This document shows positions 1-64,000 of a DNA stretch of 64,000 nt, piece by piece. The translations under genes and the position numbers were made by a program. Source of the DNA: Endomychus coccineus. Lineage: Eukaryota > Arthropoda > Insecta > Coleoptera > Endomychidae. Under the pieces are notes generated by a model. The model had not been told where the DNA came from and searched no databases. It saw only the letters and a program-made list of their open reading frames with translations. The stretch covers positions 177,674,868 through 177,738,867 of the forward strand of contig OY294069.1 of the NCBI GenBank assembly GCA_958510875.1. The letters are read 5' to 3'. The stretch's first letter is position 1. Each line of letters starts with the position of its first letter.

Positions 1-344
1 TAGTGCATTTTTTTGGTTGGAAAAACATGATCGGGATGTGAAGCGGATAAAGCTTAATTTTTATCTGTTTGTGAAAATAGTTATATCCAGCCCCCAAAGT
101 CTTAACGTTGCCATTCAAGCAGGCATCCGTATAGACCACTCTTCTACCTAAAAAACGGGCAGAGGAGGAGGTGGAATGCAAAAGATTAATTGTGACCTTC
201 TGTTATATCCGCCAATCACATGCCCGAGACTATAGAGATATGTTTTACCAGTTCAATTGAAATAATTTAACATCTTTATGACATGGTGGTGATAGACATT
301 CCATCACTATAAAATCTGAGATATTGATCAAATTTAAGGTTACC

Positions 345-3300
345 TAGTGCATTTTTTTGGTTGGAAAAACATGATCGGGATATGAAGCGGATAAAGCTTA
401 ATTTTTATCTGTTTGTGAAAGTAAGTTATATCCAGCCCCCAAAGTCTTTACGTTGCCATTCAAGCAGGCATCCGTATAGACCACTCTTCTACTTAAAAAC
501 GGGCAGAGGAGGAGGTGGAATGCAAAAGATTAATTGTGACCTTCTGTTATAACCGCCAATCACATGCCCGAGACTATAGAGATATGTTTTACCAGTTCAA
601 ATGAAATAATTTAACATCTTTATGACATGGTGGTGATAGACATTCCATCACTATAAAATCTGAGATATTGATCAAATTTAAGGTTACCTAGTGCATTTTT
701 TTGGTTGGAAAAACATGATCGGGATATGAAGCGGATAAAGCTTAATTTTTATCTGTTTGTGAAAATAGTTATATCCAGCCCCCAAAGTCTTTACGTTGCC
801 ATTCAAGCAGGCATTCGTATAGACCACTCTTCTACCTAAAAAACGGGCAGAGGAGGAGGTGGAATGCAAAAGATTAATTGTGACCTTCTGTTATATCCGC
901 CAATCACATGCCCGAGATTATAGATATATGTTTTACCAGTTCAATTGAAATAATTTAACATCTTTATGACATGGTGGTGATAGACATCATTCCATCACTA
1001 TAAAATCTGGGATATTGATCAAATTTAGGGTTACCTAGTGCATTTTTTTGGTTGGAAAAACATGATCGGGATATGAAGCGGATAAAGCTTAATTTTTATC
1101 TGTTTGTGAAAATAGTTATATCCAGCCCCCAAAGTCTTTACGTTGCCATTCAAGCAGGCATTCGTATAGACTACTCTTCTACCTAAAAAACGGGCAGAGG
1201 AGGAGGTGGAATGCAAAAGATTAATTTGACCTTCTGTTATATCCGCCAATCACATGCCCGAGATTATAGATATATGTTTTACCAGTTCAATTGAAATAAT
1301 TTAACATCTTTATGACATGGTGGTGATAGACATCATCCCATCACTATAAAATCTGGGATATTGATCAAATTTAGGGTTACCTAGTGCATTTTTTTGGTTG
1401 GAAAAACATGATCGGGATATGAAGCGGATAAAGCTTAATTTTTATCTGTTTGTGAAAATAGTTATATCCAGCCCCCAAAGTCTTAACGTTGCCATTCAAG
1501 CAGGCATCCGTATAGACCACTCTTCTACCTAAAAAACGGGCAGAGGAGGAGGTGGAATGCAAAAGATTAATTGTGACCTTCTGTTATATCCGCCAATCAC
1601 ATGCCCGAGACTATAGAGATATGTTTTACCAGTTCAATTGAAATAATTTAACATCTTTATGACATGGTGGTGATAGACATTCCATCACTATAAAATCTGA
1701 GATATTGATCATATTTAAGGTTACCTAGTGCATTTTTTTGGTTGGAAAAACATGATCGGGATATGAAGCGGATAAAGCTTAATTTTTATCTGTTTGTGAA
1801 AATAGTTATATCCAGCCCCCAAAGTCTTTACGTTGCCATTCAAGCAGGCATTCGTATAGACCACTCTTCTACCTAAAAAACGGGCAGAGGAGGAGGTGGA
1901 ATGCAAAAGATTAATTGTGACCTTCTGTTATATCCGCCAATCACATGCCCGAGACTATAGAGATATGTTTTACCAGTTCAATTGAAATAATTTAACATAT
2001 TTATGACATGGTGGTGATAGACATTCCATCACTATAAAATCTGAGATATTGATCATATTTAAGGTTACCTAGTGCATTTTTTTGGTTGGAAAAACATGAT
2101 CGGGATATGAAGCGGATAAAGCTTAATTTTTATCTGTTTGTGAAAATAGTTATATCCAGCCCCCAAAGTCTTAACGTTGCCATTCAAGCAGGCATCCGTA
2201 TAGACCACTCTTCTACCTAAAAAACGGGCAGAGGAGGAGGTGGAATGCAAAAGATTAATTGTGACCTTCTGTTATATCCGCCAATCACATGCCCGAGACT
2301 ATAGAGATATGTTTTACCAGTTCAATTGAAATAATTTAACATATTTATGACATGGTGGTGATAGACATTCCATCACTATAAAATCTGAGATATTGATCAT
2401 ATTTAAGGTTACCTAGTGCATTTTTTTGGTTGGAAAAACATGATCGGGATATGAAGCGGATAAAGCTTAATTTTTATCTGTTTGTGAAAATAGTTATATC
2501 CAGCCCCCAAAGTCTTTACGTTGCCATTCAAGCAGGCATTCGTATAGACCACTCTTCTACCTAAAAAACGGGCAGAGGAGGAGGTGGAATGCAAAAGATT
2601 AATTGTGACCTTCTGTTATATCCGCCAATCACATGCCCGAGATTATAGATATATGTTTTACCAGTTCAATTGAAATAATTTAACATCTTTATGACATGGT
2701 GGTGATAGACATCATTCCATCACTATAAAATCTGGGATATTGATCAAATTTAGGGTTACCTAGTGCATTTTTTTGGTTGGAAAAACATGATCGGGATATG
2801 AAGCGGATAAAGCTTAATTTTTATCTGTTTGTGAAAATAGTTATATCCAGCCCCCAAAGTCTTTACGTTGCCATTCAAGCAGGCATTCGTATAGACTACT
2901 CTTCTACCTAAAAAACGGGCAGAGGAGGAGGTGGAATGCAAAAGATTAATTTGACCTTCTGTTATATCCGCCAATCACATGCCCGAGATTATAGATATAT
3001 GTTTTACCAGTTCAATTGAAATAATTTAACATCTTTATGACATGGTGGTGATAGACATCATCCCATCACTATAAAATCTGGGATATTGATCAAATTTAGG
3101 GTTACCTAGTGCATTTTTTTGGTTGGAAAAACATGATCGGGATATGAAGCGGATAAAGCTTAATTTTTATCTGTTTGTGAAAATAGTTATATCCAGCCCC
3201 CAAAGTCTTAACGTTGCCATTCAAGCAGGCATCCGTATAGACCACTCTTCTACCTAAAAAACGGGCAGAGGAGGAGGTGGAATGCAAAAGATTAATTGTG

Positions 3301-5168
3301 ACCTTCTGTTATATCCGCCAATCACATGCCCGAGACTATAGAGATATGTTTTACCAGTTCAATTGAAATAATTTAACATCTTTATGACATGGTGGTGATA
3401 GACATTCCATCACTATAAAATCTGAGATATTGATCAAATTTAAGGTTACCTAGTGCATTTTTTTGGTTGGAAAAACATGATCGGGATATGAAGCGGATAA
3501 AGCTTAATTTTTATCTGTTTGTGAAAGTAAGTTATATCCAGCCCCCAAAGTCTTTACGTTGCCATTCAAGCAGGCATCCGTATAGACCACTCTTCTACTT
3601 AAAAACGGGCAGAGGAGGAGGTGGAATGCAAAAGATTAATTGTGACCTTCTGTTATAACCGCCAATCACATGCCCGAGACTATAGAGATATGTTTTACCA
3701 GTTCAAATGAAATAATTTAACATCTTTATGACATGGTGGTGATAGACATTCCATCACTATAAAATCTGAGATATTGATCAAATTTAAGGTTACCTAGTGC
3801 ATTTTTTTGGTTGGAGAAATGATCGGGATATGAAGCGGATAAAGCTTAATTTTTATCTGTTTGTGAAAGTAAGTTATATCCAGCCCCCAAAGTCTTTACG
3901 TTGCCATTCAAGCAGGCATCCGTATAGACCACTCTTCTACCTAAAAAACGGGCAGAGGAGGAGGGGGAATGCAAAAGATTAATTGTGACCTTCTGTTATA
4001 TCCGCCAATCACATGCCCGAGACTGTAGAGATATGTTTTACCAGTTCAAATGAAATAATTTAACATCTTTATGACATGGTGGTGATAGACATTCCATCAC
4101 TATAAAATCTGAGATATTGATCAAATTTAAGGTTACCTAGTGCATTTTTTTGGTTGGAGAAATGATCGGGATATGAAGCGGATGAAGCTTAATTTTTATC
4201 TGTTTGTGAAAGTAAGTTATATCCAGCCCCCAAAGTCTTTACGTTGCCATTCAAGCAGGCATCCGTATAGACCACTCTTCTACCTAAAAAACGGGCAGAG
4301 GAGGAGGTGGAATGCAAAAGATTAATTGTGACCTTCTGTTATATCCGCCAATCACATGCCCGAGACTATAGAGATATGTTTTACCAGTTCAAATGAAATA
4401 ATTTAACATCTTTATGACATGGTGGTGATAGACATTCCATCACTATAAAATCTGAGATATTGATCAAATTTAAGGTTACCTAGTGCATTTTTTTGGTTGG
4501 AAAAACATGATCGGGATATGAAGCGGATAAAGCTTAATTTTTTCTGTTTGTGAAAATAGTTATATCCAGCCCCCAAAGTCTTCACGTTGCCATTCAAGCA
4601 GGCATTCGTATAGACCTCTCTTCTACCTAAAAAACGGGCAGAGGAGGAGGTGGAATGCAAAAAATTAATTGTGACCTTCTGTTATATCCGCCAATCACAT
4701 GCCCGAGACTACAGAGATATGTTTTACCAGTTCAATTGAAATAATTTAACATCTTTATGACATGGTGGTGATAGACATTCCATCACTATAAAATCTGAGA
4801 TATTGATCAAATTTAAGGTTACCTAGTGCATTTTTTTGGTTGGAAAAACATGATCGGGATATGAAGCGGATAAAGCTTAATTTTTATCCGTTTGTGAAAG
4901 TAAGTTATATCCAGCCCCCAAAGTCTTTACGTTGCCATTCAAGCAGGCATCCGTATAGACCACTCTTCTGCCTAAAAAAAGGGCAGAGGAGGAGGTAGAA
5001 TGCAAAAGATTATTTGTGACCTTCTGTTATATCCGCCAATCACATGCCCGGGACTATAGAGATATGTTTTACCAGTTCAATTGAAATAATTTAACATCTT
5101 TATGACATGGTGGTGATAGACATTCCATCACTATAAAATCTGAGATATTGATCAAATTTAAGGTTACC
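345..5168. repeat. Satellite higher-order repeat, 14-monomer unit, copy 1 (4824 bp)
   Basis: Fourteen monomers in a fixed order of subtypes. The first has the acTTaaaaacggg and taaCCGcc variants; the third carries an AG-less AATTTGACC variant. Two have the shortened GGAGAAATGATC start (3797 and 4140). One has the TTTTTTCTG variant (about 4480), and the last has the CCCGGGAC variant (about 4825-5168). The same order recurs 7237 bp downstream at 7582-12405 with very few differences, for example GAGGAGGGGG at 3958 and ACTGTAGAG at 4022. Within the unit a three-monomer block is itself repeated 1725 bp apart (1034 and 2759). Confidence 0.85.
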
Positions 5169-7581
5169 TAGTGCATTTTTTTGGTTGGAAAAACATGATC
5201 GGGATATGAAGCGGATAAAGCTTAATTTTTATCTGTTTGTGAAAGTAAGTTATATCCAGCCCCCAAAGTCTTTACGTTGCCATTCAAGCAGGCATCCGTA
5301 TAGACCACTCTTCTACTTAAAAACGGGCAGAGGAGGAGGTGGAATGCAAAAGATTAATTGTGACCTTCTGTTATAACCGCCAATCACATGCCCGAGACTA
5401 TAGAGATATGTTTTACCAGTTCAAATGAAATAATTTAACATCTTTATGACATGGTGGTGATAGACATTCCATCACTATAAAATCTGAGATATTGATCAAA
5501 TTTAAGGTTACCTAGTGCATTTTTTTGGTTGGAAAAACATGATCGGGATATGAAGCGGATAAAGCTTAATTTTTATCTGTTTGTGAAAATAGTTATATCC
5601 AGCCCCCAAAGTCTTTACGTTGCCATTCAAGCAGGCATTCGTATAGACCACTCTTCTACCTAAAAAACGGGCAGAGGAGGAGGTGGAATGCAAAAGATTA
5701 ATTGTGACCTTCTGTTATATCCGCCAATCACATGCCCGAGATTATAGATATATGTTTTACCAGTTCAATTGAAATAATTTAACATCTTTATGACATGGTG
5801 GTGATAGACATCATTCCATCACTATAAAATCTGGGATATTGATCAAATTTAGGGTTACCTAGTGCATTTTTTTGGTTGGAAAAACATGATCGGGATATGA
5901 AGCGGATAAAGCTTAATTTTTATCTGTTTGTGAAAATAGTTATATCCAGCCCCCAAAGTCTTTACGTTGCCATTCAAGCAGGCATTCGTATAGACTACTC
6001 TTCTACCTAAAAAACGGGCAGAGGAGGAGGTGGAATGCAAAAGATTAATTTGACCTTCTGTTATATCCGCCAATCACATGCCCGAGATTATAGATATATG
6101 TTTTACCAGTTCAATTGAAATAATTTAACATCTTTATGACATGGTGGTGATAGACATCATCCCATCACTATAAAATCTGGGATATTGATCAAATTTAGGG
6201 TTACCTAGTGCATTTTTTTGGTTGGAAAAACATGATCGGGATATGAAGCGGATAAAGCTTAATTTTTATCTGTTTGTGAAAATAGTTATATCCAGCCCCC
6301 AAAGTCTTAACGTTGCCATTCAAGCAGGCATCCGTATAGACCACTCTTCTACCTAAAAAACGGGCAGAGGAGGAGGTGGAATGCAAAAGATTAATTGTGA
6401 CCTTCTGTTATATCCGCCAATCACATGCCCGAGACTATAGAGATATGTTTTACCAGTTCAATTGAAATAATTTAACATCTTTATGACATGGTGGTGATAG
6501 ACATTCCATCACTATAAAATCTGAGATATTGATCATATTTAAGGTTACCTAGTGCATTTTTTTGGTTGGAAAAACATGATCGGGATATGAAGCGGATAAA
6601 GCTTAATTTTTATCTGTTTGTGAAAATAGTTATATCCAGCCCCCAAAGTCTTTACGTTGCCATTCAAGCAGGCATTCGTATAGACCACTCTTCTACCTAA
6701 AAAACGGGCAGAGGAGGAGGTGGAATGCAAAAGATTAATTGTGACCTTCTGTTATATCCGCCAATCACATGCCCGAGACTATAGAGATATGTTTTACCAG
6801 TTCAATTGAAATAATTTAACATATTTATGACATGGTGGTGATAGACATTCCATCACTATAAAATCTGAGATATTGATCATATTTAAGGTTACCTAGTGCA
6901 TTTTTTTGGTTGGAAAAACATGATCGGGATATGAAGCGGATAAAGCTTAATTTTTATCTGTTTGTGAAAATAGTTATATCCAGCCCCCAAAGTCTTAACG
7001 TTGCCATTCAAGCAGGCATCCGTATAGACCACTCTTCTACCTAAAAAACGGGCAGAGGAGGAGGTGGAATGCAAAAGATTAATTGTGACCTTCTGTTATA
7101 TCCGCCAATCACATGCCCGAGACTATAGAGATATGTTTTACCAGTTCAATTGAAATAATTTAACATATTTATGACATGGTGGTGATAGACATTCCATCAC
7201 TATAAAATCTGAGATATTGATCATATTTAAGGTTACCTAGTGCATTTTTTTGGTTGGAAAAACATGATCGGGATATGAAGCGGATAAAGCTTAATTTTTA
7301 TCTGTTTGTGAAAGTAAGTTATATCCAGCCCCCAAAGTCTTTACGTTGCCATTCAAGCAGGCATCCGTATAGACCACTCTTCTACTTAAAAACGGGCAGA
7401 GGAGGAGGTGGAATGCAAAAGATTATTTGTGACCTTCTGTTATATCCGCCAATCACATGCCCGGGACTATAGAGATATGTTTTACCAGTTCAATTGAAAT
7501 AATTTAACATCTTTATGACATGGTGGTGATAGACATTCCATCACTATAAAATCTGAGATATTGATCAAATTTAAGGTTACC
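5169..7581. repeat. Satellite higher-order repeat, 7-monomer deletion derivative (2413 bp)
   Basis: Its first six monomers match the first six of the 14-monomer units upstream (offset 4824) and downstream (offset 2413). The seventh, 7238-7581, is a hybrid. Its left half has the gaaagtaag and acTTaaaaacggg variants of the unit's P-type monomers (as at 345, 3451 and 5169). Its right half has the gattaTttgtg and CCCGGGAC variants of the last monomer type (as at 4825). The unit therefore looks like a 14-monomer unit that lost seven monomers by exchange between non-equivalent monomers. Confidence 0.8.
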
Positions 7582-10500
7582 TAGTGCATTTTTTTGGTTG
7601 GAAAAACATGATCGGGATATGAAGCGGATAAAGCTTAATTTTTATCTGTTTGTGAAAGTAAGTTATATCCAGCCCCCAAAGTCTTTACGTTGCCATTCAA
7701 GCAGGCATCCGTATAGACCACTCTTCTACTTAAAAACGGGCAGAGGAGGAGGTGGAATGCAAAAGATTAATTGTGACCTTCTGTTATAACCGCCAATCAC
7801 ATGCCCGAGACTATAGAGATATGTTTTACCAGTTCAAATGAAATAATTTAACATCTTTATGACATGGTGGTGATAGACATTCCATCACTATAAAATCTGA
7901 GATATTGATCAAATTTAAGGTTACCTAGTGCATTTTTTTGGTTGGAAAAACATGATCGGGATATGAAGCGGATAAAGCTTAATTTTTATCTGTTTGTGAA
8001 AATAGTTATATCCAGCCCCCAAAGTCTTTACGTTGCCATTCAAGCAGGCATTCGTATAGACCACTCTTCTACCTAAAAAACGGGCAGAGGAGGAGGTGGA
8101 ATGCAAAAGATTAATTGTGACCTTCTGTTATATCCGCCAATCACATGCCCGAGATTATAGATATATGTTTTACCAGTTCAATTGAAATAATTTAACATCT
8201 TTATGACATGGTGGTGATAGACATCATTCCATCACTATAAAATCTGGGATATTGATCAAATTTAGGGTTACCTAGTGCATTTTTTTGGTTGGAAAAACAT
8301 GATCGGGATATGAAGCGGATAAAGCTTAATTTTTATCTGTTTGTGAAAATAGTTATATCCAGCCCCCAAAGTCTTTACGTTGCCATTCAAGCAGGCATTC
8401 GTATAGACTACTCTTCTACCTAAAAAACGGGCAGAGGAGGAGGTGGAATGCAAAAGATTAATTTGACCTTCTGTTATATCCGCCAATCACATGCCCGAGA
8501 TTATAGATATATGTTTTACCAGTTCAATTGAAATAATTTAACATCTTTATGACATGTTGGTGATAGACATCATCCCATCACTATAAAATCTGGGATATTG
8601 ATCAAATTTAGGGTTACCTAGTGCATTTTTTTGGTTGGAAAAACATGATCGGGATATGAAGCGGATAAAGCTTAATTTTTATCTGTTTGTGAAAATAGTT
8701 ATATCCAGCCCCCAAAGTCTTAACGTTGCCATTCAAGCAGGCATCCGTATAGACCACTCTTCTACCTAAAAAACGGGCAGAGGAGGAGGTGGAATGCAAA
8801 AGATTAATTGTGACCTTCTGTTATATCCGCCAATCACATGCCCGAGACTATAGAGATATGTTTTACCAGTTCAATTGAAATAATTTAACATCTTTATGAC
8901 ATGGTGGTGATAGACATTCCATCACTATAAAATCTGAGATATTGATCATATTTAAGGTTACCTAGTGCATTTTTTTGGTTGGAAAAACATGATCGGGATA
9001 TGAAGCGGATAAAGCTTAATTTTTATCTGTTTGTGAAAATAGTTATATCCAGCCCCCAAAGTCTTTACGTTGCCATTCAAGCAGGCATTCGTATAGACCA
9101 CTCTTCTACCTAAAAAACGGGCAGAGGAGGAGGTGGAATGCAAAAGATTAATTGTGACCTTCTGTTATATCCGCCAATCACATGCCCGAGACTATAGAGA
9201 TATGTTTTACCAGTTCAATTGAAATAATTTAACATATTTATGACATGGTGGTGATAGACATTCCATCACTATAAAATCTGAGATATTGATCATATTTAAG
9301 GTTACCTAGTGCATTTTTTTGGTTGGAAAAACATGATCGGGATATGAAGCGGATAAAGCTTAATTTTTATCTGTTTGTGAAAATAGTTATATCCAGCCCC
9401 CAAAGTCTTAACGTTGCCATTCAAGCAGGCATCCGTATAGACCACTCTTCTACCTAAAAAACGGGCAGAGGAGGAGGTGGAATGCAAAAGATTAATTGTG
9501 ACCTTCTGTTATATCCGCCAATCACATGCCCGAGACTATAGAGATATGTTTTACCAGTTCAATTGAAATAATTTAACATATTTATGACATGGTGGTGATA
9601 GACATTCCATCACTATAAAATCTGAGATATTGATCATATTTAAGGTTACCTAGTGCATTTTTTTGGTTGGAAAAACATGATCGGGATATGAAGCGGATAA
9701 AGCTTAATTTTTATCTGTTTGTGAAAATAGTTATATCCAGCCCCCAAAGTCTTTACGTTGCCATTCAAGCAGGCATTCGTATAGACCACTCTTCTACCTA
9801 AAAAACGGGCAGAGGAGGAGGTGGAATGCAAAAGATTAATTGTGACCTTCTGTTATATCCGCCAATCACATGCCCGAGATTATAGATATATGTTTTACCA
9901 GTTCAATTGAAATAATTTAACATCTTTATGACATGGTGGTGATAGACATCATTCCATCACTATAAAATCTGGGATATTGATCAAATTTAGGGTTACCTAG
10001 TGCATTTTTTTGGTTGGAAAAACATGATCGGGATATGAAGCGGATAAAGCTTAATTTTTATCTGTTTGTGAAAATAGTTATATCCAGCCCCCAAAGTCTT
10101 TACGTTGCCATTCAAGCGGGCATTCGTATAGACTACTCTTCTACCTAAAAAACGGGCAGAGGAGGAGGTGGAATGCAAAAGATTAATTTGACCTTCTGTT
10201 ATATCCGCCAATCACATGCCCGAGATTATAGATATATGTTTTACCAGTTCAATTGAAATAATTTAACATCTTTATGACATGGTGGTGATAGACATCATCC
10301 CATCACTATAAAATCTGGGATATTGATCAAATTTAGGGTTACCTAGTGCATTTTTTTGGTTGGAAAAACATGATCGGGATATGAAGCGGATAAAGCTTAA
10401 TTTTTATCTGTTTGTGAAAATAGTTATATCCAGCCCCCAAAGTCTTAACGTTGCCATTCAAGCAGGCATCCGTATAGACCACTCTTCTACCTAAAAAACG

Positions 10501-12405
10501 GGCAGAGGAGGAGGTGGAATGCAAAAGATTAATTGTGACCTTCTGTTATATCCGCCAATCACATGCCCGAGACTATAGAGATATGTTTTACCAGTTCAAT
10601 TGAAATAATTTAACATCTTTATGACATGGTGGTGATAGACATTCCATCACTATAAAATCTGAGATATTGATCAAATTTAAGGTTACCTAGTGCATTTTTT
10701 TGGTTGGAAAAACATGATCGGGATATGAAGCGGATAAAGCTTAATTTTTATCTGTTTGTGAAAGTAAGTTATATCCAGCCCCCAAAGTCTTTACGTTGCC
10801 ATTCAAGCAGGCATCCGTATAGACCACTCTTCTACTTAAAAACGGGCAGAGGAGGAGGTGGAATGCAAAAGATTAATTGTGACCTTCTGTTATAACCGCC
10901 AATCACATGCCCGAGACTATAGAGATATGTTTTACCAGTTCAAATGAAATAATTTAACATCTTTATGACATGGTGGTGATAGACATTCCATCACTATAAA
11001 ATCTGAGATATTGATCAAATTTAAGGTTACCTAGTGCATTTTTTTGGTTGGAGAAATGATCGGGATATGAAGCGGATAAAGCTTAATTTTTATCTGTTTG
11101 TGAAAGTAAGTTATATCCAGCCCCCAAAGTCTTTACGTTGCCATTCAAGCAGGCATCCGTATAGACCACTCTTCTACCTAAAAAACGGGCAGAGGAGGAG
11201 GTGGAATGCAAAAGATTAATTGTGACCTTCTGTTATATCCGCCAATCACATGCCCGAGACTATAGAGATATGTTTTACCAGTTCAAATGAAATAATTTAA
11301 CATCTTTATGACATGGTGGTGATAGACATTCCATCACTATAAAATCTGAGATATTGATCAAATTTAAGGTTACCTAGTGCATTTTTTTGGTTGGAGAAAT
11401 GATCGGGATATGAAGCGGATAAAGCTTAATTTTTATCTGTTTGTGAAAGTAAGTTATATCCAGCCCCCAAAGTCTTTACGTTGCCATTCAAGCAGGCATC
11501 CGTATAGACCACTCTTCTACCTAAAAAACGGGCAGAGGAGGAGGTGGAATGCAAAAGATTAATTGTGACCTTCTGTTATATCCGCCAATCACATGCCCGA
11601 GACTATAGAGATAGGTTTTACCAGTTCAAATGAAATAATTTAACATCTTTATGACATGGTGGTGATAGACATTCCATCACTATAAAATCTGAGATATTGA
11701 TCAAATTTAAGGTTACCTAGTGCATTTTTTTGGTTGGAAAAACATGATCGGGATATGAAGCGGATAAAGCTTAATTTTTTCTGTTTGTGAAAATAGTTAT
11801 ATCCAGCCCCCAAAGTCTTCACGTTGCCATTCAAGCAGGCATTCGTATAGACCTCTCTTCTACCTAAAAAACGGGCAGAGGAGGAGGTGGAATGCAAAAA
11901 ATTAATTGTGACCTTCTGTTATATCCGCCAATCACATGCCCGAGACTACAGAGATATGTTTTACCAGTTCAATTGAAATAATTTAACATCTTTATGACAT
12001 GGTGGTGATAGACATTCCATCACTATAAAATCTGAGATATTGATCAAATTTAAGGTTACCTAGTGCATTTTTTTGGTTGGAAAAACATGATCGGGATATG
12101 AAGCGGATAAAGCTTAATTTTTATCCGTTTGTGAAAGTAAGTTATATCCAGCCCCCAAAGTCTTTACGTTGCCATTCAAGCAGGCATCCGTATAGACCAC
12201 TCTTCTGCCTAAAAAAAGGGCAGAGGAGGAGGTAGAATGCAAAAGATTATTTGTGACCTTCTGTTATATCCGCCAATCACATGCCCGGGACTATAGAGAT
12301 ATGTTTTACCAGTTCAATTGAAATAATTTAACATCTTTATGACATGGTGGTGATAGACATTCCATCACTATAAAATCTGAGATATTGATCAAATTTAAGG
12401 TTACC
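7582..12405. repeat. Satellite higher-order repeat, 14-monomer unit, copy 2 (4824 bp)
   Basis: Near-identical copy of 345-5168 at an offset of 7237 bp, with matching subtype order throughout, including the shortened monomers at 11034 and 11377, the TTTTTTCTG monomer at about 11717 and the CCCGGGAC monomer at 12061. A few substitutions separate them, such as CATGTTGGTG at 8552 and CAAGCGGGC at 10113. The match ends at about 12405: the next monomer has different variants (ccagcGcccaaag). Confidence 0.85.
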
Positions 12406-15400
12406 TAGTGCATTTTTTTGGTTGGAAAAACATGATCGGGATATGAAGCGGATAAAGCTTAATTTTTATCCGTTTGTGAAAGTAAGTTATATCCAGCGCC
12501 CAAAGTCTTTACGTTGCCATTCAAGCAGGCATCCGTATAGACCACTCTTCTACCTAAAAAACGGGCAGAGGAGGAGGTGGAATGCAAAAGATTAATTGTG
12601 ACCTTCTGTTATATCCGCCAATCACATGCCCGATACTATAGAGATATGTTTTACCAGTTCGATTGAAATAATTTAACATATTTATGACATGGTGGTGATA
12701 GACATCATTCCATCACTATAAAATCTGGGATATTTATCAAATTTAAGGTTACCTAGTGCATTTTTTTGGTTGGAAAAACATGATCCGGATATGAAGCGGA
12801 TAAAGCTTAATTTTTATCTGTTTGTGAAAATAGTTATATCCAGCCCCCAAAGTCTTTACGTTGCCATTCAAGCAGGCATTCGTATAGACCACTCTTCTAC
12901 CTAAAAAACAGGCAGAGGAGGAGGTGGAATGCAAAAGATTAATTGTGACCTTCTGTTATATCCGCCAATCACATGCCCGAGATTATAGATATATGTTTTA
13001 CCAGTTCAATTGAAATAATTTAACATCTTTATGACATGGTGGAGATAGACATCATTCCATCACTATAAAATCTGGGATATTGATCAAATTTAAGGTTACC
13101 TAGTGCATTTTTTTGGTTGGAAAAACATGATCGGGATATGAAGCGGATAAAGGTTAATTTTTATCTGTTTGTGAAAATAGTTATATCCAGCCCCCAAAGT
13201 CTTTACGTTGCCATTCAAGCAGGCATTCGTATAGACCACTCTTCTACCTAAAAAACGGGCAGAAGAGGAGGTGGAATGCGAAAAATTAATTGTGACCTTC
13301 TGTTATATCCGCCCAAATCACATGCCCGAGACTATAGAGATATGTTTTACCAGTTCAATTGAAATAATTTAACATCTTTATGACATGGTGGTGATAGACA
13401 TTCCATCACTATAAAATCTGAGATATTGATCAAATTTAAGGTTACCTAGTGCATTTTTTTGGTTGGAAAAACATGATCGGGATATGAAGCGGATAAAGCT
13501 TAATTTTTATCCGTTTGTGAAAGTAAGTTATATCCAGCCCCCAAAGTCTTTACGTTGCCATTCAAGCAGGCATCCGTATAGACCACTCTTCTACCTAAAA
13601 AACGGGCAGAGGAGGAGGTAGAATGCGAAAGATTAATTGTGACCTTCTGTTATATCCGCCAATCACATGCCCGAGACTATAGAGATATGTTTTACCAGTT
13701 CAATTGAAATAATTTAACATATTTATGACATGGTGGTGATAGACATTCCATCACTATAAAATCTGAGATATTGATCATATTTAAGGTTACCTAGTGCATT
13801 TTTTTGGTTGGAAAAACATGATCGGGATATGAAGCGGATAAAGCTTAATTTTTATCTGTTTGTGAAAATAGTTATATCGAGCCCCCAAAGTCTTTACGTT
13901 GCCATTCAAGCAGGCATTCGTATAGACCACTCTTCTACCTAAAAAACGGGCAGAGGAGGAGGTGGAATGTAAAAGATTAATTGTGACCTTCTGTTATATC
14001 CGCCAATCACATGTCCGAGATTATAGATATATGTTTTACCAGTTCAATTGAAATAATTTAACATCTTTATGACATGGTGGTGATAGACATCATTCCATCA
14101 CTATAAAATCTGGGATATTGATCAAATTTAAGGTTACCTAGTGCATTTTTTTGGTTGGAAAAACAGATCGGGATATGAAGCGGATAAAGCTTAATTTTTA
14201 TCTGTTTGTGAAAATAGTTATATCCAGCCCCCAAAGTCTTTACGTTGCCATTCAAGCAGGCATCCGTATAGACCACTCTTCTACCTAAAAAACGGGCAGA
14301 GGAGGAGGTGGAATGCAAAAGATTAATTGTGACCTTCTGTTATATCCGCCAATCACATGCCCGAGACTATAGAGATATGTTTTACCAGTTCAATTGAAAT
14401 AATTTAACATCTTTATGACATGGTGGTGATAGACATTCCATCACTATAAAATCTGAGATATTGATCAAATTTAAGGTTACCTAGTGCATTTTTTTGGTTG
14501 GAAAAATATGATCGGGATATGAAGCGGATAAAGCTTAATTTTTATCTGTTTGTGAAAGTAAGTTATATCCAGCCCCCAAAGTCTTTACGTTGCCATTCAA
14601 GCAGGCATCCGTATAGACCACTCTTCTACCTAAAAAACGGGCAGAGGAGGAGGTGGAATGCAAAAGATTAATTGTGACCTTCTGTTATATCCGCCAATCA
14701 CATGCCCGAGACTATAGAGATATGTTTTACCAGTTCAATTGAAATAATTTAACATCTTTATGACATGGTGGTGATAGACATTCCATCACTATAAAATCTG
14801 AGATATTGATCAAATTTAAGGTTACCTAGTGCATTTTTTTGGTTGGAAAAACATGATCGGGATATGAAGCGGATAAAGCTTAATTTTTATCTGTTTGTGA
14901 AAGTAAGTTATATCCAGTCCCCAAAGTCTTTACGTTGCCATTCAAGCAGGCATCCGTATAGACCACGCTTCTACCTAAAAAACGGGCAGAGGAGGAGGTG
15001 GAATGCAAAAGATTAATTGTGACCTTCTGTTATATCCGCCAATCACATGCCCGAGACTATAGAGATATGTTTTACCAGTTCAATTGAAATAATTTAACAT
15101 CTTTATGACATGGTGGTGATAGACATTCCATCACTATAAAATCTGAGATATTGATCAAATTTAAGGTTACCTAGTGCATTTTTTTGGTTGGAAAAACATG
15201 ATCGGGATATGAAGCGGATAAAGCTTAATTTTTATCTGTTTGTGAAAGTAAGTTATATCCAGTCCCCAAAGTCTTTACGTTGCCATTCAAGCAGGCATCC
15301 GTATAGATCACGCTTCTACCTAAAAAACGGTCAGAGGAGGAGGTGGAATGCAAAAGATTAATTGTGACCTTCTGTTATATCCGCCAATCACATGCCCGAG

Positions 15401-17927
15401 ACTATAGAGATATGTTTTACCAGTTCAATTGAAATAATTTAACATCTTTATGACATGGTGGTGATAGACATTTCATCACTATAAAATCTGAGATATTGAT
15501 CAAATTTAAGGTTACCTAGTGCATTTTTTTGGTTTGAAAAACATGATCGGGATATGAAGCGGATAAAGCTTAATTTTTATCTGTTTGTGAAAATAGTTAT
15601 ATCCAGCCCCCAAAGTGTTTACGTTGCCATTCAAGTAGGCATTCGTATAGACCACTCTTCTACCTAAAAAACGGGCAGAGGAGGAGGTGGAATGCAAAAA
15701 ATTAATTGTGACCTTCTGTTATATCCGCCAATCACATGCCCGAGACTATAGAGATATGTTTTACCAGTTCAATTGAAATAATTTAACATCTTTATGACAT
15801 GGTGGTGATAGACATTCCATCACTATAAAATCTGAGATATTGATCAAATTTAAGGTTACCTAGTGCATTTTTTTGGTTGGAAAAACATGATCGGGATATG
15901 AAGCGGATAAAGCTTAATTTTTATCTGTTTGTGAAAGTAAGTTATATCCAGCCCCCAAAGTCTTTACGTTGCCATTCAAGCAGGCATCCGTATAGACCAC
16001 GCTTCTACCTAAAAAACGGGCAGAGGAGGAGGTGGAATGCAAAAGATTAATTGTGACCTTCTGTTATATCCGCCAATCACATGCCCGAGACTATAGAGAT
16101 ATGTTTTACCAGTTCAATTGAAATAATTTAACATATTTATGACATGGTGGTGATAGACATTCCATCACTATAAAATCTGAGATATTGATCATATTTAAGG
16201 TTACCTAGTGCATTTTTTTGGTTGGAAAAACATGATCGGGATATGAAGCGGATAAAGCTTAATTTTTATCTGTTTGTGAAAATAGTTATATCCAGCCCCC
16301 AAAGTCTTTACGTTGCCATTCAAGCAGGCATTCGTATAGACCACTCTTCTACCTAAAAAACGGGCAGAGGAGGAGGTGGAATGCAAAAGATTAATTGTGA
16401 CCTTCTGTTATATCCGCCAATCACATGCCCGAGATTATAGATATATGTTTTACCAGTTCAATTGAAATAATTTAACATCTTTATGACATGGTGGTGATAG
16501 ACATCATTCCATCACTATAAAATCTGGGATATTGATCAAATTTAAAGTTACCTAGTGCATTTTTTTGGTTGGAAAAACATGATCGGGATATGAAGCGGAT
16601 AAAGCTTAATTTTTATCTGTTTGTGAAAATAGTTATATCCAGCCCCCAAAGTCTTTACGTTGCCATTCAAGCAGGCATCCGTATAGACCACTCTTCTACC
16701 TAAAAAACGGGCAGAGGAGGAGGTGGAATGCAAAAGATTAATTGTGACCTTCTGTTATATCCGCCAATCACATGCCCGAGACTATAGAGATATGTTTTAC
16801 CAGTTCAATTGAAATAATTTAACATCTTTATGACATGGTGGTGATAGACATTCCATCACTATAAAATCTGAGATATTGATCAAATTTAAGGTTACCTAGT
16901 GCATTTTTTTGGTTGGAAAAACATGATCGGGATATGAAGCGGATAAAGCTTAATTTTTATCTGTTTGTGAAAGTAAGTTATATCCAGCCCCCAAAGTCTT
17001 TACGTTGCCATTCAAGCAGGCATCCGTATAGACCACTCTTCTACCTAAAAAACGGGCAGAGGAGGAGGTGGAATGCAAAAGATTAATTGTGACCTTCTGT
17101 TATATCCGCCAATCACATGCCCGAGACTATAGAGATATGTTTTACCAGTTCAATTGAAATAATTTAACATCTTTATGACATGGTGGTGATAGACATTCCA
17201 TCACTATAAAATCTGAGATATTGATCAAATTTAAGGTTACCTAGTGCATTTTTTTGGTTGGAAAAACATGATCGGGATATGAAGCGGATAAAGCTTAATT
17301 TTTATCTGTTTGTGAAAATAGTTATATCCAGCCCCCAAAGTCTTTACGTTGCCATTCAAGCAGGCATTCGTATAGACCACTCTTCTACCTAAAAAACGGG
17401 CAGAGGAGGAGGTGGAATGCAAAAGATTAATTGTGACCTTCTGTTATATCCGCCAATCACATGCCCGAGACTATAGAGATATGTTTTACCAGTTCAATTG
17501 AAATAATGTAACATATTTATGACATGGTGGTTATAGACATTCCATCACTATAAAATCTGAGATATTGATCATATTTAAGGTTACCTAGTGCATTTTTTTG
17601 GTTGGAAAAACATGATCGGGATATGAAGCGGATAAAGCTTAATTTTTATCTGTTTGTGAAAATAGTTATATCCAGCCCCCAAAGTCTTTACGTTGCCATT
17701 CAAGCAGGCATTCGTATAGACCACTCTTCTACCTAAAAAACAGGCAGAGGAGGAGGTGGAATGCAAAAGATTAATTGTGACCTTCTGTTATATCCGCCAA
17801 TCACATGCCCGAGATTATAGATATATGTTTTACCAGTTCAATTGAAATAATTTAACATCTTTATGACATGGTGGTGATAGACATCATTCCATCACTATAA
17901 AATCTGGGATATTGATCAAATTTAAGG
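12406..17927. repeat. Satellite array, mixed monomers without clear higher-order order
   Basis: About 16 monomers that share the consensus but carry many private changes, for example GATCCGG at 12782, AAAGGTTAAT at 13150, CCCAAATCACA at 13313, AAACAGATCGG at 14161 and GTATAGATCACG at 15301. I see no repeat of the 14-monomer order here. Pairs of neighbours share variants (CCAGTCCCC at about 14915 and 15261; CACGCTTC at about 14965, 15309 and 15998), which points to small local duplications. Confidence 0.7.
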
Positions 17928-20900
17928 TTACCTAGTGCATTTTTTTGGTTGGAAAAACATGATCGGGATATGAAGCGGATAAAGCTTAATTTTTATCTGT
18001 TTGTGAAAATAGTTATATCCAGCCCCCAAAGTCTTTACGTTGCCATTCAAGCAGGCATCCGTATAGACCACTCTTCTACCTAAAAAACGGGCAGAGGAGG
18101 AGGTGGAATGCAAAAGATTAATTGTGACCTTCTGTTATATCCGCCAATCACATGCCCGAGATTATAGATATATGTTTTACCAGTTCAATTGAAATAATTT
18201 AACATCTTTATGACATGGTGGTGATAGACATCATTCCATCACTATAAAATCTGGGATATTGATCAAATTTAAGGTTACCTAGTGCATTTTTTTGGTTGGA
18301 AAAACATGATCGGGATATGAAGCGGATAAAGCTTAATTTTTATCTGTTTGTGAAAATAGTTATATCCAGCCCCCAAAGTCTTTACGTTGCCATTCAAGCA
18401 GGCATCCGTATAGACCACTCTTCTACCTAAAAAACGGGCAGAGGAGGAGGTGGAATGCAAAAGATTAATTGTGACCTTCTGTTATATCCGCCAATCACAT
18501 GCCCGAGATTATAGATATATGTTTTACCAGTTCAATTGAAATAATTTAACATCTTTATGACATGGTGGTGATAGACATCATTCCATCACTATAAAATCTG
18601 GGATATTGATCAAATTTAAGGTTACCTAGTGCATTTTTTTGGTTGGAAAAACATGATCGGGATATGAAGCGGATAAAGCTTAATTTTTATCTGTTTGTGA
18701 AAATAGTTATATCCAGCCCCCAAAGTCTTTACGTTGCCATTCAAGCAGGCATCCGTATAGACCACTCTTCTACCTAAAAAACGGGCAGAGGAGGAGGTGG
18801 AATGCAAAAGATTAATTGTGACCTTCTGTTATATCCGCCAATCACATGCCCGAGATTATAGATATATGTTTTACCAGTTCAATTGAAATAATTTAACATC
18901 TTTATGACATGGTGGTGATAGACATCATTCCATCACTATAAAATCTGGGATATTGATCAAATTTAAGGTTACCTAGTGCATTTTTTTGGTTGGAAAAACA
19001 TGATCGGGATATGAAGCGGATAAAGCTTAATTTTTATCTGTTTGAGAAAATAGTTATATCCAGCCCCCAAAGTCTTTAAGTTGCCATTCAAGCAGGCATT
19101 CGTATAGACCACTCTTCTACCTAAAAAACGGGCAGAGGAGGAGGTGGAATGCAAAAGATTAATTGTGACCTTCTGTTATATCCGCCAATCACATGCCCGA
19201 GATTATAGATATATGTTTTACCAGTTCAATTGAAATAATTTAACATCTTTATGACATGGTGGTGATAGACATCATTCCATCACTATAAAATCTGGGATAT
19301 TGATCAAATTTAAGGTTACCTAGTGCATTTTTTTGGTTGGAAAAACATGATCGGGATATGAAGCGGATAAAGCTTAATTTTTATCTGTTTGTGAAAATAG
19401 TTATATCCAGCCCCCAAAGTCTTTACGTTGCCATTCAAGCAGGCATCCGTATAGACCACTCTTCTACCTAAAAAACGGGCAGAGGAGGAGGTGGAATGCA
19501 AAAGATTAATTGTGACCTTCTGTTATATCCGCCAATCACATGCCCGAGACTATAGAGATATGTTTTACCAGTTCAATTGAAATAATTTAACATCTTTATG
19601 ACATGGTGGTGATAGACATTCCATCACTATAAAATCTGAGATATTGATCAAATTTAAGGTTACCTAGTGCATTTTTTTGGTTGGAAAAACATGATCGGGA
19701 TATGAAGCGGATAAAGCTTAATTTTTATCTGTTTGAGAAAATAGTTATATCCAGCCCCCAAAGTCTTTAAGTTGCCATTCAAGCAGGCATTCGTATAGAC
19801 CACTCTTCTACCTAAAAAACGGGCAGAGGAGGAGGTGGAATGCAAAAGATTAATTGTGACCTTCTGTTATATCCGCCAATCACATGCCCGAGATTATAGA
19901 TATATGTTTTACCAGTTCAATTGAAATAATTTAACATCTTTATGACATGGTGGTGATAGACATCATTCCATCACTATAAAATCTGGGATATTGATCAAAT
20001 TTAAGGTTACCTAGTGCATTTTTTTGGTTGGAAAAACATGATCGGGATATGAAGCGGATAAAGCTTAATTTTTATCTGTTTGAGAAAATAGTTATATCCA
20101 GCCCCCAAAGTCTTTAAGTTGCCATTCAAGCAGGCATTCGTATAGACCACTCTTCTACCTAAAAAACGGGCAGAGGAGGAGGTGGAATGCAAAAGATTAA
20201 TTGTGACCTTCTGTTATATCCGCCAATCACATGCCCGAGACTATAGATATATGTTTTACCAGTTCAATTGAAATAATTTAACATCTTTATGACATGGTGG
20301 TGATAGACATCATTCCATCACTATAAAATCTGGGATATTGATCAAATTTAAGGTTACCTAGTGCATTTTTTTGGTTGGAAAAACATGATCGGGATATGAA
20401 GCCGATAAAGCTTAATTTTTATCTGTTTGAGAAAATAGTTATATCCAGCCCCCAAAGTCTTTAAGTTGCCATTCAAGCAGGCATTCGTATAGACCACTCT
20501 TCTACCTAAAAAACGGGCAGAGGAGGAGGTGGAATGCAAAAGATTAATTGTGACCTTCTGTTATATCCGCCAATCACATGCCCGAGATTATAGATATATG
20601 TTTTACCAGTTCAATTGAAATAATTTAACATCTTTATGACATGGTGGTGATAGACATCATTCCATCACTATAAAATCTGGGATATTGATCAAATTTAAGG
20701 TTACCTAGTGCATTTTTTTGGTTGGAAAAACATGATCGGGATATGAAGCGGATAAAGCTTAATTTTTATCTGTTTGAGAAAATAGTTATATCCAGCCCCC
20801 AAAGTCTTTAAGTTGCCATTCAAGCAGGCATTCGTATAGACCACTCTTCTACCTAAAAAACGGGCAGAGGAGGAGGTGGAATGCAAAAGATTAATTGTGA

Positions 20901-22438
20901 CCTTCTGTTATATCCGCCAATCACATGCCCGAGATTATAGATATATGTTTTACCAGTTCAATTGAAATAATTTAACATCTTTATGACATGGTGGTGATAG
21001 ACATCATTCCATCACTATAAAATCTGGGATATTGATCGTATTTAAGGTTACCTAGTGCATTTTTTTGGTTGGAAAAACATGATCGGGATATGAAGCGGAT
21101 AAAGCTTAATTTTTATCTGTTTGAGAAAATAGTTATATCCAGCCCCCAAAGTCTTTAAGTTGCCATTCAAGCAGGCATTCGTATAGACCACTCTTCTACC
21201 TAAAAAACGGGCAGAGGAGGAGGTGGAATGCAAAAGATTAATTGTGACCTTCTGTTATATCCGCCAATCACATGCCCGAGATTATAGATATATGTTTTAC
21301 CAGTTCAATTGAAATAATTTAACATCTTTATGACATGGTGGTGATAGACATCATTCCATCACTATAAAATCTGGGATATTGATCAAATTTAAGGTTACCT
21401 AGTGCATTTTTTTGGTTGGAAAAACATGATCGGGATATGAAGCGGATAAAGCTTAATTTTTATCTGTTTGAGAAAATAGTTATATCCAGCCCCCAAAGTC
21501 TTTAAGTTGCCATTCAAGCAGGCATTCGTATAGACCACTCTTCTACCTAAAAAACGGGCAGAGGAGGAGGTGGAATGCAAAAGATTAATTGTGACCTTCT
21601 GTTATATCCGCCAATCACATGCCCGAGATTATAGATATATGTTTTACCAGTTCAATTGAAATAATTTAACATCTTTATGACATGGTGGTGATAGACATCA
21701 TTCCATCACTATAAAATCTGGGATATTGATCAAATTTAAGGTTACCTAGTGCATTTTTTTGGTTGGAAAAACATGATCGGGATATGAAGCGGATAAAGCT
21801 TAATTTTTATCTGTTTGTGAAAATAGTTATATCCAGCCCCCAAAGTCTTTACGTTGCCATTCAAGCAGGCATCCGTATAGACCACTCTTCTACCTAAAAA
21901 ACGGGCAGAGGAGGAGGTGGAATGCAAAAGATTAATTGTGACCTTCTGTTATATCCGCCAATCACATGCCCGAGACTATAGAGATATGTTTTACCAGTTC
22001 AATTGAAATAATTTAACATCTTTATGACATGGTGGTGATAGACATTCCATCACTATAAAATCTGAGATATTGATCAAATTTAAGGTTACCTAGTGCATTT
22101 TTTTGGTTGGAAAAACATGATCGGGATATGAAGCGGATAAAGCTTAATTTTTATCTGTTTGTGAAAGTAAGTTATATCCAGCCCCCAAAGTCTTTACGTT
22201 GCCATTCAAGCAGGCATCCGTATAGACCACTCTTCTACCTAAAAAACGGGCAGGGGAGGAGGTGGAATGCAAAAGATTAATTGTGACCTTCTGTTATATC
22301 CGCCAATCACATGCCCGAGACTATAGAGATATGTTTTACCAGTTCAATTGAAATAATTTAACATCTTTATGACATGGTGGTGATAGACATCATTCCATCA
22401 CTATAAAATCTGGGATATTGATCAAATTTAAGGTTACC
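17928..22438. repeat. Satellite array, locally homogenised 347-bp subfamily
   Basis: Three consecutive 347-bp monomers (17928, 18275, 18622) are almost identical. A subtype marked by GTTTGAGAAAATAG and CTTTAAGTTGCC then occurs at 18969 and 19660, and in five further consecutive copies (20007, 20354, 20701, 21048, 21395). A few singletons break the identity: GCCGATAAAG at 20401 and GATCGTATTT at about 21036. Such runs of identical neighbours are the expected mark of recent local amplification. Confidence 0.8.
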
Positions 22439-22763
22439 TAGTGCATTTTTTTGGTTGGAAAAACATGATCGGGATATGAAGCGGATAAAGCTTAATTTTT
22501 ATCTGTTTGTGAAAGTAAGTTATATCCAGTCCCCAAAGTCTTTACGTTGCCATTCAAGCAGGCATCCGTATAGACCACGCTTCTACCTAAAAACGGGCAG
22601 AGGAGGAGGTGGAATGCAAAAGATTAATTGTGACCTTCTGTTATATCCGCCAATCACATGCCCGAGACTATAGAGATATGTTTTACCAGTTCAATTGAAA
22701 TAACTTAACATCTTTATGACACGGTGGTGATAGACATTCCTCTAGAATCTAACATATTGATCA
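22439..22763. repeat. Terminal, decaying satellite monomer at the right array edge
   Basis: The monomer is normal until about 22738. Then the usual ccatcactataaaatctgag becomes ctctagaatctaacat before ending in attgatcaaattt. Unique sequence and a fold-back element follow directly. There is no visible target-site duplication, so the edge looks like decay or recombination rather than insertion. Confidence 0.7.
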
Positions 22764-23480
22764 AATTTCAATCAAAAACCATCGATTTTGCTCGAAATTT
22801 CGAAAATTCATAACCCTTGTTCTTTCGAGTACTTCCGACATTACTAGAAGTTTGAAAATAAGCGCAATCTTAATATTATTGAATGGTAGTACACATTGAA
22901 AAAACATCGATATTCGAGAGAGGGTTTCCGAGAAATTGTTGTTTTTTACGAGCCTAGCGCGGCGGCCGTCCCTTCCACGCGCGCCGCACAGCCAAGCGCA
23001 CGAAATACCATTATTTAAAATAATTGTTTTACCAACTTTTACGAAAGATAAGAGGTTGAAAATTTGTTAAGTTGTTCATTAACTATTGAAGATGATCCCG
23101 TAAAAAAATAGCTCGTTGATGGGCACAAAAGCTATAACCTATTACAATTCCAACTCTTAATCTTTTAAAGAACAGGAGTTATGAATTTTTGAAATTTCTA
23201 GCAAAGTCGATAGTTTTTTGCATTTTGCGGGGTCACCGTTGGACCAATCGTCTTTTCACGGCGCATAAGCTTATTAACAGCTTTTTCTTTTCAACTCAAT
23301 CCGACGATGTCCGACGCGAAAAACCCATTTTGGCCATTTTTACCATTTTTTTTTGGACCATTTCAGACGATCAAAAAGTGTACATTTTAGTTCCTCCAAT
23401 TTGTATCATAATTATCTACTTGAAGCTATTTTTTTCTCCGAACTCAGAATTAGAAACTCCAAAAAGCTTATTCTATCACA
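22764..23480. mobile_element. Fold-back (inverted-repeat) element with GC-rich core
   Basis: About 60 bp at 22768-22830 (atcgattttgctcgaaattt) reappear inverted and diverged at about 23163-23228 (aaatttctagcaaagtcgat). Weaker inverted similarity continues inward. Between the arms lies a short, strongly GC-rich island at about 22952-23000 (gcgcggcggccgtccc), unusual for this AT-rich window. Long open frames over the right half carry no motif. I read this as a non-autonomous palindromic transposon; the family is unknown to me. Confidence 0.55.
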
Positions 23481-23519
23481 CTATAATGGGGATGCTCTTT
23501 AGACAGCGGGCTTACATAG

Positions 23520-23905
23520 AACCAACATGTATAGTGAAAAACGCAAACTAAATTACCACTTGAAAATAAGCTAATTTATAAACCAATTCTCAACCCAATA
23601 TGGGTATACGGTATAGAATTTTGGGGTTGTACTAGCAAATCGAAAAAAAAATACAGAAATGTCAATCAAAAATATTATGCATGATAATTAATTATTAATT
23701 GTATGTTTCCAACAAGACAATTCATAAATATATGAAAGTGTAATTCATCAAGGACGTGATAAAAGATAAAAATATTAAACACGAAAATAATCTAGTTATT
23801 CCAATACATTCTGGTACCACAAAAAACAAGGAGACTCAAAAGGAAATACCAGAGTGATCTGAAGGAAGACTAAGGAGGGCTTGTGACTAAGAGAATACCT
23901 CGTCA
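23520..23905 (+). pseudogene. Decayed jockey-like LINE reverse transcriptase C-terminal fragment
   Basis: Plus-strand translation around 23567-23646 reads NKLIYKPILNPIWVYGIEFW followed by GCTSKSK. This is the hallmark of the C-terminal region after the reverse transcriptase domain in jockey-clade non-LTR retrotransposons (the usual motif is KPIWTYGIQLWG). Upstream, RKLNYHL fits the preceding RHSKL-type region. Downstream, RLKRKYQSDL near 23840 fits the element's end region. Stops and frameshifts lie between these patches, so it is dead. It abuts the fold-back element. Confidence 0.7.
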
Positions 23906-24333
23906 AAAGTCAATAAAGAACTACTGAGTCCTTAATCCAGCACATCAGCTTTTAAATTTTTTAGTAATTCTGATTGCTAATAAATAATTATATGAAAAAA
24001 TATATGTTTTATTACTTTGATATTTCTCAAATTCAACATAAACATAATATGGCCTGGACAGTTAATATTTAATTCTTAATGAGCAAATTCATCAATAGTT
24101 CTGTGTTAAGTGTTAACTTGACATCATTCAAAGCAAATGTATAAATTTAGCAGAACATTATATTATTAGGTACAGATTTTTATGATGATGACTTGTTCCT
24201 TCATACTATGAGGTGGGTCAAAGCTGGTTGCAACAGTTCAAACTGATAAATACACTTAGTATCATCTCATATCAAAATATTTTTAACATTAATTTATTCT
24301 ATATTAGAAAATAATAATAATTGAATTACTTAC

Positions 24334-24443
24334 ATATCATCAAATGCACCAGTTGCTTGTTTATAAAACCACCAGATGTTGAAGGAAAGTGTAGATTACT
24401 ATTCGATAACCACTCAAAGTTGACCCCATTATAATGCCAAGAA
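24334..24443 (-). other. Possible minus-strand exon (110 nt), function unknown
   Basis: On the minus strand a 110-nt segment lies between a plausible acceptor (gttacag) and a perfect gtaagt donor, and one frame is open across it. The 36 codons contain SWHYNGVNFEW and FPSTSGGFINKQ. I do not recognise the peptide. Open frames this short arise by chance in AT-rich DNA, so this is only a candidate. Confidence 0.2.
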
Positions 24444-25263
24444 CTGTAACTAAACAAAATTTTTCAAACATGTAGCTGTGGAATCTCTAAATCAACACAT
24501 TCTTCCATGAATTGTAACTTAATAAACAATAATTTGATATTAAATAATCTCACTTTACACGTTTTATTCCAAGTATTTGCTAATTCTAGAATAGGTACCT
24601 ACTCACAATTCATGCTTTATGAAATCGTTCATTTAACATAAAGTATTTTCCACCGCCAACTACATTCCATCAACGAATTCCATAACGTTTTATCTATTTA
24701 GATCTGGGTAGGTTGTTATATATGAAATATCTTCACTACTTAGAAAACCATATTAACACGGTTTGCAATCCTCATTCTACCATCACAAAGCACTTTATAA
24801 TTATATTGACATAATCACACTAACAAATAACTTTCAACAAAACTTAAGCTTTGTTGCTCAAACGTTCGCCATCTCCGATTTTTAATTGGAATTCGTCTGT
24901 TACTAGTTAATCAGCACAGAACCACATCATCATAGAACAACTATTATAGTACACACTCTTCTCTTACCCATATACCATAGAGATCGTACAAGTTTATACG
25001 ACCGTGGTTCTGACCTGGTAGCAGTAAATCAACGACATCATACATAGAGAAACTAATCTTTTAATTGAATTAAAGTAATCATAGACCGACAATATGGGTG
25101 AAATAAAAGACGACACAGATTAGTTCCCGGACTGGTCATATTGAATACTTCTTTTCAGACATCCAAATATTCCAAGTAAAACTGAAGTAGCTAATGTAAT
25201 GAATAGCGCTCGATACAACAAAAATGAATACAAACGGAACAGGAATACGTTCGAATATCACCT

Positions 25264-25366
25264 GCGCCATTAAGGTACGTCACTATTCATTGCTATTATA
25301 GTCGATTATCGCTTGCGCCATTAAAGTACGTGACTATTCGATGCTATTATAGTCGATTATCGCTTG
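25264..25366. repeat. Two-copy 51-bp direct tandem repeat
   Basis: The unit begins gcgccattaa and includes gctattatagtcgattatcg. It occurs at 25264 and 25315 with a few mismatches. It lies about 220 bp outside the left end of the mariner-type transposon. Confidence 0.75.
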
Positions 25367-25586
25367 CATTACTTTCGGTTTCATTACGAATTTACGAATA
25401 CTGGTTGGCTACCATACTAGTTCATTAATAGCACAGTTTAGTTTATACTTCCTACTCTATTGTTGATACACCCAAATTAATGTTTCACAAAAATTGTTGA
25501 TTGTCCGGCTTATTTTCTGTACCACCATAGTTCACTAGATATTAGATTTTTCAAATAATGTGGTAAAAAATTTATATTTACTTATA

Positions 25587-26051
25587 CAGGGTGTCCCAAT
25601 ATTGCTGGGACACAGAGCTACCACGTATTCTAGAGGTCAAAATAAGTCGATTGAGCCCAATTTACCTGTATACCAAAATGTACCGTTTGTCCGTGAGAAG
25701 AGTTCAAAGTTTACTAAAAAAAATACATTTTTGTATGTTGTTCCGAAGTGCTTTATACAAATTTAATGAAATTTGGTAAATGTGTATTCTAGATGATTAG
25801 CTTACTTTTAGTAATCAAAAAAACCCAAAGAAAATTGTAGAGGGGTTGGAACCACCCTCACCCCTTGGCATTTTTTCCCCCATTTTTGTAGGGGTGGGAA
25901 TACGGTTTTAAGACTTTTTTATCTGGAAGGCCTACTCATTATCTTCATTTTCTTACTCTTGTAAAAACTCCGTATTTTGCGTAGTTTTCAAGAAAAAAAA
26001 TGTTTTCGCAAACACTGATAACCGATTTTCGGGTATAGGTTTAATAAAATT
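25587..26051. repeat. Left terminal inverted repeat (465 bp)
   Basis: Reverse complement of 27381-27845. It includes a G/C run around 25839-25896 (accaccctcaccccttgg) and ends inward at ggtttaataaaatt. Open frames in it are mirrored in the right arm and are not genes. Confidence 0.93.
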
Positions 26052-26099
26052 ATTAGACACAAATTACACAATACATTTACACAAGACAAACAATAATTT

Positions 26100-27179
26100 T
26101 TATAACAAGTGTTCAATGTGACCTCCACCTTCATTAATACAGAGGTCAATTCGACGTAAAAAATTGAAATGCACTCTTCTTAAAACATCGTCATTTTCTC
26201 GTAGCGCATTTACAGCATTTTGAATTCTATTCCACAGTTGTTCGATGTTATTTATTTGAACCTCGTACACTTGTCTTTTTAATTCTCCCCAGATGAAGAA
26301 GTCACAAGGGTTTAAATCTGGAGACCGCGGAGGCCATTGAATGGGTGCTTCTTGTCCCCTACCTATCCACCTGCCACCAAATTGTTCACCAAGATATTCT
26401 CTTACTGCACGTGCAAAATGAGGTGGTGCACCATCATGCATGAAGAACGTATTTCTACGCAAGTTAAGAGGCAAGTCTTCTAATAATTCTGGCAAATTTT
26501 GTTGAAGGAAACGGAGGTAACTATCGCCATTCAGACGATCAGGTAATCGTAACGGTCCGACTATAAATTCGCCAATAATTCCGACCCAGACATTAATTTT
26601 AAATTCACGTTGATAATGTCTACTTTTAATGGCATGTGGATTTTCATCTGCATAAACATGATCGTTGTGTAGGTTTGTCATACCGCGACGTGTAAAACAA
26701 GACTCATCAGTAAACAAGATCTTAGTATGGAATCCGTTGTCGACTACTCTGCGCTCCCGAATAGTTTGTAAAAAACTTAAACGTAATTCGTAGTCAGGTG
26801 GCAACAATTCTTGCACTGGCTGGATGTGAAATGGCCGAATTAATTGATCTCTAATGATTCGACTTACAGTGCTTTTTGGAATTCCAGCTTCTCGTTGCAA
26901 TCTTCTAGTACTGGTATTAGGATTGTTATCAATCATTTGAAGAACAGCTTCTTCCGCAATAGGTGTTCGAGCTTGTCGAGGTCTTCCAGCGTTAACTCTT
27001 ACTGGGGTCAACCTCCCCGTTTCTCGAAGACGTCTTTCGATTCGGGCAAAAGTTTTATGGTTTGGAATTCTCCGGTTTGGATACCTCTCTTGATACACGC
27101 GAACACTTTCGCGGCAGTTACCTTGACAATATCCAAGAACTAATAACATGTCGGTCTGTTCATTAAAAGGAAAATTCAT
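26100..27179 (-). CDS. Transposase, Tc1/mariner (ITm) superfamily, DDE/D type, 359 aa
   Basis: Cuts and pastes its own element at TA sites in the nucleus. Residues 1-55 form an N-terminal helix-turn-helix of the type annotated as DUF4817 in insects (GYCQGNCRESVRVYQERYPN). A GRPRQAR hinge resembling an AT-hook sits at 65-71, and a second helix-turn-helix spans about 73-112 (STRRLQREAGIPKSTVSRII). The catalytic DDE/D domain follows: D158 in LFTDES, D249 in FMHDGAPPH and D293 in SPDLNPCD. By my count 43 residues lie between the last two, against 34 in classical mariner and Tc1. Start ATG 27177-27179 and stop TAA 26100-26102 lie just inside the TIRs. All three catalytic positions are present and there is no frameshift, so it looks functional. 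Confidence 0.93.
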   Translation of the reverse strand: MNFPFNEQTDMLLVLGYCQGNCRESVRVYQERYPNRRIPNHKTFARIERRLRETGRLTPVRVNAGRPRQARTPIAEEAVLQMIDNNPNTSTRRLQREAGIPKSTVSRIIRDQLIRPFHIQPVQELLPPDYELRLSFLQTIRERRVVDNGFHTKILFTDESCFTRRGMTNLHNDHVYADENPHAIKSRHYQREFKINVWVGIIGEFIVGPLRLPDRLNGDSYLRFLQQNLPELLEDLPLNLRRNTFFMHDGAPPHFARAVREYLGEQFGGRWIGRGQEAPIQWPPRSPDLNPCDFFIWGELKRQVYEVQINNIEQLWNRIQNAVNALRENDDVLRRVHFNFLRRIDLCINEGGGHIEHLL

Positions 27180-27380
27180 AATTGTGGGACGTCAAAGGAA
27201 CAGCAACAACAGCAATAACAATTAAACAAAAACAGTGATGACAATAAGAAATAATAAAAAAACAAGCAAAAGAGAACAAATAACTGACACATTTACTGTT
27301 AACAATAAACTATGTTTCCTGTCAAAATCATAACATTTGGTTTTGTCTTTGTGTCCGCGGCCAACTAAATTTTGTATTAC

Positions 27381-27845
27381 AATTTTATTAAACCTATACC
27401 CGAAAATCGGTTATCAGTGTTTGCGAAAACATTTTTTTTCTTGAAAACTACGCAAAATACGGAGTTTTTACAAGAGTAAGAAAATGAAGATAATGAGTAG
27501 GCCTTCCAGATAAAAAAGTCTTAAAACCGTATTCCCACCCCTACAAAAATGGGGGAAAAAATGCCAAGGGGTGAGGGTGGTTCCAACCCCTCTACAATTT
27601 TCTTTGGGTTTTTTTGATTACTAAAAGTAAGCTAATCATCTAGAATACACATTTACCAAATTTCATTAAATTTGTATAAAGCACTTCGGAACAACATACA
27701 AAAATGTATTTTTTTTAGTAAACTTTGAACTCTTCTCACGGACAAACGGTACATTTTGGTATACAGGTAAATTGGGCTCAATCGACTTATTTTGACCTCT
27801 AGAATACGTGGTAGCTCTGTGTCCCAGCAATATTGGGACACCCTG
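27381..27845. repeat. Right terminal inverted repeat (465 bp)
   Basis: Mirror of 25587-26051. It begins at aattttattaaacc and ends ...TGGGACACCCTG before the TA target dinucleotide. Confidence 0.93.
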
Positions 27846-27849
27846 TATA

Positions 27850-28720
27850 TCTACACGTTTTTTTTTGGCCCAGCCTATACGAAAAATTTTGGGGATACAC
27901 ACTAACTATAATAAAACCATGTTTTGAAGGATTTGTTTATATACATAAAAAAGTATAACAAGATGCTCTTGATATCTTACAGAACAAGATTCTACGATTA
28001 CCTCAATGGTACGGAAACATTTCGAATTTCATCGACTTCATCTATTCCAATGAAAATTAGTTTTCTCAGTGATAAGAAATTTGAGTCAAACATTAGTTTT
28101 AAAATCAAATGATGATTACCCACGTTACCGTCGACCCCGGAATAGACTCATCAGGTAGATACACATTAAAGATGATAAAATCACATACAAGTAAATGAAG
28201 CCCACATTACTTACGGCATTGAATTCATTCCTTAGTTGAACAAAAACTGAGTGGAAGGTGAAAGAAAACATTTTTGAAAAGATTAATTTTTACAATTTTT
28301 ATGAGGGGTTCAGTTTTAAAAACAGTTATGACAAATTGATCACGAGTTAAAATACCCCAGAGTGGGGTACGGATAACTCATCGCGTAAGATCGAACATAG
28401 TACGCAACGAATACATAGGCTATATAGGGGCTTTACTCCTCTATACTGTATGATCTCTGCTGTAAACATGCTGGTATAAGACATAGAGACCATATAGATA
28501 GAGGAGTATAGCGGGCCGTAATGCCACGCAGGGTTCGAATGAAATTTTCTCTATTAGCGGTCCCCACTCTTCTCGCTTTCATATAAGAGCACGCCGTCAT
28601 CAATGTAAGCGGTTGGAGGAGAGTGTGAGGGGAGGGTCCGCTAAGAAATTTGAACATGTCACGCACCGATTATATACCTTAAACACAGACTTTACTCCTC
28701 TATCTAATATATGATCTCTA
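27850..28720. other. No gene seen; local inverted and direct repeat traces
   Basis: Tactcctctat/atgatctct motifs recur near 28433-28455 and 28690-28720, with an inverted version near 28490-28510. This suggests a small decayed transposon. Nothing here is clearly coding. Confidence 0.4.
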
Positions 28721-28723
28721 TGG

Positions 28724-28864
28724 TATAAAAACGTTCTAACACATCTGTGTGCGGGAAATAGTTCTATGGTTCACTTGTTCGAACGTCTGCCAGTTGCTAT
28801 TTCGTATCGGTGTGTTAGAATACAAGTGTCTCTAAGTTATCTGAATCAATCGGAACTAATCAAT
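28724..28864 (+). promoter_or_regulatory. Speculative TATA box, start codon and first-exon donor
   Basis: A tataaaa at 28724-28730 is followed 36 nt later by an ATG at 28766. The 33-codon frame is open up to a perfect gtaagt donor at 28865. It could be a first exon. However, it ends in phase 0 while the exons downstream are phase 1, and the peptide (MVHLFERLPVAIS...) has no obvious signal sequence, so a link to that gene is unproven. Confidence 0.18.
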
Positions 28865-29880
28865 GTAAGTAACCAATAATTGATCAATTTGTTGTATCCA
28901 CCCAAAATTATCATTTCAGAATAATCATTATCTAACCAAGCTTGTTTCTATTTATTTCCTAATATCATGTTTAAGAACCCTTTCTAAATTTACTTTGAAT
29001 TCACGTTCATACTAAAGTAAAATTTGATTGTAGGAATAAATAAAGTAATTCAGGTGCTAACGAATGATTAATGCAATAATTATCTAATTACGCTTCAACA
29101 TGCTGGTTCAATCGTTCAATTTGTCAACTCTATAATTAGTACTATTCCGATTAACATATGTTGCGAAAACAGGGATCTAGTAGATTACCGCTTCAAAGTT
29201 TGAACAACCATATGTGTAAAAACTGCGTACGACCTAAAAAAAACTCCGCCGGGAGGAACTACTGGAGCATCATGAGCGCGAATTTTAGATATAAAAAGTA
29301 GCGTCACTGTCGAGCGTTGTTCGGGACATAAAGAAAATGGCGACGGCACAAAATAGGATTTGGTGGTACGGACTTGACCAGAACATGTAAAAGACAGTAA
29401 CAGACAGAGAACTGACGATTAAGTTACCAGAATCAAGCATTTGAATAAGAATTAATAGTTCCCGAGTTTGACTTTGTAATAGTTGATAAAAGTGACGAAT
29501 TCTGTGCTGCAGTCAATTTTCATAAGGTAGATGATAGCTTAATATTTATTTTCCGCCATTACGATATATTGAAGTCTGTGTTTTGTAGCTGGTAGCGTTT
29601 GCATGATTTCCGATATCCTGTTGTGTCGTAGATCTGACCGCGCACCGATAAAGTTCACATTTTGAATCCACACGTGAATTGAAAGATTCAAGTAGTTGTA
29701 CGGGTGTGTATGTTTGAACGATAGAGGTGTCTTTGATATATTTGTGCACGCTGTGTCAATCCCGGAAGTATAAGCCCTAATTGTCTAAAATCTGATATTG
29801 TCATACAATTACCGGACACTCCGTTTATAGCATACATAGGGGTGAGTGACTTGACAGAATAAACTCTATCAAATTAATTA
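28865..29880. other. No recognisable feature
   Basis: Short frames only. An ATG at 29337 after a tataaaaag at 29290 opens for 17 codons and stops. No family motif is seen. Confidence 0.4.
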
Positions 29881-29989
29881 TTCGAAAATACCGTAAAAAA
29901 TCGTAACGGTTTTTCTTTTACCAATTGAGCTTCTTCGCATTTCCACCGGGTTTGCATCCACTAATTATTTTTATTAACGAAAACCTTGC

Positions 29990-30870
29990 AATTTTGGTTT
30001 CTACGATTACTTTCATAGTTTTTCTCTATCAAAACTTATTTTTATCAGATCTGAGTTTGGAGATTCAATTTATAAATTTCTTATTTTGTTGCTGATGATA
30101 CCTACCGCTTGCGTTATTTGACAAAATGTCTGCGTATAATTTCACTCCTGTTTTATCCAATTCATTGAAAGTCAGATCATGAAAGACAATTACAAATTAG
30201 ATAGCTACTGGTGCTATTAAAAGGAACATGGTTGTGTTTGAAGTAAATATGCACGGGGGCAATCAACCAATCATCCATTAAGCGAATATTCCTTATACAG
30301 TTTGTATAGTTCTAAGATTAGGCTCAAGGAATTGGCATTAGTGACTCTATTTTTTTAATATGTGACATATAAATTAATTTGGATATATTTTAAAATTGAG
30401 ATATGCTCTTTCACAATATTTCAATATTCTTCAAAAGTACAGCATTGATATACATTCGGTTTTATTTCATTGCAAATAGAGAAAATAAACTGAAAATGTA
30501 TTCCAGGTTTCCACCATGCTGGCGTTTTGGAATTCTGTACTTACCTTCAAATGGAATGGAAAAATTCCACTATGATTGCAAAAGGTGACACTTAGTTTTG
30601 GTCTTTGAACATAAATAATAGGAGAGGCTATCTATAACAATTCAGTGCCTACCCTAATATGATGAAATGGAAAAATTGAACAGAAAATGCTTTCAAGCTG
30701 TACTCTCTTTATTGGTGTTACGGAGGTACCAATCTGTTTTGATCGTCGAACCTAAGAATCTGATTCGCAATCTATCAAACAGTCATCTAAAGTGATAATT
30801 ACAACTTCAAAAAATTGATTTCAGCAAGGTGTGAGTTCATAATTGTATTGTTATTAATTAGTAGAGCATG
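29990..30870. repeat. Dispersed duplicate blocks A, B, C (first copy)
   Basis: Three sub-blocks recur in 33.8-35.3 kb. A (about 29990-30195, agatctgagtttggagattc) matches about 34590-34760. B (about 30395-30780, gaacataaataataggag) matches about 33870-34280. C (about 30785-30870, ggtgtgagttcataattgta) matches about 35173-35275. The order here is A-B-C, while downstream it is B-A-C, so the region was rearranged after duplication. No gene is recognised. Confidence 0.65.
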
Positions 30871-30875
30871 TGAAA

Positions 30876-32455
30876 AATTTTGATCGAAAATTTAACGCGA
30901 CCCCACGGAAAATGTTTGTTTTGGTATATGAAACAGAAGTCCAAAATTTCTACCTCCTAAATTGACCGCAACCCCTTTTTTTCGCCGTTTGGGGGTATGT
31001 TTTAAATTTTTAGGGCAAGTTCGTCAAAAAAAAATGTCTATCTCCAGTTGTATTAGGAATTAAGGAACCAAACTGGAACCCTTCTATTGTAAATGACTAA
31101 GGAACTCCCAGTTCAAATTTCAAGTTAATCCGACCTCCCCCTTCCTCGCAATAGATGTATATATATACATAAATGCATGAGAACTTGCGTGACGGCTAAC
31201 TCGGGCAGTTTCCAACCGATTCAGCTAAAATTTGGACTGAAGGTAGGTTTTATGCCCTCAAAACTGTCCTCCTAATTTCAAGTTAAAATATTGAATAGTA
31301 TCCGAGAAATGCGAGTTTAAGTAACTTTTTTAGCTAATTTTCAAATTGAGATATCTCATGTTCTTTTCATCCGATTGACATCTGCTTGGCGTCAAAATGT
31401 AGGTATTTGCATATACTTTTACGTGGTAATCATCGTTTTTATACTACATTAGCAATATGATACTATTCTAGGTGACAGATTCTGAGGCAAGTAGTATTTC
31501 CAGCAGTACTTCCAGTGTATACAGCGTGGCGAGTTCAAGTGGTCGGAAGAAAAGACAGCAATGATATTGAATAAATATGTACAATTTAAAAAAATGTAAA
31601 AAAATCAAAAAATTAAAAAAAAAGCCGTATAAGACTAACTTACCCTAGTTCATAAATAATAATTAAGCTCCCTGGGACGAAACGGTTAATTTAAAATTTT
31701 TGTAGGCATCTCACTGATGGGTCTTTTTTTTTTACTTATTTTTAAATTGTACATATTTATTCAATGTTATTGGTATCTTATCTTCCGACCACTTGAACTA
31801 GCCACGCTGTATACACTGGAAGTACTGCTGGAAATACTACTTCCTCAGAATCTGTCACCTGAAATAGTATCATATTGCCAATGTAATATAAAAACGATGA
31901 TCACCACGTAAAAATATATATACAAATACCTACATATTGACGCCAAGCAGATGTCAATCGGATGAAAAGGACATGGGATATCTCAATTTCAAAATTAGCT
32001 AAAAAATTTTCTTAAACTCCAATTTCTCGGAAACTATTTAATATTTTAACTTGAAATTTGGAGAGCAGTTTTGAGGGCATAAAACCTACCTTCAGTTCAA
32101 ATTTCAGCTAAATCAGTTGAAAACTGTCCGAGTTAGTCGTCACGAAAGTTCCCATGCATTTAGGTATATATATACATCTATTGCGAGGAAGGGGGAGGTC
32201 GGATTAACTTGAAATTTGAATTGGGAGTTCTTCAAACATTTATAATAAAAGGGTTTCAGTTTGATTTCATAATTCCTAATACAACTGGAGATAGCAATTT
32301 TTTTTTTAAGAACTTCTCCTAAAAATGTCCAAAATACCCCAAAATGGCAAAAACAAATGGGTTGCGGTCAATTTAGGAGGTAACAATTTTAGAGTTTTGT
32401 TTCATACACCAAAACGAACATTTTCCGTGGGGTCGCGTTGAATCATAAAAAATTT
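30876..32455. mobile_element. Large palindromic (fold-back) element, ~710-bp arms
   Basis: Left arm about 30883-31592 and right arm about 31739-32447 are inverted copies with perhaps 85-90% identity by eye, around a loop of about 145 bp. The ends read aacgcgaccccacgg and ccgtggggtcgcgtt. Each arm carries a serine-rich reading stretch at about 31471-31562 (and its mirror), described as a finding. There is no transposase, so it is a non-autonomous element or an inverted duplication. Confidence 0.8.
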
Positions 32456-32887
32456 ACCGATATCACTTATTTTTTGATTTCACATACCATTTTTTGTGTA
32501 CATTCGTATAACCAGGTTTCGAGGTCTATTATCACACCTTATCCTCAGGTATATATAAAGTATGGCTGTTGTTACGTCCATCCCTATTTCTACATATTAT
32601 TCCAATATTATTTTATTATTATTCTTAACATCAAACGATCATCAACATCTGTAATCCGGAAGGTCAACAACCTATTGTTTAGCAAATTATAGGAATTTCC
32701 CAACCCCCGCAATAACATCCACAGTATCTAAACAAATAGATTCAGAGTCCCCACCTCTTCCATAAAACTTCTGGAGAAGAACTACTATCAAGAGGGGATG
32801 AAGTTCGAAACCAGAATTCAAGATTCAATATACACATTATTATTATTCATTCAACATTCAAGAAAACATCTAAATATACATATACAC

Positions 32888-33534
32888 ATTTTCGTTTTTT
32901 GCGTATATCTCCGGAACCGTTTATTGTACAGAAAACAGCTTTTGTGAGCATTTTTTTACTCATAGTAAGCTATGTTCTGTGCAGTACAAAAAAATTTTTT
33001 AGTGGATGTTTTTCTCCCCAACTTCTACGCCACTGAAAAAAGTACGGTTTTGAGACAACCATTTGAACCGCCAATGTTTTCTACACAAAAAAGGTACTCT
33101 TGGTCATAAGCTCTAAAGTTGACCGTTTTCGAGAAAAATCAACTTTTATGTTGAAAAACATGGTCAATTCTTACTACTTAAACAAAATTTATTCAAACGT
33201 TAGAACAAGTAACAAAATCAAAGGATTGACCATATTTTTCAACATAAAAGTTGATTTTTCTCAAAAACGGTCAAGTTTAGAGCTTATGACCAGGAGTATC
33301 TTTTTTGTGTAGAAAATATTGGCGGTTCAAATGGTTGTCTCAAAACCGTACTTTTTTCAGTGGCGTAGAAGTTGGGGATAAAAACAGCCACTACCCCTTC
33401 AAAATCTTCACCAATTAAGAGTAAAAAAAAAATTTTTATTGCACAGAACATAGCTAACTATGGGTAGAAAATCCTTACAAAAGCTGTCTTTTGTACGATA
33501 AACGGTTCCGGAGATATTCGCAAAAAACGAAAAT
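32888..33534. mobile_element. Palindromic (fold-back) element, ~280-310-bp arms
   Basis: Left arm about 32888-33169 (gcgtatatctccggaaccgt) and right arm about 33224-33534 (acggttccggagatattcgc) are inverted copies around a loop of about 55 bp. Sequence just beyond the right arm (caccctgtatctcg, then tcaccctgtatac near 33654-33666) resembles the CAGGGTG tips of the mariner-type element. It may be a MITE of that superfamily. Confidence 0.75.
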
Positions 33535-33869
33535 TTTTTTTCAATTTCAACACCCTGTATCTCGAAAACGAAGCCTTCTACGACATATGTTTACAGGAAC
33601 TTTTCTTCTTAAAAACACTTGTTCTATCTCCTGTTTGTCTACAAAAAACTGACTCACCCTGTATACTCATTCGTTATAGTCTAGTTTGTAATTAATATAT
33701 TGTTAAGTGTAAGAATTAAATCCATTCAAAAATATTCAACAACTCTCAGTTATTAAAATAGTGCCTTCGTGTACGATCCCAACACAATACAACTGTGGTA
33801 AAGCAAAATGTATCAAAGTTTGTTAAAACAGTTGTAAAAATATTTTATTTGGATTTTAAAATTGACAAA

Positions 33870-35290
33870 CGCTCTATCTCAATATTTCAATATTCCTCAA
33901 ATTTAAGTGATACTCCGGTTTTTATTTTCATTGCCAATGGAGAAATTGAACCGAAAATGTATTCCAGGTCTCCACTACGTTGCTATTGTGATGGTCCTTT
34001 GGTCTTGAAACGTATGTGGCATTTTGTACTTACCTTCAAATGGCATGGGAGAATTACACTATGGTGGTATTGCAAAAGATGCCACTTTGTTTTGGTTTTC
34101 GAACATAAATAATAGGAGGGACTATCCTATAACAACACAGTGCTTGCCCTCATATCATCAAATGGAAAAATTGAACAGAAAATGCCTTTAAGCTGTACTC
34201 TATATATTGGTGTTGCGGAGGTGCCAATCTGTTTTGATCGTCGAACCTAAGAACCGGATTCGCAATCTATTAAACAGTCTAGTTTGCGGAACAACTCATC
34301 ACCATGTAGTTGTTTTAAACTGCCCTTGTTCCGAGTGCTTCCAAAGAAGGTGAGTGTATTATTATCATTTTAATCTAGGTTGTTAACCAATGTATGAAAT
34401 GAAATATTTGTTTTTTTTTTGTGAAATAGGTATATAATGGAAATATAATTACTAGCCCTCTGCCCAATGAATACTTGAATTATTGACCGCCGTTTTCGGG
34501 AAACACCAAATCATCAAATGAAAAGCAATAAAAAAAAATTTAACTGAAACGTTCCAATTTTGGTCCAATCCTTTTCACGGTTACGTTTATAGTCTCTCTC
34601 TATTAAAAGATATTTTCATCAGATCTGAGTTTGGAGATTCAATTTATAAATTCCATATTTTGTTGCTGATGATACCGCTTGTGTTAGTTGACAAAACGTC
34701 GGCAAATAATTTCACTCCTGTTACATCAAATTCATTGAAAGTCAGATCATGAAAGACTATCCGTGAAAATTACTAATTTGAGATGAGTTTCTCACCTATT
34801 CTGTATTATGGAATTCCAGTTTATAACTTAAGTACCTTTGACACAAAACGAGTGGTTTCAAGTAAAATAATTCTACATATCTCACAGTTGAATCTGTTTC
34901 ATGCACAATGAAACCAAAAAAAAATTTGAGGTTTTCAGTTCTCTAAAAACGTTGACAACATTTGAACTATAAATTGAATCTGATTGTATTAGGCATTTTG
35001 ATAGTTGGAGTATAGAGGAATAACTTTTTTCCTTGTTTTCCTTGTAAGAATTTGGGCATTTCACCATTCAAATATGAAATATTCATATCCGTTCCACAGT
35101 CAATGCCGACCTTTAGAGAGTCGGAAATGGAACATTTACATATTCGTTTATTAGAATGTACAGACTAGAATCATCTAAAGTAGGTGCAAAATATGTTTTA
35201 TCATCGTAATTACTAATTACAAATTCAAAAAATTGGTTTTACCCAAGGTGTGAGTTCATAATTGTATTGATATCAATGTTTAATTCACAC
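33870..35290. repeat. Dispersed duplicate blocks B, A, C (second copy)
   Basis: Second copies of the blocks in 29990-30870, in order B (33870-34280), A (34590-34760), C (35173-35275). About 300-400 bp of unmatched sequence lies between them. A further short match (ccaggtttcgaggtc) links 32513 and 35320. Confidence 0.6.
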
Positions 35291-35379
35291 AATCAATTTT
35301 TTGTGTACATTCGTATTACCAGGTTTCGAGGTCAATAATCACACCTCATCCTCAGATATACCGAGTGTCCCGTATAAGA

Positions 35380-35870
35380 ACCGACACAGAGCAGGAGCAT
35401 GTAGGGGACCCCAATTTTTTGATATGCGAACTCTATTTTTTGGGTTTTTGGGAGGTTTTTAGAAAAAGAACAGCCAATATTCAAAGAGCACTTGAAGAAA
35501 AAATGGTACTGATTGAATTTTTCTTGATATTTTTTCACGAGAACGTTTTGAAAAGTGCGGCTCCAAAAAAAAAAAGTTACGAAGAATCGGTTTTTTCATT
35601 TTACAAAAAAAAATATGGCCGCTGGGTCCAAACTAATAAAAAATTCGAATTCTACGGAAAATGTCCGATTTTCCATAGGTTTTTAAAAAATTTTGTAGAC
35701 TCAAACTGGCGCGAACGGCTCTCTAGACGATGTTTCAAAAATTAATCCCAAAAAATGACAGAAAAACGAAATATAGGCGCCGTTTTTTTTTGTTCACACC
35801 ATTTGAGCCGAAATTTGACAGAAAGCCATCATTTTAGTAGTAGAATCGAAAAAACCAGGAGCCGGGCCAT
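35380..35870. repeat. Repeat unit shared with 39878-40170
   Basis: The stretch from ttttttgatatgcgaactct to ccaggagccgggccatga recurs at 39878-40170. The second copy lacks about 158 bp (35651-35808 here). The shared end overlaps the hAT-like reading frame (GPAPGFFDSTTKMMAF on the minus strand), so the unit is probably the tail of that transposon. The 126-codon open frame on the plus strand has no motif. Confidence 0.6.
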
Positions 35871-36919
35871 GACCTTTAATATCTAAAATTTCATAAAAAA
35901 GTTGTTTATAATGTAGTTTCTTGTCTACCAAATTATATGTTTTCCTCCTTTTCGCGGGAGGAGCCTCATCAGTTTCAATTTTCAAATAAAATATTAAAAT
36001 GAAATTCTGTATTACGGAAACTTGAAATTTTTCCAATGAGATGTTTCAAACGATCTCTTGAATAAATTATATCAGTGAATTTATGTTGTAAAATTTGAAA
36101 AATAAGATCAGTTTGTTCAAATATTAATTTAAAATTATCAAGAAAAAACCAAAATTCTTCATTTTCTAAATAAGATTTTAAACCAACAGCAGCATTCAAT
36201 GAAACCTGATCTGTTGAAAAGTCATCACTGTTTTTATTTTTATGGATGGTAAATACTGCACGTGATGTAAAATTCCATCGAGTTGGAGCATTACAGGGGA
36301 ATCAATGATTTTTTTTTAAACTTCGTCTTGTCAATACTACTATTAGTATTAACAATGATCGATTTTGATAGTTACCTGACATTACTAATCCTTTCAAATC
36401 TGGTAAAGGCCGTTTATTTAAAAGAAACACTTTCATCATATGTTAATTCACTAAATGGATTTTCTAAAAGGCAGCAACTAACTCACTAACACTCATTTTA
36501 AATTTACAACAGACAACAATCTAACCTCACTTCGCGTGGCGTGACAACACATAAACAAGCACTGACTGACCTACTCAGCAGTCGGCAGAACGCACGTCTC
36601 GTATTTTATAGATTGCTAGCGGCTGCCGCAGGCTAGTCTCCAGAGGGTGTTGCCATTTTCGCTGATTTACCCAGTTAGCGTTCGGACTGGTCGGAAAAAC
36701 GGCAACTGCGTTGCACAACACATGCTCAGCGTTTGAGATATATAGAGAGTCTAGCCTCAGGGCACTGTTGCCAGATTAAAAATAACTACTGAGAACGGGG
36801 AATTAATTGTAAAATTTTATAAATTATCAGAGAAACAGGAAACAAAATGGAGAATGATCATTAAGATAAATTGGTGAGGAGGCTGAGCCTCCTTAGCCTC
36901 CTTCGAGGAGCCGCCACTG
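35794..36919 (-). pseudogene. Decayed hAT-type transposon with transposase fragment
   Basis: Minus-strand frames in two phases read APTRWNFTSRAVFTIHKNK (around 36290-36230), then LNAAVGLKSYLENEEFWFFL and QTDLIFQILQHKF, then PPAKRRKTYNLVDKKLHY. The APTRWNFTSR motif and the following region are typical of hAT-superfamily proteins of the ZMYM/DUF4371-like type. Upstream on the same strand, a GC-rich tip ending at 36919 reads CAGTGGCGGCTCC on the minus strand, the usual start of many hAT elements. The frame is broken and I cannot find the other tip, so the element is a remnant. Confidence 0.65.
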
Positions 36920-37125
36920 CCCCTTTAATCTCGGGTTCAGTAACTTATAGAATTTGGGTGAACTACTACTACATGAGATGCAAAATATTTATTCACATTC
37001 GATATCTTGAAGCGTATAACTACCAAACCCTATTCACACTATTTATTTCTTCATATTATCTCCGTTCAAATTGTTCAATTCTAATACCAATTATCATGAA
37101 CTAAAATTTGGAAACATTTTTACAG

Positions 37126-37434
37126 TAACACCACCGGAGACACCCACCCCGGGGCCGTCACCAGCCTCGAGGCCGTCTCACCATCCTCGCGGCCGTCACC
37201 ACCCCCGAGACCGTAACCGCCACCGGGAGTTTCACCGCCGTAGTCGCCCACCCCATCACCTCCCCCAACGCCACCGCCAGCTCTGGTGACGATTCCTGTA
37301 TCCCCCAAGACGGGGGGACAGGATTCGAAACCCACCAGAGCGTCTGGTGGTTGGGGAGCCCCAGCGGCTGTGGCGCAGACCGCCGGTACGCCGTGTCCAG
37401 CTGGGGCAACACGTCGATGAGGAGGAGGTCAACG
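37126..37434 (+). pseudogene. Alpha-family exon copy (309 nt), apparently broken, of the proline-rich microexon gene
   Basis: The segment lies between a good acceptor (tttttacag) and a gtaagt donor. Its intron upstream (actaccaaaccctattcac) matches that before 60986. It starts VTPPETPTPGPSP in phase 1 like the intact alpha exon at 60986-61267. Frame and product then diverge: a +1 shift turns the proline-rich stretch into an H/R-rich one, and a TGA at 37287 closes it. The end (PERLVVGEP, DEEEVN in the homologous frame) is still recognisable, and total length remains a multiple of three. Either this copy is dead, or including it would truncate the protein. Confidence 0.6.
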
Positions 37435-37465
37435 GTAAGTTTGAATTCTATGTTTTATATTTTAT

Positions 37466-37590
37466 CTGGGTGTATGTGTGGTTGTGCATGTGGATGTGAG
37501 TGTGAGGGTGTGTGGATGTCTGTCTAGGTGTATGTGAGTGTGTGGGCATGTGGGTGCGTGCGTTTGTGTTTGTGAGTGTGTATTAGGCTG
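37466..37590. repeat. (TG)-rich microsatellite
   Basis: Imperfect TGTG/TGAG/TATG repeats just inside the intron after the exon ending at 37434. Similar tracts follow other copies of this exon module (40275-40320, 44940-45000, 54378-54422, 55934-55954). Confidence 0.85.
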
Positions 37591-37594
37591 TGCC

Positions 37595-39420
37595 AAAAAA
37601 AAATCGATATTTTTTTATTTCGCTCTTCTTCGAGTATATCATTCCCCGTTCAAATTCATTCAGGTCCCCCAAAATTTAAACAAATCGGTTAATATTTGGA
37701 GGTGCATCAAGCCCAAAACGTGTTTTTTGAAATTTTTCTTCAATTTTTGAGAGGTTTCATAACACTGTTCTACAATAACGGGATGTTTGACACTTGGGAG
37801 ACATTATTACATTCAAACACAAAGTATTCAATGCATTTCAGTCCCCACATCCACTTTCCCACAGATATTGTTATAAAAAACTCTTTACTGAGTTTTATTC
37901 TTTAATTATGATTTGAATTAATTTGAATATTGATTTTAATATTTCAATGTTTTGAATTCTACCGGCTAGCTTTTTATTTGTATTTTAAATCTTATGTTTG
38001 TTTTGATTTGAATAATGAACTTTTACCTTTTATTTTTAATTTATTATATATGGAATTAAACACAAGGTTCAATGAATGCTAACTTTTAATATTTAAATTT
38101 CTATGACTCTATTTTTATCTCAGGTATCAATTTTAACAATTTTATGTTCAAATAGATCTACGATCTAACCTCACAATTATTTACTATTTATCTTTGTTTA
38201 CAAAGTTATAATCTACAATCTTTCTTTCAGTTTTACAGACAGATAATAATACAATGGAGAAATAACAAATAAACTTACGTTTATATCCAAGAATATGTTT
38301 TTAAAAATGTAGGCAATGTTCACTTGGCTGGATTTTCTTATTAATTTTATAATTCACTTTACCCGTAGGTAATGTGGTTACTTCTTTAGAAATCAGGAAC
38401 TGTTGATAATTGTTAACTTGTCTTATTCTTTTTCAAAAGATATAAAACCTTAAATGATGTCTTGGAACGTTGTCGAAGACTAACTATTATACGATGCTAC
38501 TTGTGAATTATGGTTATAATAACTTTTAAAAACTTTGTTCGAAGACTGGGAACACTACTTGACTTGTATAAATTACTTATTTGCTTCGGTTACTTTCAAC
38601 CTTACGAAGCTATTGGAACACTTGGGTTCACCGATGTTTATCCAAAAACTAAGGTTATGGAAATCTTTTGAGTAGCTTGAGTATCTTGACTCTTCAGATG
38701 TTGATGGCTAACTAACTTGGCTTGATCTTCAGAATCCTTTTCAAGGCCTTCAAAAAGGACGCCAAATATTTTCAAAAATAACCAATGAGGTGCTTAGTTT
38801 CCCTATCAAGAATGCTTTGTTGATTGTTGCAAACTGACAGAACTTTTACATTGTTACTAATCTGACGTCTATAAAATTGCATCGACCAATCAGAATTTAG
38901 TATTCTATAAATTTTTAATTATTGGAGATTTTCAACTTATTTTAAATGATGATGATTCCTTCTTTTTAAATTCATATTGCCTACATTTTTCCACACACTT
39001 TGGTATAAGATAACCTATGATTAGATTATTATTAATATGATTATTCCTATAATTATTATAAATTTGACAACTAATACATAATATAACATATCAATAACAT
39101 TTCTTTAACATTATGTAACTCAAATTTACTAATCCTAACTTATGTCTACAACATTTTTCAATGGTTTGTGCTATCTCATGATAGTTTTTGTAATCATTTT
39201 AATTATGATTTCTGCCTTCGTAACACTGTATGTTCATTCACTTTCACTGAAGTTCTTGTTTTACACTTTTATTCTAATTACATTGTTGTTTATTATGTTC
39301 TTCATTGTTCATTATATTATACTAACTGTTATTTAACTTTTAACATTGTTTTTAATTCCATATAGTATCTTTTTATTAATCTTTTCTGATTTTCAATGTT
39401 CGGTAAGTTCTAATTTTATC
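37595..39420. other. AT-rich sequence, no gene; possible small inverted-repeat element
   Basis: No coding motif. A perfect 15-bp inverted repeat (aaaaatgtaggcaat at 38303-38317 and its complement at 38976-38990) brackets 688 bp and may be the ends of a short transposon. Confidence 0.4.
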
Positions 39421-39423
39421 ATT

Positions 39424-39771
39424 TTATTGTTTAGGAAATGAAATCATAACAGTATATTGTTCATCGTCTCCGGCAACACTTTCATCTTCGCTTTCATCGT
39501 CAACGTCAACCTCACCTTGTTTTTCAATATCAGGTTTTTTAAAAAGCAGTTCATCTATTATTTTTACCACTTCTCTCTCAGGACAATTTGAGCAGGTTCT
39601 GAACATACACTCCTGATTTCTGAAATCACAAACAATTCTTGATATGACCTCTTTATAATCCAATGACGTGCCTACGGCTGATATTAATAACTTGAAATTT
39701 TGATGTGTAGCGCAGACACACACAGAGTGCGTTCCACTCGCACCGTGTAGCACACAGTATTTTGGTCTCAA
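39424..39771 (-). CDS. Cysteine/histidine-rich protein fragment, probably transposon-derived (115 codons)
   Basis: An open frame with CVLHGASGTHSVCVCATHQN near its start, then CDFRNQECMFRTCSNCPE, then an acidic tail (DVDDESEDESVAGDDE). The regularly placed C and H residues look like a real metal-binding fold rather than a chance frame. I have a general impression of similar G-x-H-x-V-C-V-C-x-x-H-Q-N segments in transposon-borne proteins of invertebrates, but cannot name the family. Its neighbourhood (repeat unit 39878-40170, hAT-like remnant) supports a mobile origin. The first codon shown may be internal to a longer ancestral frame. Confidence 0.45.
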   Translation of the reverse strand: MRPKYCVLHGASGTHSVCVCATHQNFKLLISAVGTSLDYKEVISRIVCDFRNQECMFRTCSNCPEREVVKIIDELLFKKPDIEKQGEVDVDDESEDESVAGDDEQYTVMISFPKQ

Positions 39772-39877
39772 TTGACAGAATTTTGTGAACCCTATTTTGT
39801 CATTAGAATTTTGTTCCTTGAAAAGAGCGTACTATTCTTTTAATGTACACAATAGCAATCGTTTCTGTTCGTAACGA

Positions 39878-40172
39878 TTTTTTGATATGCGAACTCTATT
39901 TTTTGGGTTTTTGGGAGGTTTTTAGAAAAATAACAGCCAATATACAAAGAGCATTTGAAGAAAAAATGGTACTGATTGAATTTTTCTTGATATTTTTTCA
40001 CGAGAACGTTTTGAAAAGTGCGGCTCCAACAAAAAAAAAGTTACGAAAAATCGGATTTATCATTTTACAAAAAAAAATATGGCCGCTGGGTCCAAACTAA
40101 TAAAAAATTCGAAATTTGGCAGAAAGCCATCATTTTAGTAGTAGAATCGAAAAAACCAGGAGCCGGACCATG
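39878..40172. repeat. Second copy of the hAT-associated repeat unit
   Basis: Matches 35417-35870 with an internal deletion of about 158 bp. It ends at ccaggagccggaccatga. A run of ten cytosines follows at about 40181-40190. Confidence 0.65.
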
Positions 40173-40221
40173 AGCTGACACCCCCCCCCCTGACCTGGGC
40201 TCCTTGAAAACGGAATTGCCC

Positions 40222-40521
40222 AAATAGTAATTTTGCCTGCTTATGAGCTATAATGAATTCTCGAGATATCGTTCGTGTAAATAGTGTTGGTGTGGTGTGT
40301 GGTATGTAGTGTGTATGTGTGTTTATTTTGCTTGACATATCGGAATTCATTCTCTTTTAATTGCACATTTCCAAATATATTTATTTCAAAAATGGAGACG
40401 ATACTCATTTTAAGTAATTGTTACAGATCAAGACTTAGATGTAGTCTACGTCGTACCTGATGCTCCCGGTAAGTACTAAGTACTTATGTTATTAATAATT
40501 GAGCAAGAATTAATAAGTAAT
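40222..40521. repeat. Duplicated intron-exon module carrying a beta exon
   Basis: Matches 44880-45201 and 54305-54626, including the microsatellite, the aaaatggagacgatactcat intron segment and the exon. It stops at the point where the inverted repeat 40522-40557 begins. Confidence 0.75.
40427..40468 (+). CDS. Beta-family microexon (42 nt) of the proline-rich modular gene
   Basis: Acceptor ttgttacag before, donor gtaagt after. It is read in phase 1 (one base from the previous exon completes the first codon) and ends in phase 1: 14 codons, QDLDVVYVVPDAP. Copies at 45104 and 54529 read QDLDIIYVAPDAP. Reading frame, length and splice sites are preserved while codons differ at several positions, which argues for real coding function. 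Confidence 0.6.
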
Positions 40522-40557
40522 TTGGAGCAAGTGGGGGCCGCCTACTATATAGAGCTG
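40522..40557. repeat. 36-bp inverted repeat, left copy
   Basis: Perfect reverse complement of 45819-45854 (core gcaagtgggggccgcctac). The pair encloses 5.3 kb with four exon copies. Confidence 0.8.
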
Positions 40558-41521
40558 TTTTAATCCTTAACGTGAAATTTCGGGAGCAGTCACGTCCCAA
40601 TTGTTTAACCGGAGCTAGAACTTTCCAGTTAGTTAAATCAATAAGGCTCTACCGATTAGTTTGAAGTTGTAGCTACATCAAATTCGTCATCGGTATATTC
40701 ATTATTCCGATAGTTAATGACAAAAATCGAAGAAATACTGACAAGCAGACATCATTGAGTTATCCCATTCCGTAATTAACCATTTTTCTCTCTCTAGCTT
40801 GTTTTCCAATAGTTATCCATCCATAAACCTCTATTATATTTACAGAAACTCTTGATACTTTTTCACAGATTTATTTATCTATTCGCGGTGACAGTTCAGA
40901 GTAATTGGGAATCTGTGAGCAAGTTAAGTAGTATATTAAAGTCACTTCACACTTCACAACACCACTTTTCACTATCGCAGATTTAAATTCGTATTTTAAA
41001 GCTTTCAGTTTTCATTTCTATGTACCTACATGAGGTTCTAAATAGACATTTATTCAAGAATTCTCATTACGGTAATTTTAGAGAGCTTGCAAGTTTAACT
41101 TCTTGTAATTGTTTTCTAGGTGTAATATAAAGCACCTACGCATTGAAAGTTTTTAAATATTTGATATAAGAGAGATATTGAATAAAAATTGTGAAAATAA
41201 CTAGCTCATTCCATCGCTTATTTCCCAGTGCGATAGGTCAATATTGAAGATTTTAAATTTGTTGAAATTCTTATGACAGTGAGCGGAGTGAGCATGACGA
41301 TAACAATTAGCTCTGAACCATTGAGATCTGATTCCGTGAACAAAGCTATTATTATCGCCCTAGTTTGTCAATGAATACTATTCGATTTGATTCTGTAAAA
41401 ATTTAGACTTCGTAAACTTCCTTCTTTCTGGAGATGAATAAAGAATATCAACTTCCTTGTTTATTTATTACCATTAATTTGTCTATTGAACGTTCGCTCA
41501 ATATATATTTTTTTCTTTCAG

Positions 41522-41590
41522 CTAAAGGAATTTCGCCACCGGCTACGCCACCACCGGCCACGCCCTCTCCTCCGGTGCCGATGCAGACAA
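41522..41590 (+). CDS. Gamma-family microexon (69 nt) of the proline-rich modular gene
   Basis: Acceptor ttctttcag, donor gtaagt, phase 1 on both sides, 23 codons: AKGISPPATPPPATPSPPVP then MQT. The PPPATP repeat unit is encoded by a short DNA repeat (ccaccggccacgc). The duplicate at 47476 has the same start and the SPPVPMQ segment but 24 more codons. Low-complexity proline repeats of this kind usually form extended, disordered or extracellular segments; the protein's location is unknown. Confidence 0.6.
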
Positions 41591-41697
41591 GTAAGTTTAA
41601 ATTAGATGTATCTTAATTTTAAGAATGTACACTTATCCAATTGTATAAATCAAATACTCCAAAGTATATTCAAATCCAAACATATTCCTCGATCAAA

Positions 41698-41803
41698 TTT
41701 AGCTTGTTCCTTCCAGCGTTTTATCATCAGCTGACCTATAGCATGCAGGATACCGTCAAATATAGGTCACCTGGTGATGAAACGTAAGATGGAACAAGCT
41801 AAA
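41698..41803. repeat. Short hairpin element, copy 1
   Basis: Two 43-nt arms (tttagcttgttccttccagc / taagatggaacaagctaaa) around a loop of about 20 nt. It recurs at 47724-47829 in duplication A. The terminal palindromic look suggests a tiny MITE. Confidence 0.75.
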
Positions 41804-42229
41804 CATCAATTTGTTTTAAATATACTTTTGTTATACTAACAATGGTATGGTTTTCTAGAGGACAAATATTATGTTTACCTTCAGTCATTTCTTCATGAAA
41901 AAAATTATTGCTGAAAAGGAAGTAGTAATGATAATTTATTGGGAAACAAAATATAATATAGCTTATTAATATTTATCAGTAACATTTCGGAAAAATTAGA
42001 CCAACCCAATCGAAAAATGATGTAACCTAAACATCTGCCACAAAACTTATTTCATCTCAAAAGATCTTTCACAAAATTGAATAAGAAAATGAACGAATTT
42101 TTAAATAAAATAACTATTATAAGTTCGATTTTCAATAGTTTAATAAATAAATGTAACTATTATTCCGCCAGCATAGCAGCTTTTTCAAACAAACATTACA
42201 AAGTACTCTGTACGATCGGGCGGTTATAA

Positions 42230-43340
42230 TGGCAGAACTCCAAACATGTTAACAGTACTCCAGGACAGGTCGAATCTGTGCTTTGTAGATTATGAGGAGC
42301 CGCTGGGATGTAAAGTAGCCCTTGCACGAACTAGAATACCAACTTGATCCCGTGTATGGATATAGAAGACTGCATAGGAATAGAGCTGTACCTGATATCA
42401 TCGTAATAGAAATTGTGAGATTCGCCTTCCTAGAGAAGATGTAGTTTTCTCTACTAGATTATCAGATCCCCATTTCAAAATCGTTGCCAGATCTTCATTG
42501 ATTACATCATATGAAGGGGTACCATCATCTGTAAAGCTGAGAACGGAACAGTTGGCCACTTCCAACAGATCGTTGATATGAAGCAGAAACATGTACCTAG
42601 ACAGATCCCTGTGGATCAGCAGTGTTGATAGACATTGTATCCGAGGATACTCCATCAACCATCACATGGAGTGATCATCTCAGAGAAAATTCGACAAGGT
42701 TGAGGTCGCAAACCATATGACGGAAGTTTCTCAAGAAGGGGGGCCCATGTTTTTCAGTAGATCTCTACCATACATGTGTTATGTGAGTTGTGAGCAAGCA
42801 GGTCTCCTGTTCACGATTTTGGAGCCCTCTAGGTGTTGGATGAGCTCGATTTTGATTGCTTTCTCCATCGCTTTAGAGATCGCAGTTAATAGTGCAATGG
42901 GTCTATAATTATAAGGAATGATCTAATTTTTGGAATTGGTTGGACTGTAACTGTCTTTCAGTTGGAAGGAAACACACCAAGTTTGTATGAAAGAGTAAAC
43001 ATCCTGCAGAAAACTGTTGTCAATCCAGGAGCATATTCCTTGTGAACGACAGGTGGAATTCCGTCTGAGGTCATGGCCTTCTTGGTATTGAGGTCAAGCT
43101 CAAGGCACCTAACTGTGCGCTGACGGAAGACAATGGCATATGGCTATTGATGACAGCAATTTTAGTAGGATCCTTCCCTTGTGGAGCCAAAGAGAAATTT
43201 GTTGCAAACATTTCAGCGAAAAGGTTGACTTTTTTTGTGGCGTAGCCAGTGTGCCATCAAATTCGGTTAGGAGAGGGGATAAGTCGGTTAGCTCGTTAAG
43301 GGTGGCTATGTAAGTTATCTGCAAACGTTTTTGCATTTAA
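42230..43340 (-). pseudogene. Decayed LINE reverse-transcriptase fragment (jockey/CR1-like), copy 1
   Basis: Minus-strand translation gives, in order, LLTAISKAMEKAIKIELIQH (around 42880, RT fingers region), LLHINDLLEVAN and VLSFTDDGTP (around 42540, the catalytic box with FTDD in place of the usual YADD/FADD), and LIIYKAQIRPVLEYC at about 42290-42250 (the thumb region). Frames are broken by shifts and stops between these patches. It is duplicated with its surroundings at 48256-49366. Confidence 0.75.
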
Positions 43341-44289
43341 TTGTTATTTAAATAATAATTACGATACCAACATTATAATAGAAAACAGAGAAAACTTTCA
43401 AAAATATCTTCTCATCATTATCAATATGTAATCTAAAGAATGCATACCGTTGAATTCCCTTATAAATTGAACTAACAAAGCTAACACAATTTTGAAAAAG
43501 TTGAAGAAAACACCAGCTAAAGAATATCAATGTAGAGTGAATGTTTGTTTAAAACCAAGCACATAGTCCTTTGAAAGATCCATAAAACGTAATTCTAAAT
43601 GTTCATGTATTATATTGTATATCGTAATTATTTAAGTGGACCACGAATTAAACTTAATGCGTTCATAATGAGTTTAAGAGTAGGTATTTTAAAACTGCCA
43701 CCAGATGGGCTCGTATGGTTCACAGATTGACCACAGTTTGAAACCTTCTTAGGACTTGAAGTAATCAAGATTATATTTTCCTTTCTGATGATGTCCGACA
43801 CTTCAAATGTAAGGAATCTGGACATATAGCATCAAGATACCCAAAGCCCAATCTAACTTTTGAAATGTGCAACTGAATTAAATAGTAAACATTCATTTTC
43901 AATATATCAGAAGTCTTCACATATGGACATCATTACCCACAAAAAATCAACATAAACTGGCTGCTCTCCAAAGCATGATACATAGACTTGTTACTATCCC
44001 CATGTCAGAATTGAATTTTCAATTATAAAACAGATAGCAAGTAATAACTGATATAACAAAAATTTTGTAATTGATTTATTTAAGAAATAAGATTATAATG
44101 AAGCAATGAAGTTAGTTTACCCAATACAGTTAAGACTAATAATTATAGATCAATAATGTATTTGGTAAACTTTCTGATAATGTATGCAATTTACTGAAAA
44201 AACACAATGTTATCACATCTTTTGGAACAAATAATACTGTAGACAAATAAATATTAAAAACAACAAAGATAAGAATAAAAAAGATCAAG

Positions 44290-44587
44290 AATCAGGTATA
44301 CACAAAGTAGAGTGTTAATATAGGCCAGACTGGAAGATATTTCAAAGCTAAAATTTAATTTGAACAAAGGAGATTCAAAAGTTGTAAACCATATTGATGA
44401 AGCTGATCATCATTTCAAAGATGATTTTGAGATTCTCCATAAGTCAGTTAAATGTAAAGTATTAAACAACTCAACATATTATAAGCCCAAAAAGCGAAGA
44501 GATGTATCAATCATAGATGTAATATGTGAAATAAAATTCTGTTTAGTATCAAAAACGTTTCCAAGATCTTGTTATCTTTTGAAGTGA
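44290..44587 (+). pseudogene. Penelope-like element fragment with GIY-YIG endonuclease remnant, copy 1
   Basis: The plus strand reads SGIHKVEC, then after a deletion and shift NIGQTGRYFKAKI, then KVVNHIDEADHHFKDDFEIL followed by H. These match the GIY-YIG endonuclease layout of Penelope-like retroelements (SGIYKL-C, YIGQTGR-F--R, H--E--H-----EILH). The second tyrosine of the motif is lost (NIG for YIG) and the frame is broken, so it is dead. The copy at 53729-54026 is nearly the same. Confidence 0.72.
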
Positions 44588-44807
44588 ACGAACATCTTCA
44601 TTATTGATAACATATAGCAAATCATTTATGGTTTTGGATCTACTAAATGAAATAGCAAAACATTTATTCACATTCGATATCTTGAAGCTTGTAACTACCA
44701 AACCCTATATTCACACTATTCTTTCATATCTTCCATATTATCTCCGTTCAAATTGTCAAATTTTAATACCAATTATCGATAACTAAAATTTGGTTACATT
44801 TTCACAG

Positions 44808-44858
44808 CCCCGAAAATTGAACCACCTCCACTGAGACGAAGGCGCATTCTGGGAACTA
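44808..44858 (+). pseudogene. Alpha-type microexon with lost splice donor, copy 1
   Basis: Upstream intron and acceptor (tttcacag) match the alpha exons at 55790 and 60986. The phase-1 frame reads APKIEPPPLRRRRILGT. The donor expected here, by comparison with 55850 (gtaagtaaaatttt), is ctaagtaaaatttt. The next GT, at 44860, would make a 52-nt exon and break the phase. I infer a disabled exon. The copy at 54247 shares the change, so the mutation preceded duplication B. Confidence 0.55.
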
Positions 44859-45103
44859 AGTAAAATTTTAAATATTCGTAAATAGTAATTTCGCCTGCTT
44901 ATGAGCTGTAGAATTCTCGAGATATCGTTCATGTAAATAGTGTTGGTGTGGTGTGTGCTATGTGGTGGAAGTGGTGTGGTGTGTAGTGTGTATGTGTGTA
45001 TATTTTGCTTGACATATCGGAATTCATTCTCTTTTAGTTGCACATTTCCAAATATATTTATTTCAAAAATGGAGACGATACTCATTTTAACTAATTGTTA
45101 CAG

Positions 45104-45145
45104 ATCAGGACTTAGATATCATTTACGTCGCACCTGATGCTCCAG
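45104..45145 (+). CDS. Beta-family microexon (42 nt)
   Basis: Acceptor ttgttacag, donor gtaagt, phase 1-1, 14 codons (QDLDIIYVAPDAP). It is identical in protein to 54529-54570 and close to 40427-40468. The next exon follows after an intron of only 250 bp. Confidence 0.6.
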
Positions 45146-45395
45146 GTAAGTACTAAGTATACTTGTGTTAGTAATTATTGAGCAATAATTATTAAGTAAT
45201 TTGTTGATCAATCATCAGAGATTGCTAGAAATGAGGAAATTAAACAATTTCATAAGTACCTAATTGATTTTTTCAAATTTTATTTTTACATTGACAAAAA
45301 CAACGATATTCTACCAATCAAGTGGATATTTACCATTCAACTGTGAAACATTCTGTATGATACAAAATTACTAAATTTTATTTTCTATTTTTCAG

Positions 45396-45434
45396 CAATT
45401 GAACCTGCAGTGCCAAGGCCTATTCTAATTCCTA
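45396..45434 (+). CDS. Epsilon-like microexon (39 nt)
   Basis: Acceptor atttttcag, donor gtaagt, phase 1-1, 13 codons: AIEPAVPRPILIP. The intron end before it (ttctgtatgatacaa...actaaattttattttct) matches those before 51409 and 60536, so it belongs to that family although its peptide has diverged. Confidence 0.55.
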
Positions 45435-45818
45435 GTAAGTTATTACACATTACTAACACTATTATTATTCTCAATGTAAGATTGAAAGTTTATGAAATAG
45501 CTGCGAGGTTGTGAGATAAGCAAATCCAAATAGTTTATTTGACGTTTTCAGAATCTATCTGTTCTATGATTAAAAACCTGATTGTAACATATATCATTCT
45601 AACCATAGATTGCATCCAAGTATCTTTGTATCAGTTTTCGACTAGTTGTAAATAACAAAAGCTTGTTAGTGAAAGTAGTAGTCTTCTAACATGTTTAGAA
45701 TGGCATATTACACGCTCGCCAAACTTTTCGCTCGCTTGGAATATGAGCCATTCCCCACTTGTAGAATATACTGTTCTACGTTTATTCTTAATTCAAAAGA
45801 CGTGGAAACCGTTTTAAT

Positions 45819-45854
45819 CAGCTCTATATAGTAGGCGGCCCCCACTTGCTCCAA
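45819..45854. repeat. 36-bp inverted repeat, right copy
   Basis: Perfect reverse complement of 40522-40557. It is followed by an A-run and, at 45963-45996, by a GC hairpin (gggggcgc ... gcgccccc). Confidence 0.8.
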
Positions 45855-46254
45855 ATAAAAAAAAAATAATTGAATATTTTGTACTTTTTATGTGCTAATT
45901 TGGTCCCAAACTTAAACATTTCGTGCTACAAAAATATATCAAAAAACACGGGTTTGAAGAGTGGGGGCGCTAGGTAGACGCCTTTTTGGCGCCCCCTTAA
46001 CTAAAAACATAAACAAAATAATTAACAATATGCGTATAATTTTGTGCTATTTATGTGCTCTATGGAGAGCATAATCAAAAGTGTCCTGGACCATTTAGAA
46101 ATTGATTTTCGCAGTGTTTCATTGCGGACGCACTTCTTCTAAACTTAATGAACATATCTTTGGTTTTTTAAACAAAAAAAGAAACATGTCATTAAATGCT
46201 CATCAGAATTTAGATGTTAATCATTTTTACATGTTTAATATGTACTCAAAAAGT

Positions 46255-46766
46255 ACCCCAGTTAAAATAGATATTGAAAATGTTAAATGCAAGTACAAAA
46301 ATCTCCTTTTGCATATAAGTCGAGTACATAATAAGCACATAAATCTGATGTTATTCAAAAGTATTTTTTTATACATCTCGAGGGAAAAGTACATCGACCA
46401 GACGTCTTACCAGCGCGCCTCTCAGTTAAAATAGATTTCGAAAATGTTAATCGCAAGTATGTACGAAATTCTCCTTATGCATATAAGTCGAGTACATAAT
46501 TAGCACATATATATATAGTGTTATTCAAAAGTACTTTTTGATGCTTATCAAGTAAAAAGTACATTGACTAGACGTCTTACGAGCGCGCCCCCCCAGTTAA
46601 AAGACAATTAGAAAATGTTAATTGCAAATACAGAATTCTCCTTATGCATATAATTCGAGTAGGTACATAATTAGCACATAAATCTGGTGTTATGTAAAAT
46701 TACTTGATATATCTCGACGGAAAAGTACATTGACTAGACGTCTTATAAGCGCGCCCCCCAGTTAAA
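46255..46766. repeat. Three tandem ~170-bp repeats
   Basis: Units begin near cagttaaa at 46257, 46429 and 46601. They share aaaatgttaa, gcatataagtcgagtacata, ttagcacata and a GC-rich end (gacgtcttacgagcgcgccc). The array ends exactly where duplication A copy 2 begins (46773). A 110-codon open frame over the first unit has no motif. Confidence 0.75.
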
Positions 46767-47475
46767 TTATCGATCCATAAACCTCTATTATATTTACAGA
46801 AACTCTTGATACTTTTTCATAGATTTATTTATCTATTCGCGGTGACAGTTCAGAGTAATTGGGAATCTGTGAGCAAGTTAAGTAGTATATTAAAGTCACT
46901 TCACACTTCACAACACCACTTTTCACTATCGCAGATTTAAATTCGTATTTTAAAGCTTTCAGTTTTCATTTCTATGTACCTACATGAGGTTCTAAATAGA
47001 CATTTATTCAAGAATTCTCATTACGGTAATTTTAGAGAGCTTGCAAGTTTAACTTCTTGTAATTGTTTTCTAGGTGTAATATAAAGCACCTACGCATTGA
47101 AAGTTTTTAAATATTTGATATAAGAGAGATATTGAATAAAAATTGTGAAAATAACTAGCTCATTCCATCGCTTATTTCCCAGTGCGATAGGTCAATATTG
47201 AAGATTTTAAATTTGTTGAAATTCTTATGACAGTGAGCGGAGTGAGCATGACGATAACAATTAGCTCTGAACCATTGAGATCTGATTCCGTGAACAAAGC
47301 TATTATTATCGCCCTAGTTTGTCAATGAATACTATTCGATTTGATTCTGTAAAAATTTAGACTTCGTAAACTTCCTTCTTTCTGGAGATGAATAAAGAAT
47401 ATCAACTTCCTTGTTTATTTATTACCATTAATTTGTCTATTGAACGTTCGCTCAATATATATTTTTTTCTTTCAG

Positions 47476-47616
47476 CTAAAGGAATTTTAAAACATAAAAC
47501 GCCGCCACCGGCCACGCCACGAGTTACGCCGCCACCGGCTACGCCACCACCGCCAACGCCATCTCCTCCGGTGCCGATGCAGTGGCCACCTTCACCGGTG
47601 CCAAATATTGAGAGAA
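47476..47616 (+). CDS. Gamma-family exon (141 nt), expanded
   Basis: Acceptor ttctttcag, donor gtaagt, phase 1-1, 47 codons. It starts AKGILKHKTPPPATPRVT, continues with PPPATPPPPTPSPPVPMQ and ends with a new WPPSPVPNIER segment. Compared with the 69-nt copy at 41522, the extra 72 nt comprise additional PPPATP-type repeats and the new tail, and keep the frame exactly. The flanking introns of the two copies differ by almost no indels. Confidence 0.62.
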
Positions 47617-47723
47617 GTAAGTTTAAATTAGATGTATCTTAATTTTAAGAATGTACACTTATCCAATTGTATAAATCAAATACTCCAAAGTATATTCAAA
47701 TCCAAACATATTCCTCGATCAAA

Positions 47724-47829
47724 TTTAGCTTGCTCCTTCTAGCGTTTTATCATCAGCTGACCTATAGCATGCAGGATACCGTCAAATATAGGTCACCTGG
47801 TGATGAAACGTAAGATGGAACAAGCTAAA
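47724..47829. repeat. Short hairpin element, copy 2
   Basis: Duplicate of 41698-41803, carried by duplication A. Confidence 0.75.
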
Positions 47830-48255
47830 AATCAATTTGTTTTAAATATACTTTTGTTATACTAACAATGGTATGGTTTTCTAGAGGACAAATATTATGT
47901 TTACCTTCATTCATTTCTTCATGAAAAAAATTATTGCTGAAAAGGAAGTGGTAATGATAATTTATTGGGAAACAAAATATAATATAGCTTATTAATATTT
48001 ATCAGTAACATTTCGGAAAAATTAGACCAACCCAATCGAAAAATGATGTAACCTAAACATCTGCCACAAAACTTATTTCATCTCAAAAGATCTTTCACAA
48101 AATTGAATAAGAAAATGAACGAATTTTTAAATAAAATAACTATTATAAGTTCGATTTTCAATAGATTGATAAATAAATGTAACTATTATTCCGCCAGCAT
48201 AGCAGCTTTTTCAAACAAACATTACAAAGTACTCTGTACGATCGGGCGGTTATAA

Positions 48256-49366
48256 TGGCAGAACTCCAAACATGTTAACAGTACTCCAGGACAGGTCGAA
48301 TCTGTGCTTTGTAGATTATGAGGAGCCGCTGGGATGTAAAGTAGCCCTTGCACGAACTAGAATACCAACTTGATCCCGTGTATGGATATAGAAGACTGCA
48401 TAGGAATAGAGCTGTACCTGATATCATCGTAATAGAAATTGTGAGATTCGCCTTCCTAGAGAAGATGTAGTTTTCTCTACTAGATTATCAGATCCCCATT
48501 TCAAAATCGTTGCCAGATCTTCATTGATTACATCATATGAAGGGGTACCATCATCTGTAAAGCTGTGAACGGAACAGTTGGCCACTTCCAACAGATCGTT
48601 GATATGAAGCAGAAACATGTACCTAGACAGATCCCTGTGGATCAGCAGTGTTGATAGACATTGTATCCGAGGATACTCCATCAACCATCACATGGAGTGA
48701 TCATCTCAGAGAAAATTCGACAAGGTTGAGGTCGCAAACCATATGACGGAAGTTTCTCAAGAAGGGGGGCCCATGTTTTTCAGTAGATCTCTACCATACA
48801 TGTGTTATGTGAGTTGTGAGCAAGCAGGTCTCCTGTTCACGATTTTGGAGCCCTCTAGGTGTTGGATGAGCTCGATTTTGATTGCTTTCTCCATCGCTTC
48901 AGAGATCGCAGTTAATAGTGCAATGGGTCTATAATTATAAGGAATGATCTAATTTTTGGAATTGGTTGGACTGTAACTGTCTTTCAGTTGGAAGGAAACA
49001 CACCAAGTTTGTATGAAAGAGTAAACATCCTGCAGAAAACTGTTGTCAATCCAGGAGCATATTCCTTGTGAACGACAGGTGGAATTCCGTCTGAGGTCAT
49101 GGCCTTCTTGGTATTGAGGTCAAGCTCAAGGCACCTAATTGTGCGCTGACGGAAGACAATGGCATATGGCTATTGATGACAGCAATGTTAGGAGGATCCT
49201 TCCCTTGTGGAGCCAAAGAGAAATTTGTTGGAAACATTTCAGCGAAAAGGTTGACTTTTTTTGTGGCGTAGCCAGTGTGCCATCAAATTGGGTTAGGGGA
49301 GGGGATAAGTCGGTTAGCTCGTTAAGGGTGGCTATGTAAGTTATCTGCAAACGTTTTTGCATTTAA
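48256..49366 (-). pseudogene. Decayed LINE reverse-transcriptase fragment (jockey/CR1-like), copy 2
   Basis: Copy of 42230-43340 within duplication A, with the same patches (SFTDDGTP, KAQIRPVLEYC on the minus strand) and the same breaks. Confidence 0.75.
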
Positions 49367-49693
49367 TTGTTATTTAAATAATAATTACGATACCAACATT
49401 ATAATAGAAAACAGAGAAAACTTTCAAAAATATCTTCTCATCATTATCAATATGTAATCTAAAGAATGCATACCGTTGAATTCCCTTATAAATTGAACTA
49501 ACAAAGCTAACACAATTTTGAAAAAGTTGAAGAAAACGCCAGCTAAAGAATATCAATGTAGAGTGAATGTTTGTTTAAAACCAAGCACATAGTCCTTTGA
49601 AAGATCCATAAAACGTAATTCTAAATGTTCATGTATTATATTGTATATCGTAATTATTTAAGTGGACCACGAATTAAACTTAATGCGTTCATA

Positions 49694-50419
49694 ATGAGTT
49701 TAAGAGTAGGTATTTTAAAACTGCCACCAGATGTGCTCGTATGGTTCACAGATGGGTCCAAGATAGGTCAGACTTCTGGGGCGGGAGTGTACCTGAAAAA
49801 GCTAAAGATCACTACATCAGTGAAGGTAGACGCTTTATGCACTGTTTTTCAGACGAAGGTCTACGCAATACTGATTTGTACTATGGAAAACCTGCGAAGA
49901 AACTATGTAAATAGGCGCATATATATTTGCACAGACAGCCGGTCGGCTCTGGGAGCTCTCAAATCAGCCAGAGTCACATCAAGGCTTGTCAAAGAATGCA
50001 GGGATACACTGGCTGAACTAGCTAGGAGGAATAAAGTTCAACTCATCTGGGTCTCTGGACACAGCGGAGTTGTAGGAAACGGAATAGCCGACTCACTGGT
50101 TAGGCGAGGGTCGTCTAACGCCGCTATCGGGACGGAGCCAATGGTCGTTCTATCAAACTACGTGGGGGGTCTCGCCCTTCTGGGTCAACTGAATAAAGAG
50201 TTGTCTAGACTGTGGCGAGAATCACCACGCATGAGGCAGTTCAAACTCTTCATCAAAGAGCTGCTGCCTAGGCTCTCAAAGAAACTCCTTTCTCTGAACA
50301 AACATCCCCACACTATGGCCATCATAGATGACCCAGTATGTAGGAAATGCAGAGAAGCTCTGACCACGGGACGCTCAATGGGCCCAATTAAGTGGCCTAA
50401 GTGTATTTGGGGGGTCTAG
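49694..50419 (+). pseudogene. LINE RNase H domain, open frame but with a lost catalytic residue
   Basis: A frame open from 49625 to 50419 (264 codons) contains an RNase H domain of the kind found at the C-terminus of R1/I/jockey-group LINEs. Numbering from the first ATG: D43 in LVWFTDGSK, D104 in IYICTDSRSAL, and H146/D156 in VSGHSGVVGNGIAD. The expected catalytic glutamate in (A/S)E-V-Y-A is lysine (QTKVYAI, K78). A C-x2-C at the end (DPVCRKC) fits the terminal zinc-knuckle of these elements. The first ~23 residues are probably not element-derived. It is followed by a frame break at WGV-stop. Relic, but recently open. Confidence 0.75.
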
Positions 50420-50949
50420 CCCCCTCCCCTCAAATGATGAGGTATTTTGAAAGACAATGACGCTGGACTTATCAGTCGTAAGTATATCCTAACATTTCGC
50501 AGACAGGTTCTCATCATAAATGCCTACATATAAGTGAGTAAGGGGGATTTTTCAATAACAAATATCAACTAACTTCCACTTCATTTTCAAGGTGCGATCA
50601 ACTGCTATCGCATCTTAACAGTGAATGTTATGCGTGTATATGAAGAGTAGCATCCTTATCCATTAAAAACACTACCTTGAGTAGTAAGGACCTTTTAGCT
50701 ACCAAGTAGCCATCATCACAGTAAACTAAATAATAAAACATATGTGGTGTAAATAAGAGATTACCCACAGCTGGAGATAAATCTGAATTCGTTAAGTTGC
50801 TTTTTCGCTTATACACTCCATCCCTACTAAATTACCTAGATATTGGTCATTACTAAGTTTCCATTTTGTATGATATTATTTTCATGTTGCAAATTTTCAA
50901 ATATATGTATTTCAAAAATGTATAAAATATTCATAACTACTTTTTATAG

Positions 50950-51000
50950 TAGAAAGCCCGAGCCCAGAGATACCACCGGAGACATTCGAGGTCACTGCTG
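50950..51000 (+). CDS. Delta-family microexon (51 nt)
   Basis: Acceptor tttttatag, donor gtaagt, phase 1-1, 17 codons: VESPSPEIPPETFEVTA. It is paired with 57028-57078, whose upstream intron (tgtatttcaaaaatgtataaaatattcat) matches. Proline- and glutamate-rich. Confidence 0.6.
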
Positions 51001-51408
51001 GTAAGTACTTTGACTATATTATTAATTAGAAATTTGTGGTGTATTATACACATAAGAGCGTAGAATGAGGACTTTGATGGCCATTTAGGCAGATTCTAAT
51101 AGACACGTTCACAATATGTATTCGACTGTTGTTTCGATAATAATTAAAATCAAAGCCGTAATAACTCTGAAATAAGAAATTCTGATAAGGTACTGATAAC
51201 AGGCGCGTTAATAAATCACAATCCTAGCCCCAATCTTTGTCGAATCTTTATCGCAATTAATTGAATCTAAATAAACCGGTTTATTAAACTCAACCTGTCT
51301 CGTATATAATTTTCTCTTAAACGAAAAAGGATTTTCAATCAGTCAGGTGGTGATCATTCAACTTTCTGTATGATGCAACTTCACTAAATTTTATCTTCTG
51401 TGTTTCAG

Positions 51409-51450
51409 TTATACACCCACAGGTTCTACTTCCCGAGAACCAAGTTCAGA
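51409..51450 (+). CDS. Epsilon-family microexon (42 nt)
   Basis: Acceptor tgtttcag, donor gtaagt, phase 1-1, 14 codons: VIHPQVLLPENQVQ. Its paralogue at 60536 reads DIHPEASAVPLPEEPTQ, with about 200 bp of matching upstream intron. Confidence 0.6.
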
Positions 51451-52620
51451 GTAAGTTACTGCTTTAGACTGACACTACTATCAATCATTTTCACTGTAAA
51501 ATTGAAAGTTTGTGAATGAGTACATGAGATAAAACAGATCCAAATAATTTAATTCTTCGTTTATTCCATATACAAGAAACGTTATGATTATTATCAAGTG
51601 GATTTTTCATACTTATTCATAGTTATAAAATATTGGTACCTATGATCGCAAATGATATTTGTAAATTAAATATAGTGACATTAACATAAAAATTGAAAGT
51701 TTGCAGAATGAAAGATAGTTGTAGATGAAACAAAACAAGAAATGAAAAATTGTACTTTTGAGTAAGGAGTTGATTTCTTAAAAGAAATGTAATGGAAGTC
51801 CAACTTCTATTTAGCTATTTTCGGGCAATAGAATATGATTTACCAAACATTTTTAAATGAAAAAGATACTCTTGTCAGTAAAACGAACTGATGTTCAGAG
51901 AACATAAAAGCGCAACATGGGTCAAAGTAGACCATTAGTGTTGAAAGTGGCCACTATTAATTTTGAAGTAGCTACGATATCGAATAAACAGTAATACGTG
52001 CCTTGATGGTGTGTAGAAGGATGATAGGTAAAACATGGGATGTGCACCATGATGATGATGAGACATATCCAAGTAAAGTACACTGAATTCCTAAGAAAGC
52101 GAAAACTCACCTGTGTACTGTAAATCAGTACTATAAAAGGGGGATACAATATTTCTTTAAGGACGCAGTATACCTGACGCCCGTGCCCTATCTAATCTAA
52201 TCTATTCTAGGTGTACTTCATCGGACACCCATGTCAACATTTTTCAATGTCTTGACTATACACTTATTGCACAAACTTATATTCAACTTCACACCTTAAA
52301 CTTAAAATGGAAGCTTACAATTTTGAAATGGTTGATATGCATTTCATGTATGGCAAAGTCAAAGATAATACACGTGAAGCGCGAAGCCTGAATCAATGAC
52401 CGTTCTCTAACCGGTCAATTCTTTGCGAAAAAACGTTTATTAAACTGCACCAACGTCTCTGTGAAAATGGATCATTCAAACCATAAAAACGGAACTGATG
52501 TGGTCGATATCGCACTATGTCGACTGTTGAAGGGAAATCCAGGAACTTACACTTGTAAGAAGAATTCACTATTTATTTACTACTCTACTGTGAGCATGTG
52601 CGGAGAGTTTAGGCACTAAA
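51451..52620. other. Intronic AT-rich sequence, nothing recognised
   Basis: Short frames only. Sequence near 52440-52560 may be the upstream part of the transposase remnant that follows. Confidence 0.4.
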
Positions 52621-52639
52621 ATCTAGCGTCCAGGTTACA

Positions 52640-52870
52640 ATACGCAATTGGTTGAGTGAGCATTCTCTTCGGAACTCTATTTTTGTGGAAAGTAAAGTTT
52701 TTGCCGACGAGACAGGGTTTACTAGAAATGCAATATTCGATATTCAATTCACAATACCCTTGTTTGGGCTGAATCGAATCACTAGAAAAAATATCTTTTC
52801 AATGTATGGGCAGGATTATTATTATTATTTGATGGATCCGTATGTATTAACTGATCGTTTGAACGGTTAG
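52640..52870 (+). pseudogene. Fragment of a second mariner-type transposase
   Basis: The plus-strand frame reads SKVFADETGFTRNAIFD, a corrupted middle section, then DPYVLTDRLNG before a stop. This aligns with the catalytic core of the intact transposase at 26100-27179 (ILFTDESCFTRRG ... VGPLRLPDRLNG), including the first catalytic aspartate. It is a related but distinct member of the same family, heavily decayed. Confidence 0.7.
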
Positions 52871-53728
52871 AGATGTTTTACATCATTCAAACCTGCATAT
52901 CCCGTGAATTGTGGGTTCAGGTTATGAATAACAATACTTGACAGAAAGTCAAGGTTGGGTTCGCCAAGGATAAAAATGAAATGACAATTTAACTTCCACT
53001 TATACTTTGATAAGGATGAATTACTAATATGTCCAAGTGAGATGTGGTTTATGCACAATGCTACACAGTCTTAAACTGTCGTGATCATTCAACTATTCTG
53101 AAACTGTATTATTGGACATTTTCATCGGTGGTAAGCTATGATTATTGATTGACCACAGTTTGAAACCTTCTTAGGACTTGAAGTAATCAAGATTATATTT
53201 TCCTTTCTGATGATGTCCGACACTTCTAATGTAAGGAATCTGGACATATAGCATCAAGATACCCAAAGCCCAATCTAACTTTTGAAATGTGCAACTGAAT
53301 TAAATAGTAAACATTCATTTTCAATATATCAGAAGTCTTCACATATGGACATCATTACCCACAAAAAATCAACATAAACTGGCTGCTCTCCAAAGCATGA
53401 TACATAGACTTGTTACTATCCCCATGTCAGAATTGAATTTTCAATTATAAAACAGATAGCAAGTAATAACTGATATAACAAAAATTTTGTAATTGATTTA
53501 TTTAAGAAATAAGATTATAATGAAGCAATGAAGTTAGTTTACCCAATACAGTTAAAACTAATAATTATAGATCAATAATGTATTTGGTAAACTTTCTGAT
53601 AATGTATGCAATTTACTGAAAAAACACAATGCTATCACATCTTTTGGAACAAATAATACTGTAGACAAATAAATATTAAAAACAACAAAGATAAGAATAA
53701 AAAAGATCAAGAATCAGGAATACACAAA

Positions 53729-54026
53729 GTAGAGTGTAAATATAGGCCAGACTGGAAGATATTTCAAAGCCAAAATTTAATTTAAAGAACATTTTAATTT
53801 GAACAAAGGAGATTCAAAAGTTGTAAACCATATTAATGAAGCTGATCATCATTTCAAAGATGATTTTGAGATTCTCCATAAGTCAGTTAAATGTAAAGTA
53901 TTAAACAACTCAACATATTATAAGCCCAAAAAGCGAAGAGATGTATCAATCATAGATGTAATATGTGAAATAAAATTCTGTTTAGTATCAAAAACGTTTC
54001 CAATATCTTGTTATCTTTTGAAGTGA
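53729..54026 (+). pseudogene. Penelope-like element fragment with GIY-YIG remnant, copy 2
   Basis: Same patches as 44290-44587 (IGQTGRYFKA, VNHINEADHHF), with a 17-bp insertion near 53784. Confidence 0.7.
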
Positions 54027-54246
54027 ACGAACATCTTCATTATTGATAACATATAGCAAATCATTTATGGTTTTGGATCTACTAAATGAAATAGCAAAAC
54101 ATTTATTCACATTCGATATCTTGAAGCTTGTAACTACCAAACCCTATATTCACACTATTCTTTCATATCTTCCATATTATCTCCGTTCAAATTGTCAAAT
54201 TTTAATACCAATTATCGATAACTAAAATTTGGTTACATTTTCACAG

Positions 54247-54297
54247 CCCCGAAAATTGAACCACCTCCACTGAGACGAAGGCGCATTCTGGGAACTA
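54247..54297 (+). pseudogene. Alpha-type microexon with lost splice donor, copy 2
   Basis: Identical in sequence to 44808-44858, including ctaagt in place of the gtaagt donor. Confidence 0.55.
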
Positions 54298-54528
54298 AGT
54301 AAAATTTTAAATATTCGTAAATAGTAATTTCGCCTGCTTATGAGCTGTAGAATTCTCGAGATATCGTTCATGTAAATAGTGTTGGTGTGGTGTGTGGTAT
54401 GTGGTGTGTAGTGTGTATGTGTGTATATTTTGCTTGACATATCGGAATTCATTCTCTCTTAATTGCACATTTCAAAATATATTTATTTCAAAAATGGAGA
54501 CGATACTCATTTTAACTAATTGTTACAG

Positions 54529-54570
54529 ATCAGGACTTAGATATCATTTACGTCGCACCTGATGCTCCAG
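54529..54570 (+). CDS. Beta-family microexon (42 nt)
   Basis: Acceptor ttgttacag, donor gtaagt, phase 1-1, QDLDIIYVAPDAP. Nucleotide-identical to 45104-45145. Confidence 0.6.
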
Positions 54571-54929
54571 GTAAGTACTAAGTATACTTGTGTTAGTAAT
54601 TATTGAGCAATATGTATTAAGTAATTTGTTGATCAATCAACAAAATATCGGACTTGTTCTGAAGGAACATAAAAAACCGTCCATTTGTTTGTTATTGTAG
54701 CGTTTTAAAACTATTTAATTGAAAAAATGGACTGTTAAAATAAGACTTTTTACTAATACATTTTTCCCAAAAAATGATTTGTTTTGGTTTAACGAATAAA
54801 AAAGCTAGTACTTATTTCTGATGAACACCCACCATGGATCTATAGAAAGGGCGAGATCGCGCAGCTTTCTGCGAATTCTAGAAAAGTCAATGAATTCGTA
54901 AGTGTGATCATCAATCAGACGAATAGCTA

Positions 54930-55145
54930 TCTTCTGAATGATATCTAAGACCTTCAGCGTTTGTTTGAGACGTCAAATCTATGCTTTGTAGATTATGAGG
55001 ACCTGCTGGGATGTAAAGTAGCTCTTGGCACGAAATAGGAAACCAAGCTTTTGTAAAGTGGTTTTTCCGATGGACTTCACACATGATTGTCCCATGAGTG
55101 GGTGCAGTAATTATAATGTACCATGTGCCTGACAGAGCACGAAAC
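54930..55145 (-). pseudogene. Short LINE reverse-transcriptase fragment
   Basis: The segment ctatgctttgtagattatgaggacctgctgggatgtaaagtag (around 54971-55020) matches the thumb-region part of the LINE fragments at 42260 and 48290, on the minus strand. It is diverged and broken. Confidence 0.6.
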
Positions 55146-55447
55146 AACTATAACTGATGAAATAAAGGCTAGTTTGCCAAAAATATTTTTTGATGAGTCG
55201 ATAAGTCCATAGTCGATAAGAAAGAGGAGCTATTCATAATTCAATTTCGGTAGTGATAGAGAAGGAACACTTAGTTCACAGTTTTATAATTCGAATATAA
55301 AAATAATTATCCAAGTCTGAGGACCTGATAGAACAAGGATAGTTATGGCTATGTCTGGAAGTTGACAAGCTGTATGCTCCCGCCAATAATAATACAAGAG
55401 CCAGAATTGGAAAATGATATTAAAATTGAAAATATAGAATCCAAGAA

Positions 55448-55700
55448 GTGGGAAATCAAAATAATCTTATTGTTTTAAATGAGCTTAAGATCTATAAACA
55501 CAAACTAAACATCTTGCTTAAAAGTGAGAAAAGAAAATTTTACAAAAATGTAATAGATAAGAATAAGGAAAATCTTAAACACCGTTTGAATACCACAAGT
55601 GAGATATGTCTCCACAAGAAAAAAAAACAAATAAAACAAATAAAGGTCACAGATGGTATCACAACAGACTGTAAACAAATAGCTAATACATTCAACCATT
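55448..55700 (+). pseudogene. LINE fragment, region N-terminal to the reverse transcriptase fingers
   Basis: The open frame reads YKHKLNILLKSEKRKFYKNV followed by IDKNKENLK, then KVTDGITTDCKQIANTFNHY. This is the layout before the RT domain in jockey/CR1-like LINEs (Y--KL--L-R-AK--YY, then a basic patch, then G--ITD---IA--FN-YF). It stops abruptly at about 55695, where module intron sequence (tcatatctttcatattacctcggttc) takes over. Confidence 0.6.
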
Positions 55701-55789
55701 ATTCTTCATATCTTTCATATTACCTCGGTTCAGATTGTCCAATTTTAATATCAATCATGGTGAACTAAAATTTGGTTATATTTTTACAG

Positions 55790-55849
55790 TAACTCCACCG
55801 GAGGCTCCAACCCGGCAGCCACCGAGGAAAATAAAAAAAAGGTACGTTG
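55790..55849 (+). CDS. Alpha-family microexon (60 nt)
   Basis: Acceptor tttttacag, donor gtaagt, phase 1-1, 20 codons: VTPPEAPTRQPPRKIKKRYV. It shares the VTPPE start with 37126 and VTPPG with 60986. Unlike the others it ends strongly basic. Confidence 0.6.
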
Positions 55850-55954
55850 GTAAGTAAAATTTTAAATATGTTTGTTAAGTAGTATGGCTTGCTTAACAGC
55901 TATAATGAATTCTCGAGATACCGGTGACGTTACTGTGGTGTATGTGTGTGTGTC

Positions 55955-56962
55955 TTTTTTTTTTGCGAGGATATGGGGAAATCTTCAAAAGACGCTATGA
56001 AGCCCGCGCTTCACACTGTGTGGGATTTCTACCCACTAAAACCGCCTCCCGTTACACCTCAGCACTCAGCCGGACCGCCGTCAGGCATTACTTCGCGGGT
56101 AACGAAATGACTGTTATGCGTCCTTTTCTGGTCTAGCTATTCACCGTCTGCTTCTACGCCACGGGTTGGCCTCTTCTCTCGTTGTTTATACGTCTGAGCA
56201 CCTTCATTACAGTGGCCGTAAAATCGGACACTGCGTTCCAGGTGGTCTGTGACTCAACGATATTCTCCGGGGATAACTGATGCTGTAGATTTCCTTGCAG
56301 GATCCCGCATGGTCCGTTGATGCGCGGACAATGGCACAGAACGTGCTCTGCGTCATCGGGCACTGGTAGGCAGGTAGGACACGTCTAGTCGAAAACTGTG
56401 CAGATACGCCCTAAAGCACCCATGTCTTGTTAGCAGCTGCACGAGGTAGTGATCTACCTCTGCGTGCCTACAAAGGGTAATATCTGGGATGAGGCGATGG
56501 GTCCACCGCCACTTGGTTTATGCATTCCAGAGCTCCCTCCAACGTTGGGCATAATTCTAGCCAGTACTTTGAACCGCAACCTGGCATCTATCTGGACTCC
56601 CAGGTAGCTCAATGATGGCTGCGATGGTATGTCGCAGTCCCCAACGGTGAGTGTCACAGTTTCTGTTGTTTTCCTGCTGGTCACCAGTATTGTCTCAGTT
56701 TTATGGTCTGCCAATTGCATGCCATTCGCCGAGAGCCACCGGAGGATTGAGACGACAGACTCGTTTGCTTTCTGCGTGGCTTCTTCCAAGTACTTGGCAT
56801 TGAAAACCACGGCAATATCGTCTGTGAAGCAACAGCCCTGCATCGTACATGATGTTCCTCAATAAGGGTCCTAGTACCAGGCCTTGTGGGACGCCTCCTG
56901 TGGTGTTGTGAGCTGTACAATGATGCCCTCTTGCTGAAGTAGCTCGCTATCATCCTTGTAAT
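55955..56962 (-). mobile_element. 5'-truncated R1-clade LINE inserted in an ACAY-type microsatellite (Waldo-like?)
   Basis: The minus strand reads, from its 5' side, IASYFSKRASLYSS, CCFTDDIAVVFNAKYLEEAT (RT catalytic box), ANGMQLADHKTETILVTSRK, LSYLGVQIDARLRFK, and finally DDAEHVLCHCPRINGPCGIL (the C-terminal zinc knuckle). These are typical of the R1 clade. Frameshifts and stops show it is dead. A run of ten A (minus strand) at 55955-55964 marks the 3' end, lying directly against (ACAC/ATAC)n. Waldo elements of this clade are known to target ACAY repeats, so the site fits that lineage; the assignment is inference. 5' truncation is at about 56962. Confidence 0.75.
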
Positions 56963-57027
56963 GTATATCTTATGTATATCTGTATTTCAAAAATGTATAA
57001 AATATTCATCATTATTACTTTTTATAG

Positions 57028-57078
57028 AGGTAAGCCCGAGGCCCGAACAAAGGTCACCGACCATTGTGGCCATTGCTG
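57028..57078 (+). pseudogene. Delta-family microexon with mutated donor
   Basis: Acceptor tttttatag, then a 51-nt open phase-1 frame EVSPRPEQRSPTIVAIA. Compared with 50950-51000 the donor reads ataagt instead of gtaagt, at the same place and with matching intron beyond it (actttgactgtattattaatta). A GT-to-AT change should abolish normal splicing, so this exon is probably skipped. Confidence 0.55.
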
Positions 57079-57079
57079 A

Positions 57080-58590
57080 TAAGTACTTTGACTGTATTAT
57101 TAATTAGAGATTTGGTGTATTATACATCACAATATGTATTCGACTGTTGTTTTAACAATAATTAAAATCAAAGTCGAAATAACTCTAGAAAAGGAAATTC
57201 TATAACCCTTTCTTGTTTTATAATCAAATGAAAAATAATTGATAGTCACGTTTTCAATAAACGATTCGAAGCGAAACGAATATTTACATCACACATTTCT
57301 GATCAGTTGTTAATGAATGAAAGTTTGAACTTTGACTATTAAGAAGGAATGCAGAGTTTAAACTAACTAAACTTTTTGGGATTGATAATTCTCCAATCTC
57401 GGATTAATTGTAGTAATGCAGTAAAATGGGTATAAAAATAGGCCAAACCCGTAATACCTCGGTAAATGGATCGATTTTCAGAGGACAGAGTGAATTAATG
57501 TCATCAGAAAAAAGTTGACCACAAATAAAGTTCCGCAAATTGTTTATATTGTTTGTAAACAATTTAATAAGCTCATTTTTGAGATTCATAAAATTTCTAA
57601 AAAATGCAAAATTTGATCGTTTTTGATCGATATAGACTATTTTTTGTTATAAACAAGACAAAAAATATTTATTAACAAAATAGATGAATTCGACCAAATT
57701 TCCGACTTTAGGGTCGTTTTCGGATAATTTTGGTATTCTGAGTTCGATTTTATCGTCAATATCGTCGAATGTAAATCTACAAATGTGATAATTTGTTATA
57801 AACAAATTATATTTATTAGTCAGTATCTGCCAATTTACCGACTAATTCTAGTGAGTTATTAATCGTGATTATTCATAATAAAAGGTTAAGAAGCTGAAAT
57901 TAGATGAAAGTGTTGCATCTGTCAATAAGTCTCTGAAGTTTGATTCTATCCTGAATTTCTTCTATAGATCTAAAATGGATGAAAATATGCCTGTTCACTT
58001 TAAGAAATAAATTACTTCATAGCAGCATGTAATACAGTGTGGACAAGGTTTTCAATGTTTTTAAATGCAACTGGTTTTAAGAAGATGTTATAAGTATAGT
58101 ATTTCTACTTAACCATTCTTGCATATCACATTTCTCGGAGGCGGTTTTTAAAGGGTTCATTACAATACTGTGATAATTCATTACACACAACGATGGTGGA
58201 GGGTTCTTCTAAATTCAGTGAAAGTTCAAATTCAAACCAATACAGGAAATGGTTTTAGTCCATTTCATCGATAATCGACATCCTTTGTTTTTGAAGGAAA
58301 TATTAGTTTCGCACTAGTGTTATAATATAGAAATTACATTCGTATATATTGCTTTACCAAAAACCACATAATTACGATAGTCTCTTTTTTATAATTCAAA
58401 GAACAACATAAAGAATGTGTATACAATATTTGAACGTTTCGAATACCATTCTTACTATATTTTGTAATTGTACGTGAAACTGCTAAGTAAATAAGGTCTA
58501 TATGTGTCAATTATTGTTATATTAAACATATGTAATCATTGTCATGTACTTGGAAATCCTTTTTTCTAAGATGTAACTGACCCAACGTGA
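57080..58590. other. Intronic AT-rich sequence, nothing recognised
   Basis: The first ~120 bp match the intron after 51000. The rest has no motif that I can identify. Confidence 0.45.
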
Positions 58591-58596
58591 CAACGG

Positions 58597-59364
58597 AGGT
58601 TAACTTTTTTGAGAATAATTTTTATGTTTCCATGAACATTTTCCTGGTTTACAATTATATTGCAAACAAATAAAGTACTCTTGTTGAGGTTCGCAAAATC
58701 TCACCGTTTTCGAGAAAAACGCGTTTAAATGAACATACGCCATTTGGGTAGTAAGTAAATTTGTTAATGAGTTTGTGTTATGTTCGTTTAAACTCGTTTC
58801 TCCGGATTCTTGCATTAAGGTATATCTTTGTTAACATCATTAGAAAGGTTAGACAATCTTACATCATTTTGGTTCAAAGCCCATTGGCATACCGACCTTG
58901 ATAAGAGTGGGGGAAGCTATTGAAAATGTAATAATGTAAATCAATGTACCTTCTAAACAACTCATTCGATTTTAGTAAGCTTTAATTTGTATAGAAGAGA
59001 AGGTACGTACTTTGAATTGTCGTATCTATTGGTACACGATAGTTCCTAATAAAAGTGCTAGAGGGCGTAATTTGTAATGATAACGGTTTTATTGATTTCA
59101 TACCAAAAACTTAAATCATACGGTATAGCTATGACATGATAATCGGAAATTAGATTAAATTTGCAAAAAAAAACTGAAAACCGCAGGTCGATATTTTTTT
59201 TTGTTTCAAAGTTTAAATGAACATAAGCGATTTCGGTAGTAAATAAATTTATTAATGAGTTCTTGTTATGTTCATTTAAACGGAGTACATTATTTGTTTG
59301 AAATAAAATTGTAAACTAGAAAAATGTGCAAAGAAAACAAAAAATTATTCTCAAAAAAGTTAAG
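58597..59364. mobile_element. Fold-back element (~770 bp)
   Basis: The segment ttaacttttttgagaataat at 58601 and its relatives up to about 58760 reappear inverted at 59215-59364 (attattctcaaaaaagttaa). The arms themselves contain a smaller palindrome (gtttaaatgaacata ... tatgttc-tttaaac). No coding sequence. Just beyond, ccctgtatctccgaaacg (59543) resembles the flank of the palindrome at 33.5 kb. Confidence 0.7.
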
Positions 59365-60340
59365 GCTAAAAGAATCGCCGAAAAGTCGCGCACACAGCGC
59401 TCTCTACCGCATAATCTGAAACTAGGTAAGTTGTCTTATTCGGCGTCTTCTGAAACCCTCTAGTGCCAGATTTCAATAAAATATCTGTAGCTGCACAGGA
59501 TCTACAGCAAAATTTCGTTTAAAAAAATTAAATTCAACACGCCCTGTATCTCCGAAACGAAAAAAAATAGGACCATAGTTTATATGAAAAATCTGAATAT
59601 TTTTGTCAAATCTACCGTCCCCTGCATTTGCGGAAGGTCTTTCTGAAACATCCTGTATATAATAGTATTCATTATTGGACGATTGAATATCATTTGAATA
59701 TAACACTAGAAATGAAACCTGCGATCAATCAGCAAATTTTACGTTCTAGAAGTTTTTCTTTTAGTGTGATTAAAGTTATAATATTCCTTGTTTTTAACAT
59801 AGCAAAAGTAACATTCTAAATTGCACTCTGTATAAAATCGTCAACATTTAAAACCTCTTTCGTGTGTTTCACGACCCTGGAACGTGTTGCCAACTGTTAC
59901 AACGGAATATTCCTGGTTTGACGGAAATAGCTTGAAACTTCTTTAGAGAAATTGTTGAAATGATTTTATCACATTTAATTACAAAATATGTCGTCATTTC
60001 CTGCTTATAGTATACAGTTATATTATTGTTGTCACTGATCAAAATCTCTTTAACCTCATTAAGTTAAAAAAATTGTTTATTTTTCAAAATATGCTTATTT
60101 GGCTGTATGAATCTTTTCATCATCGAATATACTTTGAGAAATACATACTGTGGCGAACGACAGTTCAAAAAAGTTTTTTATTTTTTCAAAATTTATTATC
60201 ACATAAAATAAATACACAGAAATATACAGCTTGAGTTTTACGAATAGCTACATTCAAACCTCTTGTGAGTTGAAACGAGCCAAACGCATGTATTGCTGCA
60301 CAAGATAGGCAAGTAAACCGCTTTCCACTGTTTAAAAGGT
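59365..60340. other. Intronic sequence, transposon-like traces
   Basis: Contains ccctgtat-type tips at about 59543 and 59651, probably ends of small CAGGG-type elements. No gene is seen. Confidence 0.4.
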
Positions 60341-60535
60341 TTAGGCGCTTTAATAAATCACACCATCCTAGCTCCAATCTTTGTCGAACCTTCATCCCAA
60401 TTAATTGAATCTGAATAAACCGGTCTCTTAAACTCAACCTGTATATAGTCATTTTCTCATAAACGAACAAGGATTGGTGTTCATTCAACTTTCTGTATGA
60501 TGCAACCTCACTAAATGGTATCTTCTATGTTTCAG

Positions 60536-60586
60536 ATATACACCCAGAGGCTTCTGCGGTTCCTCTACCCGAGGAGCCAACGCAGA
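60536..60586 (+). CDS. Epsilon-family microexon (51 nt)
   Basis: Acceptor tgtttcag, donor gtaagt, phase 1-1, 17 codons: DIHPEASAVPLPEEPTQ. About 200 bp of upstream intron (from gcgctttaataaatcacac at about 60340) match the region before 51409. Confidence 0.62.
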
Positions 60587-60612
60587 GTAAGTTACTGCTT
60601 TAGAATAACACT

Positions 60613-60643
60613 ACTGTGTGTGTGTGTTTGTGTGTGTGTTTAG
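60613..60643. repeat. (TG)n microsatellite
   Basis: tgtgtgtgtgtttgtgtgtgtgt, just after the epsilon exon. Confidence 0.85.
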
Positions 60644-60985
60644 GCCCAAAATAATATGTTTTTATTCTTGCGAATTTTTCTGAAAAATGGTTATAGTGGC
60701 GGAGTGGAAATGTAAAAGTTGGGGAAAAAATTAAGATAAATGTATGATCGAAATACAATTTTTTGTTATTTTCATCTTTTTTGTCAATTGCGCTTTAAAT
60801 AATTGTTGATAACATATTTCAAAAAATATACGGTTTTTGGTTTACTGCATGAGATGCAAAACATTTATTCACATTCGATATCTTGAAGCGTATACTACCA
60901 AACCCTATTCATACTATTTATTTCTTTCATATTTTTCATATTAGCTCCGTTCATGATGAACTAAAATTTGGTTACATTTTTACAG

Positions 60986-61267
60986 TAACACCACCGGGAA
61001 CACCCACCCCAGAGCCGCCACCACCCTCGGCGCCTTCACCGCCCCCTGGGCCATCACCGCCCCCGGGATCTTCCCCGTCGATCACCCCAACCCCTCCCCC
61101 AACACCACCACCAGTTCTGGTGGCGAGTCCTGTTCCCCCAAGACGGGTGGACAGGATTAGAAACCCACCAGAGCGCCTGGTGGTTGGTGAACCCCGGCAG
61201 CAGCCGCGCAGACCGCCTGTGCGGCGTGTGCCGTTGGGGCAACATATAGATGAGGTGGAGGTGAACG
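60986..61267 (+). CDS. Alpha-family long exon (282 nt), proline-rich
   Basis: Acceptor tttttacag, donor gtaagt, phase 1-1, 94 codons, no stops. The first half is almost pure proline repeats (VTPPGTPTPEPPPPSAPSPP, then SPPPGSSPS and TPTPPPTPPP). The second half is basic and arginine-rich (PPRRVDRIRNPPERLVVGEP, RRPPVRRVPLGQ) and closes with acidic IDEVEVN. The decayed copy at 37126 shares the beginning and end. Retaining an open frame over 94 codons of a repeat-rich exon while the sister copy has lost it supports function. An open frame also runs on into the flanking introns, but the splice signals are clear. Confidence 0.72.
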
Positions 61268-61884
61268 GTAAGTTTGTTTTCTATGTTTTATATTTTAAAA
61301 GAATTTCTAGTATAGTTCACCGGAATTAGCATCTGAGGTCGAAGTAAATAGTACAGCAATGACCTATATCAAACTGAAGTTAATTACATGCGAGATAAAT
61401 CTGTCAAAACCGGAAGTAAAACAAAGGGTGATTTCCTAGAAATAGATATATCAATATTCATGCTTTTGTATTTTTTCGCATTTCCTCTGAAAATATACAT
61501 TTTAGAGAAAGAATACACAGGGGAAAATTGTAGAGCGGAATTTCCCATGGATATGAGTTATTTAAATTTTCATTTAACATACAAGAGTGCGCTTAAGTAA
61601 ATATGTATATGTTTTTTACATTTACATTTTAGTGTTAATTGTTATGTTAATTAGTGTTTCCATGTTATCTAGAAAAGAATAGATAACTTTTATTAATGAA
61701 ATGCGTCTGCAGCCGACTTGTGTTTTTGCTGCTATCATAAATGAGACTCTTTTGGGAATGCAACCTTTCCGATTTCCTAGTTTTCTAAAAATGAACCGGA
61801 AAATGTGATTTCAATAAAATTGTTATGTGATCGAGATTCGTCTATTCTTATTTTTATCTCATTTCGTTTGTTCTTTTTTTGCAG
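61268..61884. other. Intron, nothing recognised
   Basis: 617 bp between two good exons, gtaagt to tttttttgcag. Short frames only. Confidence 0.5.
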
Positions 61885-62022
61885 ATCCAATGATATACGA
61901 AAAATTCAGGTGGGGGGAGACGGGGAACCCCCACCTAAGGTCAACAAAAATTGTGAACTGTGGCCCGATGGCCATCACTTATGTAAAACCACAGGACCGT
62001 GGTGGAGATGGAGCGGGATACG
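61885..62022 (+). CDS. Unique exon (138 nt) of the modular gene, unrecognised domain
   Basis: Acceptor tttttttgcag, donor gtaagt, phase 1-1, 46 codons. The peptide starts DPMIYEKFRWGETGNPHLRS, continues KIVNCGPMAITYVKPQDRGG and ends DGAGY. It differs from all upstream exons: mixed composition, one cysteine, aromatic residues and a glycine-rich end. I do not recognise the family. It looks like the first part of a folded domain spread over several exons beyond the window. It shares the phase-1 rule and follows the alpha exon by 617 bp, so I infer it belongs to the same gene. Confidence 0.6.
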
Positions 62023-62109
62023 GTAAGTTAAAATATTGTGAATTTATTTATACACATATGTCTGTATCTATTATAGTATTTATCATGAAACCGTGTACAA
62101 AAAAGGTAG

Positions 62110-62790
62110 TTAGTTAGATAAATACCCTCAAGCTATCGGTGGTAACTTGTTGGAAATTGTAAGGATGGGTAGGACTTTGAGCTGGGAGGGATTGAAGAAA
62201 GATGTCAGCAAATGTTTGATTCAATATAGACATAATACAATTGTAAGCATCTTCCTTCTGTATTGAAGATATTAATGACTGATAATTCATGTTTAACTTA
62301 CTCTGACTACACGAGAGGAAAACCTTCAATTTTCGAGAAACATCGTGTGAGCCAGTGATGAAATGTTGGGAGAGGAGATAGGCATTCGAATTTTTCTTGA
62401 AGGTTAGGAGATTATAGGCATAGGGAAAGACCTCACTAGGCAAAAAGTTCCCCGTTCGATAGATAAGGAAAGTCTGGTAGGACGAGCTTGACAATGAAAT
62501 GGTGACTAGTTTGAGCTTCTTCTAGTCCGCCTATATGGAATCTCTCATGGTGGAATGACAGATTAGATCTCTTCTAGATAGAATCCAAGAGCTTCAACAT
62601 AAGTTTGCGAGCCGAACTCCAAACATGTGAACATTACTCCAGGACAGGTCGAGTCTGTGCTTTGTAAATTATGAGAAGCTGCTGAGATCTAAGCTAGCTC
62701 TTGGAATGGAATAAAAAACCAAGTTTTTCTGAAGAGGTTTCCGCAATGAACCTCACATGATTATCCATGCTCAGGGATCGTAAAGTCATT
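62110..62790 (-). pseudogene. Decayed LINE C-terminal fragment
   Basis: The minus-strand frame at 62494-62400 reads SSYQTFLIYRTGNFLPSEVF and PYAYNLLTFK, the usual tail after the RT domain in jockey/CR1-like LINEs (R----F-PRT--LWN-LP-EVF). Upstream on the same strand, aatttacaaagcacagactc (62686-62667) matches the thumb-region patch seen at 42260. Broken frames. A second copy lies at 63490-64000. Confidence 0.65.
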
Positions 62791-62859
62791 GGAACAAACA
62801 TTCATGGAGAGAAGGAATTTCGAGTTTGGGAGAATCCCTCAATGAGGAACGTGGTGGTC

Positions 62860-63110
62860 GATGAGATTCAAATCTTTGAATCCAGGGGTCCTAGAGAACC
62901 CCGTTTGGACAATTTATCGTTCGCTTCATTTCCTTTCACGCCGGAGTCGTCGGGTACCCATACTAGGTGATGTTTATTCCCTCCGGCAAATTCAGCCAGG
63001 ACGTAGAAGTCGTCCTATGGGTGCGAAGCACGGCCAGAATCGCTCGGCTGTCGGTGCAGATATAAATCCAGGCTACTTCGGTAGTTTAGTCTTAGTAGGT
63101 TGTCACCATA
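62860..63110 (-). pseudogene. Decayed LINE RNase H fragment
   Basis: The minus strand reads WIYICTDSRAILAVLRTHRT, then in another frame NKHHLVWVPDDSGVKGNEAN and DKL. This corresponds to the TDS and H-S-G-V-G-N-E-A-D motifs of LINE RNase H, with a frameshift between and D in place of the usual GH before SG. Confidence 0.7.
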
Positions 63111-63119
63111 TTATCTGAA

Positions 63120-63480
63120 GCTACTGAATGAATTAACAATAATGAATTGTGAGTTTATACTACTTCCCCAACTAGCTCAAATTCGGTGTTCGGCCTGATG
63201 CCTCCTGATAGTGTAAAGTTCTTGTATCACCTAATTATTTATGCTTACTGCCTGTCCAATTCGGATTATATTATTAAATGTTTATACCGCTAAATGAGAA
63301 GATCAATACAATTGTCCGAATTCAGTGTGCATTATAAGATGATATAAGAACAATAATCTAGATATAATGAGGAATTGGGTGGATTGAGTGAGATTCAAAT
63401 AACTCTCTAACTGGATTACAATGCGGTTCAAAACCTTCGACTTGAATAGAAATTTTTTATACTTGGATACACGGAGGGTA
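63120..63480. other. No recognisable feature
   Basis: AT-rich sequence without coding motifs. Confidence 0.4.
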
Positions 63481-63489
63481 ACCTATAAC

Positions 63490-64000
63490 GTTAGAAGAAC
63501 CTCATGTGAGCCAGCCGATGGGATGTTGGGGAAGAAGGTAGGCATTCAAATTTTGCTTTAAGGTTTGGAGGTTATAAGCATAGGGAAATACCTCACTAGG
63601 CAAAAATTTCCACAACTTCCCCGTTCGATAGATAAGGAAAGTCTGGTAGGACGAAGTTCGGCAGGTCTCGAGCTTGACAATGAAGGGGTGACTAGTTAGA
63701 GCTTCTTCTAGTCCGCTTATATGGAGTTCCACAGCTTTGCTATTCGTTAGAAAAATGAAGGGTTGTAGGAAGTAGTTTGTTAGGTCTCGAGCTTGACAAT
63801 ATCTCGCGGTGGAGCAACAGACGAGAATTTTGATAAATTCCGACCATGAAAATATCTTTCTACGATATTCTAGAGAGATCAATGAATTCACCAGCTACCT
63901 TATTTCAACAGACAACACATGAGAGATCCAGATTGACTCTGCAATTGATTAGATGAATTCTCCCTTCAGCAGCTTCCAGCAGACCAGTGAAGTATGAGGA
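63490..64000 (-). pseudogene. Decayed LINE C-terminal fragment, second copy
   Basis: The minus-strand frame reads TCRTSSYQTFLIYRTGKLWK, then FLPSEVFPYAYNLQTLKQNL and LPQHPIGW. It is closely related to 62110-62500, with an extra KLWK that is missing there. Continues off the window. Confidence 0.65.

What the first reader, a model, noticed from the sequence alone, without database searches (positions are those of the whole stretch)
37126..62022. Modular insect gene built from duplicated, phase-1 symmetric microexons encoding proline-rich peptides
Seen directly: at least 12 short segments on one strand, each between a pyrimidine-tract AG and a GTAAGT, each an exact multiple of three (39, 42, 51, 60, 69, 138, 141, 282 nt), and each open in the same phase (1-1). 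They group into families by peptide and by flanking intron: alpha 37126, 55790, 60986 and the disabled 44808, 54247; beta 40427, 45104, 54529; gamma 41522, 47476; delta 50950, 57028; epsilon 45396, 51409, 60536. Known parallels are the micro-exon genes of schistosomes and the bicycle genes of aphids, but the peptides here match neither as far as I can tell. Because any subset keeps frame, one locus could make many length variants of a proline-rich protein by exon choice.
Basis: partly seen in the sequence, partly recalled or inferred. Interest (0 to 1): 0.88.

Follow-up and report, generated by a model that had tools for sequence, protein, structure and literature searches.

The report
Fast-changing exon cassettes, conserved introns
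In this stretch of probably insect DNA, twelve short predicted coding exons, most of them copied in tandem into families, share one reading phase, and in most copy pairs compared the exon has changed several times faster than the introns around it; they would likely be joined into a proline-rich protein whose pieces could be added or dropped without breaking it.

Summary
Twelve intact + strand segments (39-282 nt) lie between a splice-acceptor-like AG and GTAAGT, are multiples of three, and are open with introns after codon position 1. They form five families (alpha to epsilon), duplicated in tandem, plus one single exon, zeta (61885-62022). Copies show protein-level constraint in the claimed frame only (pN/pS 0.47, p = 0.0004; other frames 1.54 and 0.84), so these are very probably coding exons. 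No homologue was found in Pfam, PDB or a protein database (length-limited searches). The phase equals that of aphid bicycle genes; the inverted conservation resembles Hessian fly SSSGP genes and snake-venom segment switching; the proline-rich product fits neither. Best reading: the middle of a larger, probably secreted, exon-cassette gene with exon birth, switching and death. Transcription, exon choice, secretion and species are untested.

The parts
37126..37434 (+). alpha-long exon copy, broken (in-frame stop); upstream intron conserved with other alphas
40427..40468 (+). beta exon, 42 nt, QDLDVVYVVPDAP
41522..41590 (+). gamma exon, 69 nt, KGISPPATPPPATPSPPVPMQT
44808..44855 (+). alpha copy, 48 nt, frame open but donor GT lost (CT)
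45104..45145 (+). beta exon, 42 nt, QDLDIIYVAPDAP
45396..45434 (+). epsilon exon, 39 nt, IEPAVPRPILIP
47476..47616 (+). gamma exon, 141 nt, 72 nt longer than 41522, in a block whose flanks differ at 19 of 2846 positions
50950..51000 (+). delta exon, 51 nt, ESPSPEIPPETFEVTA
51409..51450 (+). epsilon exon, 42 nt, IHPQVLLPENQVQ
54247..54294 (+). alpha copy, identical to 44808 over the exon, donor lost
54529..54570 (+). beta exon, 42 nt, identical to 45104
55790..55849 (+). alpha exon, 60 nt, TPPEAPTRQPPRKIKKRYV
57028..57078 (+). delta copy, 51 nt, frame open but donor GT lost (AT)
60536..60586 (+). epsilon exon, 51 nt, IHPEASAVPLPEEPTQ
60986..61267 (+). alpha-long exon, 282 nt, intact; proline-rich first half, arginine-rich second half
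61885..62022 (+). zeta exon, 138 nt, no second copy found in the window; highest summed splice score of the 12; holds the only cysteine of the model
40813..43727 (+). segmental duplicate (with 46767-49753) holding gamma; flanks 99.3% identical, exon not
43725..45217 (+). segmental duplicate (with 53147-54642) holding a broken alpha and beta; exons identical here

Best explanation
This is most likely the middle of one larger insect gene that would encode a disordered, proline-rich and probably secreted protein from small interchangeable exons, and in pooled copy pairs these exons have diverged about four times more than the introns beside them. Shown here: the + strand holds the modules in the order alpha-beta-gamma, alpha-beta-epsilon-gamma-delta-epsilon, alpha-beta-alpha-delta-epsilon-alpha-long-zeta. 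Every intact exon is a multiple of three and starts at codon position 2, so any subset keeps the frame. Copies are constrained at the protein level in that frame only. Exon copies diverge, lengthen or are replaced while the flanking introns stay alike. Four of the 16 copies are broken, three of them by loss of the splice donor with the frame still open (two of these three are one event, duplicated). Inferred: the module order reflects about three tandem rounds; the exons are spliced into one message; losing an exon costs little because skipping it keeps the frame, so the locus acts as an exon treadmill (duplicate, diverge, switch off); exon choice gives length variants; the product faces a changing partner (host, prey, mate or microbe).
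For: Structure and strand bias. Families and blocks. Frame-specific constraint: pooled pS 0.311, pN 0.146, ratio 0.47, Fisher p = 0.0004, against 1.54 and 0.84 in the other two frames (7 pairs, two with a broken member; without those two, S 12.8/47.1, N 16.2/123.9, ratio 0.48, p = 0.022). Exon versus flank: 9 pairs examined, 7 with exon above flank at uncorrected p < 0.05 (gamma 0.0018, beta 0.0087, delta 0.003, epsilon 0.0016 and 0.04, alpha-long 0.0003, alpha 44808/37126 0.038); 4 of 9 pass a Bonferroni cut of 0.0056. Mantel-Haenszel odds ratio 3.85, chi-square 50 over 6 of those 9 pairs. Silent exon sites against flanks: odds ratio 7.8, chi-square 63 over the same 6 pairs, 5 of 6 at p < 0.05. 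Gamma: 6 events in the 69-nt exon, at most 3 in any 69-nt window of the 2.9 kb block that does not overlap it. Exon replacement: in all 3 comparisons of the 44808 alpha exon with other alphas the exon scores no better than shuffles (0.88, 0.92 and 0.27 of 500 shuffles reach it), while the 60 nt upstream beat 500 of 500; in the other 3 of 6 alpha comparisons the exons do beat shuffles (0.000, 0.000, 0.016 reach them). Composition: P 27.3%, one Cys, PxxP 31 times.
Against: No RNA evidence. No first exon with a signal peptide: one weak + strand candidate, which reads through the gamma acceptor; no last exon: the one candidate is zeta read past its own donor. Secretion is therefore unproven. pN/pS below 1 does not show positive selection, and silent sites outrun introns too, which selection on the protein alone cannot explain. 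2 of 9 pairs do not show faster exons: beta 45104/54529 (0 of 42 against 15 of 1437) and alpha 44808/55790 (p = 0.26). Pairs are not all independent (several copies occur in two pairs). Flanks of the older pairs were picked by local alignment, which favours conserved flanks. Delta, epsilon and 44808 exon alignments are uncertain; epsilon 45396/51409 has 0 silent changes at 3.0 sites.
Confidence: 0.5

Rival explanations
1. The exons are the elastic, disordered spacer of a giant structural protein (a titin/Sallimus PEVK-like or cuticle-linker region), in which only proline-rich composition matters; sequence drifts freely and exon choice sets length.
For: P+E+V+K is 45.6-49.6% in every 250-residue window of the model, above the 40% cut-off used for insect titins in PMC12063666 (passages read). 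Symmetric exons of one phase suit length variants. pN/pS below 1 with free in-frame indels suits a composition-constrained spacer.
Against: K is only 3.0% and E 5.4%; E, V and K together make 17.4%. In Drosophila Sls much of the PEVK lies in large exons (1700 residues in exon 32, PMC12063666). No Ig or Fn3 hit in the model. A spacer does not explain exons, silent sites included, outrunning introns.
Confidence: 0.22
2. A new lineage of the micro-exon effector genes already known in plant-feeding insects (bicycle genes of aphids, SSSGP genes of gall midges), which has become proline-rich.
For: Many small internal exons starting at codon position 2, exactly the bicycle phase (PMC9168663). Conserved introns with diverged exons, and many tiny exons (35 introns in about 950 coding nt), as in SSSGP-2 (PMC2955719). 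With the coefficients printed in PMC9168663, the nine exons under 100 nt score 0.79, above its 0.72 cut-off (end exons assumed 60 nt each).
Against: All 12 exons score 0.0001 on the same model (gene incomplete, so both scores are weak). One Cys and so no CYC motif. Bicycle proteins are saposin-like folds (PMC13041983 abstract), which 27% proline does not suit. The 16 SSSGP pairs tabulated have dN/dS above 1; here pN/pS is below 1. Taxon unknown.
Confidence: 0.1
3. A decaying gene: an old proline-rich gene, scattered by duplications and transposons, that is no longer translated; the purifying selection seen is a memory.
For: 4 of 16 copies are broken; transposon pieces lie between exons; no ends found; no homologue found.
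Against: All 12 intact copies keep frame and GTAAGT at once; the recent gamma pair (flanks 0.7% apart) differs by 72 nt of indels and both copies stay open.
Confidence: 0.12

Closest known systems
Bicycle and megacycle genes of aphids, phylloxerans and scale insects (PMC9168663 passages; PMC13041983 abstract)
   Same: Many small internal exons that start at codon position 2; very large members exist (megacycle 118 exons, about 100 kb); fast-changing peptides.
   Different: No CYC motif, one Cys, 27% proline; exon families duplicated within the locus; fold class unlikely to match (not tested); the classifier result depends on which exons are counted.
SSSGP genes of Hessian fly, above all SSSGP-2 (PMC2955719, abstract and sections 5-7)
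   Same: Non-coding parts conserved, coding parts diversified; SSSGP-2 members are said to have 35 introns in about 950 coding nt.
   Different: There the pattern lies between tandem genes, with dN/dS above 1; here it lies between exon copies of one locus, with pN/pS 0.47.
Accelerated segment switch in exons (ASSET) of snake venom genes (PMC2711939 passages)
   Same: Exon segments replaced by unrelated sequence while introns remain alike (over 85% there; 85% and 89% in the upstream flanks of alpha 44808 with 37126 and 60986 here, 78% with 55790).
   Different: Cysteine-scaffold toxins of snakes; relation neither tested nor implied.
Micro-exon genes (MEG) of schistosomes (PMC4350168 passages)
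   Same: Very small symmetric exons that allow exon choice.
   Different: Described as restricted to platyhelminths and all with a signal peptide; peptides not compared here beyond the general searches.
Titin/Sallimus PEVK regions (PMC12063666 passages)
   Same: Proline-rich disordered spacer, variable exon use.
   Different: Lysine- and glutamate-poor here; no Ig/Fn3 domain in the model.

Membership tests
Bicycle genes | Many small internal exons almost all starting at codon position 2 | tested here: met
   12 of 12 intact exons; definition from PMC9168663
Bicycle genes | Gene-structure classifier above 0.72 | tested here: inconclusive
   0.0001 with all 12 exons, 0.79 with the nine under 100 nt; gene incomplete, end exons assumed
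Bicycle genes | CYC motif (absent in some members) | tested here: not met
   one Cys in 333 residues
Bicycle genes | Saposin-like fold | not tested
   no structure prediction run; 27.3% proline speaks against it
SSSGP genes | Non-coding parts conserved, mature coding parts diversified | tested here: met
   7 of 9 pairs; odds ratio 3.85 over 6 of the 9
SSSGP genes | dN/dS above 1 in moderately diverged pairs | tested here: not met
   pooled pN/pS 0.47
SSSGP genes | Conserved signal-peptide region | tested here: inconclusive
   no convincing one in the window; gene incomplete
Schistosome MEGs | Very small symmetric exons make up most of the coding region | tested here: inconclusive
   all symmetric, median 51 nt, but three of 12 are 138-282 nt and hold 561 of 999 nt
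Schistosome MEGs | Platyhelminth genome, signal peptide | tested here: inconclusive
   the named hits of a retroelement ORF are insects; no signal exon found
Titin-like PEVK | over 40% P+E+V+K in 250-residue windows | tested here: met
   45.6-49.6%, carried mostly by proline
Titin-like PEVK | Ig/Fn3 domains in the same protein | tested here: inconclusive
   none in the 12-exon model; [quoted passage not shown]

The most novel reading that the evidence does not exclude
The locus is a cassette gene in which diversification is confined to exons by a process that is not plain positive selection: exon sequence, silent sites included, is rewritten or exchanged inside an intron frame that is kept or homogenised, and unwanted cassettes are retired by losing only the splice donor. 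That would be a within-gene diversity generator in an animal outside the immune system.
Probability: 0.22. Interest if true: 0.85.

Novelty: new variant of a known kind. Interest (0 to 1): 0.58.

Why it matters
Aphids (bicycle genes), gall midges (SSSGP-2) and schistosomes (MEG) are each described as building fast-changing, host-facing proteins from many small exons, and why this design recurs is, to my knowledge, unsettled. This locus would add a proline-rich case with exon families copied inside one gene, where exons change faster than introns even at silent sites. It makes the puzzle of coding regions outrunning introns directly testable, because intact, switched-off and replaced copies of the same exon sit side by side.

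Tried and rejected
Protein homology: the 333-residue model gave no Pfam match at E <= 1, no PDB match at E <= 0.01, and none at E <= 0.01 among the 7983 best word-sharing candidates that were scored out of 5.8 billion proteins (a capped list); its last 98 residues gave none at E <= 0.1 among 100 candidates. Both protein searches admit only proteins of about 183-583 residues, so a much longer homologue would be missed. Viral contigs were searched with the alpha-long exon only: none. Rfam at gathering scores and tRNAs: none.

Positive selection as the sole cause: rejected, pN/pS is below 1 in the claimed frame. CpG mutability as the sole cause: rejected, exon columns outside CpG differ at 68 of 411 against 74 of 3537 in flanks. 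Repeat slippage as the sole cause: it could explain the length changes of gamma and alpha-long, hardly beta; judged by eye, not tested. A Dscam-like pairing code: of 18 inverted pairs, two join the conserved upstream flank of beta 45104 to 43858-43877 and to its duplicate 53280-53299 (18 of 20 bases; the only sites at 16 of 20 or better in 36-62.5 kb); the flank letters are nearly the same at all three betas. Not followed further, so such a code is not excluded. Proline-rich antimicrobial precursor (apidaecin-like, recalled): considered because of the arginine/proline-rich end of alpha-long; not tested, and acidic beta exons do not suit it.

Literature: the rows listed by searches (at most 8-20 rows each; up to 151 papers held the terms; one search found none) showed no title on an insect proline-rich micro-exon gene; most listed papers were not opened, and the library is open-access only. 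Papers: PMC2955719 abstract, outline and sections 5-7; found passages of PMC9168663, PMC4350168, PMC12063666 and PMC2711939; outline and abstract of PMC13041983. All others were seen as listings.


Full report
What is there. The window (64 kb, source not given) begins with 22.8 kb of a 344-bp satellite (66 copies), then a mariner-like transposon, then from about 37 kb a region in which short coding-like segments recur on the + strand. I looked at each coordinate of the finding. Twelve segments are intact: 40427-40468, 41522-41590, 45104-45145, 45396-45434, 47476-47616, 50950-51000, 51409-51450, 54529-54570, 55790-55849, 60536-60586, 60986-61267 and 61885-62022. All start after AG, end before GTAAGT, are multiples of three and are open when the intron falls after the first base of a codon. 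Four further copies are broken: 37126 by an in-frame stop; 44808 and 54247 (same exon letters, so one event copied by duplication) and 57028 by loss of the donor GT, with the frame still open.

More than chance. GTAAGT occurs 20 times on the + strand of 36.0-62.5 kb and 3 times on the - strand (about 9 expected from base composition); 13 of the 20 are the donors named here, including that of broken 37126. None of the other 7 closes a phase-1 symmetric open segment of 20-310 nt. Splice-matrix scans: a strict first version found only zeta of the 12 (4 open segments on +, 0 on -). A version loosened with the claimed exons in view gives 22 open segments at a summed score of 9 on the + strand, 11 of them phase-1 symmetric and 9 of those claimed exons, against 2 and 1 on the - strand; three of the 12 exons stay below that score. 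The strand contrast is the part of this that was not tuned.

They code. Seven pairs of copies were aligned and silent and replacement changes counted in three frames. In the claimed frame pS is 0.311 and pN 0.146 (ratio 0.47, p = 0.0004); in the other frames the ratio is 1.54 and 0.84. Two of the seven pairs contain a broken member; without them the ratio is 0.48, p = 0.022. A protein has therefore been kept here, at least until recently.

Exons outrun introns. In nine pairs I compared exon and flanking intron. Exon against flank differences: gamma 4/69 and 2 indels against 19/2846 and none; beta 40427/45104 7/42 against 12/259; delta 11/45 against 6/97; epsilon 51409/60536 11/42 against 17/217; epsilon 45396/51409 9/27 against 18/114; alpha-long 47/282 against 9/163; alpha 44808/37126 6/23 against 16/160. 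Those seven have p < 0.05 uncorrected; four (gamma, delta, epsilon 51409/60536, alpha-long) pass a Bonferroni cut for nine tests. Two do not show it: beta 45104/54529 has 0/42 against 15/1437, alpha 44808/55790 has 5/24 against 19/139 (p = 0.26). Over six pairs (left out: the young beta block and the two 44808 comparisons) the Mantel-Haenszel odds ratio is 3.85 with chi-square 50. In the gamma block no 69-nt window clear of the exon comes near it: 6 events against at most 3. The three beta copies are equally far apart upstream (2, 3, 3 per 100) but not in the exon (7, 7, 0 of 42). The alpha exon at 44808 is no more like the three other alphas than shuffled letters, although the 60 nt before it are strongly alike; the other three alpha comparisons do show exon likeness. 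So one alpha exon has been replaced while its frame was kept.

Silent sites too. pS against flank divergence: beta 0.44 against 0.046, gamma 0.11 against 0.007, delta 0.55 against 0.062, epsilon 51409/60536 0.31 against 0.078, alpha-long 0.29 against 0.055; epsilon 45396/51409 has 0 of 3.0 silent sites changed. Five of these six pairs have p < 0.05, pooled odds ratio 7.8; delta and alpha-long each contain a broken member. Selection for new amino acids cannot be the whole cause. Candidates are conversion that homogenises introns but stops at heterologous exons (conversion tracts of this kind are discussed for SSSGP in PMC2955719), exchange of exon-sized patches between copies, or constraint on the flanks. 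CpG sites do not explain it. This stays open.

History. The order of modules reads alpha-beta-gamma, alpha-beta-epsilon-gamma-delta-epsilon, alpha-beta-alpha-delta-epsilon-alpha-long-zeta, which I read as about three tandem rounds with losses and insertions; the blocks 40813-43727 / 46767-49753 and 43725-45217 / 53147-54642 are recent (97% over all). Gamma and alpha-long appear to have grown by proline-rich internal repeats (by eye). Three of the four broken copies are off at the donor with the frame open. Since every exon is symmetric, losing one should do little harm; that is inference.

What it makes. Joined in order, the intact exons give 333 residues with 27.3% proline, one cysteine, 31 PxxP, without a match in Pfam, PDB, or the scored candidates among proteins of about 183-583 residues. 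That database does hold insects: of 9 hits of a retroelement ORF of the window, the named ones are Aromia moschata, Phthorimaea operculella and Cataglyphis niger, which is why I call the source probably an insect. No convincing signal-peptide exon or last exon was found, so the gene probably runs beyond what the window shows, and secretion is a guess from phase and pace.

Comparison. The exon phase is the same as in bicycle genes, which start internal exons at codon position 2 (PMC9168663), but there is no CYC motif, and a saposin-like fold (PMC13041983 abstract) is improbable at this proline content, though not tested. The inverted conservation is that of SSSGP genes (PMC2955719) and of venom segment switching (PMC2711939), but with pN/pS below 1. 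The composition passes a published PEVK cut-off (PMC12063666) mainly through proline. None of the memberships can be claimed; it looks like a micro-exon effector gene in structure and like SSSGP genes in its inverted conservation.

Limits. No RNA, no relatives, no species. Exons are short, pairs overlap, and flank choice by local alignment favours conserved flanks for the older pairs; gamma and beta, whose matched flanks run to 2846 and 259 positions, depend on that least.

Noticed in passing
1-22768: 344-bp satellite, 66 copies, 97% matches, ending 14 kb before the first exon copy.
   Followed up: partly
25583-27849: Mariner-like element with 484-nt inverted repeats 99% alike, TA at both ends and an uninterrupted 363-residue transposase frame (DUF4817, DDE_3); it may have moved recently.
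   Followed up: partly
49625-50419 and 56454-56858: Retroelement pieces: RNase H on the + strand, reverse transcriptase on the - strand, lying between the exons.
   Followed up: partly
41434-41590: An ATG frame runs through the gamma acceptor into the exon with a hydrophobic start (MNKEYQLPCLFITINL...); also open at 47476. Either chance from the pyrimidine tract or an alternative start with a signal-like end.
   Followed up: no
43858-43877, 45033-45052, 53280-53299: The conserved upstream flank of beta is complementary (18 of 20) to one site and its duplicate, about 1.2 kb upstream; possible intron pairing, possibly chance.
   Followed up: partly
41698-41803 and 47724-47829: Hairpin of two 43-nt arms, 20 nt apart, about 100 nt after both gamma exons; MITE-like.
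   Followed up: no
35414-35649 and 39877-40113: Repeat pair 97% alike just upstream of where the homology around beta 40427 starts (40222); perhaps a transposon that cut off an alpha copy there.
   Followed up: no
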